From positions 124,001 through 188,000 of the forward strand of contig NZ_JGZI01000002.1 of assembly GCF_000741705.1 (NCBI RefSeq): 64,000 nucleotides of DNA, given 5' to 3'. Source of the stretch: Bifidobacterium psychraerophilum (GTDB taxonomy: Bacteria > Actinomycetota > Actinomycetes > Actinomycetales > Bifidobacteriaceae). The position numbers were made by a program, and so were the translations under genes. How positions within the stretch are numbered: position 1 is the stretch's first letter; each line of letters opens with the position of its first letter. Below, piece by piece: positions 1-64,000 of this stretch. The notes below the pieces were generated by a model, which saw nothing but the letters and a program-made list of their open reading frames with translations, was not told the DNA's origin and ran no database searches.

Positions 1-1
1 C

Positions 2-220
2 CACACCGGTCTGAGCTGGGTCCGGCTGAGCACACCGGTTCCTTTCGGGAACAAGGCCAATGATCCCGTGTCCCTGGTCATCGGTCTGGCCGGCAGGGAC
101 GAGAACGAGCATCTTCAGGTGATGTCCGCAATCGCCAAAGCCCTCTCCAACCCAGCGGCAAAGGATTCGCTCAACGACGCGCAGACGCCGGAAGCGATCA
201 GAACCATTCTCAACGGCTGA
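2..220 (+). CDS. PTS ascorbate-type EIIA component, C-terminal end (partial)
   Basis: The window opens inside a reading frame that gives 72 residues and a TGA stop. The visible part includes an SxPVPFGNKANDPV stretch followed by VSLVIGLAGRDENEHLQVMSAIA, which matches the C-terminal half of EIIA proteins of the mannitol/fructose/ascorbate class. The phosphorylated His lies upstream of the window. It is followed after 46 bases by an EIIB and then an EIIC of the ascorbate family, so it is the third subunit of one uptake system. The EIIA passes phosphate from HPr to the EIIB Cys. Family call is by neighbours and short motif only. Confidence 0.75.
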   Translation, partial: HTGLSWVRLSTPVPFGNKANDPVSLVIGLAGRDENEHLQVMSAIAKALSNPAAKDSLNDAQTPEAIRTILNG

Positions 221-266
221 GACAGCTGTCCCGGCTGACAACAACCTAACAACGAAAAGAGTAATC

Positions 267-539
267 ATGAACATCCTATGTGTATGCGGCAACGGCATCG
301 GCACCTCAGTGCTGCTCAAGATCAACGTCGAACAAGTGGCGGCGGATATGGATCTTGACGTCAACGTCACCACATCCGACGCGGGAAGCGCCAAGGGCAC
401 CGCAAACCAGAGCGATCTCGTGCTGACATCGCCACAGCTTGCCGCCGAACTCGAAGGCGTCGATGTGCCGGTCGAGACGATCGAGAACTTCATGGACCAG
501 CAGGAAGTAAAAGACATACTGGAGAAGTACGTCGACTAA
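267..539 (+). CDS. PTS ascorbate-type EIIB component
   Basis: A 90-residue cytoplasmic protein of normal EIIB length. The N-terminal ILCVCGNGIGTS loop carries the phosphorylation-site Cys (Cys7) in the usual CxxGxGTS setting of the lactose/ascorbate EIIB fold. It takes phosphate from EIIA and hands it to sugar bound by EIIC. An AAAAGAG-like ribosome site lies just upstream of the ATG. It sits between the EIIA end and the EIIC gene, all in one direction. The substrate could be L-ascorbate or another sugar; no ascorbate catabolic gene is visible here, so the substrate is open. Confidence 0.88.
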   Translation: MNILCVCGNGIGTSVLLKINVEQVAADMDLDVNVTTSDAGSAKGTANQSDLVLTSPQLAAELEGVDVPVETIENFMDQQEVKDILEKYVD

Positions 540-600
540 GGAGTAGCTGCCCATTGACCGTGCAGCTCACCAAACGCACCACAACAAACAAAGGAGAGAA

Positions 601-2121
601 ATGAATGTCATCGTACAGGTGCTGGACTTCATCAGCCAGGAGATCCTTAACGTTCCTGCATACCTGATCGGCATCGTAGCCGTAATCGGCCTTATCGCAC
701 TCAAAAGGAGTGCCGGACAGGTCATTTCCGGCGGACTTAAGGCCGCCATGGGATACCTTATCCTCGGCGCGGGCGCCACGGTTGTGACCGCGGCACTGTC
801 ACCGTTCGGGGAACTGGTGCTTAAATCCACCGGGGCACAGGGCGTGGTACCCACCAACGAGGTCATCACCGCACAGGCATCAAGCCAGTATGGCGCGACC
901 TCCGCATACATCATCGTGCTCAGCTTCATCGTGATGCTGCTGTTCGCACGATTCACCCCATTGAAATACGTGTTCCTCACCGGACACCATATGGTCTTCA
1001 TGTCCACGCTGCTGGCTGTGGTGCTGTCGGTCGGACTGGGTTCGAAAAACCAGCTGCTGGTCATCCTCGTGGGTGCGGCGCTGATGGCCGTGGTCATGGT
1101 CGTGCTTCCCGCCTTCGCACAGCCCTTCATGAACAGGGTCACCGGAAACGACAAGCTGGCCATAGGACATTTCAACACACTCGGCTACATCATCTCCGGT
1201 GCCGTCGGCGCCAAGGTCGGCAAGAAGTCACGTTCCACCGAGGACATCAACTTCCCGAAGGGGCTGAACTTCCTTCGTGATTCGATGGTCTCCACCACCG
1301 TGCTCATGATCGTGCTGTACCTGGTGTTCTCGATCTGGGGAGCGATCGTGCTGCCCGCCAAGACCGCATTCGCGATCTTCCCCTCGCATCCCGCCAACTA
1401 TGGGGCCTTCTTCATGGCCGCATTCGCGCAGGCCCTGCAGTTCGGCATCGGCGTGAGCATCATCCTCTACGGCGTCCGCATCATCCTCGGTGAGCTGGTA
1501 CCGGCATTCCAAGGTATCGCGAACAAGGTCGTGCCAGGGGCCAAGCCCGCGCTGGACGTCCCGATCGTATTCCCCTTCGGTGCGAACGCATCGCTCATCG
1601 GCTTCCTCTCCTCCTTCGCAGGCGGTCTCGTCGCGCTGGTGATCATCGCCGTTTGGCTCGGACCTGTCTGGGGCATCGCCCTGATCCTCCCAGGTATGGT
1701 TCCCCACTTCTTCGATGGTGGCGGTGCCGGTGTATTCGGTAACGCGACCGGCGGTCGTATCGGTTCCGTGGTCGGTGGATTCATCAACGGCATGTTGATA
1801 ACCTTCCTGCCTGCGGCTCTGATGACCGTAATGGGCAGCTTCGGTATCGCCAACTCGACATTCGGCGATGCGGACTTCGGATGGTTCGGCACCATCGTCG
1901 GCAACATCGCCCACCTCGGCCCGGTCGGAGGCGCCATCGGTTTGGTGATCTTCGCCCTGCTGCTCTTGGCTGGCGCCTGGGTATGGCAGGTCAAGGTCGT
2001 GGACAAGGGATGGATGCCGGCCAAGGAACATGCCGCATTCATCGATGACATCAAGGCTGCCGAGAAAGCCGAAAAGGCCGCCCGCAAGAGCGCTCAGAAA
2101 ACCGCAGCGACCAAGGCTTAG
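601..2121 (+). CDS. PTS ascorbate-type EIIC permease (UlaA family)
   Basis: A 506-residue integral membrane protein with about ten or eleven hydrophobic segments, the length expected for UlaA-type permeases. Recognisable stretches are the TGHHMVFMSTLLAVVL segment, FPFGANASLIGF, and the glycine-rich FFDGGGAGVFGNATGGR loop that is typical of the family's substrate region. The C-terminal 40 residues are a charged, Ala/Lys-rich cytoplasmic tail. A clear AAAGGAGAG ribosome site sits just before the ATG. It closes the PTS operon and is followed by a strong terminator. Substrate specificity beyond the family is not visible. Confidence 0.9.
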   Translation: MNVIVQVLDFISQEILNVPAYLIGIVAVIGLIALKRSAGQVISGGLKAAMGYLILGAGATVVTAALSPFGELVLKSTGAQGVVPTNEVITAQASSQYGATSAYIIVLSFIVMLLFARFTPLKYVFLTGHHMVFMSTLLAVVLSVGLGSKNQLLVILVGAALMAVVMVVLPAFAQPFMNRVTGNDKLAIGHFNTLGYIISGAVGAKVGKKSRSTEDINFPKGLNFLRDSMVSTTVLMIVLYLVFSIWGAIVLPAKTAFAIFPSHPANYGAFFMAAFAQALQFGIGVSIILYGVRIILGELVPAFQGIANKVVPGAKPALDVPIVFPFGANASLIGFLSSFAGGLVALVIIAVWLGPVWGIALILPGMVPHFFDGGGAGVFGNATGGRIGSVVGGFINGMLITFLPAALMTVMGSFGIANSTFGDADFGWFGTIVGNIAHLGPVGGAIGLVIFALLLLAGAWVWQVKVVDKGWMPAKEHAAFIDDIKAAEKAEKAARKSAQKTAATKA

Positions 2122-2150
2122 GGATTCCCGCTTTCGGATATCATTGATGG

Positions 2151-2183
2151 CACGGGCCCCGCGTTCTCGACGCGGGGCCCGTG
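2151..2183 (+). terminator. Terminator of the PTS operon
   Basis: A perfect 13-bp inverted repeat (CACGGGCCCCGCG at 2151-2163 and its complement at 2171-2183) with a 7-base loop lies 30 bases after the EIIC stop. The trailing T run is short (CTTT), so termination strength is inferred from the stem. Confidence 0.8.
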
Positions 2184-2475
2184 CTTTGCATATCAGGCGT
2201 CGTATCGTAGGGGCATATGCGTGCGACGGTGCTATGCCCAGCCCGAGAATAAGCCCCTCGCCATACGGCAATCAGGAAATCTTCAGCTTGCTAGCATCAT
2301 TATTGAAGAATCAGACCAGAAAACTCACACTTGACACCCTCATAGTCAAAGGTGAGACGATAGTGGTCGGTGTTGCCCCACGCCAGACGCGGAGCATGAC
2401 CAACCAAGAGCAGCTGTTGCGATCGCATGCGTATGCCTGCGATGCGACGCGCATGAACGATGGAGAAGGCACGGT
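2184..2475. other. Non-coding gap before the FtsX-type permease gene
   Basis: No convincing gene is present. A 152-codon open frame (2030-2488) crosses the terminator and both flanking genes and has no protein character. The last bases hold GGAGAAGG, the ribosome site of the next gene. The promoter for 2476 must lie here but no clean -35/-10 pair stands out. Confidence 0.5.
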
Positions 2476-3798
2476 ATGTTCGTTCTGAAAGAAGCATGGT
2501 CAACGATCAGCCATCATAAGGGACGCACAACGCTGACCGCTTTGGTCGTGGTCATCGTCTCCGTGGCATCGCTGACGGGGCTGTCCATTCTCAAAGCGGA
2601 GAACACAGCCACCACTACGAATTACGACTCCCAGGACGTCACAGCCGTCTTCGGCGTCGATCGCGCCAAGGTCCTTAAAGAGAACAAGAACAAGACGGTG
2701 GATTGGTCCAAATACGCGCTGGGCTGGGAGGACTACATCACCTATGCCCAGGCTGCGGTCGTCCAGTTCACCGCCGAATACAACGAATCCTCCGATGTGG
2801 CGACGACCGGGGATATCAAGCCCGTAAGCGGGAATTCAGGGAAGGCTTCCGACGACAAGAAGACGGAAGGACGTGGGGGCCTCTCGGTTGTCGGATTCTC
2901 GTCCGCGGCCTCCGCCAAGAACGCCGACAATGGCTCATTCACAGTCGTTTCCGGTAAATCCCCCAGTTATTCGGAGACCTCGGCCAGCAACACCGTCCTG
3001 ATATCCCAGGCCTTGGCCAAGAAGAACGGGCTCAAGGTGGGAGACACCATCACGGTCGCCGACGTGAAGAAGGCCTCCACAACACATAAGCTCAAGATAT
3101 CCGGCATCTATGTGAATTCCAATGACACCAGCTCCAACTCGGCCGATGCGGCGAATCCCGACAACGCCATCTACACCAGCTATTACAGCTTCATGAGCAT
3201 GGGCCTGGACACGCAAACCAGTCCGGGCACGACGGGGCATACACTCAACATGCTCTTCGGTTTCAGCACACCGAAGGACTTCAACACCTTCAAGAAGAAT
3301 GTGCGCAAGGCCGGGCTGAGCGGCGATTACACCATAACGTCGCCGAGCCTGGAACGGTACAACGCCACGGTGGCCCCACTCACCGATCTTGCAACATGGA
3401 CCCGTTATGCACTCATCGCCCTGGCAGCCGTGGGCGCGATCATCATCCTGGCCTGCGGATTCCTGACCCTGCGCCACCGCAAACAGGAGATCGGCATGCT
3501 GATGGCCGTTGGCGTCGGCAAAGGCAGAATCTCATGGCGCCTCATCGTGGAGATGTTCATCGTGGTCATTCCGAGCATTCTCGTGGGGTTGGGCGCCGGA
3601 TTCGGCATCAATCGTCTGGTGGCCCGCTGGATTCCCGCGTACAGCATCGTCGAAGCGAAACCCGATGGTGACATATGGAAGATACTGCTCCTCACTGCGC
3701 TCGGTCTATGCGCCTTGTGCATCGTTTCCTCGATCGCGAGAGTGGTGGCATTCAGAAAACAGAACTTGCTGATGCCCAGAAAGGGGGAGCAGTCATGA
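2476..3798 (+). CDS. ABC transporter permease, FtsX/MacB-type
   Basis: A 440-residue protein with one N-terminal membrane segment (about residues 17-37), a large outside domain rich in Ser/Thr/Asp (about 40-305), and three C-terminal membrane segments (about 310-335, 355-380, 400-425). That is the layout of the MacB/FtsX permease family, whose members work as mechanotransmitters rather than as classical importers. The segment after the first C-terminal helix, LRHRKQEIGMLMAVGVGKGRI, is the family's conserved cytoplasmic loop. The ATG has a GGAGAAGG site 7 bases upstream. It overlaps the next gene by 4 bases (ATGA), so the two proteins are probably translated together and form one complex. Confidence 0.88.
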   Translation: MFVLKEAWSTISHHKGRTTLTALVVVIVSVASLTGLSILKAENTATTTNYDSQDVTAVFGVDRAKVLKENKNKTVDWSKYALGWEDYITYAQAAVVQFTAEYNESSDVATTGDIKPVSGNSGKASDDKKTEGRGGLSVVGFSSAASAKNADNGSFTVVSGKSPSYSETSASNTVLISQALAKKNGLKVGDTITVADVKKASTTHKLKISGIYVNSNDTSSNSADAANPDNAIYTSYYSFMSMGLDTQTSPGTTGHTLNMLFGFSTPKDFNTFKKNVRKAGLSGDYTITSPSLERYNATVAPLTDLATWTRYALIALAAVGAIIILACGFLTLRHRKQEIGMLMAVGVGKGRISWRLIVEMFIVVIPSILVGLGAGFGINRLVARWIPAYSIVEAKPDGDIWKILLLTALGLCALCIVSSIARVVAFRKQNLLMPRKGEQS

Positions 3799-5177
3799 AG
3801 AAGCATGCGGACAAGGACATCGAGAATGACGGCACCCAGGACGGCATAACCTTGGACGTCAACAATACGGATGACAACAGCACAGCCGAGACAGAGAAGA
3901 GTTCCGAGATGACCGAGAACCCTGAAACGACAAACACCGATGCGGACGGCACGGATGACACGGCAGCGGTATCAGCAGAAGGCACCGTCGCGGAGGATAC
4001 CGATCCGGAAGAACAAGAGGACCCCAAACCCCAGACCCCGTCCGTCAGCTTCTCCATCGTATTCGAAGATGATGCGGAAGACGATGACACAGCCATCGAG
4101 GACACCGCAATCGGGGTCACGACCGATGCGGACACCCCAGTAGAAGACACAGCGGTGGAAGACAGCTCTGTAGAAGATACAGCCGTCAATCCGACAGCGG
4201 CGGAGCCGGACGTTGCAGGTGGTGCCGCGACAGCCGACACCACCAAAACGGACACCACCGGGGCCGACACCGCTGAGGCGGACACCGCCTTGCCGGGTTC
4301 CGCTCGGGGGAAGGCGGATGGCGGCGACGAAGGCAACGCCGGTCAGAACACCAAGGCTGCGGACGGCGCAGATACGGTCGACGACATTGCGGATGGCGCC
4401 GGGGATACGGATGTTCCGGCCGCCGCAAACACCGGAACGTCAGCGCTCCGGCCGTCCTCCTCCGATCCCCTGATGAAGGTCTCATCCCGGATCAATGCGG
4501 AGATCCACCAGCGCAGCAGGCTCCGCATAGATGAGTACCCGGTGCTCTCCTTCAAAGGGATCACCTATTTCCCGAAGAAGAGCAGGTACGCGATTCTCGA
4601 TCGGATCGACTGGTCCTTCTACGCCGGCCACCTGCAAACCGTGCTGACGGATTCGGATGAGGCCCGCATGGCCATCATGGGTCTGCTGAGCGGTCTGCTG
4701 CTGCCAACCGAGGGACAGGTGGAGCTCCGCGGCAAGAACCTGACGGAGATGGAGCCCTCCGAATACCGCGGCCATCGCGTTGGCATCATGTTCCAGCAGT
4801 ATTCAAGCCGCGATGAGCTCAGTGCATTGGACAATCTGGTACTGACGATGGAGGCTTCGGGACGCAACTTCCTCAAACCGATGCCGGTTGTCGCCAAGGA
4901 GACACTAGAGCGCACGGATTTCCCCAAGGACCTGATCAACGACCCGATATCCACCGTGGATCCCGTCAACAGACGTCGTGCGGAGATCGCCCGCACGCTG
5001 TGCTGTGATGCCACCGTGCTTATTCTTGATGAGCCCACCGGCGGACTGGAGCAGGAACAGGCCGCAAGCATCATGAAACTGCTTACCGGTCTCACACAGG
5101 AAAATCGACGCTGCGTCGTGGTGCTGACCTCACAGGACGATATCGCCCAATACGGCGAGACGACGTACGAGGCGTAG
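3795..5177 (+). CDS. Degenerate ABC ATPase with long acidic repetitive N-terminus
   Basis: A 460-residue protein that starts inside the stop of the permease gene. Residues 1 to about 225 are low complexity, rich in Asp, Glu, Thr and Ala, with loose repeats of the VEDTA/ADTT kind. The rest is an ABC domain: Q-loop in MFQQYSS, Walker B VLILDEP (408-414, with Glu413). Other key motifs are lost: at the Walker A place it reads DSDEARM (286-292) with no GKS/T, the LSGGQ place reads ISTVD (385-389), and the switch His is Gln447. It is thus unlikely to hydrolyse ATP normally. It may be a regulatory partner of the permease, or partner another ATPase. The shift from ATPase to scaffold is inference. Confidence 0.8.
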   Translation: MKKHADKDIENDGTQDGITLDVNNTDDNSTAETEKSSEMTENPETTNTDADGTDDTAAVSAEGTVAEDTDPEEQEDPKPQTPSVSFSIVFEDDAEDDDTAIEDTAIGVTTDADTPVEDTAVEDSSVEDTAVNPTAAEPDVAGGAATADTTKTDTTGADTAEADTALPGSARGKADGGDEGNAGQNTKAADGADTVDDIADGAGDTDVPAAANTGTSALRPSSSDPLMKVSSRINAEIHQRSRLRIDEYPVLSFKGITYFPKKSRYAILDRIDWSFYAGHLQTVLTDSDEARMAIMGLLSGLLLPTEGQVELRGKNLTEMEPSEYRGHRVGIMFQQYSSRDELSALDNLVLTMEASGRNFLKPMPVVAKETLERTDFPKDLINDPISTVDPVNRRRAEIARTLCCDATVLILDEPTGGLEQEQAASIMKLLTGLTQENRRCVVVLTSQDDIAQYGETTYEA

Positions 5178-5187
5178 CCCCTGCAAG

Positions 5188-5229
5188 GAGGCCACTGCGG
5201 AGATCCTTCTTCGCAGTGGCCTCGGTTTT
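5188..5229 (+). terminator. Terminator after the permease/ATPase pair
   Basis: A perfect 12-bp stem (GAGGCCACTGCG at 5188-5199, complement at 5212-5223) with a 12-base loop, followed by GGTTTTG. It begins 10 bases after the ATPase stop. Confidence 0.85.
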
Positions 5230-5348
5230 GCGCACCGACGGGGAGCTGACTCGTCCGGGAGCGATGACCGCAACGCCCTCGGCGGGAAGCCGCAAAGGTC
5301 TACACTCATAGCAGCGACAAGAAGACGGCTACGTGAGGGAGGGTCTGC

Positions 5349-6341
5349 GTGAGACGTGCCATCACCAAATTCGGTCACGCCGAAGCGGTGTACCGCTGCC
5401 CGATATGTTCCGAAGCGTTGATGCTGGACCAGGCCAGTCTGCTGTGCAGGAACCGTCACACCTTCGATATCTCCTCGAAAGGCGTGGTGTCCTTACTGCG
5501 GTCAGCCCCGAATGGCAGCGACCTCTACGATCAAAACTTCTTCGAACACCGAACGGCTGTATTCGAAGCGGGAATCTATCAGCATGTCTCGGAAGCGCTT
5601 ATCGCCGATGTGCTGGAACTGCTTGCCACCGCGGCGAAGGCGCGAAGCCGCAGCGCTCCGGACGATCACGACTCTGGGTCCCGCGCCACGGAGACCATGA
5701 GAATTGTGGATGCGGGGTGCGGCGAAGGCCATTATCTGCGCCTTGTGGAATCGGCGCTCCGTGATCCCGATCACCGGCACGATTTCGAAGAACACAATTC
5801 CGAAGAACACGATTCCGGACAGCACAGTTTCGGACAGCACGGTGACCTCACGACCGATCTCATGGGCTTCGACCTTTCCAAGGAAGCCGTTACGCTGGCA
5901 GCCCGCGGCGGAGGCGAAATCGAATGGTTCGTCGCAGACCTCGCCCGTATCCCTTTGCTCGACCAGACGGTCGATTGCATCATCAACATTTTCTCCCCGG
6001 CCAATTATGCGGAGTTCTCACGGGTGCTCCGCCCTTCGGGCAGGCTCATCAAAGTGATTCCCGGCCCCTCACACGTGCAGGAGCTACGCCGGGCGATAGC
6101 CAGGGCCGGGCTGCGTGACGAGGCCGAATACTCGAACAGCAAGGTGATCGAGGGAATCAGCGAGCACATGAACATCATCGGCACACAGTCCATACGCGCG
6201 ACCACTGCGGTGAACGAGGTGCTGCTACGCGACTTCATGGCCATGACACCCGTGATGTTCCATATCGATCCGGAGCAACTGGACCTGCAGTCCATTCACG
6301 AGGTCACGGTCGATGCCGAAGTGATCGTCGCCACCCTCTGA
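5349..6341 (+). CDS. RlmA-like 23S rRNA (guanine-N1) methyltransferase
   Basis: A 330-residue protein. The N-terminus has a zinc-site pattern CPIC...C..RHTFD (about residues 18-40), the mark of the RlmA family, and the SAM site is IVDAGCGEGHYLR at about residues 119-131. Such enzymes methylate a guanine in helix 35 of 23S rRNA; in Gram-positives some forms alter macrolide response. The GTG start is chosen because GGAGGG lies 6 bases before it. Unusual is an insertion at about residues 140-165 of imperfect 5-residue repeats (xSEEH, xSGQH), rich in His and acidic residues, between the SAM motif and the next strand. Its job is unknown. Confidence 0.82.
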   Translation: MRRAITKFGHAEAVYRCPICSEALMLDQASLLCRNRHTFDISSKGVVSLLRSAPNGSDLYDQNFFEHRTAVFEAGIYQHVSEALIADVLELLATAAKARSRSAPDDHDSGSRATETMRIVDAGCGEGHYLRLVESALRDPDHRHDFEEHNSEEHDSGQHSFGQHGDLTTDLMGFDLSKEAVTLAARGGGEIEWFVADLARIPLLDQTVDCIINIFSPANYAEFSRVLRPSGRLIKVIPGPSHVQELRRAIARAGLRDEAEYSNSKVIEGISEHMNIIGTQSIRATTAVNEVLLRDFMAMTPVMFHIDPEQLDLQSIHEVTVDAEVIVATL

Positions 6342-6419
6342 CCTATCTCCGCTGGGATCGTGGCACTCATTCGCGCCCCAGCCGTGGCCTGCGCCGGCGC
6401 TGGGCCTGGCACGAGCAGG

Positions 6420-7166
6420 CTACTGCCCCGGATTCGAGGGGGCCCCGGATTCGGATTCAGATGATGGCCCGCCGTCTTCGGATGGAAGCGGAACAACACG
6501 GATCTGCCGGGCCGCCTTCACACCGAGCGCCATCGGTGCGGCGTCCTCGGGACCGTCGACAAGACTCAGACTCATCGAAGCCGCATACCGCGATATCGCT
6601 CCGATGCGGACATCCTTGCCGATTCCGAATCCCTCACTGTCGAGATATCGGAGCAGATCAGGATCCTCGTCATTGACCCGATCGATGCGCACGACGGAGC
6701 CTTGCCGGGCATCCGAGAGCAGCACGCTGTGCACTTCGCTCATCTCACCATTCTCGCCGGGGATGGGATCACCATGGGGATCCTTCGTGGGGTGTCCGAG
6801 CACAACGTCGATGCGTTCGATCATCATGTCGGAAACCGCATGCTCCAGTGAATCGGCTTCGTCATGGACCTCGTCCCACTGATAGCCGAGTGTATTGACC
6901 AGAAACAGTTCAAGCAGACGATGGCGACGGACCATTTTCACCGCATACCGTTCCCCACGTTCCGTGAGTGTCACGGCCCCATAAGGTGCGTGCTGAACCA
7001 GACCGCTGACCACCAGACGGCCCAGGGCACCGGAAACGGTGGAGGGCTTCATGCCCGTCCTTTTGGCTATCGCCGCAGGCTGAATCGGCTCGTGCGTCCA
7101 TTCCTGAAGATCCCAAATCACCTTGAGGTAGTCCTGCGAATTGGAGGAGAGGCTTTGGAAAGTCAT
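6420..7166 (-). CDS. DtxR/MntR-family metal-dependent repressor
   Basis: A 248-residue regulator: winged helix at about residues 5-65 (SSNSQDYLKVIWDLQEW, then IAKRTGMKPSTVSGALGRL), the dimer and metal domain with LLELFLVNTLGY, DEVHDEADSLEHAVSD, and a C-terminal FeoA/SH3-like domain. The metal ligands expected in the family (Glu and His residues in the central domain) are present. A longer frame reaches 7352 but the shorter ATG at 7166 matches family N-termini. It is divergent from an Nramp transporter gene, so manganese or iron control of that transporter is likely. The tail after about residue 225 is Pro/Ser/Glu-rich. Confidence 0.88.
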   Translation of the reverse strand: MTFQSLSSNSQDYLKVIWDLQEWTHEPIQPAAIAKRTGMKPSTVSGALGRLVVSGLVQHAPYGAVTLTERGERYAVKMVRRHRLLELFLVNTLGYQWDEVHDEADSLEHAVSDMMIERIDVVLGHPTKDPHGDPIPGENGEMSEVHSVLLSDARQGSVVRIDRVNDEDPDLLRYLDSEGFGIGKDVRIGAISRYAASMSLSLVDGPEDAAPMALGVKAARQIRVVPLPSEDGGPSSESESGAPSNPGQ

Positions 7167-7291
7167 GTCTCCAGTGTATTCATCACGCGGTATTTCCGGT
7201 GACGGCCCCCAACGGAGGGGACAATAGCGTGCATATGCGAACCGCAATCCGGGTATGGAAGACGGTGGATGTAACATGGCATGTCCTATAC

Positions 7292-7324
7292 TTCTAGGGG
7301 TACAAGATAATTGTTCTAGGGCTA
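7292..7324. promoter_or_regulatory. Candidate operator: 22-bp-spaced direct repeat before the Nramp gene
   Basis: TTCTAGGGGTA at 7292-7302 recurs as TTCTAGGGCTA at 7314-7324, ten of eleven bases the same, with a 22-bp spacing, i.e. two helical turns on one face of the DNA. It lies in the gap between the divergent metal repressor and Nramp genes. It may be the repressor site; binding is inference. Confidence 0.4.
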
Positions 7325-7385
7325 GATACCTGGACATCTCCTTGATGTTCACGCGGTCTACGATGATATGGGGAATTGGGAATTC

Positions 7386-8798
7386 ATGCGGTCAGGAACG
7401 ACAGTTATGGGAAGCACCGGGGAAGATACGGCCGTCCGCGGCCACGGCCTGATCGAAACGGCCAACGGCCTTTCGCTTGAGGAGATCAACAGCACCATCA
7501 GCGTCCCCAAACACAGTTCGGGTTTCTGGAAGAACCTTCTTGCCTTCTCCGGGCCCGGGGCACTGGTGGCCGTCGGATATATGGACCCGGGCAATTGGAT
7601 CACCTCCATCGGCGGCGGTGCCCAATACGGCTATCTGCTGATGTCGGTGATCCTGCTTTCGAGCCTGATCGCCATGATGCTGCAATACATGTCGGCGAAG
7701 CTGGGCATCGTGACGGGCCTCGATCTCGCACAGGCCACCAGGAAGCACACCGGACGCAAACTGGGCATCGTGCTGTGGATCTGCACGGAACTCGCCGTTA
7801 TGGCGACCGATGTCGCGGAAGTGATCGGCGGCGCGATCGCGCTGAATCTCCTCTTCGGCATCCCCCTGGTGCTCGGCGTGGCCCTGACCGTATTCGATGT
7901 GCTGATCCTGCTGCTGTTGATGCAGATAGGATTCCGTCGCATCGAGGCCATCGTGATGTGCCTGATCCTCGTCATCATGGCGGTGTTCATATACGAGGTG
8001 GCGCTGGCACAGCCGGATATGGCCGGAGTGATGCAAGGATTCATCCCCCGGGCGGAGATCTTCGGGAACGGGCAGCTGACCATGGCACTGGGCATCGTCG
8101 GTGCCACGGTGATGCCGCATAACCTGTACCTGCATTCCTCAATCGTGCAGACGCGAAAATTCGATCGCGGCGACGATACGCAGGTGAAGCATGCGCTGCG
8201 CTTCGCCACTTGGGACTCAAACATCCAACTCACCGTTGCCTTCCTGGTGAACTGCCTGCTGCTGGTGCTCGGCGCAGCCCTCTTCTTCGGACATGGCGAT
8301 GGCTTGGACACCTTCACCTCCCTCTACAATGCCTTGGGTGATCAGAAAATCGCAGGCCCAGTCGCCAGTGGAGCGCTCAGTACCCTCTTCGCAGTCGCGC
8401 TGCTCGCATCCGGTCAGAATTCGACGATTACCGGAACGCTGACCGGACAGATCGTGATGGAAGGCTTCATCCGCATGCGCATCCCCATGTGGCTCCGTCG
8501 TCTGGTCACGCGTGTGATCTCCATTATCCCCGTCCTGTTGTGCGCGATCCTGTTCGGCGGCAAGGAATCCTCGTTGGATAGTCTTCTGGTCTATTCCCAG
8601 GTGTTTCTCTGCATCGCCCTGCCCATTTCGATGGTGCCGTTGGTCTGGTTCACCTCGTCCAAACGGATCATGGGTAAGGAATATGCCAACCCGTGGTGGC
8701 TTGCCGCAATCGCCTGGATCGTGGTCGTGGTTCTTACAGGGCTGAATGTGCAGCTGCTGGTTCAGGATGTCGGTCAATTGCTGCAATACTTGATGTAA
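7386..8798 (+). CDS. mntH: Nramp-family divalent metal (Mn/Fe) transporter
   Basis: An Nramp protein of about 470 residues with eleven membrane segments. The two metal-site motifs are visible: DPGNW in the first helix and [10 protein letters not shown] in the sixth. It imports Mn2+ (or Fe2+) with protons. The start is uncertain: ATGs at 7368, 7386 and 7407 are in frame, and 7386 (GGGA five bases before it) was chosen; 7407 has AGGA upstream and would lose 7 residues. The divergent DtxR-type repressor gene strongly suggests metal-dependent repression. An aerotolerant or peroxide-forming lifestyle would fit a manganese importer, and a pyruvate oxidase lies 5 kb away. Confidence 0.92.
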
Positions 8799-8864
8799 TC
8801 GAGTGTCCGGCGGCGCAAGGCAATTGCTCCGACCGGTACCGTACATCACGGTTTGGGGAGGATC

Positions 8865-9347
8865 ATGGCAGCATCATCAAGCTCTTCGGCATCTGGTCTC
8901 AGCAAGGAAGAACAACAGGCGGTCAAAGACCGTGCACGCGAACTGCGCCAAAGCAAAAAACGCATCAGCAAGGCGGAACGCGAGGCCCTCGAGGCCGAGG
9001 AGGTTGCGACATCCATCGCGGGCCTGGACGAGTTGGACAGGACCATCGCCCTCGCCGTGCAACGCATAGCCAATGAGGTCGATCCGGAACTGAAGGCCAG
9101 GCTGTGGTACGGCATGCCCGCATTCACCAAAAATGGCAAGGTCATCATGCATCTTCTGCCCGCAGGGAAATTCCATACCCGATACGCGACCCTGGGATTC
9201 GAAGACAGCGCGCGGCTTGATGAGGCCGAGGCCTGGCCGGTGGCCTATGCGATCACGGGCCTGGGTGAGGAAACGGAATCACTGATCCGGCGTACAATCA
9301 CCAACGCGGTCCAAAGCACCGTGCAGAACCGGCCCCAAGGTGATTAG
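8865..9347 (+). CDS. DUF1801/YdhG-like protein
   Basis: A 160-residue protein with a charged, helical N-terminus (about residues 1-50) and a YdhG/DUF1801-like domain (about 60-150), recognised from LKARLWYGMPAFTKNGKVIMHLLPAGKFHTRYATLGF. Members are small soluble proteins, some called iron chaperones by similarity to frataxin-like folds, but the function is poorly known. GGGGAGGATC before the ATG at 8865 decides the start. It follows the Nramp gene by 66 bases and could share its transcript, which would fit a metal link, though this is inference. Confidence 0.7.
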   Translation: MAASSSSSASGLSKEEQQAVKDRARELRQSKKRISKAEREALEAEEVATSIAGLDELDRTIALAVQRIANEVDPELKARLWYGMPAFTKNGKVIMHLLPAGKFHTRYATLGFEDSARLDEAEAWPVAYAITGLGEETESLIRRTITNAVQSTVQNRPQGD

Positions 9348-9438
9348 CCTGAGCGCATATCGAGATATCCGCGACTGATAGGGCCCGCCCCTGCACGTGC
9401 GTCATTACACATACAGTTGCAGGGGGCGAGAGCTTTTC

Positions 9439-10857
9439 ATGTCTCAAGAAGTGGTCACAACACGCGCAAAACTCGCCATTCTGGCGGCAGGTGCGCTGAC
9501 ATTCATAGGGATTCTGACGGAAACCTCCCTTACCGTCGCCTTCCCCGCCCTGATCACCGAACTGGGCAAACCGTTGAGCACGATCCAATGGCTGACCTCC
9601 GGATATCTGCTCACCGTCACCTTCGTGATGAGCATGGCCTCATTCCTGGTGCAGCGTTTCCGCGCCCGGACGCTCTTCGTCTTCGCGGCCCTGGCCTGCA
9701 CGATAGGTACGCTGGTGTGCGCCCTCGCCCCGTCCTTCACGCCATTGTTGCTGGGACGCCTGCTGCAGGCCGTGGCGACCGGCATATCGACTCCCCTGAT
9801 GTTCCACATCGTTTTCGAAACGATACCGCTGCATAAACTGGGCACCTACGTCGGTATCGCCAGCATGGTCACCTCCTTCGCACCGGCACTCGGCCCCACG
9901 TACGGAGGAATACTCACCCACGCCATGTCCTGGAGAATGATCTTCTGGTTCATCCTCCCGGTTGTGCTCGCCTCATTGGCCTTGGGGATCGTGGCCATCA
10001 GACTCCCTCTGCGCCGATTGGACAAACGCTTCGATCTGTATGGCTTCATCACGCTCTGTGTACTCATGTACAGCCTGATCGAGGTCTGCGACCGTCTCGG
10101 GAACGCCAAGGCCTCCGATTACCGCCTCTGGGCCTTCGTTCTTACGGCGGTGCTGTGCCTCGCGCTGTTCATCTGGCACATGGTTCACGGCAAACAACGG
10201 ATATTGGACTTCCGTCTGCTCGCACGGCCGATCCTGGGACTGCGCGCGACGAATTTCTTCCTGCTGCAGTTCACCAACATCGGCATGTCCTTCCTGATTC
10301 CCATCTTCGTTCAGAATGCCATGCATATGGATGCCCTGAGCGCCGGTCTGATCGTGCTGCCGGGTTCCCTGGTCGGATCGCTGGTATCCCCCATCGCTGG
10401 AAAGATCTATGACAGAAAGGGCGCTACACTACCTTTGGTCGTCGGCAATGCGTCCATGCTCATCGGCGCGTTGCTGCTCTGGTATTTCACGCACTCGCTG
10501 ACCGCGGTAAGCCTGATGTGTCTGTATGTATTCGTGCGCTTCGGCTTCAATTTCAGCTTCGGCAACACCATGTCCGATGCCGCCAAACATGTTCAGGCTC
10601 ACGAAAAAGGCGACATCAACGCCTTGTTCAACACCTTGCAGCAGTTCGCCGGATCGCTGGGAACGGCTGCGCTTTCCGCAGTCATCACCCATGCCCAGAT
10701 AGTGAACCCGGATGCGACATCCGCGGTCCGGGATGGTGGACAGAGCGATTTCCTGCTGCTATCGGTGCTGGCGGCATGCGGTCTGATCTGCGCCTTGCTT
10801 GCGGCCCGCATCTCCGGGAAGCAGCAGGAACCCACACTGGAGAGCATCGAGATCTGA
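9439..10857 (+). CDS. MFS multidrug exporter, DHA2 (EmrB)-like
   Basis: A 472-residue membrane protein with 12 to 14 hydrophobic segments. Motifs seen are the first-helix LTEtSLTVAFPAL pattern, QWLTSGYLL in helix two, and FVQRFRARTLF in the loop after it, all typical of drug:proton antiporters of the DHA2 group. The C-helix motif GPTYGG is present at the end of the fifth segment. The start at 9439 gives the usual short N-terminus; an upstream ATG at 9397 is in frame. Substrate unknown. Confidence 0.85.
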   Translation: MSQEVVTTRAKLAILAAGALTFIGILTETSLTVAFPALITELGKPLSTIQWLTSGYLLTVTFVMSMASFLVQRFRARTLFVFAALACTIGTLVCALAPSFTPLLLGRLLQAVATGISTPLMFHIVFETIPLHKLGTYVGIASMVTSFAPALGPTYGGILTHAMSWRMIFWFILPVVLASLALGIVAIRLPLRRLDKRFDLYGFITLCVLMYSLIEVCDRLGNAKASDYRLWAFVLTAVLCLALFIWHMVHGKQRILDFRLLARPILGLRATNFFLLQFTNIGMSFLIPIFVQNAMHMDALSAGLIVLPGSLVGSLVSPIAGKIYDRKGATLPLVVGNASMLIGALLLWYFTHSLTAVSLMCLYVFVRFGFNFSFGNTMSDAAKHVQAHEKGDINALFNTLQQFAGSLGTAALSAVITHAQIVNPDATSAVRDGGQSDFLLLSVLAACGLICALLAARISGKQQEPTLESIEI

Positions 10858-10869
10858 AGCACCGTCATT

Positions 10870-10899
10870 CAGGCGGGAACACCCCGGCCTTTCCGCCTG
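10870..10899. terminator. Possible weak terminator between convergent genes
   Basis: CAGGCGG at 10870-10876 pairs with CCGCCTG at 10893-10899 across a 16-base loop, between the convergent MFS and FMN reductase genes. No T tract, so only a weak call. Confidence 0.4.
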
Positions 10900-10915
10900 T
10901 CGATGCCTCGGTCCG

Positions 10916-11635
10916 TCAGCGCCCACCTGCGGCGAGCCGCATCAGCGAGCTATCAAAATCGAAGTCCTGCGAGACGTCATCGACCTCGCCATCAGCATGG
11001 GTGTCATCGCTCACGGGCTGGGACGCGAGGCCATCCTCGCTGCTGCTGTAATGCTCTCCGACGGCAGCGAGCAAGGTCCTGCGTATATCGGCCTGCACCA
11101 GACTGGCGAGCTCCCCCGCTACTCGCGTCTGACGATCGACGAGTCCAGGAGACCCCCAATCGACCGTTGCCGCCATCACACCGGTTGGCACGATCACAGC
11201 CCTGAGAAACGCAAAGAGGGAACGCATGGAGGTGTCGGGGACCAGGGCATGGCGTTCACTGCCGCCCGTGGCCACAACCGCGACCGGCATACCAAGCACC
11301 GCATCCTGCTGAGCGATATCCCAGAATGATTTGAACAGACCTGAATACGATGCCTTGAATACCGGACTTGCGGCGACCAAGGCATCACTTTGCGACACGA
11401 TATCCAAGGCGGATTGCAACTGCGGCGTGATCTTCCAACTGACCGCCGCCGTGGAGATGTCTTGGGCGAGGTTCTTCAGCTCAATCACATTCACCTGAGC
11501 CGCAATACCCTGATCCCTCAGACGCACAACCGTTCTTTCGGCTATGCCCTCAGCCAGTTTCGTTGTGGTCGAAGGCTCTCCAACACCTGCACTCACCACG
11601 GTGATATGGCGTCTGTTCGTTTCGGCATGATTCAT
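10916..11635 (-). CDS. FMN reductase of the LLM-partnered CE1759 type
   Basis: A 239-residue NADPH-dependent FMN reductase-like protein. The flavodoxin-like core shows ITVVSAGVGEPSTTTKLAEGI at the N-terminus (FMN phosphate loop), ALVAASPVFKASYSGLFKSFWD and PVAVVATGGSERHA. These enzymes supply reduced FMN. It starts 18 bases after the stop of the flavin monooxygenase gene next to it, as in the known two-gene sets of actinobacteria. The last 40 residues are Asp/Ser-rich. The substrate of the pair is not known. Confidence 0.85.
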   Translation of the reverse strand: MNHAETNRRHITVVSAGVGEPSTTTKLAEGIAERTVVRLRDQGIAAQVNVIELKNLAQDISTAAVSWKITPQLQSALDIVSQSDALVAASPVFKASYSGLFKSFWDIAQQDAVLGMPVAVVATGGSERHALVPDTSMRSLFAFLRAVIVPTGVMAATVDWGSPGLVDRQTRVAGELASLVQADIRRTLLAAVGEHYSSSEDGLASQPVSDDTHADGEVDDVSQDFDFDSSLMRLAAGGR

Positions 11636-11653
11636 GAATTCATCCTCATCCTT

Positions 11654-12913
11654 TTAGTACACCTTAGGCAATTCGACCCGCTGCTCCGGGTTGGAATCCG
11701 TATACGGACTGGTTCCGGTGACATTATCGCCACGGTTCTCGTTCGGCTTCGGCTGACGCACTTCCTGATCGCCATAACGTGCCTTGACCATATCCTGATG
11801 CGAGGGTGTGGCCACGGCGTTGGGATCCCGGATCTCCGACAGCTCGCGCCTGAGCACCGGGAGCACGTATTCGCCCAGCAGATCAAGCTGCCGCTCCACC
11901 ATATCGGCGGGCAGACCGCCATGATCGACAAGGAACATCTGACGGGCGTAATCCCCGTAGACCTCGCGCTGCTCAAGCACACGGTCTATCACCTGCTGCG
12001 GCGATCCGACCATCAGCGGGGTTTGTTCGACCATCGTCTCCAGACTTGGCCCGCCCCGGTATACCGGCGAGAAATCAAAGTAGGGACGGAAACCGTCCAA
12101 CGCATCCTGGGAATGCTTGCTGATGAACACCTGGGCGCCGAGACCTACCACGGCCTGCTGCTCACTTCCATGGCCCCAGTGCACGAAACGGTTGCGGTAC
12201 AGCGCGACCAGACGACGGAAATGGTCGACGGGCCAGAAGATGCCGTTGGCGAAGAAGCCGTTACCGTAGTATGCGGCCTGTTCCGCGATTTCCGGTGTGC
12301 GTATCGAGCCATGCCACACAAAGGGCGGCACGTCATCCAAAGGACGCGGTATCGAGGTGAAGCCCTGCAGTGCGGTACGGAATTTCCCCGACCAATCGAC
12401 CACATCCTCATGCCACAGGCGATGCAGAAGATTGTAGTTCTCCAGGGCCAGCGGCAGACCCTGGCGGATGTCTTTTCCGAACCAGGGATACACCGGTGCG
12501 GTATTGCCGCGTCCGAGCATCAGGTCCACCCGGCCACCGGCAACATGCTGAAGAACCGCGTATTGTTCGGCCAGGTTCACCGGATCGTTCGTGGTGATCA
12601 GACTTGTCGAGGTGGACAGCGTGATCCTTTTGGTCTGTGCCGCCACGGCCGCCAGGAATGTGGTCGGCGACGACGACCAGAACGGTGGGTTGTGATGCTC
12701 CCCTATCGCGAATACATCGAAACCCGCCTGCTCAGCGGTCAGAGCCTGTTTCATCGTGGCCTGCAGACGCTCGGCCTCGGAAGGCACATATCCGCTGACC
12801 GGATCCTTGGTGACGTCAGAGACACTCATGACACCGAATTCCATCGGCCCCGGACGCGCAGGCGGGGTCTGTCGCTTGTTCGCCTCAATGATTGCGTCCA
12901 TGGAATCAACCAT
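11654..12913 (-). CDS. LLM-class flavin-dependent oxidoreductase (CE1758 type)
   Basis: A 419-residue luciferase-like monooxygenase. Signs are the N-terminal MEFGVMSVSDV strand, FDVFAIGEHHNPPFWSSSP (the GEHH motif typical of this class), LSTSTSLITTNDPVNLAEQYA, and GRVDLMLGRGNTAPVYPWFG. It would oxidise an unknown substrate with reduced FMN made by the neighbour gene. Of several in-frame starts, the ATG at 12913 is chosen since GGAAGGAA precedes it; 12955 is the longest. The two genes form a short operon read leftwards. Confidence 0.87.
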   Translation of the reverse strand: MVDSMDAIIEANKRQTPPARPGPMEFGVMSVSDVTKDPVSGYVPSEAERLQATMKQALTAEQAGFDVFAIGEHHNPPFWSSSPTTFLAAVAAQTKRITLSTSTSLITTNDPVNLAEQYAVLQHVAGGRVDLMLGRGNTAPVYPWFGKDIRQGLPLALENYNLLHRLWHEDVVDWSGKFRTALQGFTSIPRPLDDVPPFVWHGSIRTPEIAEQAAYYGNGFFANGIFWPVDHFRRLVALYRNRFVHWGHGSEQQAVVGLGAQVFISKHSQDALDGFRPYFDFSPVYRGGPSLETMVEQTPLMVGSPQQVIDRVLEQREVYGDYARQMFLVDHGGLPADMVERQLDLLGEYVLPVLRRELSEIRDPNAVATPSHQDMVKARYGDQEVRQPKPNENRGDNVTGTSPYTDSNPEQRVELPKVY

Positions 12914-13406
12914 CGTCGCATTTCCTTCCGTTATTGATGCGGCCATCTTCCGCACCGTTTCCTTCGACGGACCCAGGCCTGCCGACCCGGATCGCTCTAT
13001 ACTGCCATCGCATGATTATCCGCGCGGCCAAGACGAATGGATGCCGAAAAAGCCAACTGCCTGCGGCTACAGCACTCCATACTGTGGGCAATGTATCACC
13101 CCGGACTCACGGCAGCCAGAGACTGAGCTCACACTTCGCTAACAGAAGACGACATACGCTTGGTTTTGCTTCAATTCACTTCAATTCGCTCCGCAGCATT
13201 CGCATCCACACTCCCGCCGCCCAAGCAACACGGACAGTGATCCGAGCCAACTCTTCATCCAAGGGACGCGAGAGGAATTCCCGCGCATTCCGTGACCGAC
13301 GGGATCCTTCGACGCGCTGCCCGGCGCATGGTAAGGGCCCGGTCGTCATCCGACCAGGCCCTTACCGCAACCACAGCCCTCCGAGGGGAAGGCTACCGTT
13401 TCACAC
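12914..13406. other. Gap between the LLM gene and pyruvate oxidase gene
   Basis: About 490 bases with no supported gene. A 180-codon frame on the + strand (12892-13434) is Arg/Ser/Pro-rich, starts inside the LLM gene and lacks a ribosome site. The right end holds the pyruvate oxidase terminator. The promoter of the LLM operon must be in the left part. Confidence 0.5.
13330..13366 (-). terminator. Terminator of the pyruvate oxidase gene
   Basis: GGTAAGGGCC at 13330-13339 pairs perfectly with GGCCCTTACC at 13357-13366; the inner CGGTCG/CGACC adds more pairs. It lies 40 bases after the pyruvate oxidase stop on the minus strand. Confidence 0.75.
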
Positions 13407-15152
13407 TCAGTCCTGCTCCTGCTCGATCCAGTAGTCAAGGGCCTTCAGCGGCTGGGCCTCATAGTGTTCCTTGAACTCGCGGACCGCCTCGGGATCATCG
13501 TGTTCGGAAAGATGCATGTACATCGTGGTGAAAGGCATCTCACCGGTGAGCTTCACATCGATGACCGAAGGCCTGCCGGAGGCCTTGGCGGCCGCGAAGG
13601 CCTCCTTGGCCTCTTCCCTGGTGCGTACGGTGAAACCGAGGGCACCATAGCCTTCTCCCACCTTCGCCCAATCGGTGTCGATGAGGTCGACGCCGGAAAG
13701 CGGCTGGTGTGAATCATCGCGCTGCTCCGCCTCGATGAAGCCTAGCGTCTGGTTGGAGAACACGACATTGATGACCGGGGTCTTGTATTTGACCTGCGCA
13801 AGTATCTCCTCGGAAAGCATCGCGAAACCTCCGTCCCCGCTCAGGCTGTAGACCGTCGAATCGGGATATTCGAGCTTGGCGGCAAGGGCGGCGGGCACGG
13901 CGAATCCCATCGTCGCGTGCTTGCCCGAGGTGGCCCACTTGTTGCTGGGTACCAGATGCGACAGTCGCGCGAAATTGATATTCACATTGCCGACGTCGAT
14001 CATGAAGATGTCTTCCGGATCCGTCTGGGCGTTGATGATGTCGAAAATCGGTTCGGGGCGCAGCGGCACCCGATCATCCTCATTGAAGGATGCGATCCAA
14101 TCCTCCCAATTGCGTTTGTTGGCCAGGCACGCGCGGTAGAAAGCCGTTCCCGGCAGTTCCTTACCCGCGTCGATCATCTCCCGCAAGGTCAGTTTGGCAT
14201 CGGCGAGAATGGCCACGGCCATGCGGTCCTGCAGACGTTTGCCGAGCTTCTCGGAATCATTGTCGATCTGGATGATCCGGGCCTGCGGGCCGACCAGTTT
14301 GGAGGCGAAAGGATTGTCGTTGCCGACCCAGACGATCACATCCGCCGCATAGCTGGCTTCGCTGGCGGGTTTGGTTGCGACCCTGCCCGAAGAACCGAGG
14401 AAGGCCGGATGCGTATCCTCGACAACGCCTTTGCTCGGATGTGTCGAGACCATCGGCATCTTGAATTTCTCGGACATCTCGATGAGTTCGTCATGGGCGG
14501 TGCTTGCACCCTTGCCGAAATACAGCAACGGTGCCTTGGCGCCGGCAATCAGATCCACCGCCTCTTCGATGAGATCGTGATGCGGCTGCAGAGGAAGCGG
14601 CTTGCGGAAGTTCTTCGCGGATGCGACGGGCTGCCATTCGATGGGGGTCCAGGCCAGATCCTTCGGGATTGTGATAACCGACACGCCGTTGTACTTGTAT
14701 GCCTGTCGTATCGCCTCATCGATGAGCGCGGGAAGTCCCTCAGCATTGGTGGCGGTGCGGTTGAAGACGGCGACATCCTCGAAAATAGGCTCTTCGTCCA
14801 TGGCCTGGAAGAAGTCCATATTCATGAAGGCCTGCGGCACCTGGCCGACCAGGGCGAGCACAGGGACACGGTCCTCGCGCGCATCATACAAGCCGTTGAG
14901 CAGATGCACGGCACCGGGGCCCGACGAGCCGAAGCAGACACCGATGCGACCGGTAAGCTTCGCCTCGGCAGAAGCGGCGATTGCACCCGCTTCCTCATGC
15001 CTGACCTGGACGAAATCGATGCGCTCACGCTCGTTGTACAAGGCGTTCATCATCGAATCGAATGAGCCTCCGGGCAGTCCGTAGATTCGTGGAACCCCCC
15101 ATTCCTCGATTACCTTGAGAACCGCATCGCCAGCATTGATTGTTGCGGACAT
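13407..15152 (-). CDS. Pyruvate oxidase (TPP/FAD, acetyl-phosphate or acetate forming)
   Basis: A 581-residue ThDP-dependent enzyme with the three usual domains. Seen are the N-terminal Pyr domain with the catalytic Glu in VQVRHEEAGAIAA (about residues 46-58), the GSSGPGAVHLLNGLYDA stretch, a central FAD domain, and the ThDP/Mg motif GDGGFAMLSEEI...FSNQTLGFIEAEQ near residue 430-470. The length and the NQTLGFIEAEQ block point to pyruvate oxidase of the lactobacillus/streptococcus type rather than acetolactate synthase. Such enzymes turn pyruvate, phosphate and O2 into acetyl phosphate, CO2 and H2O2; the E. coli type makes acetate and feeds quinones. Single gene with its own terminator. Which of the two types it is cannot be settled by eye. 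Confidence 0.87.
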   Translation of the reverse strand: MSATINAGDAVLKVIEEWGVPRIYGLPGGSFDSMMNALYNERERIDFVQVRHEEAGAIAASAEAKLTGRIGVCFGSSGPGAVHLLNGLYDAREDRVPVLALVGQVPQAFMNMDFFQAMDEEPIFEDVAVFNRTATNAEGLPALIDEAIRQAYKYNGVSVITIPKDLAWTPIEWQPVASAKNFRKPLPLQPHHDLIEEAVDLIAGAKAPLLYFGKGASTAHDELIEMSEKFKMPMVSTHPSKGVVEDTHPAFLGSSGRVATKPASEASYAADVIVWVGNDNPFASKLVGPQARIIQIDNDSEKLGKRLQDRMAVAILADAKLTLREMIDAGKELPGTAFYRACLANKRNWEDWIASFNEDDRVPLRPEPIFDIINAQTDPEDIFMIDVGNVNINFARLSHLVPSNKWATSGKHATMGFAVPAALAAKLEYPDSTVYSLSGDGGFAMLSEEILAQVKYKTPVINVVFSNQTLGFIEAEQRDDSHQPLSGVDLIDTDWAKVGEGYGALGFTVRTREEAKEAFAAAKASGRPSVIDVKLTGEMPFTTMYMHLSEHDDPEAVREFKEHYEAQPLKALDYWIEQEQD

Positions 15153-15372
15153 TGTCAGCTACCTCCCTGTAGGACTTGCACTTGATCGACGTTGATACAC
15201 CCCGTATGCGTCTGGGGTTTTCCCGACCTTTGATGGCATCGTATTACGCGGAGATTGGAAATAACAGATTGTTAGCTGTGAGCTATGTACAATACCCTGT
15301 GTTCAATATCACATCTCGAATGGCACCGTCGCTGTCGTGACGGTTCCCATAGGCAAAGGCCGGCGCTCCACC

Positions 15373-16416
15373 ATGACTGATTGCACCATCGTCTGTCAGC
15401 AGGACTGGATTTGGGATGCCTTCACCGTCCCGTCGGATGCGGGGATGACCCCGGGCAATGGCGCTCCAGCCGAGCCAAGCGGAGCCATGCGGAATCCGCG
15501 AAAGCCGAGAAGATCCCTGGGGCTTTGGCCCATCGATGATCTGCGAAACGGTGATGCGCTATGGGCTCCGCCCGCCTTTCTCATCGCGCAGAACGCCAGA
15601 ATGCGATCCCGCGGTCTGGACCCGATGCTGATGCTCGCCCCGCCACAGAGATGGCCCGGGATATTGGGGATGAGCCTGATGGGCCGAACCGCCATCACCG
15701 CCCGTGCCTCAACCATCCTGCAATGGGTGTCCTACCGCGAAGCGGGGATCCCTGAACGCGATCCGCATCGAGACTCCGTGAATGCGGGCGCACGCCCCTG
15801 GTCACAGCTGGCGAACGGCCGGGTAGACACCTTCCCTGCGGCCCAACGCAGCTTGGAGGATCTGCAATCGGCGCTGGTGCAAGCCCCGGCAGACTCCCTG
15901 ATACTCGTCAGCGAACATGTGGCAGACATCACCGAGGAATGGATGGTGGCCGTACACGACGGGCACGCGATAGCATCCAGCGGATACTGCGTGCACGATC
16001 CGAGTGACAGCAGGAGCGTCCTATCGGTGTTTGACGGCGCGCGCTTTGCCAACGAACACAGGATGCCGGCCGAGGAGCTGGCGGTACGTGCGGCTTCACG
16101 GATGACCGTCAGGAGCACCGTTCTCAACATCGCTTTTCGTATGGATTCCAGTGCCCTGGTGCTTGAAGCGCTGCCGATGTGGTGCACCCCTCCATACGCA
16201 TATAGCCGCAGTCAGACGGATCAGCTGCTGATGAGCATATCGGGATGTTCACTGCGCGTACCGGCAAGCACAGCACGGAGTGCTGACGGACTTGTCACCC
16301 CTGACAATCAGCAGGTTGAGGAATCCCACCTGTACCGACCAGACCCCTGGATGGAGGAACGCTTCGGCGCGCGCTTCATCCATGAGTCTCACCATGGCGG
16401 GAATTCGCCGGAATAA
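15373..16416 (+). CDS. ATP-grasp-like protein of unknown function
   Basis: A 347-residue soluble protein. The middle has PADSLILVSEHVADITEEWMVAV followed by a run ending in GHAIASSGYCVHD, and later VLNIAFRMDSSALVLEALPMWCTPPYAY. This order (entry of an acceptor strand, then a binding strand, then a line of final acidic/aromatic residues) resembles the DUF4343/ATP-grasp family, but catalytic residues cannot be assigned with certainty. A GTG start at 15337 would add 12 residues. It is divergent from the pyruvate oxidase gene (220-base gap) and upstream of a TetR gene in the same direction. Confidence 0.55.
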   Translation: MTDCTIVCQQDWIWDAFTVPSDAGMTPGNGAPAEPSGAMRNPRKPRRSLGLWPIDDLRNGDALWAPPAFLIAQNARMRSRGLDPMLMLAPPQRWPGILGMSLMGRTAITARASTILQWVSYREAGIPERDPHRDSVNAGARPWSQLANGRVDTFPAAQRSLEDLQSALVQAPADSLILVSEHVADITEEWMVAVHDGHAIASSGYCVHDPSDSRSVLSVFDGARFANEHRMPAEELAVRAASRMTVRSTVLNIAFRMDSSALVLEALPMWCTPPYAYSRSQTDQLLMSISGCSLRVPASTARSADGLVTPDNQQVEESHLYRPDPWMEERFGARFIHESHHGGNSPE

Positions 16417-16532
16417 CGGCAACGATGCGGGAAGGGCAGCTGCGGCGAGCGCGGCAGGGAAGGTATCAGCATCCCTTCAGCAACATTTGTTAGCCTTTCC
16501 GACATTAGCCACGAAGTCCAAAGTCGGCCAAT

Positions 16533-16562
16533 TTGACAATTGTCTGTACACTATTGGTCTAT
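16533..16562 (+). promoter_or_regulatory. Candidate promoter/operator of the TetR gene
   Basis: TTGACA (16533-16538) overlaps a perfect 10-base palindrome, GACAATTGTC (16535-16544), about 70 bases before the TetR start. A repressor bound at the palindrome would block the -35 box, which suggests autoregulation. The -10 box is not clear. Confidence 0.4.
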
Positions 16563-16613
16563 GGGGCAACGGGACGCTGAGGCGTCCCCACTGAATACCA
16601 AAGGGGATACGCA

Positions 16614-17246
16614 ATGGCTGAAGGCTATGTACAGCATCAGAAAAAGCAGGCGGACAAGATCATCCGCATCACGGAACGACTCTACATGGAACGCGGCATG
16701 GAAGGCTTCACGATAGGTGACATCGCCGACGGGGCGGAGATCACCCGTGCGACGGTCTACAACTATTTCTCATGCAAGGAGGATATCCTCTGGGCCATCT
16801 TCTTCGGCAAGATGGATGGTCTGCTGCTGCGGCTGAACGAGAAATTCAAAGACGCCAACACCACCTTCGAACGATTGAGGGCCTACGCCGAGGCGAATTA
16901 CGAGTACTACAACGAGGACCCAACGTTCGCGATCTTCTTCGACCTCTTCCATACGATCTTCGCGACGGCCAATGCGAAGCCCGAGGATTTCTGGGACAAT
17001 CCCTACAACACCTCGAACTGGCGCCCGGGGAAAACCATCAGGATGTTCACGGAGCATTTCCACGACGGCAGTGTCAAAGCCGATCTTGATCCCGACTCGA
17101 CTGTGGTGTCGTATTACTACGCCTTCCTCGGCACGGTGTCCTTCACCTTCAAGAACAAGGACGAGCTGAGCAAATTCTATGGTCTTGACTATCTCAAAGT
17201 GGCCCGCACACAGATCGAATGGATCCTTCAATCGATTAAGGCCTGA
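16614..17246 (+). CDS. TetR-family transcriptional regulator
   Basis: A 210-residue regulator. The helix-turn-helix is at about residues 15-60 (IIRITERLYMERGMEGFTIGDIADGA, then ITRATVYNYFSCKEDIL), and the rest is a helical ligand domain rich in aromatic residues (EYYNEDPTFAIFFDLFHTIF). AAAGGGG 7 bases before the ATG decides the start. It is followed by a long terminator shared with the convergent HD gene. The target could be itself, the ATP-grasp-like gene upstream, or pyruvate oxidase. Confidence 0.9.
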   Translation: MAEGYVQHQKKQADKIIRITERLYMERGMEGFTIGDIADGAEITRATVYNYFSCKEDILWAIFFGKMDGLLLRLNEKFKDANTTFERLRAYAEANYEYYNEDPTFAIFFDLFHTIFATANAKPEDFWDNPYNTSNWRPGKTIRMFTEHFHDGSVKADLDPDSTVVSYYYAFLGTVSFTFKNKDELSKFYGLDYLKVARTQIEWILQSIKA

Positions 17247-17251
17247 ACGCC

Positions 17252-17297
17252 GCTCCCGCGTCATCGCCGATGCCGATGCCGGCGATGATGCGGGAGC
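17252..17297. terminator. Bidirectional terminator between TetR and HD genes
   Basis: A 17-bp inverted repeat with one mismatch (17252-17268 with 17281-17297) and a 12-base loop fills the whole gap between the stops of two convergent genes. Confidence 0.75.
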
Positions 17298-17981
17298 CTA
17301 TTTGATGCGCATGGCATAGCGACGGGCCATCGGCGGAAGATCCGGCACGCCGTACCGCCGCACAAGCGCATGCCAACGTTCCAGGTTATCCGCGCCGAAA
17401 CGTGCGCAGCGCTTCTCCTGTGTCTCCGCGGACACGAAGGCGGGCGGCTGCGATTTGCTGTTGAATTTATCGGCATACATCACGATCTCCTGCTCGGGCG
17501 TCCGTGGCACGTAATCGTCCGGCGGCAAGGGCAGATGCTGTTCGACCACCTGCCGCCTGGTGATGCCCACCCCCGTATGGTTGCGCGCGAAGGCCGCGAT
17601 ATCGCGCCCATAACCTTCATCCAGCAATAGCCGGTATCCGATCATCCCATGCAGAATGTAGCGTTTCGAATCGAAGCGCAGACCGCTCCCCTGCTTCGCG
17701 TCACCCTCACCCCCGTCTGCCCCGGCATCGGCGAATACACGATAGGTCCCGATGTCGTGGACCAGCGCGCCCACCACCATCAGATGCTCATCCACATCGA
17801 TAGCGGAGTCGTCATCGGCCGCCGCATCGCCATGAGCCCTGATGTAGCTCTGCAGGATCTGCCGTGAGAGCTCCGCCACAATGACGCAATGGGTGTGCAC
17901 CAATTCGTATGCCGCTGCCGAAGGGGCCAGACGACGATGCAGACGGTCTATTTCTTCTACTCCAGGAAGCCTTGTGCTCAT
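17298..17981 (-). CDS. HD-domain phosphohydrolase
   Basis: A 227-residue protein with HD-family metal ligands: His in VHTHCVIVAEL, the HD pair in GALVHDIGTYRVF, and later His in ILHGMIGYRLLLDEGYG and ARNHTGVG. That is the HDIG layout of small phosphohydrolases. A short Asp/Gly-rich insert sits between the HD pair and the third motif. Upstream in-frame starts reach 18038; the ATG at 17981 fits domain spacing. The substrate (nucleotide or other phosphate) is not known. Confidence 0.8.
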   Translation of the reverse strand: MSTRLPGVEEIDRLHRRLAPSAAAYELVHTHCVIVAELSRQILQSYIRAHGDAAADDDSAIDVDEHLMVVGALVHDIGTYRVFADAGADGGEGDAKQGSGLRFDSKRYILHGMIGYRLLLDEGYGRDIAAFARNHTGVGITRRQVVEQHLPLPPDDYVPRTPEQEIVMYADKFNSKSQPPAFVSAETQEKRCARFGADNLERWHALVRRYGVPDLPPMARRYAMRIK

Positions 17982-18125
17982 ACCGACATCATATGTTGGC
18001 AGGAGAGGGCAGTGCGGCATAATCCTCGCGCCGTCCATTCGGATACTCGCTGTATGCGAATTTATCCGGTCGGTGAAAGCACTTAGACAGTAGAATCAGA
18101 GCGTACAACAAGCAAAAGGGGTGAC

Positions 18126-19715
18126 ATGGGGACTTCGGGGAACGAACAGTATTCCGCCCAGCGCAGCACTGCAGCCGACCAGCAGACGGCAAGTGCCTGG
18201 TCTAATCCGCTACGGGATCCGAGAGATTTGCGCATGCCGCGCGTCGCAGGTCCGTGTTCACTGGTGATTTTCGGCGTTACCGGCGATCTGGCCAAGAAGA
18301 AACTGCTACCGGCCGTGTACGATCTGGCCAACCGCGGACTGTTGCCGGCTGGATTCGGCCTGATCGGTTTCGGACGCCGTCAGTGGGACAATGAGGAATT
18401 CGCGAATTTCGCCAAGGAGAACATGAAGGCGCACTGCCGGACGCCTTTCAACGAGAAGACCTGGGAGCACCTGCACGATGGCATGCGTTTCGTCACCGGC
18501 ACCTTCGATGACTCCGAAGCCTTCACACGCCTTTCGGACACGGTTTCCGAATTGGATAGGGACCGCGGCACACGCGGCAACCACGCCTTCTACATGTCGG
18601 TACCACCGCGCGACTTCCCTCTGGTATCGAAGCAGTTGGCCGATTCCGGCCTGTCGCACTCCACCGAAGGCGCATGGCGTCGAGTGATCATCGAGAAACC
18701 TTTCGGCCATGATCTGGCAAGCGCCAAAGAGCTTGACCGCGTGGTGTCCGAAGTCTTCGAACCGGACTCCGTATTCCGCATCGACCATTACCTCGGCAAG
18801 GAAACCGTGCAGAACCTCCTGGCACTGCGCTTCGCCAACACCATGTTCGAGCCCGTGTGGAATGCGAACTACGTCAGCCACGTGCAGATCACCATGGCCG
18901 AGGACATCGGCATCGGCGGTCGAGCGGGATATTACGATGGCATCGGCGCGGCCCGCGATGTGATCCAGAACCACCTCATACAGTTGATGGCGCTTACCGC
19001 CATGGAGGAGCCCGTCTCCTTCTCCGCAGGGGATCTTACCGCCGAAAAGCGTAAAGTGCTTTCCGCCGTGAGGCTGCCCAAGAACCTGGCCGAGCACACC
19101 GCTCGCGGTCAATACTCCGCAGGATGGCAAGGCTCCGACAAGGTGCTCGGCTATCTTGATGAAAAAGGCATCAGCCGGGATTCGACGACCGAGACCTATG
19201 CCGCCATCCGCCTGGATGTCGATACACGACGTTGGGCCGGGGTACCCTTCTATCTGCGAACGGGCAAAAGACTCGGCAAGCGCGTCACCGAAATAGCCGT
19301 GGCCTTCAAGCCTGCGCCGCATCTTCCCTTCGAAACGACCGCGACCCGTGAACTCGGCGCCAACGCCGTCGTGATCCGGGTGCAGCCAGACGAAGGCGTG
19401 ACCATACGATTCGGCGCCAAAGTGCCCGGAACGGCCATGGAAGTACGCGATGTGAGCATGGACTTCAGCTATGGACGCTCATTCACCGAGGCCTCGCCCG
19501 AAGCATACGAACGTTTGATCCTCGATGTGCTGCTGGGCGATCCGCCATTGTTCCCAACCACAGAAGAAGTCAATCTTTCCTGGAACATCCTCGATCCGAT
19601 CGAAGATTACTGGAGCACACTCGGACAGCCGCAACCCTACCGGGCAGGAACCTGGGGACCGGCACAGGCCGATGAGATGCTCGCACGCGATGGAAACCAC
19701 TGGAGGATGCCATGA
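18126..19715 (+). CDS. zwf: Glucose-6-phosphate 1-dehydrogenase
   Basis: A 529-residue enzyme that oxidises glucose 6-phosphate to 6-phosphogluconolactone with NADP+. The nucleotide loop is VIFGVTGDLAKKKLLPAVYDLANRG at about residues 41-65, and the active-site peptide is RIDHYLGKE at about residue 218-226. AAGGGG lies 4 bases before the ATG. It overlaps opcA by 4 bases and is followed by pgl, so the first two steps of the oxidative pentose phosphate route are made together. Some 35 residues precede the enzyme core, as in actinobacterial forms. Confidence 0.97.
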   Translation: MGTSGNEQYSAQRSTAADQQTASAWSNPLRDPRDLRMPRVAGPCSLVIFGVTGDLAKKKLLPAVYDLANRGLLPAGFGLIGFGRRQWDNEEFANFAKENMKAHCRTPFNEKTWEHLHDGMRFVTGTFDDSEAFTRLSDTVSELDRDRGTRGNHAFYMSVPPRDFPLVSKQLADSGLSHSTEGAWRRVIIEKPFGHDLASAKELDRVVSEVFEPDSVFRIDHYLGKETVQNLLALRFANTMFEPVWNANYVSHVQITMAEDIGIGGRAGYYDGIGAARDVIQNHLIQLMALTAMEEPVSFSAGDLTAEKRKVLSAVRLPKNLAEHTARGQYSAGWQGSDKVLGYLDEKGISRDSTTETYAAIRLDVDTRRWAGVPFYLRTGKRLGKRVTEIAVAFKPAPHLPFETTATRELGANAVVIRVQPDEGVTIRFGAKVPGTAMEVRDVSMDFSYGRSFTEASPEAYERLILDVLLGDPPLFPTTEEVNLSWNILDPIEDYWSTLGQPQPYRAGTWGPAQADEMLARDGNHWRMP

Positions 19716-20638
19716 TCGTCGAAATGCCGGATACCGCCACCGCGGAAATCTCAAGAAAAATCGATGCGCTGCACGAAGAACGCGGAGAAGCGGCACTTGG
19801 CCGCGTGCTCACGCTGCTGATCAGCACTTCCGAGGAGGAGCTTGAGGAAGCGCTGGAAACGGCCAACGCCGCCAGCAGGGAGCATCCCTGCCGTGTGATC
19901 GCCATCGTGACCGACGGCTCGGATGCAGGCGAACATTCCAAACTCGACGCCCAGGTGCGTTTCGGAGCGGATGCAGGTGCAGGCGAAATCGTGGTGCTCA
20001 AGCCCTTCGACGGTTTGAAGCGTCACCTGGACACCCTCGTCATCCCGCTGCTGGTGCCGGATGCACCCGTCGTCGCCTGGTGGCCCTCCAAGGCGCCGGA
20101 AGATCCTTCGAAGGACCCCATCGGGAAGATGGCTCGAAGCCGCATCACCGATGCGATCCGTTCAGCCAACCCGGACGCGTCATTCACCGCCCTGCGCGCC
20201 CATTGGTCATGCCACGATATCGATATGTCCTGGACGCGCCTGACCGTCTGGCGCGCGATGCTCGCATCCATGCTGGACCAGCCACCGCATCTGCCGATCA
20301 CATCGGTACGCGTGCAAGGCCAGTCCCACTACATCCCACTGGATCTGCTCGCCGCGTGGCTCGCCGTCCGCCTGGACGTCCCGGTCACCATCGAACGCAG
20401 CGACGATCTGAACGCCATCACCGGCGTCTTCTTCGAGCGTGAGAACGGTGTGCTCAGCATGGAGCGTCCTTACGAGGATCAGGCGACCATCTGCCAGCCT
20501 GGGGAATCCCAGCAGGACGTGGCCATGCCCATGAGAACGCTGGAGGAATGCCTCAGCGAGGAGATGCGACGCCTTGACCCGGATGAGGTGTATGCGGAGG
20601 TCATCACCAAAGGCTGGGGTATGGTCGACCACGAATAA
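19712..20638 (+). CDS. opcA: Glucose-6-phosphate dehydrogenase assembly protein OpcA
   Basis: A 308-residue OpcA-family protein, with the N-terminal MIVEMPDTATAEISRKIDALHEERG, VIAIVTDGSD, and PLLVPDAPVVAWWPSKAPEDPSKDPIG stretches that mark the family. It helps G6PD assemble or respond to redox state, and occurs in cyanobacteria and actinobacteria. The start overlaps the zwf stop (ATGA) with GGAGG just upstream. It has no known catalytic residues. Confidence 0.95.
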   Translation: MIVEMPDTATAEISRKIDALHEERGEAALGRVLTLLISTSEEELEEALETANAASREHPCRVIAIVTDGSDAGEHSKLDAQVRFGADAGAGEIVVLKPFDGLKRHLDTLVIPLLVPDAPVVAWWPSKAPEDPSKDPIGKMARSRITDAIRSANPDASFTALRAHWSCHDIDMSWTRLTVWRAMLASMLDQPPHLPITSVRVQGQSHYIPLDLLAAWLAVRLDVPVTIERSDDLNAITGVFFERENGVLSMERPYEDQATICQPGESQQDVAMPMRTLEECLSEEMRRLDPDEVYAEVITKGWGMVDHE

Positions 20639-20688
20639 ACAGCCGGCCAAGCAGGAACGCACACCCACCAGATAGGAATCAGGACACA

Positions 20689-21480
20689 TTGCCTCAACGA
20701 CTTGCCATTGCATACCCGAATCCCGAGCTGCTGCACACCGCCATCGCATCTCGGCTTCTCATCGAGATCGGCGACCGGATCGCCACGCAGCACAGGGCCG
20801 ACATCGCGCTGACCGGTGGCACTGATGGCAATGCCGTACTCAGGCATATCGCCAGCAACCCCCTGAACGAAGCCGTGGATTGGAGCTGCGTGCACCTCTG
20901 GTGGGGCGACGAACGATTCGTCCCGGCGGACAGCGATGACCGGAACGCCAAACAGGCACGAGAGGCATGGTTCGGGGACCTGGTCTCACAAGGGCTGCTG
21001 CCAGAATCGCATATCCACGAAATGCCTGCGGATCAGCGGAAGCCTCAGGAGATCGCCGTGGCGAACCCTGAGGAGAACGACCATCTCCTCGACCAGGCCG
21101 CGAACACCTACCAACAGGAACTCATCCGTGAACTCGGTGACAACCCGGCATTCGATGTGGCGATGTTCGGCGTGGGCCCCGATGGTCATTTCGCATCGCT
21201 CTTCCCCGACTTTCCGCAAGTCGTCATCAACGATCCGGATGTATTCGTCACCGGTGTCAGCGATTCGCCCAAAATGCCGCCATTGCGTCTGAGCCTCACC
21301 GTGCCCTTCATCAGACGCAGCAGAAAACTCTGGATACTCGCATCCTCACCACGCAAAGCACCCGCAGTGCGCAGCGCGTTATCCTCGGTGAACAACCCGC
21401 ATGTGCCAAGCTCCTTCGCCAGCGGCACCCAGGAGACCTTGTGGCTCCTCGATGAGGAAGCCGCCGCCTCCACCCTGTGA
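20689..21480 (+). CDS. pgl: 6-Phosphogluconolactonase
   Basis: A 263-residue enzyme of the Pgl/NagB-like fold that hydrolyses 6-phosphogluconolactone. The motifs WSCVHLWWGDERFVPADSDDRNA (with the ERFVP core) and FDVAMFGVGPDGHFASLFP (GxGxDGHxASLFP) are clear. It starts with TTG; AGGA lies 6 bases upstream and no ATG fits. It is the third gene of the zwf-opcA-pgl operon, 50 bases after opcA. Confidence 0.95.
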   Translation: MPQRLAIAYPNPELLHTAIASRLLIEIGDRIATQHRADIALTGGTDGNAVLRHIASNPLNEAVDWSCVHLWWGDERFVPADSDDRNAKQAREAWFGDLVSQGLLPESHIHEMPADQRKPQEIAVANPEENDHLLDQAANTYQQELIRELGDNPAFDVAMFGVGPDGHFASLFPDFPQVVINDPDVFVTGVSDSPKMPPLRLSLTVPFIRRSRKLWILASSPRKAPAVRSALSSVNNPHVPSSFASGTQETLWLLDEEAAASTL

Positions 21481-21678
21481 CGGGCCTATCCGTGCAGTTA
21501 TGGCCTCATCCCCATTCCAGGGGTGTGGGAGAGGCGTGGAACAGGGCACCGCGAAGTCGTCAGGAATAACGAAAGGGCCACAGCAAGGCCAATGTGGGCC
21601 TGCTGTGTCCACGTAAGAGGAAAAAGTCAGGGGTATGACGCGCGGCAATCGCCACGTGATTCTTCGCGCCGTTAGCAG
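21481..21678. other. Gap between pgl and the gnd 3' array
   Basis: About 200 bases after the pgl stop. Apart from the weak stem at 21576-21610 nothing is recognisable. Short frames on both strands are not supported. Confidence 0.4.
21576..21610 (+). terminator. Possible terminator of zwf-opcA-pgl
   Basis: GGCCACAGCA (21576-21585) pairs with TGCTGTGTCC (21601-21610) with one mismatch, and GGCC (21587-21590) with GGCC (21597-21600) inside. No T tract follows. Confidence 0.45.
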
Positions 21679-21746
21679 GTGCTCACTTCGCCTACGGGAA
21701 ACCCACAGGCTTCCCGTTTAACGGCTCAGCCATGATGCTGATGGAG
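21679..21746. repeat. Hairpin module next to the gnd array, related to the PMT 3' module
   Basis: It contains CTCACTTCGCCT, then a hairpin (ACGGGAAACCC at 21695-21705 with GGCTTCCCGT at 21709-21718) and then AACGGCTCAGCCAT. The same two boxes flank a hairpin of different sequence at 38661-38716, next to the duplicated PMT gene end. It is the left border of the gnd 3'-end array. Confidence 0.6.
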
Positions 21747-22085
21747 ATCAGCCCTGCTCGATTTCCTTCTGGCCCGGTTCTGACCCCGCAACCAAGGACC
21801 GCAAGACGCGGTCCCAACAATTGCTCGCAGCCCCGCAGGGACCGCTCACACAGAACCTGACGGCAGTCCACAGGACTGCCGCCTCCCCAAGGAAATCAGC
21901 CCTGCTCGATTTCCTTCTGGCCCGGTTCTGACCCAGCAACAAACGACCGCGCCACAGACGCACGGCCTCAACAATTGCTCGCAGCCCCGCAAGGGCCGCT
22001 CACACAGAACCTGACGACAGTCCACAGGACTGCCGCCTCCCGAAGGAAATCAGCCCTGCTCGATTTCCTTCTGGCCCGGTTCTGC
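21747..22085 (-). repeat. Array of three gnd 3'-end copies with structured spacers
   Basis: The last 34 coding bases and stop of gnd (read on the minus strand, ending EPGQKEIEQG-stop) occur three times: in the gene (stop at 22050-22052) and as copies ending near 21895 and 21747. The repeat distances are 154 and 148 bases. Both spacers have a hairpin around GGACTG/CAGTCC (22016-22034 and 21861-21881), the bases CTCACACAG, and a second stem whose sides differ between copies yet still pair. The gene end itself forms a hairpin over the stop codon (AAGGAAATC with GATTTCCTT). No open frame fits. See findings. Confidence 0.8.
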
Positions 22086-23519
22086 CCACAAGGTATGGAA
22101 TGCGCCGGATTCATCGACGCGGAAGTAGGTGTGAGCTCCGAAGAGATCGCGCTGTCCTTGGATCAGGGCCGCGGGGAGACGCTTCGAACGCAGACCGTCG
22201 TAGTATGCCAGGGAGCTGGAGAACATGGGTACAGGGACCCCGGCTTCGGCGGCCTTCGACACCACGCGGCGCCATGAGGTCTGGGCTTTGGCGACAGCAT
22301 CCTTGAAGAAGGGATCGAAGAGCAGCGATCCGAAGGTCTCGGAGGAATCATAGGCGTCTGAAATACGATTCAGGAACTTCGCGCGGATGATGCAGCCACC
22401 GCGCCAGATGCGAGCCACCGCACCCAAATCGATGTCCCAACCATACTGCTTGGCACCCTTTTCGATCTCGTTGAATCCCTGTGCATAGGCGACGATCTTC
22501 GATGCGTACAGGGCCTGACGAACGTCCTCGATGAAGGCCTTGCGCGACTCATCATCCTTGAGTGCCTCGGCGAATGCACCCTCCGGATCCGGACCTTCCA
22601 ACCCCTTGCTGGCAGCCTCATCACGCAATGCGGCCTCCGAGGAGAGCCCACGGGCGAATACGGCCTCACCGATACCGGTTACCGGGGTGCCGAGCGACAG
22701 CGCGGTCTGCACCGTCCATGTGCCGGTGCCCTTCATACCCGCCTGATCGACGACGATATCGACGAAAGGCTTGCCGGTTTTGGCGTCCTTATGCCCCAGG
22801 ACCTCGGCCGTGATTTCGATGAGGTAGGAGTTCAGGTCGCCCTTGTTCCACTCAGCGAACACTTCGGCGATCTCGGATGGCTCCATGCCAAGACCTCGGC
22901 GGAGCAGATCGTAGCTTTCCGCGATGACCTGCATATCGGCGTATTCGATGCCGTTGTGCACCATCTTGACGAAATGACCGGCGCCATCGGTGCCGATATG
23001 GGTCACGCAGGGCTCACCTTCGGCCACGGCGGCGATGCTCTTGAGAATCGGGCCCAGGGTCTTCCAGGACTCGTCCGTTCCACCCGGCATCATCGAGGGT
23101 CCCTTGAGGGCGCCCTCCTCGCCACCGGAGATACCGCAGCCGACGAAGTGCAGGCCGCGCGCGCGGATGTCCTTCTCGCGGCGGATGGTGTCTTCGAAGT
23201 ATGCGTTGCCGCCGTCGACGATGATGTCTCCGGGTTCCATCGCATCCGCGAGTTCATTGATGACGGCATCGGTCGGCGCACCGGCCTTGACCATGATGAT
23301 TGCGGTGCGGGGCTTCGCCAGGGAGGAGACGAACTCCTCAACGGTTTTGGCCGGGATGAACGCCCCTTCGGAACCGTGCTCCGCGATCAGCGCCTCCGTG
23401 CGTGAATAATGACGGTTGTATACAGCCACGGTGTTGCCGTGATGCGCCAGGTTCCTTGAAAGGCTCGCTCCCATGGCGGCAAGGCCCACCACTCCGATAT
23501 TCGCTTGTTCTTCGCTCAT
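22050..23519 (-). CDS. gnd: 6-Phosphogluconate dehydrogenase, decarboxylating
   Basis: A 489-residue enzyme that makes ribulose 5-phosphate and CO2 from 6-phosphogluconate. The NADP loop is IGVVGLAAMGASLSRNLAHHG with NRHYSRTEAL after it (a non-acidic residue at the end of strand two favours NADP), and VGCGISGGEEGALKGPSMMPGG plus VHNGIEYADMQ are substrate motifs. AAAGGG lies 7 bases before the ATG at 23519; a TTG at 23534 is possible. It is convergent with zwf-opcA-pgl. The gene's last codons are copied twice in the gap downstream. Confidence 0.96.
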   Translation of the reverse strand: MSEEQANIGVVGLAAMGASLSRNLAHHGNTVAVYNRHYSRTEALIAEHGSEGAFIPAKTVEEFVSSLAKPRTAIIMVKAGAPTDAVINELADAMEPGDIIVDGGNAYFEDTIRREKDIRARGLHFVGCGISGGEEGALKGPSMMPGGTDESWKTLGPILKSIAAVAEGEPCVTHIGTDGAGHFVKMVHNGIEYADMQVIAESYDLLRRGLGMEPSEIAEVFAEWNKGDLNSYLIEITAEVLGHKDAKTGKPFVDIVVDQAGMKGTGTWTVQTALSLGTPVTGIGEAVFARGLSSEAALRDEAASKGLEGPDPEGAFAEALKDDESRKAFIEDVRQALYASKIVAYAQGFNEIEKGAKQYGWDIDLGAVARIWRGGCIIRAKFLNRISDAYDSSETFGSLLFDPFFKDAVAKAQTSWRRVVSKAAEAGVPVPMFSSSLAYYDGLRSKRLPAALIQGQRDLFGAHTYFRVDESGAFHTLWAEPGQKEIEQG

Positions 23520-23611
23520 CCCATACCCTTTCAATTACGATATTCGTCCCAGCTACCGTCTGCGGACTCCCCAAACAGTGTATTGCCCTTCGAGGTGTGC
23601 AGGCTGTGCTT

Positions 23612-24481
23612 TCACAACTCGCGCAAGGAATACTCCCCTGTTTGGTTAGACGCGACGAGCATCTGGTTGTTCTTCAAATCTTTCCAGCCATCTTCGGTAC
23701 GCTGCTCAAAGCCTGATGATGCCACGACGACGCCCGCGGGCTTGTTGGCGTCATCGGGGATCTCCCGGTATCTGATCACACGGTAATCATCCACGTATTC
23801 CGACTGGTCGTAACGCTCATAGATATCGGCGATGCGGGGCGGGATATCGGTGCGTCCGGCGGCCCTCAAGCATACGAGCTCGTTCTGGCTCTGCACGATG
23901 CAGTTGTACGAGGACTTCGGGTAGCTTTTCCTCAGATCGGCGACCGCCTGCGCCACCGCCTGCGCCAATGCGTACCCCTCGCCGACGTGCCTGAGCACCA
24001 GTGAGAAGAAGAGGGCGGAATCGCTTTTGCCACCGGTTTCAAGCATCAGATTCTCATCGAAATCGAAATCACGATTATCGATGATGTTGACTCCCCGGTC
24101 ATCGCTGATATCGCCGTTGTGGATGAAGCTCAGCCCATCCGCGAAGAAGGGCTGCTGGTTCTCCATGATCAGCGGGAGATTCGATGAGGCCAGACGCAAA
24201 TGGAACAATCCACCGCGGGCACCCTGCTCGGACATGGTTTCGAAAGCAGGGTCGAAGTGGGCGGCGAGGGTCGAACGATAGAAATTCGCCGCCGTCTCGG
24301 GCGTGGGGGCTCCACCGTCGCGCTTATGCGCGCCTTCGGGCGGCTGTGCCAGCAGTGAGGCTCCCCAACCATCGTTATGGATTCTCGAAATCGAACGGAA
24401 TTGGGCGACATCCTTCTTCCCGATCACATCGCTCAGACTCATATTGCTTCCGTTGGTGGCATACCCCAGTAATCTGCACAT
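23612..24481 (-). CDS. Class II glutamine amidotransferase (YafJ/GATase_4-like)
   Basis: A 289-residue protein. After the start Met comes Cys2 (MCRLLGYATNG), the N-terminal nucleophile of class II glutamine amidotransferases. Further signs are RIHNDGWGASLL, HLRLASSNLPLIMENQQPFFADGLSFIHNGDI, which are the Asn/Asp and glutamine pocket motifs. The synthase half is missing, so ammonia may go to a partner or the protein may hydrolyse another amide, as in the YafJ/DUG3 group. It stands alone between gnd and the potassium transporter. Confidence 0.88.
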   Translation of the reverse strand: MCRLLGYATNGSNMSLSDVIGKKDVAQFRSISRIHNDGWGASLLAQPPEGAHKRDGGAPTPETAANFYRSTLAAHFDPAFETMSEQGARGGLFHLRLASSNLPLIMENQQPFFADGLSFIHNGDISDDRGVNIIDNRDFDFDENLMLETGGKSDSALFFSLVLRHVGEGYALAQAVAQAVADLRKSYPKSSYNCIVQSQNELVCLRAAGRTDIPPRIADIYERYDQSEYVDDYRVIRYREIPDDANKPAGVVVASSGFEQRTEDGWKDLKNNQMLVASNQTGEYSLREL

Positions 24482-24552
24482 ATCACTTCACTCTAACGCA
24501 TCGGAATAGCTGCTTGCCCGCTCATCTCAGATCATGCTGATCGCGAGCGAAT

Positions 24553-27078
24553 CTATTCCTTGTTGTCTTTGGCTTCCTTCGAATCCTTCTTGTCCTTCTT
24601 GGCCTCCTGCAACATGGCCTGCTGACGTTTCGTCCTGCGAAGGGTCACCCGCTGCAGACGCGGCACTCTGCGCGTCGTGACGAAGAGCGGCTGCACCTCG
24701 ACGATTGGGTTGTAGGGCGCCAGTCCGAACCATTTGACCGGCGATCCGGCGACATGCCTGATCGCATATTTGACCTGCAAGGCAAGCGCCCTGCCGGTGG
24801 TGATCTTCGACTCGGGCATCAGGGCCTTATGGATCAGGATGTACTTGATCGTACCGATCTGCGGATCCTCATCGACCTTGGGATATACCGAGGTCTGTTG
24901 GGGCATTTCACCGCTGTCGATCAGCTCATGCATGATCTGGTGCAGATAGGTCGCCACATTCTGATCGACTTTGAATCCGAGCCTCATCCTGACGCGGAAG
25001 AGATAGTTCGTCCCGAAATTCTCGACCGAGTAGTCACGGGTGAAGGGATCGTCGGTCGTCTGCACCGAAACCGCCCACCAGGCACGGGCCCTCTTGGGGT
25101 GATCGGCGAAGATCGAGAAGAAGATGTCGGTGTCCAGGCGGCACATCTCGGTATCGGAGGTGAGATACACCAGATTATCCGCGTAATACGGCACCCGGAA
25201 GTCGTTGTGCAGCATGTCGAGCGCGGGCAGGCACTCCTTCGGGGCCATATGCCTTCGTTGGGAGCGTTCTACCTTCGTGCCTTCGTTCCATGTGTACATG
25301 ATGAAGAGGATCGCCAAGGTCAGCAGCATCGTGAACCAGCCGCCATGCAGGAACTTGGCCATCGAAGCCATGAAGAAGAGCATCTGTATGGCGAGGAACA
25401 CCACCGTGAACACCACCGCCCAGAACTTCCTGCCCTTGAACCATATATAGACGGCGAGCAGCACGGTTGTGGTGATCATCGTGATGGTCAGGGCCAGACC
25501 ATACGCAGCCGCGATATGTTCGGAATCCCGGAAGATGCCCAGCACGATCAGCGTCGCGGCGCAGAGCACCATGTTGACGACCGGGATATACAGCTGGCCG
25601 CGGGTCCTCGCGGGGTAACGCACCTGCAGATGCGGCATCCAGTTGAGGCCCGTGGCCTCCGAGACCATCGTGAACGCCCCGGTGATCAGGGCCTGCGAGG
25701 CGATCACGCCTGCCGTCACCGAAAGCGCGACGGCCACGTAACGTACATTCGGGTTCATCATCTGGAAGAAAGGATTGAGATTCTGGACGTTCTTAAGATC
25801 AGGGTTGTTCTGATTGTTGAGCATCCAGGCGCCCTGGCCGAAGTAGTTGAGCACCAGCGCGATCTTGATGAACGGCCAGGTGATGTAGATATTGCCACGT
25901 CCCACATGACCCATGTCCGAATACAGTGCCTCGGCACCGGTTGTGGACAGGAAGACCGTCCCCATGATGGCCAGACCCGCGACGTTCCCCGAACTGAAGA
26001 GGAACCGCAGACCGTACATCGGGTTCAGAGCCTCGAAGACGGTCCAATCGTTGCCGAGATTGGCGACCCCGACGACCGCGAGGAAGGCGAACCAGATCAT
26101 GACCACGGTTCCGAAGACCTTGCCGATGCGCTCGGTCCCCCTCGACTGCACCGAGAACAGGATGAGAATCACCACGACGGTGATCATCAGGGTCAGGTTC
26201 TCGTTATCGTTGAAAACGGGTTCCAGCAGGGGAAGGGTCTTCAGACCCTCGACGGCTGATGAGATCGACACCGCCGGGGTGAGCACCGAATCGGCCAGGA
26301 AGGCCGCGCCACCAAGCATGGCCGGTATGACCAGCCACTTCGCATGACGCCTGACCAGGCTGTACAGCGCGAAGATGCCGCCTTCGCCCTTGTTGTCGAT
26401 GCGCAGGGCGATGAATACGTATTTGATTGTGGTGATCAGGGTGATCGACCAGAACACCAGCGAAAGCATGCCGAGCACGGCCGGACGGTCGGCGTTCCCG
26501 ATGCCGCCCTGTCCGCTGAGGAAGGTCTGCGACATATAGAGCGGGGATGTTCCGATATCGCCATACACCACGCCGAGGGCGACGATGGCCATCCCGAGAC
26601 TCACCTTGTCCGGTGAACTTTGGATCCTGATCCACAGGCGGCCCAAGGGGCCACGGCTTGATGCCTTCTTGCGCTGCGCGGCGAGTTTCATCGCCGCCTT
26701 GCGCTCCGCCTTCAGCGCGATCCGCTCCTCGCGGGTACGGGCCTGATGCGAGACCTTGGGCGCTTTGGTGATGCTCTCGGGCGGCAGGATCGAATCCTCG
26801 ATCACCGCTTTGGGCTGCTTGTTCTGGCGTTCATCGGAAGCATCCGAGGCCCCGGTCTTCACGGTTTTCTGGGCATCCGCTTTTCCGCCATCATCCGTCT
26901 TGTCGCCATTGGCACTGTCGACACCGCTGCCATCATCCGAAGGCTGCGCGCCGGTGTCATCCCCCGTACCGGCGTCGATATGGTGCCGCGATAAGTTATG
27001 GTCCGACTCGTCGCCGGTCTCCTTCTCGTCACCGATGCCACCGTCAACGGACTGTGACTCATGCTGCTTCTCAGACAT
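24553..27078 (-). CDS. KUP-family potassium transporter with acidic N-terminal extension
   Basis: An 841-residue protein. Residues 1 to about 170 are hydrophilic and acidic (Asp/Gly/Ser-rich, then Lys/Arg-rich), and the KUP core follows: GVVYGDIGTSPLYMSQTF (GDIGTSPLY, the ion-site motif of the first helix), about twelve membrane segments, ALYSDMGHVGRGNI, and a soluble C-terminal domain ending in a Lys/Asp/Glu tail. KUP proteins import K+ with H+; related Gram-positive forms are controlled by cyclic di-AMP. GGAGGGG lies just before the ATG at 27078. The N-terminal extension is long for the family. Confidence 0.93.
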   Translation of the reverse strand: MSEKQHESQSVDGGIGDEKETGDESDHNLSRHHIDAGTGDDTGAQPSDDGSGVDSANGDKTDDGGKADAQKTVKTGASDASDERQNKQPKAVIEDSILPPESITKAPKVSHQARTREERIALKAERKAAMKLAAQRKKASSRGPLGRLWIRIQSSPDKVSLGMAIVALGVVYGDIGTSPLYMSQTFLSGQGGIGNADRPAVLGMLSLVFWSITLITTIKYVFIALRIDNKGEGGIFALYSLVRRHAKWLVIPAMLGGAAFLADSVLTPAVSISSAVEGLKTLPLLEPVFNDNENLTLMITVVVILILFSVQSRGTERIGKVFGTVVMIWFAFLAVVGVANLGNDWTVFEALNPMYGLRFLFSSGNVAGLAIMGTVFLSTTGAEALYSDMGHVGRGNIYITWPFIKIALVLNYFGQGAWMLNNQNNPDLKNVQNLNPFFQMMNPNVRYVAVALSVTAGVIASQALITGAFTMVSEATGLNWMPHLQVRYPARTRGQLYIPVVNMVLCAATLIVLGIFRDSEHIAAAYGLALTITMITTTVLLAVYIWFKGRKFWAVVFTVVFLAIQMLFFMASMAKFLHGGWFTMLLTLAILFIMYTWNEGTKVERSQRRHMAPKECLPALDMLHNDFRVPYYADNLVYLTSDTEMCRLDTDIFFSIFADHPKRARAWWAVSVQTTDDPFTRDYSVENFGTNYLFRVRMRLGFKVDQNVATYLHQIMHELIDSGEMPQQTSVYPKVDEDPQIGTIKYILIHKALMPESKITTGRALALQVKYAIRHVAGSPVKWFGLAPYNPIVEVQPLFVTTRRVPRLQRVTLRRTKRQQAMLQEAKKDKKDSKEAKDNKE

Positions 27079-27355
27079 ACACCCCTCCAATGGCAGGTCA
27101 AGCGCGCTGCCTACGCGTTTTTTCACACGTCCGCATTACGTTAGCACCTGTGGTGCCCACTATCTACCCGAAAACTTCACAGTAGTGCTCAAGCCCTGTG
27201 CCCATTGGCTTCCTGGTATTTGCCCGTCGGCTGACACACCCGCTCGATGCACCCCGGAAACACCGGCCTGAGCATACCCGTAGGAGGCGTGGGAAAGCGG
27301 GTACCGTGAGGTGTGGATGAACAAGCGGAGCTGTCGGCGCAGCGTGGCAAGGTAC

Positions 27356-28312
27356 TCAGATGCCGTATACCTGATGGGTGGTCTCCCGGGTCGCACGGGC
27401 GACGGCCTCGATCGGCTTGTCAACCGCGGCGGCCATCGCAGCCAAAGTGTACGGAATCATGTAGGGTGCGTTGCTTCGACCCCGATAGGGCATCGGCGTC
27501 AGGTACGGGGCATCCGTCTCGACCATCGCATGGTCCAGACCTACGATCGCCAAGGACTGGCGTATGCCGTCATTGCCTTTATAGGAAACGGTACCGGAAA
27601 AACTGAGGTACCAGCCCTGTTCCTTCGCGATCTCCGCCATCTCGGCGTCGCCCGAATACGAATGGAACACGGTCTTGCGAGGAGCACCGTCCTTCAGCAG
27701 CGTTTCAATGACCTGTTGGTGCGCATCACGATCGTGGATCTGCATCGGCAGGTCGAGCTCCTTCGCGAGCGCTATATGCTCGCGAAAGGCCTGACGCTGG
27801 ATCTCCGTGGCAGCGGCCCCTGTGCGGAAGAGATCCATACCGGTCTCACCGATGGCGACAACCTGGTCGGTATTCGCCACGGCCAGCCGATGCACTTCGG
27901 CCAATGCATCATCAAAAGCCGTCTCATGCCAGTCCTGATAGCGCACCGGCAGACCATCCGGGCCCGGGACACCACGATGGCCGTGCAGCACCGCCTCATT
28001 CGGATGAATGGCCAGCGCCGCCCACACCCTGCCCGGATGGGTGGTGGACATGTCGACGGCTGTCTGCAGATGGGGCAGTTCGCACCCGACATCGATGATC
28101 GCACCGACACCCACATGGGCGGAGGCATCAAGCATCTGGTCCACCGAGTAGACGGGAACCGCCTCCTGCCCCTTGGCCTGCGCCTCTTCGGACATGGCGG
28201 CCACGAAGGGGATGACCGATGCGAGATGCGTATGGTCATCCACCACTTCGACGCCTTCCGGCAGTGCTTCAGGTGCCGGTGCCCAACTGCGTTTGCGATG
28301 ATGCTTGCTCAT
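27356..28312 (-). CDS. TatD-family metal-dependent DNase
   Basis: A 318-residue TIM-barrel hydrolase. Metal ligands are seen in VVDDHTHLASV (HxH), IGETGMDLFR (Glu), LPMQIHDRDAHQQVIE (His), VFHSYSGDAEMAEIA (His) and MVETDAPYLTP (Asp), the standard TatD set. These enzymes trim 3' ends of DNA. The ATG at 28312 is chosen because the upstream extension is not conserved in kind. It follows the two exporter genes in the same direction and is read 47 bases after them. Confidence 0.92.
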   Translation of the reverse strand: MSKHHRKRSWAPAPEALPEGVEVVDDHTHLASVIPFVAAMSEEAQAKGQEAVPVYSVDQMLDASAHVGVGAIIDVGCELPHLQTAVDMSTTHPGRVWAALAIHPNEAVLHGHRGVPGPDGLPVRYQDWHETAFDDALAEVHRLAVANTDQVVAIGETGMDLFRTGAAATEIQRQAFREHIALAKELDLPMQIHDRDAHQQVIETLLKDGAPRKTVFHSYSGDAEMAEIAKEQGWYLSFSGTVSYKGNDGIRQSLAIVGLDHAMVETDAPYLTPMPYRGRSNAPYMIPYTLAAMAAAVDKPIEAVARATRETTHQVYGI

Positions 28313-28359
28313 AGCTCCTGCACAGTACACCAGCAGCGGCCCCGAACACCAACCCCCCC

Positions 28360-30270
28360 TCATGCCTGCTCGGCCTGCAAGGCCTCACCGCCATTGGCCA
28401 CACGGATCATCGCGTATTGCGACTCGTACAACCTGAAGTAGGCCTGCTTGAGCGCCAACAACTCATCATGCGATCCGTGCTCCATGATCTGCCCATGGTC
28501 GATGTAGAAGATCTCATCGGCGTTCTCGATCGTCGAAAGCCTGTGCGCGATGATGAAGGATGTTCTTCCCTTGAGCAGATGGTCCAGCCCCGCCTGGAGG
28601 GCCTCCTCGGTTCTGGTGTCGATGTTGCTCGTAGCCTCATCGAGGATGAGGATCCGTGGATCGGCCAGCAGCACCCTGGCGAAGGCGATGAGCTGGCGCT
28701 GTCCTGCCGACAGCGTGGCTCCCCTCTCCTCCACCACCGTGTCATACCCATTGGGCATCTCCATGATGAACTCATGCGCATGCACGGCCTTGGCCGCGGA
28801 TTCGATCTCCTCGTCACTCGCATCAAGGTTGCCGTATCGGATATTGTCCCTGATGTTGCCCGAGAAGATGAAGGTGTCCTGCAGCATGACGCCCATCTGG
28901 CGACGCAAGGACTCCAGGGTGACATCGCGGACATCGTAGCCGTCGATCGTCACCGAACCCTCGGAGACGTCATAGAAGCGTGAGAGCAGGTTGATGATCG
29001 TGGTCTTGCCCGCCCCGGTCGGGCCGACCAATGCGATGGTGCGTCCCGGCTCCACATGGAAGTCCACGAGATTCAGGATGTTGCGCCCACCTTCCTCGTA
29101 CCGGAACACCACATCGTTGAAATCGACCTTGCCACGGATCTGAGGGAGTGTGGCGGCGCCCGGTTTGTCCTGGATCTCCGGCACGACGTCAAGCGTCTCG
29201 AAGATGCGTTCCAGGTAGGCCGAGCAGGTGATGAGCTGGTTGTAGAAGTTGCCGATGTTGATGACCGGGTTCCAGAAGTTATTGGCATACCCGATGAAGG
29301 CGATCAGAACACCGGTGCTCACATTGACGCCGCCGAATCCCATGACGCCCACGTAGTAGATGAAGGCGATCGTCATCGTGGAGATGTTCTGCACACCCGG
29401 CCACATGAGGAACTGGATGTGGACAGCCGTCATCCACGATTTACGGACCTCGCCCTGCTGCTCCTGGAAGGTCTCGTACTGCGTGCGCTCACGGGCGAAG
29501 GTCTGTGTGGTCTTCACACCTGCAATCGACTCATGGATGTAGGCGTTGAGGTTGCTCTGCTTGTTGGAGAGCTTCTGATACGCCTTGCGTTGGAAGAACT
29601 GCAGCACCCGCACCCAGATGATGAGCACAGGGAAGAGTATCAGCGACCAGAGCGTGAGCTTCCAGTCGATGACCGACATGACCACCAGGGTGATGATGAA
29701 GGTGAACACGTCGGAGATCACGTTGATCAGCCCGGAGCTCAGGGTGTCCGACAGGGTGTTCACGTAGTTGACCACGCGGATCAGGATCTTGCCGTGAGGA
29801 CGCGAATCGAAATACGAGAAGGGAAGCGTCTGGATGTGCGAGAACAGATCACGTCGCATGTCCTTGAGCATCAGCTGGCCGACGCGCGTGATCGAAACCG
29901 TGCGGTAGCGCAGGCAGAGTTCGTAGATCACGATCGCCACGAGGAAGACGCCACCCAACAGCAGCAGTTGGGATACGTCCTTGTTCGGGATCACTGAATC
30001 GATGATGATTTTGATGAGGTACGGCACCGCCACCAGGATGCCGCTCATCAGGATGACCACCGTGAGAATCCTCACGACCTCGCCGATGTATGGTTTGAGA
30101 TACACCCCCACACGCATGATGTCCCTGAGGTTGATCTGCTCTTCGAGCTCCTCGTCCTCACGGAAGGTGTTGCGTCGCTGTCCGTTGCTGCGCACGCTTT
30201 CCTTCGCCGCCTCGTCCGCGCTGCGCCGTGCATTCTTTCTCTGTGCACCGTTACGTCTTGCCATGTGCAT
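28360..30270 (-). CDS. ABC exporter half-transporter, canonical-site subunit
   Basis: A 636-residue protein with a charged N-terminal tail (about 1-50), six membrane segments (about 60-340) and an ABC domain. Motifs: Walker A GPTGAGKTT, signature LSAGQRQ, Walker B ILILDEATS with the catalytic Glu, and switch His in IIAHRLSTI. It begins 4 bases after the stop of the partner gene, with GGAG seven bases before the ATG. The pair looks like the BmrC/BmrD or TM287/288 type of heterodimeric multidrug exporter. Substrate not known. Confidence 0.92.
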   Translation of the reverse strand: MHMARRNGAQRKNARRSADEAAKESVRSNGQRRNTFREDEELEEQINLRDIMRVGVYLKPYIGEVVRILTVVILMSGILVAVPYLIKIIIDSVIPNKDVSQLLLLGGVFLVAIVIYELCLRYRTVSITRVGQLMLKDMRRDLFSHIQTLPFSYFDSRPHGKILIRVVNYVNTLSDTLSSGLINVISDVFTFIITLVVMSVIDWKLTLWSLILFPVLIIWVRVLQFFQRKAYQKLSNKQSNLNAYIHESIAGVKTTQTFARERTQYETFQEQQGEVRKSWMTAVHIQFLMWPGVQNISTMTIAFIYYVGVMGFGGVNVSTGVLIAFIGYANNFWNPVINIGNFYNQLITCSAYLERIFETLDVVPEIQDKPGAATLPQIRGKVDFNDVVFRYEEGGRNILNLVDFHVEPGRTIALVGPTGAGKTTIINLLSRFYDVSEGSVTIDGYDVRDVTLESLRRQMGVMLQDTFIFSGNIRDNIRYGNLDASDEEIESAAKAVHAHEFIMEMPNGYDTVVEERGATLSAGQRQLIAFARVLLADPRILILDEATSNIDTRTEEALQAGLDHLLKGRTSFIIAHRLSTIENADEIFYIDHGQIMEHGSHDELLALKQAYFRLYESQYAMIRVANGGEALQAEQA

Positions 30271-30274
30271 GCCC

Positions 30275-32119
30275 CTACTCCTCGAAACCGGCGGATTGAC
30301 CGGACTGCAAGCCAAGCTGCTTGCGATATATCTCCCAATAGCGCCCGTGGGCCTCAACGAGATCCTGATGCGTCCCCTGCTCGACGATTGCACCATGCTC
30401 CAGCACCAGGATGAGATCCGCATCCTTCACCGAGGAGATGCGGTGGGCGATGGTGATGATCGTCTTCTTGGTCTCCAACTCGCTCAGATGTCTCTGGATC
30501 TCCGCTTCGGTCTCCATATCGACGGCCGATGTGGTGTCGTCCATCACCAGGATGGATGGATCGTCCGCAAGAGCCCGAGCCAGACTCAGACGTTGCTTCT
30601 GCCCTCCGGAAAGACCCACACCGCGCTCTCCCACGACGGTGTTGTAGCCCTCCGGCATGCTCCGGATGAAACCATCGGCCCCTGCTATCGCAGCCACACG
30701 ACTGACGAAATCCTCATCGTTGGCGGTGGCGCCGAAGGCTATATTGCCGCCGATGGTGTCTGAGAACAGGAAGGTGTCCTGCGCGACGATGCTGACCTGG
30801 GAGCGCAAGGTGGAAAGCGGCCAGTCACGGGCATCGATCCCGTCAATCAAGACATGGCCGACCGTCGGATCGTAGAAACGTGAGATCATGCTCACCAGGG
30901 TGGATTTGCCTGATCCCGTTTCGCCCAGGATGCCGAGTTTGGAACCCGCGGGCACGAAGAAGTCGAGATTCTTCAGGATCGGGGTCTCGGGATCGTCCGG
31001 GAAGGCGAAGCTGACATGGTCGAAACGTATTTCGCCACCGATGCGTTCGGGCGCCTTCGATTCGGTGTTGCTGATCTTCGCCAGCAAGGCATTGGCGTGT
31101 TCGACCGACGACTCGGCATCCGGCCGCTCGACGATTCTTGAATGCGAGGTCAGCAGACGCCTGATCTTGATGCAGGATGCGTTGAATCGTTGGATGTCGT
31201 TGATCAGCCATCCCGATTGGCGCACCGGCCCATCGATCATCCACAGGAAGCTGTCAAAAGCCACCAGGTCACCCAGGGTCATCATGCCTTCGATCACCAG
31301 CCAGCCACCGAAGACCAGGATGATCAGCTGCAGCATGAAGGATGAGCCATCGAGCCAGGGCATGTAACGACGGCTGTTGTAGGCCAGCTTCATGTTGCGC
31401 TGCATGTAGTCGTCGTTGTGCTCGTCGAATTTCTTCGTTTCAAAGGGCTCACGCACGAAGGCCTTGACGACGCGGTTGCCTTCGATGTTCTCCTCGACCA
31501 TGGAGTTCAGACGGGCGAGGGAGTTGCGGATGTCGAAGAACAGCGGGTGCGCGTGGCTGGCGAGCGCACGTGTGAAGAAGAAGAGGAAAGGCGTCACGCA
31601 GGCCAGCGCGAGCGCCAGACGCCAGTCTATGGTGACCATGACGCACAGGGAGCCCACGAAGAGGATCACGCAGTCCGCGACGTTGTAGGTTACCCATGAC
31701 AGGAAATGGCGTATGGCATCGGTATCGGAGGTCATGCGGCTCATGATGTCGCCGATACGGGTGTGGTTGAAGTAGGTGAAGTCCAGGCTGTGGAGCTTCT
31801 CGTATTCGTCTGATACCAGACGATAGATGGTGTTCTGTCCGAATCGCTCCATGAACATCTGGTAGCCGTATCGAACGACGGTCCTCACCAGGGTGACCGC
31901 GATCATGGCGAAGCAGAATTGCGGCAGACGGTCATGATGACCTTGTGTGATGACTTGATCGACGATCATCCCCGCCAACAGCGGCATGATCATCACCAGG
32001 ACCTTGTCGATGACGAATAGCACGGAAACGGCGATTATCCTCGGCAGATCTGGTTTGCAGTATGGCAGTATCCAGCGCATGTTGCTGGCTTGTTGATTGT
32101 TGTTCGGATCGACGTACAT
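30275..32119 (-). CDS. ABC exporter half-transporter, degenerate-site subunit
   Basis: A 614-residue protein, six membrane segments then an ABC domain with Walker A GETGSGKST, signature LSGGQKQR, and switch His in ITIAHRISS. Walker B reads ILVMDDTTS: Asp stands where the catalytic Glu is expected. In heterodimeric exporters of the BmrCD/TM287-288 kind one site has exactly this change, so this is the non-hydrolysing partner of the next gene. The ATG at 32119 is preferred to the longer frame to 32248. Confidence 0.92.
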   Translation of the reverse strand: MYVDPNNNQQASNMRWILPYCKPDLPRIIAVSVLFVIDKVLVMIMPLLAGMIVDQVITQGHHDRLPQFCFAMIAVTLVRTVVRYGYQMFMERFGQNTIYRLVSDEYEKLHSLDFTYFNHTRIGDIMSRMTSDTDAIRHFLSWVTYNVADCVILFVGSLCVMVTIDWRLALALACVTPFLFFFTRALASHAHPLFFDIRNSLARLNSMVEENIEGNRVVKAFVREPFETKKFDEHNDDYMQRNMKLAYNSRRYMPWLDGSSFMLQLIILVFGGWLVIEGMMTLGDLVAFDSFLWMIDGPVRQSGWLINDIQRFNASCIKIRRLLTSHSRIVERPDAESSVEHANALLAKISNTESKAPERIGGEIRFDHVSFAFPDDPETPILKNLDFFVPAGSKLGILGETGSGKSTLVSMISRFYDPTVGHVLIDGIDARDWPLSTLRSQVSIVAQDTFLFSDTIGGNIAFGATANDEDFVSRVAAIAGADGFIRSMPEGYNTVVGERGVGLSGGQKQRLSLARALADDPSILVMDDTTSAVDMETEAEIQRHLSELETKKTIITIAHRISSVKDADLILVLEHGAIVEQGTHQDLVEAHGRYWEIYRKQLGLQSGQSAGFEE

Positions 32120-32241
32120 CAGGGACAACCCCCGCGTTCCTTGTTGCTCTCTCCTACCCGGTTCTCTCCGGGATTCCCCGCTCGTATAACGAAGTTCGAA
32201 TGGTGATGTCCGTTCCCAAAATTCCCCGTCGAATACGTAAG

Positions 32242-32261
32242 CTCGCAATATTCTATGCGAG
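32242..32261. promoter_or_regulatory. Candidate operator before the ABC exporter operon
   Basis: CTCGCA (32242-32247) and TGCGAG (32256-32261) form a perfect inverted repeat with an AT-rich 8-base centre, about 120 bases before the first exporter gene. It could bind a regulator; none is encoded next to it. Confidence 0.3.
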
Positions 32262-32473
32262 ACCTAGCGCTTTTCAACCGGCGGTTCTTCGGCGTGTCAC
32301 GACGTCTCTTCGTTACCGCACAAGGGCTTGGGAAGATTCATCGAGTATGGCGGATATGCAATATTCGCTCCACGCGAATCAGGCATGACATATGGGTGTG
32401 CGATCCGAAGGCTTCCGCTGATGCATGTGTGGGAACAATCGATGCGTGCAGGACGCCACGCCACAAAAGGATA

Positions 32474-32499
32474 AGCCCGGCGGAGGGAACCGCCGGGCT
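32474..32499 (-). terminator. Terminator of metG
   Basis: A perfect 10-bp stem, AGCCCGGCGG (32474-32483) with CCGCCGGGCT (32490-32499), loop of 6. On the minus strand it is followed by TATCCTTTT, about 200 bases beyond the metG stop. Confidence 0.75.
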
Positions 32500-32699
32500 T
32501 GAGAGAAGAGAGAAGAAGGGTTCAATTATGGGGTTCTGGGTGGAACCTCGCCAACGTGCTATCTGCTGACATCTCTTATATAAGCAACGCTTTCTTGGAA
32601 ATGTGATGCGGTAAGCTCAAAGAACTCTGTGAATCTTGTAATCGCATCGTGTGCATCGGCGATTCAGGTATCCTTCCCGCTTCAGCGCCAGATCCGATC

Positions 32700-34571
32700 T
32701 CAGTCCTCACCCTGCTTCAACTTCGCCTGCTCCGCAGCGAGTCTCTCCGACTCCTTCGCTCGTCGTGCATCGAGTTCGCTCTGGAAACGGTCGAGTTCCT
32801 CCTGTACGGCCTCCTTGGGGATTTTGGCGAAAATCGGGGTCGGCTTCGCAATGGGAACGCCATCCCTGATCGCTTCGCGCTTCCACGGATGCACATTCTC
32901 TCCAAGGCGGTATTCCCCGGTGATGACCGGGTAACGGAATCCTGGCCTGTCCAGATCCTCCACCTCTTCGATATGGGGCAGCGGGGAGAAGACGCCGGTA
33001 CCACCCATCGTCTCGTGCACACGCTGCGCCGAATGTGGCAGGAACGGTGCAAGCAGGGTGTTGGCATCGGAGACGGCCTGGGCGGCCGTATGCAGCACCA
33101 CGGCCAGACGTGTGTCATCATCCTTGATCTTCCACGGTTCCATCGCGGAGATGTAGCGATTGATCGCGGCGACCGAGGACATGGCCTCGTTCAAAGCGGC
33201 TTTCTGCTTATGCTGCTCGATCAGGTTCCCGACGGTGTCGAATGCCTCATTCATATGTGCGAGCAGGGTGCGGTCCTCATCGTGCAGATCACCGGGATCC
33301 ACCTCGGGGATGCGGCCGAACTCCTTGTGCAGCAGATTGGCGACACGGTTGACCAGATTGCCCCAGCTTGCGGCCAGTTCCTCATTGTTGTGACGGACGA
33401 ATTCAGCCCATGTGAAATCGGCGTCGGACGTCTCGGGGCCTGCGATCGAGATGTAATAACGCACGGCATCCACCTGGTAGCGGGCCAGGATGTCCTTCAC
33501 ATAGATGACGATGCCGCGTGACGAGCTGAATTTCTTGCCTTCCATCGACAGGAACTCGCTGGCCACCACTTCCTTCGGCAGGTTGAGCTTCCCGAATTCA
33601 CCCGGCTCCCCGCCTTTGGATCCTTCGCCGTTGTATCCCAACAGTTCCGAGGGCCAGATCTGGGAATGGAATGTGATGTTGTCCTTGCCCATGAAGTAGT
33701 AGCCCGGGGCCTGGGGGTCGTTCCACCATTGGCGCCAGGCATCGGGATCGCCCTGACGCCGTGCCCACTCGATGGATGCCGACAAATAGCCTATGACGGC
33801 GTCGAACCATACATAGAGTTTCTTGTTCGGGTTATCGATCCACCCGTCCACGGGGACCGGAATGCCCCAATCGATGTCTCTGGTGATGGCGCGGGGCTTG
33901 ACTTCCTTGAACAGTCCGATCGAGAAGTTGATGACGTTCGTGCGCCATCCCTCGGTGCCCTTGAGCCAGGTGAGGTTGGCTTCGGCGAGTGCGGGCAGGT
34001 CCAGGAAGAAATGCTCGGTCTCCTCGAAAATGGGGGTCTCGCCGTTGATCTTGGAAACGGGATTGATGAGCTCATCGGGATCGAGCTCATTGCCGCAGTT
34101 GTCGCACTGGTCGCCGCGAGCACCCGCGGCGCCGCAGATCGGGCAGGTGCCCTCGATGTAGCGGTCGGGCAGCGTCCTCCCCGTGGAAGGCGAAATGGCG
34201 ACCTGCTGCTTGTCTTTGTATATGTAGCCATTGGCAAGGCACTGCCTGAACATTTCCTGCACCACGCGCTCGTGGTTGCCGGTGGTCGTGCGGGTGAAGA
34301 GGTCGTAGCTCAATCCCAGATCGCACAGATCCTTGGCGATGACCTTGTTGTACCGATCCGCGAGTTCCTGCGCGCTCACGCCCTCGGCTTCGGCCTGCAC
34401 GAGAATGGGTGTGCCGTGCTCATCGGTGCCAGACACCATCAGGACATCGTTGCCCTTCATGCGCTCATAGCGTGCGTAGACATCCGAAGGAACACCAAAA
34501 CCTGCAACATGCCCGATATGACGTGGTCCGTTGGCATAAGGCCATGCGACGGCAACAAGGATATGACTCAT
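32700..34571 (-). CDS. metG: Methionyl-tRNA synthetase
   Basis: A 623-residue class I synthetase. HIGH is at residues 18-21 ([12 protein letters not shown]), the zinc knuckle is [18 protein letters not shown] in the connective peptide, and the KMSKS counterpart reads KKFSSSR. An anticodon-binding helical domain follows, and the last 40 residues are charged and helical without the C-terminal EMAP-like dimer domain, so this is the short form. An essential enzyme; single gene with its own terminator. Confidence 0.97.
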
Positions 34572-34781
34572 AATCTCCGATTATTGGCGGCGGCGAGGAC
34601 AGCTCAGCAGCTCTGGGAGCGGTGACTGCGTCCTGTGAGGCGGCGGACCCTGATATCACCCCTGCTCTTATGCACATACGCACGGTTGCAAGCTGCCGTT
34701 ATGCACAGAAAGACCCGAAAATCACCCATATTGTCCACATTTCCACATTATCGAGCCGCCCGTAGCACGGTAGGCACCGTA

Positions 34782-35420
34782 ATGGCATACCGTCCGTTCA
34801 TGGAAACATCATCACGACAGGGCATATTGGAGCGCACGGATGCAAGGCCCGCCCAGCTTCAATCACGGACACGACGGACTCTGATACTGGCAAACGATCT
34901 TCCAGGGCCATTGAGCATGAGATGGCTGCATGAACTGGGTATCGTGATCCCTCTTGATGAGGGAAGCGCGTTCCTCAGCGATGATGCGGGCTCGCTGTAT
35001 GGGCGGGCCACCGTGGCATCGGCACTGGTGCCCACCGGATCGGCGGCGTGCACACTGCTGGCCGCTTGGATCTGGACCGGCGGCCCATTCCCCGAAACCA
35101 TTGACATCGTTTCACAGTCACACTATCGGGCACCTGTCCACGGGCATCTCATCAGGGTGCACAACCGGAACATCCCACCGGACCATCTGATGCGCATGGG
35201 GCGGCTATGGGTCACATCCCCGCAGCGGACGGCATGCGATCTGGCCTGCGACGATGGGCACGGCGGCCCCGAACTGCTCCGGATCATCAGCGCGGTGCTC
35301 CACCAGCACCAGCTCACACCCTCCGCCTGCCTGCATCTGCTTGCAAGCAATCCACGGTGGCCCGGGCACGCCAGAGGGGTGGCCTTGTTCAACGCGATGA
35401 AACATGACTTCGACTCTTAG
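34782..35420 (+). CDS. AbiEi-like hypothetical protein
   Basis: A 212-residue soluble protein. The stretch RLWVTSPQRTACDLACDDG (about residues 140-160) matches the TSPxRTaxDLA motif found in many AbiEi-type antitoxin and DUF559-linked proteins of actinobacteria, after a beta-rich region with HGHLIRVHNR. No AbiEii nucleotidyltransferase toxin lies nearby, so it is not a clear toxin-antitoxin pair. The start is uncertain; frames run back to 34635. It is divergent from metG. Confidence 0.55.
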   Translation: MAYRPFMETSSRQGILERTDARPAQLQSRTRRTLILANDLPGPLSMRWLHELGIVIPLDEGSAFLSDDAGSLYGRATVASALVPTGSAACTLLAAWIWTGGPFPETIDIVSQSHYRAPVHGHLIRVHNRNIPPDHLMRMGRLWVTSPQRTACDLACDDGHGGPELLRIISAVLHQHQLTPSACLHLLASNPRWPGHARGVALFNAMKHDFDS

Positions 35421-35426
35421 CGGTAC

Positions 35427-35810
35427 ATGATGAGACCATTCCCGCAAGGAGAGCACCCTCACCGGCATGGGCGCCACAACCGACGGCGCAACACACGGCT
35501 CGACCGGATGAAAGCATCCGCCGACGAGGACGGCAGCACGCAACAGCGGCAGGGCCGAGGCCGGGAGGCACCGCCCTCGGCCCCACCGGCGCCACCGCCG
35601 CAACCCACCCCGATCCACGCATGCGACCCCCGCACGCCGCAGAGCACATTGTGGGAATTCGCCCGGTCATACCCCGAACTCCGCCGGTGGCTTGTGGCCA
35701 ATCCCGCCTCCGACGCCGAACTGCTGGAATACATCGCCCAGTCAGGAGGACCCGGCGTTGCGCACGCTTTGGATATTCTGTTGGAATCCATCGAACATGG
35801 CGATGACTGA
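35427..35810 (+). CDS. Small protein with a leucine-rich-variant-like motif
   Basis: A 127-residue protein. Residues 1 to about 75 are low complexity (Arg/His, then Pro/Ala). The C-terminus, LRRWLVANPASDAELLEYIAQSGGPGV, resembles one unit of the variant leucine-rich repeat (LRV) found in tandem in actinobacterial proteins. It starts 6 bases after the upstream gene, so the two are likely co-transcribed. Function unknown. Confidence 0.55.
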   Translation: MMRPFPQGEHPHRHGRHNRRRNTRLDRMKASADEDGSTQQRQGRGREAPPSAPPAPPPQPTPIHACDPRTPQSTLWEFARSYPELRRWLVANPASDAELLEYIAQSGGPGVAHALDILLESIEHGDD

Positions 35811-35812
35811 AC

Positions 35813-35840
35813 GGCCCGACGCACACAACGGCGTCGGGCC
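35813..35840. terminator. Bidirectional terminator
   Basis: GGCCCGACGC (35813-35822) pairs perfectly with GCGTCGGGCC (35831-35840) across 8 bases. It sits between a + strand gene and the end of rsmI on the minus strand and can serve both. Confidence 0.8.
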
Positions 35841-35854
35841 TTGGCGATCGCGGC

Positions 35855-36934
35855 TCAGTGCTTCAGCGTCAGCACAGCCGAATAGACCTCTTTCCTGCTG
35901 GGCAAGGAACCATCCGGCAGCGGATGCTCGGCGATGACCTGGCCGATCGCCTCCTTGATGCGCAAACCGTTTTCCAGAGCCCGGTCAATCGCCAGAACCG
36001 CAAGATCCTCGATCGGCAAGGCGGCCGGTGCCGCAGCCAGGGCTTCATCATCGGAAGCGCCGGCGACGACCAGCACCATCTCACCGCGAGGCGGGTTCTC
36101 CTGAACCGAATGCAGCACCTCGGCGATGGACGCCCTGCGAATCTCCTCATAATCCTTCGTCAACTCGCGGCACAAGGCCATAGGGCGGTTGGGACCGAAG
36201 GTCTCCAACAGATCCTTCATCGAATCGTCGATGCGGTGCAAGGTTTCATAGAAGACCATCGTCCGCTGCTCAGATTGCATGCTTCGCAGATATTGCATGC
36301 GTTCGGCATGCTTGCGCGGGAGAAAACCCTCATAGCAGAAACGATCGGTGGGGAGCCCGGAAAGCGCGAGCGCATCGAGCACCGCGCTGGGACCTGGGGC
36401 GCAAGTCACCGGGATACCACGCTCGATGGCTCTGCGAACAATCGCCAGACCGGGATCATTAATCGTCGGCATGCCCGCATCGGAGACGACCAGCACGCAG
36501 GCGCCCTCTTCGACCTGATCCAACAGCCGCTTGGATTTCTCCTGCTCGTTATGGTCGTGATAGGCGATGACCTTGCCGTTGACATGCACGCCCAGGCGAT
36601 TCGCCAGATCATACAGTCTGCGCGTGTCTTCTGCGGCGACGATATCGGCGTCCTTCAGCAACGCCACCAGTCGGGCCGATGCATCGAGCACATTGCCGAT
36701 CGGGGTGGCGGCGAGCACGACGGTCCCTTTGGGAACCGGATTGCGGCCAGCAACGGCAGCATGATCGGCGGCAAGCGAACCCTCATCCGAATCAGTATTC
36801 GGGGAGGCCTGATGATCCTGGCTTCCGTGTTCCTGTCTGTGCTGCGGGGGGAGGGATTCGACATCATCGACACGGTCAAGTCGGGTGTCGTTTTCTCCAA
36901 ATTGTTGTGTGGATTGGGCGGACTCGGTATGCAT
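35855..36934 (-). CDS. rsmI: 16S rRNA (cytidine1402-2'-O)-methyltransferase
   Basis: A 359-residue protein. The methylase core starts at about residue 70 with GTVVLAATPIGN, then AEDTRRL, VIAYHDHNE, VVSDAGMPTINDPG and CAPGPSAVLDALALSGLPTDRF, the standard RsmI motifs. It 2'-O-methylates C1402 in the decoding centre with SAM. Unusual is the first 68 residues, a polar Gln/Asp/His-rich tail. The ATG at 36934 has GGAG close to it. It is divergent from the PMT gene with only 29 bases between the two starts. Confidence 0.93.
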   Translation of the reverse strand: MHTESAQSTQQFGENDTRLDRVDDVESLPPQHRQEHGSQDHQASPNTDSDEGSLAADHAAVAGRNPVPKGTVVLAATPIGNVLDASARLVALLKDADIVAAEDTRRLYDLANRLGVHVNGKVIAYHDHNEQEKSKRLLDQVEEGACVLVVSDAGMPTINDPGLAIVRRAIERGIPVTCAPGPSAVLDALALSGLPTDRFCYEGFLPRKHAERMQYLRSMQSEQRTMVFYETLHRIDDSMKDLLETFGPNRPMALCRELTKDYEEIRRASIAEVLHSVQENPPRGEMVLVVAGASDDEALAAAPAALPIEDLAVLAIDRALENGLRIKEAIGQVIAEHPLPDGSLPSRKEVYSAVLTLKH

Positions 36935-36963
36935 AGCTCCAGTATCCCCTAATCTTAGTATTG

Positions 36964-38622
36964 ATGGGCTTTGCAAATACTAATTCTAAAAACACCCCGG
37001 CACGCGACCGGCGGCTGCTACTGCATCCGAGATGGCTCGGACCACGACTGATGGGCTGGCTGCTGCCACTGCTCATGGCGGCCTTCGGGGGCGCTTTGCG
37101 CTTCATCCGCCTTGGTTCCCCGCATGCCATCGTATTTGACGAAACATACTACGTCAAAGACGCCTGGACCATGCTGATGACCGGCGAGGCACGAAACTGG
37201 CCCAAGGAAATCGGGCCGGCGAACATACCGATCGACACCTTGTTCGCTCAGGGCGACACGAATCAGTGGCTCGCCACAGCCGAGTACGTGGTTCATCCGC
37301 CGATAGGCAAATGGATGATCGCCATCGGGCTCAAACTCTTCGGCGGCGCGGACAGCGCATTCGCCTGGCGTTTCTCAACGGCCCTGGTGGGCACCCTGGC
37401 CATACTGGTGCTCTGCCGTGTGGCGCTCCGCCTGTTCCACAACCTGCCGATAGCACTGATGGCGGGATTCCTGCTCTCCGTTGATGGCCTGGGCATCACG
37501 ATGAGCCGAACCTCGCTGCTCGACAACTTCATCATGATCTTCGTGCTGTGCGCATTCGCCTGTCTGCTGGCGCACCGTGACCGCACGGCATCGAGACTGC
37601 AGGCCGCCTATCTGGCGGACTCTCAAAAACGCTCCGCGCGCTTCATACCCGTCACCCCGAGATGGGGGAAGCACAAAGGCCACACCCGCTTCATGCTCGA
37701 TTCCCCCGGGCCAGCGGTGTTCTTCTCATGGTGGCGGGTCGTCGCGGCGGTCCTGCTCGGACTGGCCACCGGAACCAAATGGTCCGGCATCTACTTCTTC
37801 GCGGCCTTCGCCTTGTTCTCCGTGCTGCTGGATGCATGGGAGAGACATAAGGCCGGGTATCGCATGTGGCTGCTCAGCGGCATCTGGAAGGACGGCCTTC
37901 CTACCGCGCTGGTGATGGTACCGATCTGGGCCGGAACATATCTGGCTTCCTGGACCAACTGGTTCATGCACTCCGACTCGTATATGCACAATTGGGCGGC
38001 TGAGAACCCCGGTGAAGGCATAACATGGCTCCCCCAGACCTTGCGTTCCTTCGTGGAATACCACCGGCAGATGTGGGACTTCCACACCACGCTGGAAACA
38101 CCGCACAGCTATATGGCGAATCCACTCACCTGGCCCCTGCAGACACGTCCGACCAGCTTCTATTGGGAAGAGCTGAACGACCATCCCGGATTATGCGCGA
38201 TAGCACAGAACTCCAAATGCATCAGCGCGGTCACGTCACTGGGCAATCCGCTCATCTGGTGGCTCGGATCCGCATGCGTGCTGGTGGGCATCGTCGTGGC
38301 GGTGCTCCTGCGTAAAGGGGACTGGCGGATGTGGGCCGTGCTGATAGGTTTCATCGGCGGCTGGCTCCCATGGGCGCAGTACATACACCGCACCACCTTC
38401 ACCTTCTACTCAATCGTCATTCTGCCCTGGATCGTGCTGGCGATCTGCTACATGGCCGATTGGCTGCGGCAGAATGTGAAAGCCACCGTCTATCGCAGCT
38501 CGGTCGGCGCCGCTCTGGGCCTGATCGCCCTGGTCTCGTTGTTCTTCTATCCGATCTGGACCGCGATACCGGTGCCCTACGAATTCTGGCTTGCTCATAT
38601 GTGGTTCCCCAGCTGGATATAA
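36964..38622 (+). CDS. Dolichyl-phosphate-mannose-type protein O-mannosyltransferase
   Basis: A 552-residue membrane protein of the PMT family with about 11 hydrophobic segments. Near the N-terminus comes IVFDETYYVKDAW, which contains the Asp-Glu pair needed for catalysis, and later EYHRQMWDFHTTLETPHSYMANPLTWPLQTRP, a loop typical of bacterial PMTs. It would move mannose from a lipid carrier to Ser/Thr of exported proteins. TTG at 36961 directly precedes the ATG used here. Its last nine codons are duplicated just downstream. Confidence 0.92.
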   Translation: MGFANTNSKNTPARDRRLLLHPRWLGPRLMGWLLPLLMAAFGGALRFIRLGSPHAIVFDETYYVKDAWTMLMTGEARNWPKEIGPANIPIDTLFAQGDTNQWLATAEYVVHPPIGKWMIAIGLKLFGGADSAFAWRFSTALVGTLAILVLCRVALRLFHNLPIALMAGFLLSVDGLGITMSRTSLLDNFIMIFVLCAFACLLAHRDRTASRLQAAYLADSQKRSARFIPVTPRWGKHKGHTRFMLDSPGPAVFFSWWRVVAAVLLGLATGTKWSGIYFFAAFALFSVLLDAWERHKAGYRMWLLSGIWKDGLPTALVMVPIWAGTYLASWTNWFMHSDSYMHNWAAENPGEGITWLPQTLRSFVEYHRQMWDFHTTLETPHSYMANPLTWPLQTRPTSFYWEELNDHPGLCAIAQNSKCISAVTSLGNPLIWWLGSACVLVGIVVAVLLRKGDWRMWAVLIGFIGGWLPWAQYIHRTTFTFYSIVILPWIVLAICYMADWLRQNVKATVYRSSVGAALGLIALVSLFFYPIWTAIPVPYEFWLAHMWFPSWI

Positions 38623-38754
38623 GCAGCTGGGGAACCACACATGAGCCCTCGAGCCCGCAAGGCTCTCACCTCGCCTGTGTACAGTCCACCGGACTGTACA
38701 CTGAACGGCTCGGCATATGTGGTTCCCCAGCTGGATATAAACAGCTGGATATAA
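38596..38754 (+). repeat. Duplicated PMT 3' end with hairpin spacer
   Basis: The last codons of PMT (HMWFPSWI-stop) plus eight more bases form a 35-base repeat at 38596-38630 that recurs at 38714-38748; a further 13-base piece (CAGCTGGATATAA) is at 38742-38754. The repeat period is 118 bases. The gene end forms a long hairpin over the stop codon (CCCCAGCTG, 8 bases, CAGCTGGGG, extended to 22 pairs with few mismatches). The spacer has a perfect 11-bp hairpin (38677-38687 with 38691-38701) flanked by CTCACCTCGCCT and AACGGCTCGGC, boxes shared with 21679-21734. No gene fits. Confidence 0.8.
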
Positions 38755-38781
38755 ATATTCCGTGACCGCTACGCGATGCCT

Positions 38782-39603
38782 TTACGGTCGTTTGGAGCTT
38801 TGCAGTCCTTTGGGGAGCAGGCACGCCGCATCCTTGGAACCGTATTCGCTGGGGTCCGAAAACCCCTCCCAGACATTCTCGGGGAACAACTCCTCCGAAT
38901 AGGCGAACCACTCCTCGACGAGATTCGCCGACGAATCGGCCAGCCATCGCAACTGCAGGCCGTCCATCGCACTCATCGAGAGACTCCAGAGGTGACGGAA
39001 ACGGTTGATGTCGGTGCGGTAGGGCTCGGGCAGCACCCAGTTCATCGCGGAGATCTGCCGCCAGAATTTCTGCTGGCGGTTGATGAAGTAGAGATGGGCG
39101 GGATGCTCGGGATTCAGGGCTTCGGCGTTGAGTATCGAGAAGAGCTTCACCATCTCGGGCCTCTTGATGTTGAACAGGACGTTGTCCAGACAGAAGCGCG
39201 GGAAATAGAAGAACTCATGCCCGTCCCGGTCCTCCCCCCTCGCATTGCCGTAGATGTATTCGTCGGCCGCCGATGAATCGTAGAGTTCCTCGATGACCAT
39301 GCCGAGCAGATCGTTCTTGGTGCTGATGTAGTGGTACAGGGCCGATTCGGTGATCCCGATCTCGTCCGCTATATCCTGAAGCGACATGCCCCAGAAGCCT
39401 TTCGCCGCGATGATTTTAGCCGCGGCCACGGTGATCTGACGCCGTCGATCGGCAGGGCTCATACGTTTTCGGCGTGTGAAGCTGCTGGTGCCGAATACCT
39501 CCCTGGCCTGCGGATTGCTGGAGAAGGTCGAATCAACCGACGCCGCGTCAATGTGTTCAAGATGCTGTTGCTCCCGGAATCTGCTCCACCCTCTAACCGC
39601 CAT
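38782..39603 (-). CDS. TetR-family regulator of the glycoside locus
   Basis: A 273-residue regulator. About 45 polar residues precede the helix-turn-helix (SPADRRRQITVAAAKIIAAKGFWGMSLQDIADEIGITESALYHYISTKNDLL, residues about 47-98). The ligand domain is helical and aromatic-rich. AAGGAG six bases before the ATG at 39603 decides the start. It is divergent from the GH94 gene, and a 24-bp palindrome lies between. The same palindrome in front of the transporter genes at 57578 suggests that it controls the whole locus. It is longer than most TetR proteins because of the N-terminal tail. Confidence 0.9.
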   Translation of the reverse strand: MAVRGWSRFREQQHLEHIDAASVDSTFSSNPQAREVFGTSSFTRRKRMSPADRRRQITVAAAKIIAAKGFWGMSLQDIADEIGITESALYHYISTKNDLLGMVIEELYDSSAADEYIYGNARGEDRDGHEFFYFPRFCLDNVLFNIKRPEMVKLFSILNAEALNPEHPAHLYFINRQQKFWRQISAMNWVLPEPYRTDINRFRHLWSLSMSAMDGLQLRWLADSSANLVEEWFAYSEELFPENVWEGFSDPSEYGSKDAACLLPKGLQSSKRP

Positions 39604-39745
39604 ATCTGCTCCTTGTCCTGAAGGCGCCCGCGTCTCAACGCCATGCGCTCGAACGATCGGCGACTGCCGCGACGATGATGGCATCTCCTGTGATGCCTAG
39701 GCGTATCACTGATTGTTCACTCCTATTGTAACCGAGCCATGACAT

Positions 39746-39769
39746 CTTATTTATAAGTCTATAAATAAG
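39746..39769. promoter_or_regulatory. 24-bp palindrome, candidate operator between tetR and GH94
   Basis: CTTATTTATA (39746-39755) and TATAAATAAG (39760-39769) are perfect complements around AGTC. It sits in the tetR/GH94 gap. A related half-palindrome, CTTATCTATAAG, follows at 39775-39786. Its match at 57578-57601 supports a real operator. Confidence 0.7.
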
Positions 39770-39871
39770 TGCTATCTTATCTATAAGGTGGTCAATAACA
39801 AAGCAGTCTGGCCTCAACCCGTCAGCTCAGGCCGCCAGCCGCAACGATGCAGCTCGGAAAGGAAACACACA

Positions 39872-42367
39872 ATGCAGTATGGTCACTTCGATGATGAGGC
39901 ACGCGAATATATAATCGACACCCCAGCCACACCGTTGCCCTGGATCAACTATCTCGGCAGTGAGAATTTCTTCTCGCTCATCTCCAACACCGCGGGCGGC
40001 TACTCCTTCTACAAGGACGCCAAATTACGGCGCATCACCAGGTACAGGTACAACGATGTGCCGGCGGACAGCGGCGCGCGCAACTATTACATCAGCCTGA
40101 TGGACGGCGACGCTGAGGCTGCTTCACCCATCGAGACCTGGTCTCCTGCATTCCTGCCTGCCAAAACCCCCTTGGACAGCTACCGATGCCGGCACGGTCT
40201 TGGATATTCGGTTTTCGAAAGCAGCCTTCATGGTGTCGCCAGCTCACTGACCGCTTTCGTCCCACTGAAGGCGAATGCCGAAATCAACCGCCTGGATGTG
40301 ACGAATACCAACGATTTCCCGATCGTTCTCGACATCACCGGATCGGTTGAGTGGTGCCTCTGGAATGCTGTGGACGATTCCACCAATTTCCAACGCAACC
40401 TCTCGACCGGAGAGGTCGAAATCGAGCGAAACGACGACAGCACACTGCTCTATCACAAAACCGAATTCAAGGAGCGTCGCGATCACTACGCCTTCTTCGG
40501 CGTGAACGCAGCCACAAGCGGTTTCGACACCGATCGGGACTCTTTCCTCGGCATATTCAACGGCTGGGACACCCCACAGGCCATCACGGAAGGACGGGCG
40601 CATGATTCCGTGGCGCATGGCTGGTACCCCATCGCCGCCAACCGCGTGCGCATCCGGCTGATGCCCGGCGAACGCAGCAGCCTGGTGTTCACACTCGGAT
40701 ATGTGGAGGTGGATCCCGATGAGAAGTGGGACGGGCCCGCCTCGGCAGGAATCATCAACAAGCGACCGGCACACGAACTCTTCGCCCGTTTCAACACCGT
40801 CGAAAAGGTCGATGCGGCGTTCCGGCAGCTCCGCGAACACTGGACGACGCTGCTGGGCACATACAAGGTCAGCAGCACGGATGCCAAACTCGACCGCATG
40901 GTCAACATATGGCACCAGTATCAGTGCATGGTCACCTTCAACATGTCCAGATCTGCTTCCTACTACGAGTCGGGAACCGGCCGGGGCATGGGTTTCCGGG
41001 ACTCGAACCAGGACATCCTCGGCTTCGTCCACCTGATCCCGGAGCGGGCCAGGGAACGCATCATCGACATCGCGTCCACACAGCTGGACGACGGATCGGC
41101 GTGGCACCAGTACCAACCGCTGACCAAACAGGGCAATGCCGAAATCGGCGGCGGCTTCAACGACGACCCCCTCTGGCTCATCGCCGCCGTCCACGCCTAT
41201 CTCGCGGAGACGGGCGACGTCTCCATACTCACCGAAGAGGTCCCCTTCAACAATGCCGAAGGGACGCAATCCCCGCTGCTGGAACATCTGCGCAGATCGG
41301 TCGCCTTCACGCTCACGCATACAGGCCCGCACAAGCTGCCGCTCATCGGCCGCGCGGACTGGAATGATTGCCTGAATCTGAACTGCTTCTCGAAGGACCC
41401 GGGGGAAAGCTTCCAGACCGTGGAGAACATCAACACCGACGTGGCCGAATCCGTGTTCATAGCAGGCATGTTCGTGCTCTATGGAGGCCAGTATGCCGAC
41501 ATCATCGAGCGCTACGGATCCGCATGCTCGATGTCCACGGAGCAGATCACGAAGGAGACCGCCTCCGTACGTACGGCGGTGCGGGTGATGAGCGAGACGG
41601 TGGAAACCGCCGGATGGGATGGTCAGTGGTTCCTGCGGGCCTATGACGCCTACTCGCATCCGGTCGGCAGTCATGCGGACCCGGAAGGCAGCATCTACAT
41701 CGAGCCACAGGGGATGTGCGTCATGGCGGGCATCGGCGTACAGGACGGCAAGGCGGCCCGCGCGCTGCAGAGCGTCACGAGCAGGCTCACCAGCGAATGG
41801 GGGACGGCGATTCTGGCCCCGGCTTATTCCACCTACCGCATCGAGCTCGGCGAGATCTCGACATATCCTGCGGGATACAAGGAGAATGGCGGCATCTTCT
41901 GCCACAACAATCCGTGGATATCCATCGCCAATGCGCTTATCGGCGATGACGAGGAGGCCTTCGCCATCTACCGTCGAAACTGCCCGGCCTACGTGGAGGA
42001 GCATTCGGACATCAGGAAAGTGGAACCCTATGTCTATTCCCAGATGGTTGCGGGCCCCGAGGCGGCGAATCCCGGAGAGGGGAAGAACTCCTGGCTCACC
42101 GGAACCGCCGCGTGGACCTTCGTCAATGTCTCCCAATACCTGCTCGGTATCCGCCCGACGCTGGACGGCTTATCCGTCGAGCCGCATCTCCCGGGCGGAT
42201 TCGACGACCTGTCGGTCACGCGGGTGTACCGCGGCGTGACCTATCACATCGCTTTGCGCAGAAGCGGCGAACGCACGCTGAGCGTGGACGGACAGAGCGT
42301 CGACGGCAGCACCGTCCCACTGCCCGATGAAGGCGTCACCACGGTGAATGTGCTCTCCACCTTCTGA
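39872..42367 (+). CDS. GH94 cellobiose/cellodextrin-type phosphorylase
   Basis: An 831-residue enzyme, close to the 810-830 of cellobiose phosphorylases. The N-terminal beta-sandwich opens with EYIIDTPATPLPWINYLGSENFFSLISNTAGGYSFYKDA; the helical barrel has YYESGTGRGMGFRDSNQDILGF and the catalytic acid Asp496 in GRADWNDCLNLN, then QTVENINTDVAESVF. It would split a beta-glucosidic disaccharide with phosphate to give glucose 1-phosphate, saving ATP. GGAAAGG lies before the ATG. There is no signal peptide, so it is cytoplasmic. Specificity within GH94 (cellobiose or cellodextrin) is not proven. Confidence 0.92.
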   Translation: MQYGHFDDEAREYIIDTPATPLPWINYLGSENFFSLISNTAGGYSFYKDAKLRRITRYRYNDVPADSGARNYYISLMDGDAEAASPIETWSPAFLPAKTPLDSYRCRHGLGYSVFESSLHGVASSLTAFVPLKANAEINRLDVTNTNDFPIVLDITGSVEWCLWNAVDDSTNFQRNLSTGEVEIERNDDSTLLYHKTEFKERRDHYAFFGVNAATSGFDTDRDSFLGIFNGWDTPQAITEGRAHDSVAHGWYPIAANRVRIRLMPGERSSLVFTLGYVEVDPDEKWDGPASAGIINKRPAHELFARFNTVEKVDAAFRQLREHWTTLLGTYKVSSTDAKLDRMVNIWHQYQCMVTFNMSRSASYYESGTGRGMGFRDSNQDILGFVHLIPERARERIIDIASTQLDDGSAWHQYQPLTKQGNAEIGGGFNDDPLWLIAAVHAYLAETGDVSILTEEVPFNNAEGTQSPLLEHLRRSVAFTLTHTGPHKLPLIGRADWNDCLNLNCFSKDPGESFQTVENINTDVAESVFIAGMFVLYGGQYADIIERYGSACSMSTEQITKETASVRTAVRVMSETVETAGWDGQWFLRAYDAYSHPVGSHADPEGSIYIEPQGMCVMAGIGVQDGKAARALQSVTSRLTSEWGTAILAPAYSTYRIELGEISTYPAGYKENGGIFCHNNPWISIANALIGDDEEAFAIYRRNCPAYVEEHSDIRKVEPYVYSQMVAGPEAANPGEGKNSWLTGTAAWTFVNVSQYLLGIRPTLDGLSVEPHLPGGFDDLSVTRVYRGVTYHIALRRSGERTLSVDGQSVDGSTVPLPDEGVTTVNVLSTF

Positions 42368-42448
42368 GGATGTCTTCGCATCCGATGAAGGCCTGATGCG
42401 AAGCGGCTATACTCCACAACAACACGGCATGCTAGGAAAGGTACAGGC

Positions 42449-43273
42449 ATGAGATATTTCGAAACAGACATCGCTGGCACGGACGGCAGCGAGGGCCGCT
42501 TAGTCGGTTACTGCATAGACAACAGCCCCGAGGTGGACATGGAGCGGCACCGTCCCGCCGTGCTCATCATCCCCGGAGGCGGTTATGCGATGACCTCCGA
42601 CAGGGAGGCGGAACCCATCGCGCTGACCTTCGTCGGTGCCGGATACAACGCATTCGTGCTGCGCTATTCCGTTGCGCCCAGCACCTATCCCGTGGCTCTG
42701 CTGCAGGCGGCGGAGTCGATGCGGCTCATTCGCGAACATAGCGATGAATGGCATGTGAACCCTGCTGCGATAGCGGTTCTCGGCTTTTCGGCCGGCGGTC
42801 ATCTTGCCGCCAACCTGTCCACCAGTGCAGGGGACGGGACCTTGTCCCAACATGGTTATGACCCGGAGCTGACCAGGCCGAACGCCCTGATGCTGGCCTA
42901 CCCGGTGATCACATCGGGTCCCCTGGCCCACAAGGGCAGCTTCGATAACCTGCTGGGAGATCATCGGGACGATCAGGGCCTGCTGGATGATCTCTCGATC
43001 GAAAGGCATATCGACGGCGGCACCCCGCCTGTTTTCGTATGGCACACCATGACCGACGACACCGTACCCGTCGAGAATTCGCTGATGCTCATTCAGGCCT
43101 GCAAGGATGCCGGGGTGAGCGTCGAGGCCCACCTCTTCCCCGAAGGCGGCCACGGTCTGGCGCTGGGCACAGCCGAAACGGCATGGGGCGGCTCCGGCAA
43201 CATCTTCCCATGCATACAGATCTGGCCCAAGCTGGCTTTGGATTGGCTGTCCCGCCTGTTCCAGAAGTCCTGA
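42449..43273 (+). CDS. Alpha/beta-hydrolase, probable carbohydrate esterase
   Basis: A 274-residue alpha/beta-hydrolase. Oxyanion region PAVLIIPGGGYAMTSDREAEPIA, nucleophile Ser in VLGFSAGGHLAANL, acid Asp near HTMTDDTVPVENS, and His in FPEGGHGLALG form a full triad. This order is common in acetyl esterases of xylan and xyloglucan loci. It follows GH94 by 81 bases on the same strand and has no signal peptide. It could remove acetyl groups from imported oligosaccharides, which is inference from its neighbours. Confidence 0.85.
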   Translation: MRYFETDIAGTDGSEGRLVGYCIDNSPEVDMERHRPAVLIIPGGGYAMTSDREAEPIALTFVGAGYNAFVLRYSVAPSTYPVALLQAAESMRLIREHSDEWHVNPAAIAVLGFSAGGHLAANLSTSAGDGTLSQHGYDPELTRPNALMLAYPVITSGPLAHKGSFDNLLGDHRDDQGLLDDLSIERHIDGGTPPVFVWHTMTDDTVPVENSLMLIQACKDAGVSVEAHLFPEGGHGLALGTAETAWGGSGNIFPCIQIWPKLALDWLSRLFQKS

Positions 43274-43287
43274 GACCTCCGGATTCG

Positions 43288-43330
43288 CGTATCGCCCGGC
43301 ATCATCCTTTCCGGGATGCCGGGCGATACG
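43288..43330. terminator. Bidirectional terminator between esterase and GH42 genes
   Basis: A perfect 16-bp stem (43288-43303 with 43315-43330) and an 11-base loop lie between two convergent genes of the sugar locus. Confidence 0.85.
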
Positions 43331-43372
43331 GGAATCCACCTCTTATATCAGGAGGAAGGCGCGCGGCCTCCT

Positions 43373-45349
43373 TCAGGCCGAGTCCGACGTGACCCTCACC
43401 TCATAGGCTTGCATATCGCCCCGCACCGCACCGGTCAGATTGATCGTGAAGGTGAAGACACGTCCGTCATCGCCGTACCGCCTGCACAGCTCCACCCCAT
43501 CCGGCGTCTCAATCGATTCGACACCGGCATGCCGGATCACGGATTTGATCAGCATATCCATACCCCGCTCATCCAGAGGCGTGCCGACATAGTAGGCCCG
43601 TCCATCGCCATAGGCATTGGCGCTCACGGCAGGGGTGCCGGCGTAGAAATCCTCGCCACCGTAATCGGCCACGGCCTCGGCACCTTCCAGATGCATGATG
43701 CTGGCGACGATTGTTCCCTGCGTCGTCGTCCCATCCCCGTTGAAGACCACCGGAATCGACTCCTCCGGGGCGAGACCGTCGATTTCCTCGACCCACACGC
43801 CACACAGCTCGCGCAGCGGACCCGGGTAACCGCCAGGAATCACCAGATCATGCTCATCATGGAGACCACTCATATAGCCGGTCACCAGGTGGCCGCCCTC
43901 GTCGACGAAGGCCTCCAATGTCCGCGCCACACCGGGCTTGATCATAATCAGTGCGGGCGCCACCACCACCGCATAGCGTCGCATCTCCTCCAGTGGTGTG
44001 GTGCTGGCGATGATGTCGACCGGTATATTCAGCTTGTGCAGCGCACGGTAGAAACGGTGCACCTCCTGAGGGTATGAGAAACCCGTGGTCGGTCCCACAC
44101 ACGATTCAAGCGACCAGTAACTTTCCCAATCGAATATGACCGCAACCGCCGATCTGGTCTGCGCACCCATCACATCCCTTCCGAGATCCTTCAGCTCCTC
44201 ACCGAGTGCGGCGCTCTGCCTGAATACACGGGTCTCCTCGCTACCGTCATGCCCTATGACCGCACCATGGAATCGCTCGCATCCGCCGAGGGACTGCTTG
44301 AGTTGGAAGAACTGGACGGTATCGGCGCCGTGGGCGACGGCCTGCCAGCTCAACGCCCTCACTTCACCGGGCCGTTTGACCTTGCAGTAGGGGAACCAAT
44401 TCTGCTGGTTGGGTGTCTGCTCCATCAGCATAAAAGGCTTCCCACCACCCACACCGCGCATCAGGTCATGGCACATGGCGGTATAGCTGGGTTCGGTATC
44501 CATACCCGGATAGTTGTCCCAGCTGACCACATCCATCTCACGTCCCCACTGGAAATAGTCGAGGTCCTTGAAAGCACCCATAAGATTCGTGGTTACCGGG
44601 GTGGTGGCATCGAACTCCCGAATGGCCTCACGCTCGTTGATGAAGCATGCGAGCTGTGAGTCGTTCTGGAAACGTCTGTAATCCATCAGCAGTCCGGATA
44701 TGACCGCCTTCTCGGTACCGATGCCGTCCGCATATTCGCTGGGCGGAACGACGTCCCTCCAGTCCGTGACGGTATGGCTCCAGAAGTTCGCGCACCAGGC
44801 TTCGTTGAGTGCAGCGACGCTGCCGTACTTGTCCCGGAGCCATTCCCTGAAGGCCTCGGCACAGCGATCGCAGTAACACATACCTCCACCGCCGCCGTAT
44901 TCGTTGCCGATATGCCACACCAGCAGTCCCGGCATACCCGCATACCGTCGTGAGAGCTCACCCGCCAGGGCATGCGAGAACTTGCGGAAGACGGAGGAGT
45001 TGGGACAGAAGTTATGTCGGCCTCCGAACACCCGTCTGACGCCATCCGCACCGGCTCGCATCACCTCGGGGAACTCCCGGGACATCCATGCGGGCACGGC
45101 GGCCGTGGATGTGGCCAGTACGATGCCGAAGTGATGTGCCTGAAGCAGCGCGATGATGCGGTCCAAAGTCGCGAAATCGTATCGACCGCTCTCAGGCTGT
45201 AATTGGGTCCATGAGAACACGTTGATCGTGGCTTCGTTGATATGGGCGTGTTCCAGCATGACGATGTCGCGCTCCCATGTCGATTCGTCCCACTGCTCGG
45301 GATTCCAATCCCCTCCGAAGAGAAAACGGTCAAACATCGCCTTCATCAT
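43373..45349 (-). CDS. GH42 beta-galactosidase
   Basis: A 658-residue enzyme of the bifidobacterial GH42 length. The N-terminus reads RFLFGGDWNPEQWDESTWERDI; the acid/base is Glu150 in VWHIGNEYGGGGGMCYCDRC (with zinc-site Cys residues) and the nucleophile Glu310 in FMLMEQTPNQQNW. It would release terminal beta-galactose, for example the side-chain galactose of xyloglucan. No signal peptide. The gene overlaps the end of the GH43 gene by 20 bases; a GGAAGGAAGG ribosome site lies inside that gene's end. Confidence 0.94.
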   Translation of the reverse strand: MMKAMFDRFLFGGDWNPEQWDESTWERDIVMLEHAHINEATINVFSWTQLQPESGRYDFATLDRIIALLQAHHFGIVLATSTAAVPAWMSREFPEVMRAGADGVRRVFGGRHNFCPNSSVFRKFSHALAGELSRRYAGMPGLLVWHIGNEYGGGGGMCYCDRCAEAFREWLRDKYGSVAALNEAWCANFWSHTVTDWRDVVPPSEYADGIGTEKAVISGLLMDYRRFQNDSQLACFINEREAIREFDATTPVTTNLMGAFKDLDYFQWGREMDVVSWDNYPGMDTEPSYTAMCHDLMRGVGGGKPFMLMEQTPNQQNWFPYCKVKRPGEVRALSWQAVAHGADTVQFFQLKQSLGGCERFHGAVIGHDGSEETRVFRQSAALGEELKDLGRDVMGAQTRSAVAVIFDWESYWSLESCVGPTTGFSYPQEVHRFYRALHKLNIPVDIIASTTPLEEMRRYAVVVAPALIMIKPGVARTLEAFVDEGGHLVTGYMSGLHDEHDLVIPGGYPGPLRELCGVWVEEIDGLAPEESIPVVFNGDGTTTQGTIVASIMHLEGAEAVADYGGEDFYAGTPAVSANAYGDGRAYYVGTPLDERGMDMLIKSVIRHAGVESIETPDGVELCRRYGDDGRVFTFTINLTGAVRGDMQAYEVRVTSDSA

Positions 45350-46892
45350 GCCTTCCTTCCTCATGTGACGTCGCAGCGCCCGTGACACCTTCCGCCAGCG
45401 TGTATTCCACATCGTCGAACACCGTGAGCCCCTCCCCATGCGCGTAGAAGCCGAGGAGCGTCCCCGTGAAACCACCGGCATTCGTGAAGCTGAGCACCTT
45501 GCCGGGAGCATGCCCCAGATCGATGCCGCTCCCGGGTTCGCTGCTCGCGCGGAAGGAATACCCTGTATCGTCACCGCGCACACCAACGCGTACCGGATAC
45601 CTGTCGGAAAGACGTGCCGAGGCGACGATGCTATCCAAGCCGACGTTGTGCACACGGCACTCGATGAGGGACATGCCATCTCTCGGAGCCTGCACGGACA
45701 AGGTCATGTAGTGCCCGGCATTCGCATAGATGACGATTCCCGCCTCTCCGGCCAGGATCCGGCTTGGGTCAAGCAGTACCGCCGAAAAGTCGCACATCAT
45801 ATCGGTCTGTCTGGTACCGATAAGCGGTGCCCCATAAGCGGGGTCGAAGGTCGCACGGCCCGCGGCTATGACGACCGAGGTCGAGTCGGCATGGTGATGC
45901 ACCCTATGCCGTCCGGCGACATCGATTCCCGGAGTGATCCAGGCAACGGCGCGCTCCAGCGCATCACCCTTCCCTTCCAGCTGCGTCTCATAGGATTGGT
46001 CGCTCAGATCGGGCCATCCACCCTTCCAGGTGAAACGGACGGCATATGGCTCACGGCCGATCCACCCCTGTGCGGGGTATTCGTTGTTGTTCCTGGTCCC
46101 ATGAAAGACCATCAAACTCCGGTCATCCTCGAAATCCGCACAGTCGCAGTGCCCTATCGCCTGCAAGGTCAGATGGGTGCTGCGGTTCGTGATCAGGGGA
46201 TTTCCCGGATACATCTCATATGGCCCTTCAGGGTCACGAGCGCGGGCCATGTTCTCCATATGACCGGATTCCGTCCCTCCTTCGGCCCACATCAGGTAAT
46301 ACATGCCTGCGCGTTTGTACATATGCGGACCTTCGGGATTGGAACCGGTGATGCCCGCGCAGATGCGTCGACGCGCATCCAGAACCCTGCCTGTCGACAG
46401 ATCGATACGCGACATATAGATGCCGGCGGGCTCAGCTTCACCATCCTCCTGCGTCTGCGCACCCTCATTGCCGCAGATGTATGCCGTGCCGTCATCATCA
46501 ACGAAGAGACTGGGGTCTATCCCGGGCCACCCGTCGATCCATACCGGGTCGGACCAACCGGCATGTGGGTCGGAGGCGGTCAGCATCAGATTCCCCGCGT
46601 TCACATTGGTGACGATGAGATAGTAGACACCGTCATGCACCCTGATGGTCGGCGCATACATGCCCTGGCTGTTGCCGATCCTCTCGTACACGAACTGGCT
46701 GGATCTGGCGAGCGCATCGCCGATCTTCGTCCAGTGCTCGCCATCCTCGCTTTCGAATACCGGTAGCCCCGGAAAGAATTCGAAGGAACTGTTGACCATC
46801 AGATACCGTCCCTCAGGGGTACGGCAGATGCTCGGGTCAGGGTGGAAACCGGACACTATGCGATGTGCCGGCTTGCAGTTGAACAAAGTCAT
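45330..46892 (-). CDS. GH43 beta-xylosidase/alpha-L-arabinofuranosidase
   Basis: A 520-residue GH43 enzyme with an N-terminal five-blade propeller (RIVSGFHPDPSICR with the catalytic base Asp, then IDPSLFVDDDGTAYICGN, then GSNPEGPHMYKRAGMYYLMWAEGG with the acid Glu) and a C-terminal beta-sandwich from about residue 330, the layout of subfamilies 10-12. Such enzymes remove beta-xylose or alpha-arabinofuranose from short chains. It has no signal peptide and runs in one operon with GH31 and GH42. The true linkage is unknown. Confidence 0.9.
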   Translation of the reverse strand: MTLFNCKPAHRIVSGFHPDPSICRTPEGRYLMVNSSFEFFPGLPVFESEDGEHWTKIGDALARSSQFVYERIGNSQGMYAPTIRVHDGVYYLIVTNVNAGNLMLTASDPHAGWSDPVWIDGWPGIDPSLFVDDDGTAYICGNEGAQTQEDGEAEPAGIYMSRIDLSTGRVLDARRRICAGITGSNPEGPHMYKRAGMYYLMWAEGGTESGHMENMARARDPEGPYEMYPGNPLITNRSTHLTLQAIGHCDCADFEDDRSLMVFHGTRNNNEYPAQGWIGREPYAVRFTWKGGWPDLSDQSYETQLEGKGDALERAVAWITPGIDVAGRHRVHHHADSTSVVIAAGRATFDPAYGAPLIGTRQTDMMCDFSAVLLDPSRILAGEAGIVIYANAGHYMTLSVQAPRDGMSLIECRVHNVGLDSIVASARLSDRYPVRVGVRGDDTGYSFRASSEPGSGIDLGHAPGKVLSFTNAGGFTGTLLGFYAHGEGLTVFDDVEYTLAEGVTGAATSHEEGRHDEGDV

Positions 46893-46933
46893 CGGTGATC
46901 CTCTCGCTTTGCTTATCGCGTCCTACGCCGGCA

Positions 46934-48961
46934 CTAGCCTTCGATCGGCCGGGTTCCTGGACGGACCAACACGGGCAGTGTGTGGTAATCGAAAGCTTCG
47001 GTGTGCCATCCCGCTTCGTATGTCTTGCCGGTCAGCGCATTCCTCCACAATCCACCGTCCTCGGACTGCGGCACATAGAAGCGTGCGACGCCATCAGGGC
47101 TGAAAACCGGCGCTACCAACAGATCGCCGCCAAGCATGTACTGCGTGTCGATGTCCTCGCAGGAGGGATCATCGGGGAACTCCAACACCATGGCCCGCAT
47201 CATCGGGACCCCGGTCGTATGCGCCTCCTGTGCCACCGTGCGCAGATACGGGATGAGACGCAGCTTCAGCTCGGTGAATTCGCGGGTGACCTCCACCGCC
47301 TCGTCGCCATAGAGCCAGGGCACCTTGTATTCGGTCGAACCGTGATAACGCGAGTGGGATGAGAGCAGGCCGAATTGGGTCCAGCGTTTGTAGAGGTCCG
47401 GCGAAGCCTTGTCCTCGAATCCGGCGATATCATGGCTCCAATACCCGAAGCCTGACATGCCGAATGAGAGACCCGCCCTCAGTGATTCGGCCATCGAGGC
47501 GTAATTGGATGAACAGTCCCCTCCCCAATGGACCGGGAACTGCTGACCACCGGCCGTTGCGGAACGCGCGAAGACAATCGCCTCGTCCTTGCCCCTGACC
47601 TCTGCCACCAGGTCGTATACAGCCTGGTTATACAGCTGGGTGTAATAGTTATGCATCAACTCGGGATCCGAATTATCGTGGTATCGCACGCCTTCGGTCG
47701 GAATTCTCTCGCCGAAGTCGGTTTTGAAGCAATCGACCCCCTGGTCCATCAGATGCCTGAGCTTGCCTTGGTACCACGAGACCGCCTCCGGATTGGTGAA
47801 ATCGACGATGGCCATCCCGGCCTGCCACTTGTCCCACTGCCAGACGCTTCCATCGGTGTTGGTGATGAAATACCCCTTGCTCGCGCCTTCGGCGAATAGT
47901 GGTGACTTCTGGCCGATGTAGGGGTTGATCCAGACGCAGACCTTGAGACCGCGCTCATGCAGCTTGGCGAGCATCCCTTCAGGATCGGGGAACTTGCGTT
48001 CATCCCACGTGAAGTTGCACCACTCAAGCTCTTTCATCCAACGGCAGTCGAAATGGAACACCGACAGAGGGATATTCCTCTCAGCCATGCCATCCACGAA
48101 ACTCATGACGGTTGCTTCGTCGTAGTCGGTGGTGAAGGATGTGGAAAGCCAGAGCCCATAGCTCCAATCGGGCACCAGAGGCGGCTTCCCGGTGAGATCG
48201 GTGTATGTGTTCAGTATGGCTTTGAGATCGGCGCCGCCGATCACCGAATATTTCAGTTCCTCTCCGGGAACGGAGAACTGCACGCGGGAGACTTTTTCCG
48301 AGCCGATCTCGAATTCGACCCGTCCAGGGGTGTCCACGAACAGGCCATAGCGCTTGTTGCTCAGGTAGAAGGGGATGTTTTTGTAGGCCTGCTCGGTTCC
48401 TGTGCCGCCATCCTCGTTCCAGATGTCAACGCTCTGGCCGTTTTTCACGAAATTGGTGAAGCGTTCGCCCAGTCCGTAGATTTTCTCGCCCACGCCCAGA
48501 TCGAGTTGCTCGCAGACGTGCAGCAGCCCGTCCGGATCGTCCACCAGTCCTTTGGCGCGCGGCCCGCTATGGGCGATCTCCTTGCCGTCATATCGGTAAC
48601 TGAAATCCATCGCTTCGCCTTTGGCGATGTACAAGGACAATCTGCCCGAGGTGAAGACCCAGGCCTCATCATCCTCGCTGATGTCCACCTGGGCGTCGCA
48701 CTCGTCAAGGATGAAGGCGGGCCGACGATCCGGGCCACCACGATGATTGATCAAACGGGTGGTGATCACGTCCGGGCGCGGGCTGCTCACCTCGATGGTC
48801 AGCAGCCCGCCATCCAAGGTCTGTCCGGGATGGTGGATCGGTGAACCGAAAGGACTGTAGAGCGTCAGTGAGCCGTCCGATACATCCGCCTCATACACAT
48901 TGGCTGCGTACCTGACGTCAAAACCGTCTTTGACCATCCATCCGCCGTTGAGGAATTTCAT
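46934..48961 (-). CDS. GH31 alpha-xylosidase (YicI-like)
   Basis: A 675-residue enzyme. The nucleophile is Asp415 in DCFKTDFGERIP, the same motif as in E. coli YicI where it is Asp416, and the acid/base Asp is in HWGGDCSSNY. Also typical are LGVGEKIYGLGERF and VFHFDCRWMKELEWCNFTWD, where the Cys/Trp-rich loop favours xylose over glucose. It removes alpha-1,6-linked xylose from the non-reducing end of xyloglucan oligosaccharides. AAGGAG lies 8 bases before the ATG at 48961. Cytoplasmic. Confidence 0.94.
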   Translation of the reverse strand: MKFLNGGWMVKDGFDVRYAANVYEADVSDGSLTLYSPFGSPIHHPGQTLDGGLLTIEVSSPRPDVITTRLINHRGGPDRRPAFILDECDAQVDISEDDEAWVFTSGRLSLYIAKGEAMDFSYRYDGKEIAHSGPRAKGLVDDPDGLLHVCEQLDLGVGEKIYGLGERFTNFVKNGQSVDIWNEDGGTGTEQAYKNIPFYLSNKRYGLFVDTPGRVEFEIGSEKVSRVQFSVPGEELKYSVIGGADLKAILNTYTDLTGKPPLVPDWSYGLWLSTSFTTDYDEATVMSFVDGMAERNIPLSVFHFDCRWMKELEWCNFTWDERKFPDPEGMLAKLHERGLKVCVWINPYIGQKSPLFAEGASKGYFITNTDGSVWQWDKWQAGMAIVDFTNPEAVSWYQGKLRHLMDQGVDCFKTDFGERIPTEGVRYHDNSDPELMHNYYTQLYNQAVYDLVAEVRGKDEAIVFARSATAGGQQFPVHWGGDCSSNYASMAESLRAGLSFGMSGFGYWSHDIAGFEDKASPDLYKRWTQFGLLSSHSRYHGSTEYKVPWLYGDEAVEVTREFTELKLRLIPYLRTVAQEAHTTGVPMMRAMVLEFPDDPSCEDIDTQYMLGGDLLVAPVFSPDGVARFYVPQSEDGGLWRNALTGKTYEAGWHTEAFDYHTLPVLVRPGTRPIEG

Positions 48962-49042
48962 GACTGTGTCTCCTTTGATACCTTCTCGTGTGCAGTGCAA
49001 TCCCTGTGCAGTGGGATTCCTTGTTATCAGATTCGCGTGTTG

Positions 49043-49093
49043 ATGACTGTTATGTTTATGACTGTGTATTCATGGCTGCTGTGTTTATGACTG
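49043..49093. repeat. Short degenerate repeats between GH3 and GH31 genes
   Basis: ATGACTG occurs three times (starting at 49043, 49058, 49087), twice as GTTTATGACTG, in the 174-base gap ahead of the GH31 gene. It could be a regulator site or only slipped-strand duplication. Confidence 0.35.
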
Positions 49094-49135
49094 CATGAAC
49101 CGTGCGTATGCGGGCTCCGGGGTGCCCTCGCCGGG

Positions 49136-51262
49136 TCAGTCGAGGGCACCGGTGAGCCGTATGTCCTCAACGGACTGACCCACGTATACCTTCGCCCGCG
49201 GCGCTATCGCATAGCGTCCCTGACTGGACGAGTAGTACCGTAATGCCTGGTCGACGGGGATCTCGATGATCAGCTCACGATGCTCCCCCGCTTCGAGTTC
49301 CACTTTGCGGTATCCCTTCAGCTCCTTTGCCGGACGGTCCTCACCTGTCCCCTCAAGCCCAAGGTACACCTGCGCGACGGCCTTGCCACGGACATTCCCC
49401 GTGTTCGTAACCTGGCACCGCAGCCTGATGGCATCACCGACTTCGTGCACATCCAGACCGTCATATTCGAAGCTCGTATATGACAGGCCATGCCCGAAGC
49501 AGAAGCGCACCGGCACCTCTTTGCTGTCGTAGTAGCGGTATCCCACGTAGATGTCCTCCGCATACTCGACGCTTCCTTTGAGCCCGAAACTGCCGATGCT
49601 ATGTGCAGGGCTGTCCTCAAGGCGCATGGGGAAGCTTTCAGGAAGATGCCCGCTGGGATTCACATCACCCAGGAGCACCTGTGCGAGAGCCGTACCAGCC
49701 TCGGTGCCGCCATACCAGCTCCATACAATCGCCTTGGCCCGGTCGGCCCACGGCATCTCCACCGGCGAACCGGCCACCAGGGAGATGACGGTGCCGGGAT
49801 TGGCCGCGAGCAGGGCTTCGATGAGCTCGTCCTGACCGTAGGGCAGACGCATGTCGGCACGATCCATGCCTTCGAGGTCATGGTCGTGATCCAGCCCACC
49901 GACGAAAATCACATGTTCGTACTCGCCTGCCAAACGGACTGCTTCATCACGCAGGGCCTCACTGCGCGAGGCATCGCCCTGCGTCGCACGCTGCGTGCCA
50001 TCCGTCAGGCTTTCGGACTGCCAATCGGCGGTCTGCCCGTGCGCCTGCAGGGCTTCGTATCCCGGCACATAGCGCACTTCGACATTGCCGCCAAGCTGGC
50101 CGCAAAGTCCCAGCAGGGGCGTGACCTCATAGAGCGCCTTGATCTCCGCGCTGCCGCCGCCATTGGAATGCACACGATCGGCATTGGCGCCCACGACGAG
50201 CAGACGTGTGAGCTCCTGCCTGCGCAGCGGCAAGGCATGCTCCTCGTTCTTGAGCAGGACCACCGATTCCTGTGCGACGGCGAGTGCGGCATCACGATGT
50301 TCGGCATTGGCATAGCATCCGGATTCACGCTCCGGGGTGCCCGCATGGTCGAGCATATGCAGGGCGTCCATCATACAGAGGATGTGCAGCACCTTACGGT
50401 CCACATCGTGTTCATCGACCTCGCCCCGCTGTATCGCCGCCTTGAGCGGCTGGGCGAATTTGTAATCGTCGAAGTCGGCGGTGACCGACATCTCGACATC
50501 CAATCCGCTTTGCGCGCTCTCCTTGCTTCGGAAGACCCCACCCCAGTCCGAGATGACGACCCCGTCGAAATCCCATTCCTGACGCAGCACCCGTCCCAGG
50601 AATGTCGGGCTTTCACAGCAGCGTTCACCATTCACCAGGTTGTAGGCCCCCATGACGGACAGCACATGCGCCTGCTTCACCGATGCCTCGAAGGCCGGCA
50701 GGTAGAGCTCGCGCAGGGCCCGATCCGCGATGATCTCATCCACATGCAGACGGTCCGTCTCCTGGTTGTTGGCGACAAAGTGCTTCACGCAGGCGGCGAC
50801 GTCTGATTCCTGGACACCCTCGATGAATGGCACGCATTGGCCCGTCGTCAGGCAGGGATCCTCACTCATGTATTCGAAGTTACGGCCGCATAGCGGACTG
50901 CGTTTGATGTTCACGCTCGGCCCCAGGATCACGTCCTTCCCACGCCCCCGCGCCTCGGCCCCCAGCACCCGTCCGGCGTCATGGGCCAGTTCCGTGTTCC
51001 AGGTGGAGGCCACGGCGCTGCCACAGGGCAGATAGGTCACGTAATCGCGCGATCCGTAGATCGCATCCCAGGAGTCATTGTCGAATTCGCGCCGAACGCC
51101 CATCGGCCCGTCGCTCATCTTCAACGCCGGTATGCCGAGACGTGGAACGCCTTCGGTACGGAAGAGTCCGGCACCGTGAATCATGCCGATCTTCTCGTCC
51201 AGAGTCAGCTGTGCCAGCAACTCCTGCGCCACTGCTGCGTTGGCTTCGGTGATGACGGTCAT
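49136..51262 (-). CDS. GH3 beta-glucosidase
   Basis: A 708-residue GH3 enzyme: an N-terminal barrel with KHFVANNQETDR and the nucleophile Asp239 in DGVVISDWGG, an alpha/beta sandwich, and a fibronectin-III-like end (VRFCFGHGLSYTSFEYDGLDV, then GKAVAQVYLGLEG). The family removes beta-linked glucose (or xylose) from the non-reducing end. There is no PA14 insert. The ATG at 51262 follows AAAGGA; longer frames are not supported. It fits removal of bare backbone glucose after alpha-xylosidase has acted. Confidence 0.93.
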   Translation of the reverse strand: MTVITEANAAVAQELLAQLTLDEKIGMIHGAGLFRTEGVPRLGIPALKMSDGPMGVRREFDNDSWDAIYGSRDYVTYLPCGSAVASTWNTELAHDAGRVLGAEARGRGKDVILGPSVNIKRSPLCGRNFEYMSEDPCLTTGQCVPFIEGVQESDVAACVKHFVANNQETDRLHVDEIIADRALRELYLPAFEASVKQAHVLSVMGAYNLVNGERCCESPTFLGRVLRQEWDFDGVVISDWGGVFRSKESAQSGLDVEMSVTADFDDYKFAQPLKAAIQRGEVDEHDVDRKVLHILCMMDALHMLDHAGTPERESGCYANAEHRDAALAVAQESVVLLKNEEHALPLRRQELTRLLVVGANADRVHSNGGGSAEIKALYEVTPLLGLCGQLGGNVEVRYVPGYEALQAHGQTADWQSESLTDGTQRATQGDASRSEALRDEAVRLAGEYEHVIFVGGLDHDHDLEGMDRADMRLPYGQDELIEALLAANPGTVISLVAGSPVEMPWADRAKAIVWSWYGGTEAGTALAQVLLGDVNPSGHLPESFPMRLEDSPAHSIGSFGLKGSVEYAEDIYVGYRYYDSKEVPVRFCFGHGLSYTSFEYDGLDVHEVGDAIRLRCQVTNTGNVRGKAVAQVYLGLEGTGEDRPAKELKGYRKVELEAGEHRELIIEIPVDQALRYYSSSQGRYAIAPRAKVYVGQSVEDIRLTGALD

Positions 51263-51359
51263 TCGATATTCCTTTGCTCTTGCTGTGATGGTGTCATATG
51301 CGTCTTCAGGGGAACGCCCGCGCCCAAGGCTTCCCGCAGACGGCCCCAATATGCCCGGT

Positions 51360-52829
51360 CTAGGCGACGCTGATTTTGAATCCGACAGGGGTTTCGGACA
51401 TATCCGCCTGCCTGTGAGCCTGCCGGATCAGCAGACCCTCATTCCTGCGCTCGTACGGCACCGGGCCCACGCCGAGTTGTTCGACGCTGCTGATGATGCC
51501 GTGGAAGGGCGCGCGCTGCCCATCGTGGTAGGCGGCGAAGCTGCTGATGGAGAGCTCTTCGGCTCCTTGTGGATTCAGGCAGAAAGCGTAGATGCTGCCG
51601 TCCTTGCTGGTGAAGCGGAAATCCTTTTCGGTCCAGACGACTGCCTGCTGATCGGCGAAGGCTCCTTCAGCGGGCTTCGTCGGGCCCTCCTGCGAAAGCT
51701 TCCACGGCCGTGTCTCGTAGATGCCCTCGGCATTGGCCTTCATCCATGCCCCGATGCCGGCGAGCAGCCGCCTGTCATGCTCGGCTATCGAACCATCCGC
51801 TCTTGGGCCGACGTTAAGCAGCAGGTTGCCGTTCTTGCTGACCGCGTCCAGCAGGGAGACCAACAGCTCCTGCAGGCTTTTGTATTCAAGGGTTTCGGTA
51901 TAGCACCAGGAGTTGCGGGCGATCGAGGTGTCGGTCTGCCATACGAATGCCTGCGGAGCGGCGAAACCGCCACGCTCGACATCGACCACACCGCTGCCCC
52001 AGGCCAGGGCATCGTCCTTGTAGCAGATGGACACCGGGATGCCCCAAGCCGCTGCGCGATTGTAATAGAATGCGGCGAGTTTCGCGAGATAGGGTTTGAA
52101 AGATTCATGCTGCACCCACCAGTCGAAATACAGCATCTCCGGACGGTAGGCGTCGATGATCTCGCAGACACGCAACAGCCAATCCTCAAGGAATGCCGTC
52201 GTCGGTCGCGGCACGCTGAAGAGATCCTGATTATCCGGTTCCGGCTGGGCCGGCCAGTAGAAGTCACCTTTGTTCATCGGCTCCCGGACATCCGAGTCGA
52301 ACTCCCGGCCATGCCCCATGAACCACCAATGCTCGGCCCGATGATTCGACGTGGCGAAATGCATCCCGTGACGGATGCAGGCGTCACGCAGCTCACCGAG
52401 GATATCGCGATGAGGTCCCATATCCACGGTGTTCCAGTGCGACAGCTCACTCGCATACATCTGGAATCCGTCATGATGCTCGCTCACCGGAAAGTAGTAT
52501 CGTGCACCCGCCTGCTCGAAGAGGTCGAGCCACTCGTCCGGGTCGAAGGCCTCGGCGTTGAACAGCGGGATGAAATCCTTGTAGCCGAAGCTGCTTTGCG
52601 GGCCGTATGTTGCCCGGTGATGCTCGAATTCAGGGTAGCCCTGGATATACATATTGCGCGAATACCACTCATTGCGGAATTCGGGCACGGTATACAGACC
52701 CCAATGGGTGAATATGCCGAATTTGGCGTCGGCGAACCAGCTTGGGGACGCATGCCTGCTCAGCGAATGCCAGGTGGCCTGGTATGGACCTGATGCGATC
52801 ACATCGTCGATGCCTGCCAGATCAATCAT
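51360..52829 (-). CDS. GH29 alpha-L-fucosidase
   Basis: A 489-residue enzyme. FADAKFGIFTHWGLYTVPEFRNEWYSRNM and FPVSEHHDGFQMYASELSHWNTVDMGPHRDI are the fucose-site motifs, and the nucleophile is Asp236 in MLYFDWWVQ. LLLNVGPRADGSI is another GH29 hallmark, and a C-terminal beta-sandwich follows. It has no signal peptide. It would take alpha-1,2-fucose off the galactose of imported oligosaccharides, or another alpha-fucoside. GGAG lies 9 bases before the start, which is inside the last codons of the upstream SGNH gene (8-base overlap). Confidence 0.9.
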   Translation of the reverse strand: MIDLAGIDDVIASGPYQATWHSLSRHASPSWFADAKFGIFTHWGLYTVPEFRNEWYSRNMYIQGYPEFEHHRATYGPQSSFGYKDFIPLFNAEAFDPDEWLDLFEQAGARYYFPVSEHHDGFQMYASELSHWNTVDMGPHRDILGELRDACIRHGMHFATSNHRAEHWWFMGHGREFDSDVREPMNKGDFYWPAQPEPDNQDLFSVPRPTTAFLEDWLLRVCEIIDAYRPEMLYFDWWVQHESFKPYLAKLAAFYYNRAAAWGIPVSICYKDDALAWGSGVVDVERGGFAAPQAFVWQTDTSIARNSWCYTETLEYKSLQELLVSLLDAVSKNGNLLLNVGPRADGSIAEHDRRLLAGIGAWMKANAEGIYETRPWKLSQEGPTKPAEGAFADQQAVVWTEKDFRFTSKDGSIYAFCLNPQGAEELSISSFAAYHDGQRAPFHGIISSVEQLGVGPVPYERRNEGLLIRQAHRQADMSETPVGFKISVA

Positions 52830-53499
52830 CGAAAGCGCTCCTCTCCCATTCGAAACCCACTGAACGCAGCCACGAATGGGCGACGACCATAGCGCCCCGT
52901 TCATTGGGATGGACACGATCTGCACTGGCTATGCAGGGATGCTGACGGGTCAGAAAATGGTCGACCTCGGCCTGCACGTCCACGAAGATCGCATGATGTT
53001 TCTCGGCCACGCGCTGTGAAGCCCGTGAGAACGCTTCGACCTTCACCCGCATGGCCTCATCGCGGTTCGCCTCGAACATGAAGGGGCTCATCACGATGAT
53101 GCCCTGCAACTTCGGCAGGCGGGCACGCGTCAGGTCGAGCAGGCCGTCATAGACCTCCTCGAACTCATCCGGCTCGTGCACCGCTGCCTGTCGGAGTGTG
53201 CCGTCGAAATGTCGCCAGGCGTCGTTCACACCGATCATCACCGATATGAAATCAGGTTCAAGATCCAGGACGTCGTCCTCCCAACGCTGTGCCATCTCCA
53301 TGATGTCATCGCCACTGTTGCCGGAGTTGACGGTCATGAGATCTTTGTCCGGGTAGACTGCGGTCAGCATATTGTGCAGATGATTGACATAGCCCTGTCC
53401 GAAGCCCCAGCCACCGGGAAGAGCGCTTCTGTCCCGATCGGCGTCGGTGATCGAGTCACCCACGAATACGATGCGGGAACGTCTGGGAAAAATCAGCAT
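52822..53499 (-). CDS. SGNH/GDSL-family esterase
   Basis: A 225-residue SGNH hydrolase. Block I is IVFVGDSITDADRDR (Ser nucleophile), block II Gly in VNSGNSGDDI, block III ISVMIGVNDAW, and block V Asp/His in DRVHPNERG. This order is that of small intracellular carbohydrate acetyl esterases and lysophospholipases. It is translationally linked to GH29 and so may take acetyl groups off galactose or xylose residues. The natural ester is not shown by the sequence. Confidence 0.9.
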   Translation of the reverse strand: MLIFPRRSRIVFVGDSITDADRDRSALPGGWGFGQGYVNHLHNMLTAVYPDKDLMTVNSGNSGDDIMEMAQRWEDDVLDLEPDFISVMIGVNDAWRHFDGTLRQAAVHEPDEFEEVYDGLLDLTRARLPKLQGIIVMSPFMFEANRDEAMRVKVEAFSRASQRVAEKHHAIFVDVQAEVDHFLTRQHPCIASADRVHPNERGAMVVAHSWLRSVGFEWERSAFDD

Positions 53500-53572
53500 G
53501 AAAATCCTTGTTCTGATAGTGGGACACGGCAGCTATGCGCGCATCAACGGTGCAAAGGGCGGTGCATGCACG

Positions 53573-53618
53573 AGCCGGGCGCCCGAAGCCTTGCTTCGAT
53601 ACGCTCAGGCGCCCGGCT
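53573..53618 (-). terminator. Terminator between SBP and SGNH genes
   Basis: An 11-bp perfect stem (AGCCGGGCGCC at 53573-53583 with 53608-53618) holds a second small hairpin (CGAAGC at 53584-53589 with GCTTCG at 53593-53598). It divides the transporter genes from the enzyme genes. Without a T tract, read-through is possible. Confidence 0.65.
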
Positions 53619-53651
53619 GTGCATCATTCGGTTATGGTCTCCATGGACCGC

Positions 53652-55427
53652 TTACTTGGAATCCGAGGAGGACTCGGAGGACTTGTTCGCATACTCCTTG
53701 ACGATCGCCTTGCGCGCCTTCTCCTGGTCCTTGGCATTCTTCATATCGACGGCCAGCACCTGACTCATGCCAAGTCCGTCGGTGGTCGAACGCATACTGC
53801 TGAGGATCTTCTCGAACTCGCTGCTGCTGCTGGCGAAGGAGGCCTTCCAGGAGGAGTTGACTATCTCGGTTTTGATCGATCCGCGAAGCGTGGAGATCTG
53901 GGAGTCCTCATCCGGCTGGACGTAGGTCGCGCCTGGGGCCACCTCGATCATATTGTTCTTTTCGAGGTACTCCATGGTCGTCTTCGCCCCTCCCATATGC
54001 GCCGACCAGTCCTTGTTGAGTGGATTGGCATTCGCTTTCTCAAGCTCGCTCGGCCACATGGAGGCGTTGAAGGAATATCCGGTATCCGGATCGGTATCAC
54101 TCACCAGAACCGTGGGGTAGTTGAGTGCGGACACACCATCGGAATAGGAACCTCCACCGTATTCGGCAGGGACGTTCGCGCTGCCTCCGCTGAGCACCTT
54201 CTCGCCGAAGTCGGTAAGTACGGGTTTGCCGTCCTTGATCTCCCAGTTCAGTCCCTTCGGACCTGCGGCGCCACCGGTCTGAGCTCCGGAGTTGTACACG
54301 CCTTCAGATGAATACAGCCAGTCGATGAATTTGACGAGACGCTTCTTGTTCTTGGCTTTCGAACCCAGCGCGATCATCGTGGTGCCACCGTTGGGCGTCG
54401 CCCCGTAGGAGAAGATCTTCTGGTCCTTGAGCGGCGCGATCATGAAGCCCTTGCCCGCGGCCTTGTTCTCCGTGGTGTTGTACGCGGCCTGACCCAGCCA
54501 TGGCCAGAAGGAGAACAGCACCTTGCCCTCCTTGTATTTGGTGTTCATCGTGTCGTAGTTCTGGGTGGTGGACTCAGGGTCGACCAGGCCCGCCTTGTAC
54601 GCGGCGTTGAAGAACTTCAGCACACGCTCGTAGATACCGTCTTTTTGGGTGATCGATTCATAGCTGGAACCATCGGCCTTGGCCAGCACGAAGCCCATCT
54701 CGTCGAAGCCGTAGAAGGTCGCGGGCTGTTTGGCGTTGTTCATCATATTGCCGTCCCAGTCCTTGAACAGGCTCATCGCGTAGATGTTGCTCTGTCCGGT
54801 ATCCGCGCGCGCCTTGTCCTGCATCTGCTTGAGCACGGGGATCAGGTCCTCGAGGGTGTCGATCTGCGGGTATCCGATCTCCTTGTAGTAATCCCAGCGC
54901 AGATAAGGACCGAAGGTCGGCTCCAGCCCCTCGCCGGCCTCGGTCGGCTGCCGGGACGACACCGAACCGGGAATGCCCCAGACGCCGGATTCCTGTCCGA
55001 TGGCCTTGTTCAGGGCCTTGGATGCCGCGGAGTATTTCTTGATGTTGCTCATGCCATCGAGGTAAGGGGTCATATCGTCGATCAGCTTGGACTTGACCAG
55101 CTTTTCGCCTCGTCCCGAACCGTAGCCGGTGATGATGATGTCTCCCAGATCGCCTGCCGCCGCACGCGTGTCGAAGAGCGTGCTGCCGCCGCCCGCCACG
55201 TTGGGAGCCACGATGTTGAGTTTGATGTTGAACTTGTCCTTGATGATTTTGGCGAACCAACCCTTCTGCTCGCCCTGGTAATTCGCCAGATCATCGTAGA
55301 CTTCGACGGTCATCAATGATCCGTCGTCCTCGTCTGCCGCGGTCTTGTCCCCTCCGCATCCCGCGAGCGCCAGAATCGCGGACAGCGTCAGCGCCACCCC
55401 GACCGTTGCCTTCTTCTTGATGGACAT
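53652..55427 (-). CDS. ABC sugar-binding lipoprotein (CUT1, large LplA-type)
   Basis: A 591-residue lipoprotein. The signal reads SIKKKATVGVALTLSAILALAGC with the lipobox LAGC at about residues 20-23, followed by an acidic linker. The size is that of the large LplA/YtcQ-type binding proteins used for complex oligosaccharides, clearly longer than the usual 420. FSFWPWLGQAAYN and MIALGSKAKNKKRLVKFIDWLYSSEG are typical stretches. It stays on the outer face of the membrane and feeds the two permeases next to it. The ligand is inferred only from the enzyme set. Confidence 0.92.
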   Translation of the reverse strand: MSIKKKATVGVALTLSAILALAGCGGDKTAADEDDGSLMTVEVYDDLANYQGEQKGWFAKIIKDKFNIKLNIVAPNVAGGGSTLFDTRAAAGDLGDIIITGYGSGRGEKLVKSKLIDDMTPYLDGMSNIKKYSAASKALNKAIGQESGVWGIPGSVSSRQPTEAGEGLEPTFGPYLRWDYYKEIGYPQIDTLEDLIPVLKQMQDKARADTGQSNIYAMSLFKDWDGNMMNNAKQPATFYGFDEMGFVLAKADGSSYESITQKDGIYERVLKFFNAAYKAGLVDPESTTQNYDTMNTKYKEGKVLFSFWPWLGQAAYNTTENKAAGKGFMIAPLKDQKIFSYGATPNGGTTMIALGSKAKNKKRLVKFIDWLYSSEGVYNSGAQTGGAAGPKGLNWEIKDGKPVLTDFGEKVLSGGSANVPAEYGGGSYSDGVSALNYPTVLVSDTDPDTGYSFNASMWPSELEKANANPLNKDWSAHMGGAKTTMEYLEKNNMIEVAPGATYVQPDEDSQISTLRGSIKTEIVNSSWKASFASSSSEFEKILSSMRSTTDGLGMSQVLAVDMKNAKDQEKARKAIVKEYANKSSESSSDSK

Positions 55428-55497
55428 GTCGTCCTTCCTTCCTTGTTGTTGATACTGTTTCCGCAGCACTGCGGAAACTCACGTTGGTAGTTGGTAA

Positions 55498-56430
55498 TCA
55501 GCCCTTGACGGCGCCAAGCATCATGCCCTTGACGAAGAAACGCTGGAAAAATGGGTACACGAACAGGATCGGCAGCACCACGATCACCGAAACCGTCATA
55601 CGTATGGAGGTGGGTGTCTGCTGTGTGGCGAGTGCCGCCATGTTCATGGCCGTACCTGAACTGGCCTTGACCGAGGCGGCCAATGCGTTCGCCTGGTTGA
55701 TGTAGGTGTAGAGCAGATACTGCAGGGAATACAGTTTCGAATCGGTCATGTAGATCAGGGTGTCCTGGAAGGAGTTCCATTGACCCACGGCCGAGAATAT
55801 GGCCACGGTCGCCAGGATCGGCGTGCACATCGGAAGCACGATCTTGCGGAACACGGTGAGCGTTCCGGCGCCGTCCATCTGGGCCGCCTCCTGGAGACTG
55901 TCGGGGATGGATTCCACGAAGGTCTTCACGAGGATGATGTTGAAGGGCTGCACGATCGCCGGGAGCACATACACCCAGAAATTGTTGGTCAGACCAAGGT
56001 TCTTCATCGTGATGAACATGGGGATCAGACCTGCGTTGAAATACATGGTCACCACGATGAAGCGGTACCAGAAGGCACGATGCCACATCTTCTTCTGCGT
56101 GAACATGTATCCCAGGAATGCGCTGGCGATCACCGTCAACGCGGTTCCGATCACGGTACGGGCCAAGGAGATGAAGGCCGCCGTCGTCAGACCGTCGAGG
56201 GCGAACACCTGCTTGTAGTTCTCCCAATGGATGCCTGCCGGCCACCAGTTCACATCCCCCGCTGCCGAGGCCGCGTTGTCTGAAATCGAATTGACGATCA
56301 GATAGTAGAAGGGATAGACGCAGACGAAGGCGAAGGCGATGAAGAACAGAATGTTGAATACGTTGTAGACTTCTTCTCCGCGGCTCCGGCGCATTACCGG
56401 AGCGGTGCTCCTGGATGCTCTTGATTTCAT
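55498..56430 (-). CDS. ABC sugar permease, LplC-type
   Basis: A 310-residue inner membrane protein with six hydrophobic segments. The EAA loop is IPDSLQEAAQMDGAGTLTVFRKIVLPMCTP at about residues 195-225, where the ABC ATPase would dock. AAAGGAACC stands before the ATG at 56430. It pairs with the following LplB-type permease gene. No ATPase is coded in the locus. Confidence 0.93.
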   Translation of the reverse strand: MKSRASRSTAPVMRRSRGEEVYNVFNILFFIAFAFVCVYPFYYLIVNSISDNAASAAGDVNWWPAGIHWENYKQVFALDGLTTAAFISLARTVIGTALTVIASAFLGYMFTQKKMWHRAFWYRFIVVTMYFNAGLIPMFITMKNLGLTNNFWVYVLPAIVQPFNIILVKTFVESIPDSLQEAAQMDGAGTLTVFRKIVLPMCTPILATVAIFSAVGQWNSFQDTLIYMTDSKLYSLQYLLYTYINQANALAASVKASSGTAMNMAALATQQTPTSIRMTVSVIVVLPILFVYPFFQRFFVKGMMLGAVKG

Positions 56431-56455
56431 GATGGTTCCTTTCACCGGTGCCTGC

Positions 56456-57487
56456 TCATACGATTGATTCGCCGCGGGTGCGTTTGGACATCCAGTTGAC
56501 GACCACCAGCAGCCCCACACTCACAAGGGATTTGAGCATCGATATCGCCGTGGCCAGGGACAGCGAGTTATTGCCCATGCCGACGTTGTAGACATAGAGG
56601 TCGAGCACCTGGATGTGCTGCATGTTGAAGGCGTTCTGGAATACGAAGTACTGATCCATGCCGTTGTTCAGGAAGTTCGAGACCGACAGCATCAGGAGCA
56701 CGAAGTACGTGGGCATCAGCTGGGGAACGGTGACATGAATGATCTGTTGGAAGCGGTTGGCTCCATCGACCTGGGCGGCCTCGTACAGTTCCTGGTCGAT
56801 GCCGGATATTCCGGCAAGATAGAGGATCGAGCCCCAGCCAAGACCCTTCCATATGCCCCAGAGCAGCATCTTCAGCCATGTGAGCGAATCCGAGTCGAGG
56901 AATTTGATCGGCTCCGAGATCACATTCATGTTCTGCAGGAGTTCATTGACCATGCCGGTCGATGAGAACATGGCGAAGGCGACGGCGTAGACGAGTACCC
57001 AGCTGATGAAGTTCGGCAGTGTGGTCAGGGTCTGCACGAGATTCTTGAACCACTTGGCCCTGATCTCGTTCAGTGCGATGGCGAATATCAGCGGGAAGAA
57101 GGAGGTCAGGATATTCAGACCGCTCATCGCGAAGGTGTTCATGAGCACCTGGCCGATGGTCTGCAGCTGGGCGGGGTTCTGAACCATCATCTTGAACCAC
57201 TGCAAGCCGACGAATTCGCTCTCCGAAAGCGGTATGGGCGGCTGATAGTCGAAGAATGCGTACACCCAACCGAATAGCGGCAGGTAGCAGAACAAAACCG
57301 CGAGAATCACAAAAGGCAGTATGAGCAGCCACAGCCGTATGGCGTGCGACTTGCTGCCTGCCTGTCGTCCCGACTTGCGTCGCCTGCGCTGACGGCTTGT
57401 TTCCGAAATGGCCAAGGCCACATCGGATCCCCCATCTTCCAGCGCTTGCGCGACTACCCCTACAACTTTCCTCCGAGTATGCACCAT
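56456..57487 (-). CDS. ABC sugar permease, LplB-type
   Basis: A permease of about 343 residues with a basic N-terminal tail (RQRRRRKSGRQAGSKSH) and six membrane segments. The EAA loop reads IDQELYEAAQVDGANRFQQIIHVTVPQLMP. It is the first gene of the transporter operon, so it lies next to the 24-bp palindrome at 57578-57601. AAAGGAGG sits unusually close to the ATG at 57487; a GTG at 57526 would allow a longer start. Confidence 0.92.
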   Translation of the reverse strand: MVHTRRKVVGVVAQALEDGGSDVALAISETSRQRRRRKSGRQAGSKSHAIRLWLLILPFVILAVLFCYLPLFGWVYAFFDYQPPIPLSESEFVGLQWFKMMVQNPAQLQTIGQVLMNTFAMSGLNILTSFFPLIFAIALNEIRAKWFKNLVQTLTTLPNFISWVLVYAVAFAMFSSTGMVNELLQNMNVISEPIKFLDSDSLTWLKMLLWGIWKGLGWGSILYLAGISGIDQELYEAAQVDGANRFQQIIHVTVPQLMPTYFVLLMLSVSNFLNNGMDQYFVFQNAFNMQHIQVLDLYVYNVGMGNNSLSLATAISMLKSLVSVGLLVVVNWMSKRTRGESIV

Positions 57488-57577
57488 TCCTCCTTTGGCC
57501 CGGTGACGCGCCCAAACAGAGGGCACTCAACCAATCTCACATCAGGAGCCCCGCCTTTGATGGCTCAATGCTGTATC

Positions 57578-57601
57578 CTTATTGATTGGTTTATAAATAA
57601 G
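57578..57601. promoter_or_regulatory. Second copy of the TetR-locus palindrome
   Basis: A 24-base site, CTTATT, then seven changed or mixed bases, then TTATAAATAAG, matches the one at 39746-39769 in 20 of 24 positions, including the full right half. It lies between the divergent permease and DUF624 genes, so one bound regulator could control both. Confidence 0.65.
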
Positions 57602-57673
57602 ATAATAAACTCGTTTGACTTTGGTGTCAACTCATCTCGGGTAGGCTTGGAATTGGTCGGAAAGGAGGCTGTC

Positions 57674-58333
57674 ATGCGTTTCAACATCGACGGCCCGGTA
57701 TGGCAATTCATCACTCAATGCACGCGTTTCCTGATCCTCAACGTGCTCTTCGTCATCACGATCATTCCCATTGTGACCATCGGCCCCGCGCGCACGGCCC
57801 TCTACAGCACGGTGTTCGCCTACACCGACAATGAGGGGATCGATCTCGGGCGCGAATACCTGAAACGCTTCAAGGACGAATTCCTGAGATCCATCGCCTC
57901 GTCGCTCATCTTCGTGGCGCTTGCAGCCGCAATAGCCTTCGCGATCATCTTCTGGTATTCATCGGATACCACGCTTTCGAACATCACCCTGCCCGTGCTG
58001 ATCGTCGCGACCGTCGTGGTCGTCATGACCTTCGAATACCACTTCCCTCTCCAGGCACGGTACGACAACACCTTCGCCGGCACGTGGAAGAACTCCCTGA
58101 TGCTGCCTTGGGCCGTTTTCACCAAGACACTGGCACTGCTGGCGATAGATATGGCAGGAATCGCGCTATTCGTGTTCACCGGCTATCTCAGGGTCGCGTT
58201 CCTGCTGCTCGGCTTCGCCTGGCTGGCCTATACCAAATCCTTGATCTATCTGAAGATCTTCGACCAGGTCAGCACTGATCCCCATAAGAAGAGGGAAGCT
58301 CCGGACTACACCCTGCCCACGGCCTCGCTATGA
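57674..58333 (+). CDS. DUF624 (YesL-type) membrane protein
   Basis: A 219-residue protein with about five hydrophobic segments: ILNVLFVITIIPIVTIGPARTALYSTVFAY near the start is the DUF624 hallmark. Members sit beside CUT1 oligosaccharide importers with LplB/LplC permeases; the exact job is unknown. AAAGGAGG lies before the ATG. It is divergent from the transporter genes and shares the palindrome. Confidence 0.9.
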   Translation: MRFNIDGPVWQFITQCTRFLILNVLFVITIIPIVTIGPARTALYSTVFAYTDNEGIDLGREYLKRFKDEFLRSIASSLIFVALAAAIAFAIIFWYSSDTTLSNITLPVLIVATVVVVMTFEYHFPLQARYDNTFAGTWKNSLMLPWAVFTKTLALLAIDMAGIALFVFTGYLRVAFLLLGFAWLAYTKSLIYLKIFDQVSTDPHKKREAPDYTLPTASL

Positions 58334-58502
58334 GATCCACGCTGTCAACGACCACAGGCATACGGATCCATGCGTGGCGATATCCGGCGTAAGGCACCCA
58401 TCCGCTCCGGCGAAGGGCCGTACGAAAGGCCGCGCGCACGCCAGAGGGGGGAAGGACTGCGCAAACACCTCACGGGAGCCCTGTATGTGAGGAAAATTGG
58501 AA

Positions 58503-58518
58503 AGCTTGGTGCCAAGCT
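58503..58518. promoter_or_regulatory. Palindrome before the DedA gene
   Basis: AGCTTGG and CCAAGCT are perfect complements around TG (58503-58518), 85 bases before the DedA start, in a gap with no gene. It may be an operator or an RNA stem. Confidence 0.35.
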
Positions 58519-58602
58519 CCCGATTTTGGGCGGTATTTAGGCCAGCGCTGTTAGTCTTGGGTTGCGTTTGTTCAGGGAACGCTCCGACACGACAGGACTT
58601 TG

Positions 58603-59310
58603 ATGGCTTTCGTTAATTTTTTTCTTCAGCTGCTTAAGGATCCCCGCTCGGCCATAGCCGGCTGGATCACCATGGGGGTCGCCCCGACCCTCGGTTTCAT
58701 CTTCATCATCATCTTCGTGGAAACAGGAGTCGTGTTCTTCCCCTTCCTCCCGGGCGATTCGCTGCTGTTCGCAGCCGGCTTCTTCGCGGCTCCGAGTGCT
58801 TCGACAGGGCAATCGGCACTCCCCCTCGTCGCTTTGCTGCCAGTGGTCTGGTGCGCAGCCGTGATCGGGGACCAGTGCAACTATTTCATCGGCCATTTCT
58901 TCGGACGACGCATCATCCAGTCCGGCAAGGTCAAGGCCATGACGCCTGAGCGCGTGGCGAAGACCGAGAAGATGATCGAGAAATGGGGTGCACTTGCCGT
59001 GTTCCTCGGGCGCTTCTTCCCCTTCATCCGCACCTTCATGCCATTCATCTCAGGCATTTCAGGCATGCGCTGGGCGCGGTTCACCCCCTTCAGCGTGCTC
59101 GGTGGCATCGTATGGTCGACGCTGTTCACCCTGATGGGATATTTCTTCGGCGGCATACCCTTCGTCCAGGATCACTTCGAAGTCGTCATCGTCATCATTC
59201 TGCTCGTATCGCTGCTCCCCACCCTGATCGGCCTGTTCAAGGCGAAGTTCGGGCACAAGAAGACCCCGGCAGAAGCCGCCGCCAACCCTGATGCAGAGTC
59301 CGCAGAGTAA
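58603..59310 (+). CDS. DedA-family membrane protein
   Basis: A 235-residue protein with about six hydrophobic segments. FVETGVVFFPFLPGDSLLFAAGFFA and GRFFPFIRTFMPFISGISGMRWARFTPFSVLGGIVWSTLFTLMGYFFG contain the DedA E, R and G motifs (F/Y-xRF-x-P-x-xRxFxPxxAG like). DedA proteins are membrane lipid or proton-linked transporters, some moving undecaprenyl phosphate. AGGA lies five bases before ATG 58603. Confidence 0.93.
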   Translation: MAFVNFFLQLLKDPRSAIAGWITMGVAPTLGFIFIIIFVETGVVFFPFLPGDSLLFAAGFFAAPSASTGQSALPLVALLPVVWCAAVIGDQCNYFIGHFFGRRIIQSGKVKAMTPERVAKTEKMIEKWGALAVFLGRFFPFIRTFMPFISGISGMRWARFTPFSVLGGIVWSTLFTLMGYFFGGIPFVQDHFEVVIVIILLVSLLPTLIGLFKAKFGHKKTPAEAAANPDAESAE

Positions 59311-59427
59311 CTCGGCACACGGCGCGGCAAGGAAGAAGCCCCGGTATTTCTGCCGCCGAATTGCGAAAGGGCACCCCCTGCGCTAAAGTGGCATCCGTTG
59401 TCCTGCCGAGCAAGACAACACCCAATC

Positions 59428-59500
59428 GGGGCTATAGCTCAGTTGGTAGAGCGCTTCGTTCGCATCGAAGAGGTCGGGAGTTCGACTCTCCCTAGCTCCA
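59428..59500 (+). tRNA. tRNA-Ala(CGC), probable attachment site
   Basis: A full 73-base cloverleaf: acceptor GGGGCTA pairs with TAGCTCC and includes the G3:U70 pair that marks alanine tRNA; D-arm with AGCTCAGTTGGTAGAGC; anticodon loop TTCGCAT gives CGC; T-arm GTTCGACTC. Discriminator A; CCA is not encoded. An integrase gene starts 190 bases after it, so its 3' end is probably the left attachment site. Confidence 0.95.
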
Positions 59501-59512
59501 CGGTTATCAAAG

Positions 59513-59540
59513 GGCCGGTCCGTCGTGACCGGCCTTTTTT
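59513..59540 (+). terminator. Terminator of the tRNA-Ala gene
   Basis: GGCCGGTC (59513-59520) pairs with GACCGGCC (59527-59534) across 6 bases and is followed by six T. Confidence 0.9.
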
Positions 59541-59691
59541 GTTGCCATTTCAGTGTTTTCCCCTTGTGCTTCCATGGTTTCCCGGTTGGTCTGTCTTGAC
59601 GTGCAATGCCGTGTTTTCGCTTGCTGTTTCCTGTTTGGCGTGGTAATTCATGTGGTAAAAGCAGCATGGTTCACGGGTGCAGGAGGATGTT

Positions 59692-61011
59692 ATGACTCGG
59701 AGATTCGGTACGCTTCGGCACAAGAGCAATCGGACGAGCGCGTGGATAGAGGCGAGTTATCTGACGCCCTTCTGGGCTTTTGATAAGTGGCCTGGATTGA
59801 GGGAGCGTCAGTATGCCAGCTTCGACATCGAAGACGAGGCCGGTGCACTGGTGTGGCTCAGGGACGCCAAGCTTCGTATCGACGCCCATTCATGGCAGCC
59901 TGAAAGGGAGATCCTTCGGGAACAGCAGCGTCGCTCGTTGACCTTCGCGCAATACTTTGAACAATGGCTGGGTCTGCGGCGTACCCGGTCGGGCGACCAA
60001 CTCCAGGCAGGCACGGTCTACAGGATACGCAAGGACGCGACGAACCATATCCTCCCGTTTTTCGGCAAACGCCGATTGGCCGAGATTACGAGCCGTGATG
60101 TGGATCGGTGGTGGGACGGGTTGGATCACTCGCAGCGCAGCATGTGCATCAATGCACTCAAAGTGCTCAAGAGCGTGTTGGCATCCGCCAGCAGTCCCGG
60201 ACCTGATGGGGAAAGCCCCCTGATTCCCAGGAATCCCTGCACCATCATGACACCATCACAGCGTCGCAACACCGAGACGGTGCCCGCCACGATCGCACAG
60301 GTACGCATGATCTATGAGGCCATGCCCGAACGGTATCGCGCGGCGGTGTACATCGCCGTGTTCTGCAACGGTCCGCGCATCGGTGAGATCTGCGCGCTCA
60401 CCAGAAGCAGCATTGATCTGGACCATATGGTGCTTCATATTCGTACGAGCCGCAAGACCATTGGACCGGAGCTTATTGGCAGGACCAAAACCGAGCATAG
60501 TGAACGCGATGAGAGCATACCTCCGCAATTGAAACCTATGATGGAGACGCTGGTCGACCTTACTGGTCCCGAAGCTGGTGCTTTTATTTTCCCCGGTGTC
60601 GCTGACCGTTCAGTCCCGTTGCACCCCAACACGCTCAGAGGCTGGTATGACAAGGCCAGAATCCAGGCAGGGCGCAAGGATCTTCGTTTCCATGATTTGC
60701 GTCATACGGCGTTGACGTTGCTTGCTCAGCAGGGTGCGACGGTGCGTGAGATCATGGATGCGGCTGGTCATTCGGATCCGCAGACCGCGATGCGTTATCA
60801 GCACAGTGTCCAGTCGCGGTCAAGGTACCTCGCCCGCCAGGTAGGCTCGCTCATTCCCGGTGATGATACCGTCGAGTCGCTGCGCTCCCGTATAGAGGAT
60901 AATGATCAGCGCATACAGGAACTCAGAAAGCAGAACGAACAGCTGTCATCACAACTCTCCACCGCCATGATGCGGCATGAAACGGGCAAACAAGCGAAGA
61001 AGCAAGGCTGA
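59692..61011 (+). CDS. Tyrosine-type site-specific integrase
   Basis: A 439-residue integrase. An Arm/AP2-like N-terminus and a core-binding domain (about residues 80-165) come before the catalytic part, which has Arg in NGPRIGEICALTR, the box HDLRHTALTLLAQQG (His-x-x-Arg), GHSDPQT, and the tyrosine in the following YQHSVQSRSRYL region. The C-terminus is a coiled coil (about 395-430). GGAGG precedes the ATG at 59692. It sits beside tRNA-Ala as the first gene of the integrated element. Confidence 0.93.
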   Translation: MTRRFGTLRHKSNRTSAWIEASYLTPFWAFDKWPGLRERQYASFDIEDEAGALVWLRDAKLRIDAHSWQPEREILREQQRRSLTFAQYFEQWLGLRRTRSGDQLQAGTVYRIRKDATNHILPFFGKRRLAEITSRDVDRWWDGLDHSQRSMCINALKVLKSVLASASSPGPDGESPLIPRNPCTIMTPSQRRNTETVPATIAQVRMIYEAMPERYRAAVYIAVFCNGPRIGEICALTRSSIDLDHMVLHIRTSRKTIGPELIGRTKTEHSERDESIPPQLKPMMETLVDLTGPEAGAFIFPGVADRSVPLHPNTLRGWYDKARIQAGRKDLRFHDLRHTALTLLAQQGATVREIMDAAGHSDPQTAMRYQHSVQSRSRYLARQVGSLIPGDDTVESLRSRIEDNDQRIQELRKQNEQLSSQLSTAMMRHETGKQAKKQG

Positions 61012-61026
61012 TTCCTCCCCTGGCTG

Positions 61027-61512
61027 TCAGATGCCACCCGTCGATCTTCGGCTTTGGCAAAATGCCTGTTGCCGACGGTCTGTCATGGCAGGGACCATTG
61101 CGAGGTAGTTGCGGAAGTCTTCGATGACTTGCACGGTGACGTCCAGTTCGCAGGCGATGGCGTAGGTGTCGCCGTCGTATTCGTTCTCGGCGAGGGCGTA
61201 TTCGCACGGCCGTATGAGCTTGGATGCGGTTTCCATGCGGGTGTGCCGCTCGATCTTCGAGCCCAGGGTTCCCGAACAGGTTTCGTCGGCGTGCTCCCAG
61301 TGCACGAGTTCGTGTGCCAGGGTGCAGCGTTGCTGGGCGCTGATGAGCCGCTGGTCTATGAGGATGAGCTTCGTTGCTTCATCGTATATTCCGGTGAGAT
61401 CCCCCGGAAGCAGGGTGTTGACGACGCTCACGTCGAGGTGCTCGGTGTCGTTGATGATCTGCGTGTATGTCCGGTGCAGGAAATTGGGGAGGATGCGCTT
61501 GTTATCGTCCAT
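61027..61512 (-). CDS. ImmA/IrrE-type metallopeptidase
   Basis: A 161-residue protein with HELVHWEHA (HExxH zinc motif) at about residues 67-75 and a later Glu/Asp region (NEYDGDTYA). Proteins of this kind cut or release the neighbouring repressor to switch on an integrated element under stress. It overlaps the XRE repressor gene by 11 bases, so both are made together. Confidence 0.88.
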   Translation of the reverse strand: MDDNKRILPNFLHRTYTQIINDTEHLDVSVVNTLLPGDLTGIYDEATKLILIDQRLISAQQRCTLAHELVHWEHADETCSGTLGSKIERHTRMETASKLIRPCEYALAENEYDGDTYAIACELDVTVQVIEDFRNYLAMVPAMTDRRQQAFCQSRRSTGGI

Positions 61513-61891
61513 CGCCGCCTGCCGCCTCAGCCCATTTGTTGGGGTCGTGCGATGCCGCGAGCCTGACGTCATGGTTGCCTATCTTGTTGAGCACGTATGC
61601 TGTTTTGTCCGTTTCGGACAGTTCGCTGGGCTGCGGCTCCCCCAGGGTGACGGGTCCGCGCTGGTCGCGTTCGATGAACGCTTCGGCGGATTGGATGAGT
61701 TCGTGGGGGTAGACGCCGAACACTTCGGCGAGTTGGGCGAGTTGGGTGACCTTGATGTCACGCTCGTTCTTGAGGATGCGGATCAGGGTGCGTTCGGGGA
61801 CGCCCGAGCGTTCCGCGAGGCGTTTGATCGTCAGCCCCGCCGCCGATCGTTCGGATGCTATGGTCTTCGCTGTAGCTTCGTTCATGTCCAT
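61502..61891 (-). CDS. XRE-family repressor (ImmR-like)
   Basis: A 129-residue regulator with an N-terminal helix-turn-helix (SERSAAGLTIKRLAERSGVPERTLIRILKNERDIKVTQLAQLAEVFGV) and a polar C-terminal part. It is divergent from a small HTH gene, as in the lysis/lysogeny-like switches of integrative elements. No ribosome site is clear before either ATG (61891 or 61885), so the mRNA may be leaderless. Confidence 0.88.
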   Translation of the reverse strand: MDMNEATAKTIASERSAAGLTIKRLAERSGVPERTLIRILKNERDIKVTQLAQLAEVFGVYPHELIQSAEAFIERDQRGPVTLGEPQPSELSETDKTAYVLNKIGNHDVRLAASHDPNKWAEAAGGDGR

Positions 61892-61892
61892 A

Positions 61893-61945
61893 TGGACACT
61901 CTATAACACTGAACAGTCATTATCAAGTCCTATATGGGCACTTCC
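61893..61945. promoter_or_regulatory. Candidate operator repeats in the element's switch region
   Basis: ATATGGACACT near 61890-61900 recurs as ATATGGGCACT near 61932-61942, ten of eleven bases alike, between the divergent repressor and Cro-like genes. These may be repressor sites; binding is inference. Confidence 0.4.
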
Positions 61946-61977
61946 GATATTGACATGCTGCCTGTTTGGGCATTACC

Positions 61978-62277
61978 ATGTCTTTCATGGACAGTTCAAG
62001 TTTCGCGACACTCGTCGCGCACCATGTCGCGGCGGTCATCACCCGGTCGGGCGCTTCCGTGCTGCGTGCCTCGCAATTGACGGGGATCCCTCGGGTGACT
62101 TTGATCCGTCGGCTGCGCTTCCCCTCCACGTCACCGTTCGATGTGCATGAGCTGGAGATGCTGGCGCGAGCCTTCCATGTCGACATCGAGACCCTGGTAA
62201 GCCCCGACGAAGAGGCGGCCCTACCAGTGCCGGACACGCATCATGGGGTTGCGAGCGGAGAGGCCGATCATGAGTAG
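61978..62277 (+). CDS. Small HTH protein (Cro-like)
   Basis: A 99-residue protein with a helix-turn-helix-like region (VLRASQLTGIPRVTLIRRLRFPSTSPFDVHELEMLARAFHVDIETLV). It is divergent from the repressor gene and the first of a rightward set, the position of Cro-like or early regulators. Starts at 61966 (TTG), 61978 and 61987 are possible. It overlaps the next gene by 8 bases. Confidence 0.7.
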   Translation: MSFMDSSSFATLVAHHVAAVITRSGASVLRASQLTGIPRVTLIRRLRFPSTSPFDVHELEMLARAFHVDIETLVSPDEEAALPVPDTHHGVASGEADHE

Positions 62278-62497
62278 CGGTGGCGGGTTCGTGCCGAAGT
62301 GGGTGAATCTGAGTGAGGCGTCGGTCATGCTGGGCATGGATCGTCGCCAGATCCTCAAGCTCGGCAGGGAGGGTGTGCTGCGCGTATGCCAGCCCTCACG
62401 CCAGTATCGGGTGTCGACGGACAGCATCGAGCATCTGGACGAACGGCTCGTCGAGGTGCGCAGCACCACGAGGATCCATCGCAGGCGACGCCCGTGA
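62270..62497 (+). CDS. Excisionase-like small HTH protein
   Basis: A 75-residue protein. VNLSEASVMLGMDRRQILKLGREGVLRVCQPSRQYRVSTDSIEHLDERL is the winged helix of the MerR/excisionase type (HTH_17). It would bind the attachment site and direct excision by the integrase. It overlaps the gene before it and the GTG start of the gene after it. Confidence 0.75.
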   Translation: MSSGGGFVPKWVNLSEASVMLGMDRRQILKLGREGVLRVCQPSRQYRVSTDSIEHLDERLVEVRSTTRIHRRRRP

Positions 62498-63366
62498 GTC
62501 TGCGCAGCATGCTGTGGGCGTTGAACGAGGCGCCCACGGGCAAGGACGCGACCGCGAAGGTGATCCTGATCGCCTTGGGTGATTACGCCAATCCTGACGG
62601 CACCGGCGCCTACCCCAGCCTGGCGACGCTGTCCCGGATCGCCGAGGTGTCACGCCGCACGGTGCAGTACAAGCTGCGCCTGCTGGAACGGTCCGGAGCG
62701 ATACACCATGGCAACCAGCGGCTCGCCTCGTACCTGCCCGGCAATCATCGCCCCACGGTATGGGACCTGAACCTGCGAACAACGAGACACCGGGTGGAGG
62801 ACACGACCGTTACGGGTGCAGATCCTGCACCCGTGGATGTTCACAGGGATGCAGCAAGCGCTGTCCAGGGGTGCAATCACAGCCCCGTAGACGTGCAGCA
62901 CGGTGCGCACGAACCATATAACCCGACCAATAACCCGGGTGAGAGACTCCCACACCGTCGCCGCCGACCCACAATGAGCGGGATCGGCGACTGGCAACCC
63001 GATGCTACACACCACGCTCTCGCCACCACGCTGGGTCTGGACTGTGATGCGGAGTTTGCGAAATTCCGTGACCGTTGCCTCTCCTCGGCACAGGTCAGTG
63101 CCGACTGGGACGCGAGTTTCCGCAACTGGCTCAGACGCGGCCTTGAACTCAACCTCACGGTCAAGGCCCGCCACCCATCCGGCCATGTTCACACGCACAC
63201 CTGGAAATGCACGCACGTGCTCGCCTTGCTGCGCAGGGACGAGGAGAACGCCACTCCCGACGGTCTCGCGGTCACCCTGGCCAAACTGTTGAACACGGGC
63301 ATCACCGGCATCCAGGCACTGCAACGGTTGGGTTTGCCGACTGACGATGACCTGTCCACGCCGTGA
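62494..63366 (+). CDS. Replication-initiator-like winged-helix protein
   Basis: A 290-residue protein from GTG 62494, which overlaps the preceding stop (GTGA). Residues 1-90 are a winged helix of the HTH_36 kind (ALNEAPTGKDATAKVILIALGDYANPDGTGAYPSLATLSRIAEVSRRTVQYKLRLLERSGAI), common in plasmid and phage initiators. The middle is low complexity, and a C-terminal domain follows from about 195. An ATG at 62509 is possible. It may start replication of the excised element. Confidence 0.7.
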   Translation: MSLRSMLWALNEAPTGKDATAKVILIALGDYANPDGTGAYPSLATLSRIAEVSRRTVQYKLRLLERSGAIHHGNQRLASYLPGNHRPTVWDLNLRTTRHRVEDTTVTGADPAPVDVHRDAASAVQGCNHSPVDVQHGAHEPYNPTNNPGERLPHRRRRPTMSGIGDWQPDATHHALATTLGLDCDAEFAKFRDRCLSSAQVSADWDASFRNWLRRGLELNLTVKARHPSGHVHTHTWKCTHVLALLRRDEENATPDGLAVTLAKLLNTGITGIQALQRLGLPTDDDLSTP

Positions 63367-63463
63367 CGTGTCCGCACGCACGGCGGACACCAATTGTGCC
63401 CCCGTTACCGCGGTTCTCTTTTGCCGGATGAACGCGATAGCAGGGGCCTGTTAGGGCAACCCA

Positions 63464-63480
63464 TAAGGGGCTGCCCCTTA
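63464..63480. promoter_or_regulatory. Short palindrome before the secreted-protein gene
   Basis: TAAGGGG and CCCCTTA are perfect complements around CTG (63464-63480), 17 bases before the next start, between that gene and the replication gene. It may affect translation or be an operator. Confidence 0.35.
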
Positions 63481-63496
63481 ATGATAAGGGAAGAAT

Positions 63497-64000
63497 ATGA
63501 GGAATTGGAAGAAGGGTGCGACCGTGGCCGCTGCCGTGTTCGCGGCGCTTTCCACGCTCGTTTCACCACTGGCCTACGCTGATGGTGGCGGCGGATCGGG
63601 TGGCGGTGGCACAGGCTCCGGTGGTGACGGCCAGATCAGTTTCACGTACCGTGATAGTTATGGTGCTCCCACACTAGGGAATGTGGATGTCGCGTTGGCC
63701 GCGATGGGTTTGACGTCCTATAACGACGCTTCACATCCTGCGGATGCGTCAGCGAATACAGCGTTGAATAGTGCGGTGAGTGAATGCCAGTCTCGTTATG
63801 CTGCCAAGCATAACGGTGACACGAATGCCGGTTGCAGGTTGGTGAGCGTTGGTGCGGTTTCCACTGACGGAAAGTACACCGGCAGCACAGGCGGCTTCAC
63901 TACATCGCAATGGGCTTCTGCCTGGAATGCGGTGACTCAGGGGAAGACCTACTCGTATGAGGGCGTCGGCTATCAGACGACGACTCCGTTCTCGGATGGT
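63497..64000 (+). CDS. Secreted glycine-rich protein of the element (partial)
   Basis: The frame begins at ATG 63497 with AAGGGAAG just upstream and runs off the window. The first 28 residues are a signal peptide (positive KK, then an Ala/Val/Leu core, ending SPLAYA before DGG). A Gly/Ser/Thr-rich linker follows, then a domain with VDVALAAMGLTSYNDASHP and later aromatic and Ser/Thr residues. Two Cys (in SECQSR and NAGCRL) may form a disulfide. It resembles surface or pilus-like proteins of bifidobacterial integrative elements, but the end is missing, so any anchor signal cannot be seen. Confidence 0.7.
   Translation, partial: MRNWKKGATVAAAVFAALSTLVSPLAYADGGGGSGGGGTGSGGDGQISFTYRDSYGAPTLGNVDVALAAMGLTSYNDASHPADASANTALNSAVSECQSRYAAKHNGDTNAGCRLVSVGAVSTDGKYTGSTGGFTTSQWASAWNAVTQGKTYSYEGVGYQTTTPFSDG

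Follow-up and report, generated by a model that had tools for sequence, protein, structure and literature searches.

Locus organization and gene calls

The question raised by positions 38782-58333 of the analysed stretch of Bifidobacterium psychraerophilum DNA (64,000 nucleotides, referred to below as the window) is which glycan is handled by a block combining glycoside hydrolases, esterases, a sugar importer and a regulator, and how this block is controlled. Its gene content, protein families, conservation and operator were established by computation. Judging from these data, the block is very probably a regulated locus devoted to the import of xyloglucan oligosaccharides and to their dismantling in the cytoplasm. 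The genes are as follows.

38782..39684, minus strand: TetR-family regulator (PF00440, 39.3 bits); start uncertain, DNA-binding domain from about residue 84
39872..42367, plus strand: GH94, predicted cellobiose phosphorylase (PF17167, 481.7 bits); ORF open from 39788
42449..43273, plus strand: alpha/beta-hydrolase esterase of BD-FAE type, possible deacetylase (PF20434, 69.5 bits)
43373..45349, minus strand: GH42 beta-galactosidase (PF02449, 458 bits; solved relative 3tts, 709 bits)
45330..46892, minus strand: GH43 accompanied by a C2 domain, either a beta-xylosidase or an alpha-L-arabinofuranosidase (PF04616, PF17851)
46934..48961, minus strand: GH31, predicted YicI-type alpha-xylosidase (NF007940)
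49136..51262, minus strand: GH3 beta-glucosidase-type enzyme (PF00933, PF01915, PF14310)
51360..52829, minus strand: GH29 exo-enzyme of the alpha-L-fucosidase family (PF01120, 324.5 bits)
52822..53499, minus strand: SGNH/GDSL esterase, acetyl-xylan-esterase-like (PF13472, 85.9 bits)
53652..55427, minus strand: putative sugar-binding lipoprotein of the importer (lipobox LALAGC behind an N-terminal hydrophobic stretch)
55498..56430, minus strand: ABC permease B (PF00528, 39.2 bits)
56456..57487, minus strand: ABC permease A (PF00528, 68.4 bits)
57674..58333, plus strand: DUF624 membrane protein, oriented divergently to the permeases (PF04854, 44.7 bits)

The initial annotation counted 12 genes. 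Each family that it named was found in place, but 13 genes are present because the DUF624 gene, inside these coordinates, was absent from its list. The named families (TetR_N, GH94, BD-FAE/Abhydrolase_3, GH42, GH43, GH31, GH3, GH29, SGNH/GDSL and two BPD_transp_1) all score above the Pfam cut-offs, with two domains for GH94, three each for GH31 and GH3, and a C2 domain accompanying GH43. The starts of nine genes were set downstream of the longest-ORF start, most of them behind a purine-rich Shine-Dalgarno-like stretch. The enzymes had been described as devoid of signal peptides, and a crude hydropathy measure run on the longest ORFs (from 45352 for GH42) agrees: over the first 60 residues, the best 14-residue value of the eight enzymes never exceeds 1.53, that of the lipoprotein being 2.39.

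Predicted specificity of the enzymes and of the importer

GH31 is specifically predicted to be a YicI-type alpha-xylosidase and GH94 to be cellobiose-phosphorylase-like. The former assignment, already proposed, is upheld by the NCBIfam equivalog model NF007940 (1129.1 bits for a cut-off of 606), and the four best solved sequences are all named YicI (828-816 bits). Identity to E. coli YicI extends to 350 of 668 aligned residues, the window protein being approximately 100 residues shorter at its C-terminal end. In YicI, we take D416 and D482 to be the catalytic Asp pair and F277, C307, F308, W345 and K414 to line the xylose pocket. All of these positions are retained except F308, replaced by Arg in the window GH31 and in 12 of the 12 bifidobacterial orthologues examined; the precise specificity could therefore differ. 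Compared to solved phosphorylases, GH94 is much closer to cellobiose phosphorylase (2cqs, 1088 bits) than to chitobiose (8bou, 396 bits), cellodextrin (72 bits) or laminaribiose phosphorylases.

GH42, GH43, GH3 and GH29 represent families of several activities each. The best solved relatives of GH43 are the beta-xylosidase 5z5d (310 bits), BoGH43A (227 bits) and BoGH43B (213 bits). Those of GH3 are 8va7 (509 bits) and beta-glucosidase I 3abz (450 bits), its top NCBIfam model, an arabinopyranosidase, being far under the cut-off (503 of 1300). Similarly, the top model of the BD-FAE-type esterase, lp_1002 arylesterase, stays below threshold (179.8 of 300), and the SGNH esterase resembles 5jd3 (173 bits) and the acetyl xylan esterase 4oap (170 bits). 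The NCBIfam search returned no match for GH94, GH29, GH43 or the lipoprotein. The best solved relatives of GH29, at 382 bits, are named alpha-L-fucosidase (7snk) and exo-alpha-L-galactosidase (7ljj), both of which we take to be the BpGH29 enzyme. According to the available text of PMC11189522, BpGH29 and xyloglucan-active fucosidases share sequence cluster 2, which therefore does not discriminate between the two activities; the window GH29 may be an alpha-L-galactosidase.

The lipoprotein matched no Pfam family. Its structure model (pLDDT 85.5) resembles a large sugar-binding protein, the nearest folds being AlgQ2, FusA and the HMO-binding Blon_2347 at 13-16% identity. A UgpC-type ATPase above cut-off is encoded elsewhere in the genome and is a candidate for energizing the importer, which would be specific for xyloglucan oligosaccharides.

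Conservation in related loci

The search for the same block in other Bifidobacteriaceae suggested previously was rewarding: 11 full-length loci of named bifidobacteria contain it, some genes having been gained or lost, and it is therefore not a chance assembly. Both permeases, the binding protein, GH29, GH3 and GH31 are kept in all 11, DUF624 and GH42 in 10, GH43 in 8, TetR and the BD-FAE-type esterase (Est1) in 7, and GDSL in 6. In B. hapali (L012), most of the window block is found in conserved order; two B. asteroides loci contain GH31 and the remainder of the block is absent. GH94 is present in 4 of the 11 and as one copy cut at the stretch end (L014), and was not seen in the other 6 within stretches reaching 10 kb from GH31. 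The predicted finish at glucose 1-phosphate is supported by the type of GH94, but phosphorolysis looks like an optional ending since GH94 was seen in only 5 of 11 relatives.

A ROK gene was detected by tblastn in 9 of 11 relatives; the window has none. In Enterococcus gallinarum (L028), an FGGY kinase, a xylose-isomerase-like protein, GH1 and ROK are located near GH31, together with the same importer, GDSL and GH29. The xylose isomerase of the window genome is encoded away from the locus. The genes around it (L098) belong to a distinct LacI/ABC cluster, in which an arabinanase match is weak, and contribute nothing further to the reading.

Candidate operator and proposed regulation

The following sites were identified.

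39746..39769: palindromic operator CTTATTTAT-N6-ATAAATAAG (24 bp), in the TetR/GH94 divergent region
39776-39799: degenerate operator copy with 4 mismatches, same region
57578..57601: second operator copy, 1 mismatch, immediately downstream of the permease promoter
57602..57630, minus strand: promoter of the importer/enzyme operon, TTGACA-17-TATTAT, which matches the consensus at 11 of 12 positions and abuts the second operator copy

The palindrome, newly described here as a shared element, thus occupies both divergent promoter regions of the locus, and no further site was found at 3 mismatches or fewer in the 2.6-Mb genome outside it. Among 14 further bifidobacterial loci, 10 carry the palindrome, and its placing relative to the promoter is the same in L011, L012 and L015. 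An operator also precedes GH31 in 8 of 11 relatives, a site that the window lacks. Proteins 53-63% identical to the window TetR are encoded in 7 of the 11 full-length loci.

The genes marked by the palindrome probably form a regulon of this TetR, which would be the protein reading the operator. That xyloglucan is the correct target and another factor reads the palindrome is unlikely, although it deserves consideration: TetR was not seen in the palindrome-bearing L015, L017 and L018 within 10 kb of GH31, and where TetR is visible, in 7 relatives, a site upstream of TetR itself occurs in L012 and L024 alone. However, the related-locus stretches stop 10 kb from GH31 and TetR may therefore sit beyond them; TetR and a palindrome are neighbours in the window as well as in L012 and L024; and each of the 7 relatives in which TetR was seen has one or more sites at 3 mismatches or fewer, while neither TetR nor palindrome was found in the same 10-kb reach in B. 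bohemicum L019 and B. asteroides L020/L021.

Endo-acting enzymes and proposed scavenging

The reported lack of an endoglucanase holds true at the locus. Searches of the window genome for GH5, GH9, GH12 and GH16 gave no match, the controls being positive in 6, 2, 2 and 6 of 14 genomes respectively; a GH44 search gave no match anywhere, controls included. The species therefore looks like a scavenger of xyloglucan fragments released by others, as far as the working searches reach, GH44 and GH74 lying outside them.

A second new observation is the occurrence of GH5 beside related loci. By tblastn, 4 of the 11 full-length loci encode it (L014, L017, L018 and L019); further copies occur in the fragment locus L013 as well as in L006-L008, which span 5 kb. 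The long forms of L017 and L019 bear CBM_X2 and CBM46, and the GH5-CBM_X2-CBM46 gene of B. canis has an operator upstream. Relatives of these enzymes, BlCel5B and BhCel5B, act on xyloglucan, the activity of BlCel5B on beta-glucan being twice that on xyloglucan (available text of PMC4817029). The short GH5 ranks the beta-1,3-1,4-glucanase 4x0v (176 bits) above the xyloglucanases 3zmr and 2jep (159 bits).

A broader picture may apply, and is put forward tentatively: a xyloglucan regulon under TetR control would be widespread in bifidobacteria and recognizable by CTTATTTAT-N6-ATAAATAAG. In some species (B. canis), its switch would extend to a surface protein and to a secreted xyloglucanase of GH5-CBM46 type; species without endo-enzyme, such as that of the window, would scavenge, producers and scavengers sharing the regulon.

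Proposed pathway and alternative substrates

In the proposed pathway, the order of steps is borrowed from R. cellulolyticum. The lipoprotein would capture fragments that other organisms have released outside the cell, and the two permeases would take them up, powered by an ATPase whose gene lies elsewhere. Within the cytoplasm, the esterases would strip acetyl groups, presumably from acetylated xyloglucan; the fucosyl cap would be taken off by GH29, galactose by GH42, and a side group, arabinosyl or xylosyl, by GH43. GH31, acting on alpha-xylose at the non-reducing end, and GH3, acting on the exposed glucose, would then alternate down to cellobiose, which GH94 would convert with phosphate into glucose 1-phosphate and glucose. 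Bound to the 24-bp palindrome at the transcription start, TetR would keep both the TetR/GH94 region and the importer/enzyme operon repressed until released by a sugar of the pathway.

The attribution to xyloglucan made in the initial annotation is supported by the type of GH31 and GH94, the R. cellulolyticum precedent, the GH5 of the relatives, the FGGY kinase and xylose-isomerase-like genes of E. gallinarum and the predicted XG-1 islands (see below); its extension to every bond is too strong for GH43. A generalist locus for plant beta-glucan or arabinoxylan, importing mainly cello- or xylo-oligosaccharides with xyloglucan as a secondary substrate, is improbable. GH94, GH3 and GH43 would suit cello- and arabinoxylo-oligosaccharides, homologues of the GH5 enzymes also cut mixed-linkage glucan and the SGNH esterase is similar to acetyl xylan esterase, but the retained enzymes are GH31, GH29 and GH42 (11, 11 and 10 of 11 loci), GH94 and GH43 being variable. 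Dedication to glycans of the host (mucin, N-glycans or fucosylated milk oligosaccharides), with GH29 as fucosidase, GH42 as galactosidase and GH31 and GH3 as accessory enzymes, is highly improbable and was set aside on enzyme content, N-glycans included: both GH29 and GH42 are known from the use of host glycans by bifidobacteria and Blon_2347, a milk-oligosaccharide binder, ranks 13 among the neighbours of the lipoprotein model, but GH20, GH85, GH38 and GH112 are absent from the families of the block, alpha-xylosidase and cellobiose phosphorylase are without known role in such use, and the relatives bring GH5 enzymes and sugar kinase/xylose-isomerase-like genes.

Growth on cranberry xyloglucan is published for a few bifidobacterial strains, B. 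longum UCD401 and B. breve 2141 (available text of PMC9319371), and a review of how bifidobacteria use plant glycans contains a single mention of xyloglucan (PMC7889515). With a candidate operator, an importer common to enterococci and relatives with or without GH5, cross-feeding on a hemicellulose that is abundant in the diet becomes directly testable, and the operator motif offers a means of finding further members.

Comparison with known systems

GH31, GH3 and GH43 also serve the same polymer in the XyGUL of Bacteroides ovatus, which additionally contains GH5, and the window GH43 matches BoGH43A/B. That system relies on Sus-type outer-membrane capture and periplasmic enzymes. The window GH31 and GH3 belong to other branches than those of XyGUL (BoGH31A and BoGH3B, 122 bits each). 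Five Enterococcaceae loci (L026-L030) all share with the window the permeases (70-75% identity for permease B), the lipoprotein (48-52%) and GH31 (61-64%), and four of them GDSL and GH29; TetR, GH94 and the palindrome (3 mismatches or fewer) are absent from the examined stretches.

The closest precedent with experimental support is R. cellulolyticum, in which cytoplasmic GH42, GH31 and GH3 and an ABC importer devoid of ATPase gene use xyloglucan oligosaccharides (available text of PMC4780118 and PMC8576529). Both loci have in common linked cytoplasmic GH42, GH3 and GH31 without signal peptides (Gal42A, Glu3A, Xyl31A) and two permeases with a lipoprotein and no linked ATPase (TMD2456/2457, SBP2458). 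The end products of R. cellulolyticum include cellobiose, but its cellobiose phosphorylase CbpA is encoded at another locus whereas the window GH94 lies in the block; a phosphorylase-less mutant still used xyloglucan (PMC4780118, PMC8576529). R. cellulolyticum has cellulosomal endo-xyloglucanases; in the window genome, no endo-enzyme was detected among GH5, GH9, GH12 and GH16, and a scavenger would not need one. Regulation differs as well, a linked two-component system and an AraC-like regulator contrasting with TetR and a palindrome, and GH29, GH43 and two esterases are additions of the window.

Within bifidobacteria, Bifidobacterium MARM_A1, B. myosotis and B. hapali carry an island, XG-1, whose predicted substrate is xyloglucan (PMC8406136). 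In the main text of that paper, the words GH5, GH94 and endoglucanase are absent, a phosphorylase is named for lacto-N-biose only and "TetR" occurs just as part of longer words. The B. hapali locus L012, matched by species name, would be that published island; unlike the window, it shows no GH94 in the stretch reaching 10 kb from GH31. The window locus is a further case of the kind known from R. cellulolyticum and from the bifidobacterial XG-1 islands.

Gene content and enzyme families

The window corresponds to positions 124001-188000 of contig C2 in a genome of 2.615 Mb and 11 contigs. Pfam scans of the ORFs in the block (38782-58333, 13 genes) gave matches over the cut-off for TetR, GH94, an alpha/beta-hydrolase esterase (Est1), GH42, GH43, GH31, GH3, GH29, an SGNH esterase (GDSL), two ABC permeases (permA, permB) and DUF624. 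The sugar-binding lipoprotein of the importer (SBP, 591 residues) matched no Pfam family in these scans and carries a lipobox. The gene list of the initial annotation is thereby confirmed, with DUF624 as the one block gene missing from it; nine genes were given new start codons. Genes for a xylose isomerase and a UgpC-type ATPase are present in the same genome, outside the block.

The GH31 protein had been likened to the alpha-xylosidase YicI, and this reading is supported: it scored 1129 bits against the NCBI alpha-xylosidase model (cut-off 606), and among solved sequences the top four matches carry the name YicI (8t7z, 828 bits; 1we5, 2f2h and 1xsi, 816 bits). Alignment with YicI of E. coli (350 identical out of 668 aligned residues) shows conservation of F277, C307, W345, K414 and the Asp residues at positions 416 and 482, which we take to be the catalytic aspartates. 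F308 is replaced by Arg in the window and in 12/12 bifidobacterial orthologues examined, and by Leu in 5/5 Firmicutes sequences examined. The window protein has no counterpart to roughly the final 100 residues of YicI and is devoid of the YicI C-terminal domain. Among the matches listed, the 14 loci with a GH31 protein 75-82% identical to that of the window all belong to Bifidobacterium.

The GH94 protein scored 1088 bits against cellobiose phosphorylase, versus 396 for chitobiose phosphorylase, 230 for cyclic beta-1,2-glucan synthase, 72 for cellodextrin phosphorylase and 56 for laminaribiose phosphorylase. The closest solved relatives are 3tts for GH42, a beta-xylosidase followed by BoGH43A and B for GH43, 8va7 and beta-glucosidases for GH3, 7snk/7ljj (deposited as alpha-L-fucosidase or exo-alpha-L-galactosidase) for GH29, and 5jd3 and acetyl xylan esterases for the SGNH protein. 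The predicted model of the lipoprotein (mean pLDDT 85.5) has AlgQ2, FusA and the milk-oligosaccharide binder Blon_2347 as closest folds, with query TM-scores of 0.50-0.58, rmsd of 6-10 angstrom and 13-16% identity over ranks 1-22. The model is thus closest to binders of large oligosaccharides, a match that does not name the ligand. Two binding lipoproteins occur within the block of some relatives (L019, about 2100-5900; L015, 3554-5323 and 14968-16722), and genomes G016, G008, G010, G054 and G043 each hold three to six related copies. In the alignments, stop codons fall within two genes of relatives, at residue 68 of the lipoprotein in B. felsineum (L010) and at residue 59 of GH42 in B. canis (L017).

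Conservation in relatives

A GH31 scan of the named genomes returned at least 80 loci, from which 11 full-length bifidobacterial loci other than those of B. asteroides were compared (L009-L012, L014-L019, L024); L013, an 8.7-kb fragment, was excluded from gene counts. A gene was scored as present at 38% identity over one third of the protein, and absence refers to the 10 kb on each side of GH31, as genes may lie beyond. When the block was sought in this manner in other Bifidobacteriaceae, permA, permB, SBP, GH29, GH3 and GH31 were found in 11/11 loci and the other genes in 4-10: DUF624 and GH42 in 10 each, GH43 in 8, TetR and Est1 in 7 each, GDSL in 6 and GH94 in 4, a fifth GH94 being cut by the edge of L014. 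The two loci of B. asteroides contain GH31 alone of the 13 genes. At E <= 1e-60, the lipoprotein is matched in 14/99 genomes and GH94 in 17/99, the genome of the window being one of the 99.

On one side of the block is a gene for a PMT-type glycosyltransferase and on the other a gene of VTT/DedA type (window 36961-59310); B. choerinum (L016) has the same flanking genes. In B. asteroides L021, about 1.7 kb separates the two genes and the block is absent, an arrangement resembling an empty site. The final 26 bases of the PMT gene recur about 118 bases downstream (38597-38740), and its stop codon lies in the loop between the arms (38600-38615 and 38624-38639) of an inverted repeat of 16 bp without mismatch. 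In the region 59428-61572, a Phage_integrase gene adjoins tRNA-Ala(CGC), and an IrrE-like gene is located at 61027-61572; this may be the edge of a mobile element neighboring the locus. The permeases of five Enterococcaceae clusters (L026-L030) are 63-75% identical to those of the window (55498-57487), whereas those near GH31 of Vagococcus (L023) reach 37-38%; this difference suggests that the importer module moved across phyla.

A shared palindrome, a candidate operator

A single inverted-repeat type, CTTATTTAT-N6-ATAAATAAG, was found twice in the intergenic stretches of the window:

39746-39769, candidate operator copy 1, CTTATTTAT-N6-ATAAATAAG, between TetR and GH94
57578-57601, candidate operator copy 2, one mismatch, between permease A and DUF624

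No other site in the whole genome matches the pattern with 3 mismatches or fewer (one match for the reversed control pattern), and an exact search with looser letters returned the same two (control 0). The window's own sites are not independent because the consensus was derived from them; those of the relatives are. In the window and 12 bifidobacterial loci (L009-L019, L024; 315,162 bases), 36 sites were found when 4 mismatches were allowed, and none in five random sets of first order. With the limit at 3 mismatches, 31 sites remained, in the window and 10/12 loci, with none in L013 and L019, versus 2 in 68 other loci (1,394,629 bases; the 5-kb loci L001-L008 left out), among which the two B. 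asteroides loci had none. Sites in relatives are located 5' of permease genes or DUF624, GH31 (8/11 full-length loci), GH94, TetR and Est1.

In the window, L011, L012 and L015, a TTGACA-16/17-TATAAT-like importer promoter stops exactly at the operator start, and in L018 it ends 12 bases ahead. This placing fits repression at the transcription start. The weight rests on placing because promoter-like matches are not enriched in the block overall (3 found versus 8.3 expected). The other importer regions have no promoter of at least 9/12 matches beside the operator, except for a weak one on the DUF624 side in L010. Judging from adjacency and co-occurrence, the palindrome would be read by TetR, a gene not seen within 10 kb of GH31 in L015, L017 and L018.

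Additional genes and endoglucanases

Among the extra ORFs of 16 loci (76 found), 20 were picked by first residues for a Pfam scan, and GH5 and ROK genes were sought in all loci by TBLASTN. GH5 is present in 4/11 full-length bifidobacterial loci and in the 5-kb loci L006-L008. A short GH5, without signal peptide as judged by eye, follows or neighbors GH31 in L014, L018, L019 and the fragment L013; that of L018 has 6xrk as its closest solved relative, followed by the beta-1,3-1,4-glucanase 4x0v, and the xyloglucanases 3zmr and 2jep rank below these. B. canis (L017) and B. bohemicum (L019) have a longer GH5 that also contains CBM_X2 and CBM46, spread over two frames in the latter. The B. canis protein displays by eye an N-terminal signal-like hydrophobic stretch, and its closest solved relatives are 5e09/5xrc (295 bits) and 4v2x (277 bits). 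The latter is BhCel5B, described with the trimodular BlCel5B as active on xyloglucan, BlCel5B showing 34 U/mg on beta-glucan versus 15.7 on xyloglucan (PMC4817029). An operator (site 16543, 3 mismatches) precedes the frame of the long B. canis GH5, open from 16670, and others lie 5' of GH42 and of a surface-protein gene. The latter gene is large (L017 12492-16240).

In the genome of the window, no match was obtained for GH5, GH9, GH12 or GH16 (controls matched in 6/14, 2/14, 2/14 and 6/14 genomes, respectively), which extends genome-wide, for these families, the absence of an endoglucanase noted in the initial annotation. The GH44 search gave no match in any genome, controls included. A ROK-family gene is found by TBLASTN in 9/11 full-length bifidobacterial loci and not in the window. 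In Enterococcus gallinarum (L028), GH31 is preceded by an FGGY kinase, a xylose-isomerase-like protein, GH1 and a ROK gene.

Proposed pathway and comparison with known systems

From the enzyme families, the following steps may be proposed. Oligosaccharide fragments would be imported and then stripped of acetyl, fucosyl, galactosyl and arabinosyl/xylosyl decorations; GH31 and GH3 would act in turns, and the leftover cellobiose would finally be split by phosphorolysis. A similar cluster of R. cellulolyticum encodes cytoplasmic enzymes and an importer of the same kinds. For this organism, the order of steps was shown, cellobiose being left over since GH3 handles it poorly (PMC4780118); the phosphorylase CbpA serves cellobiose, and a CbpA mutant remained able to grow on xyloglucan, although its growth was altered (PMC8576529).

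Among bifidobacteria, xyloglucan was predicted in 2021 to be the target of XG-1 islands in MARM_A1, B. myosotis and B. hapali, in a paper whose main text mentions neither GH5 nor GH94 (PMC8406136). Cranberry xyloglucan is described as supporting growth of B. breve 2141 (PMC9319371) and, according to Ozcan et al. (cited in PMC9319371 and PMC7070526), of B. longum UCD401; growth of B. infantis ATCC 15697 was not significant. The passages concerned name no locus (PMC9319371, PMC7070526). Among the titles and abstracts listed from the openly available literature, subscription papers and preprints excluded, none was recognized as dealing with a regulator of xyloglucan use in bifidobacteria. The present analysis adds to these known systems the palindrome and a possible contrast between producers and scavengers.
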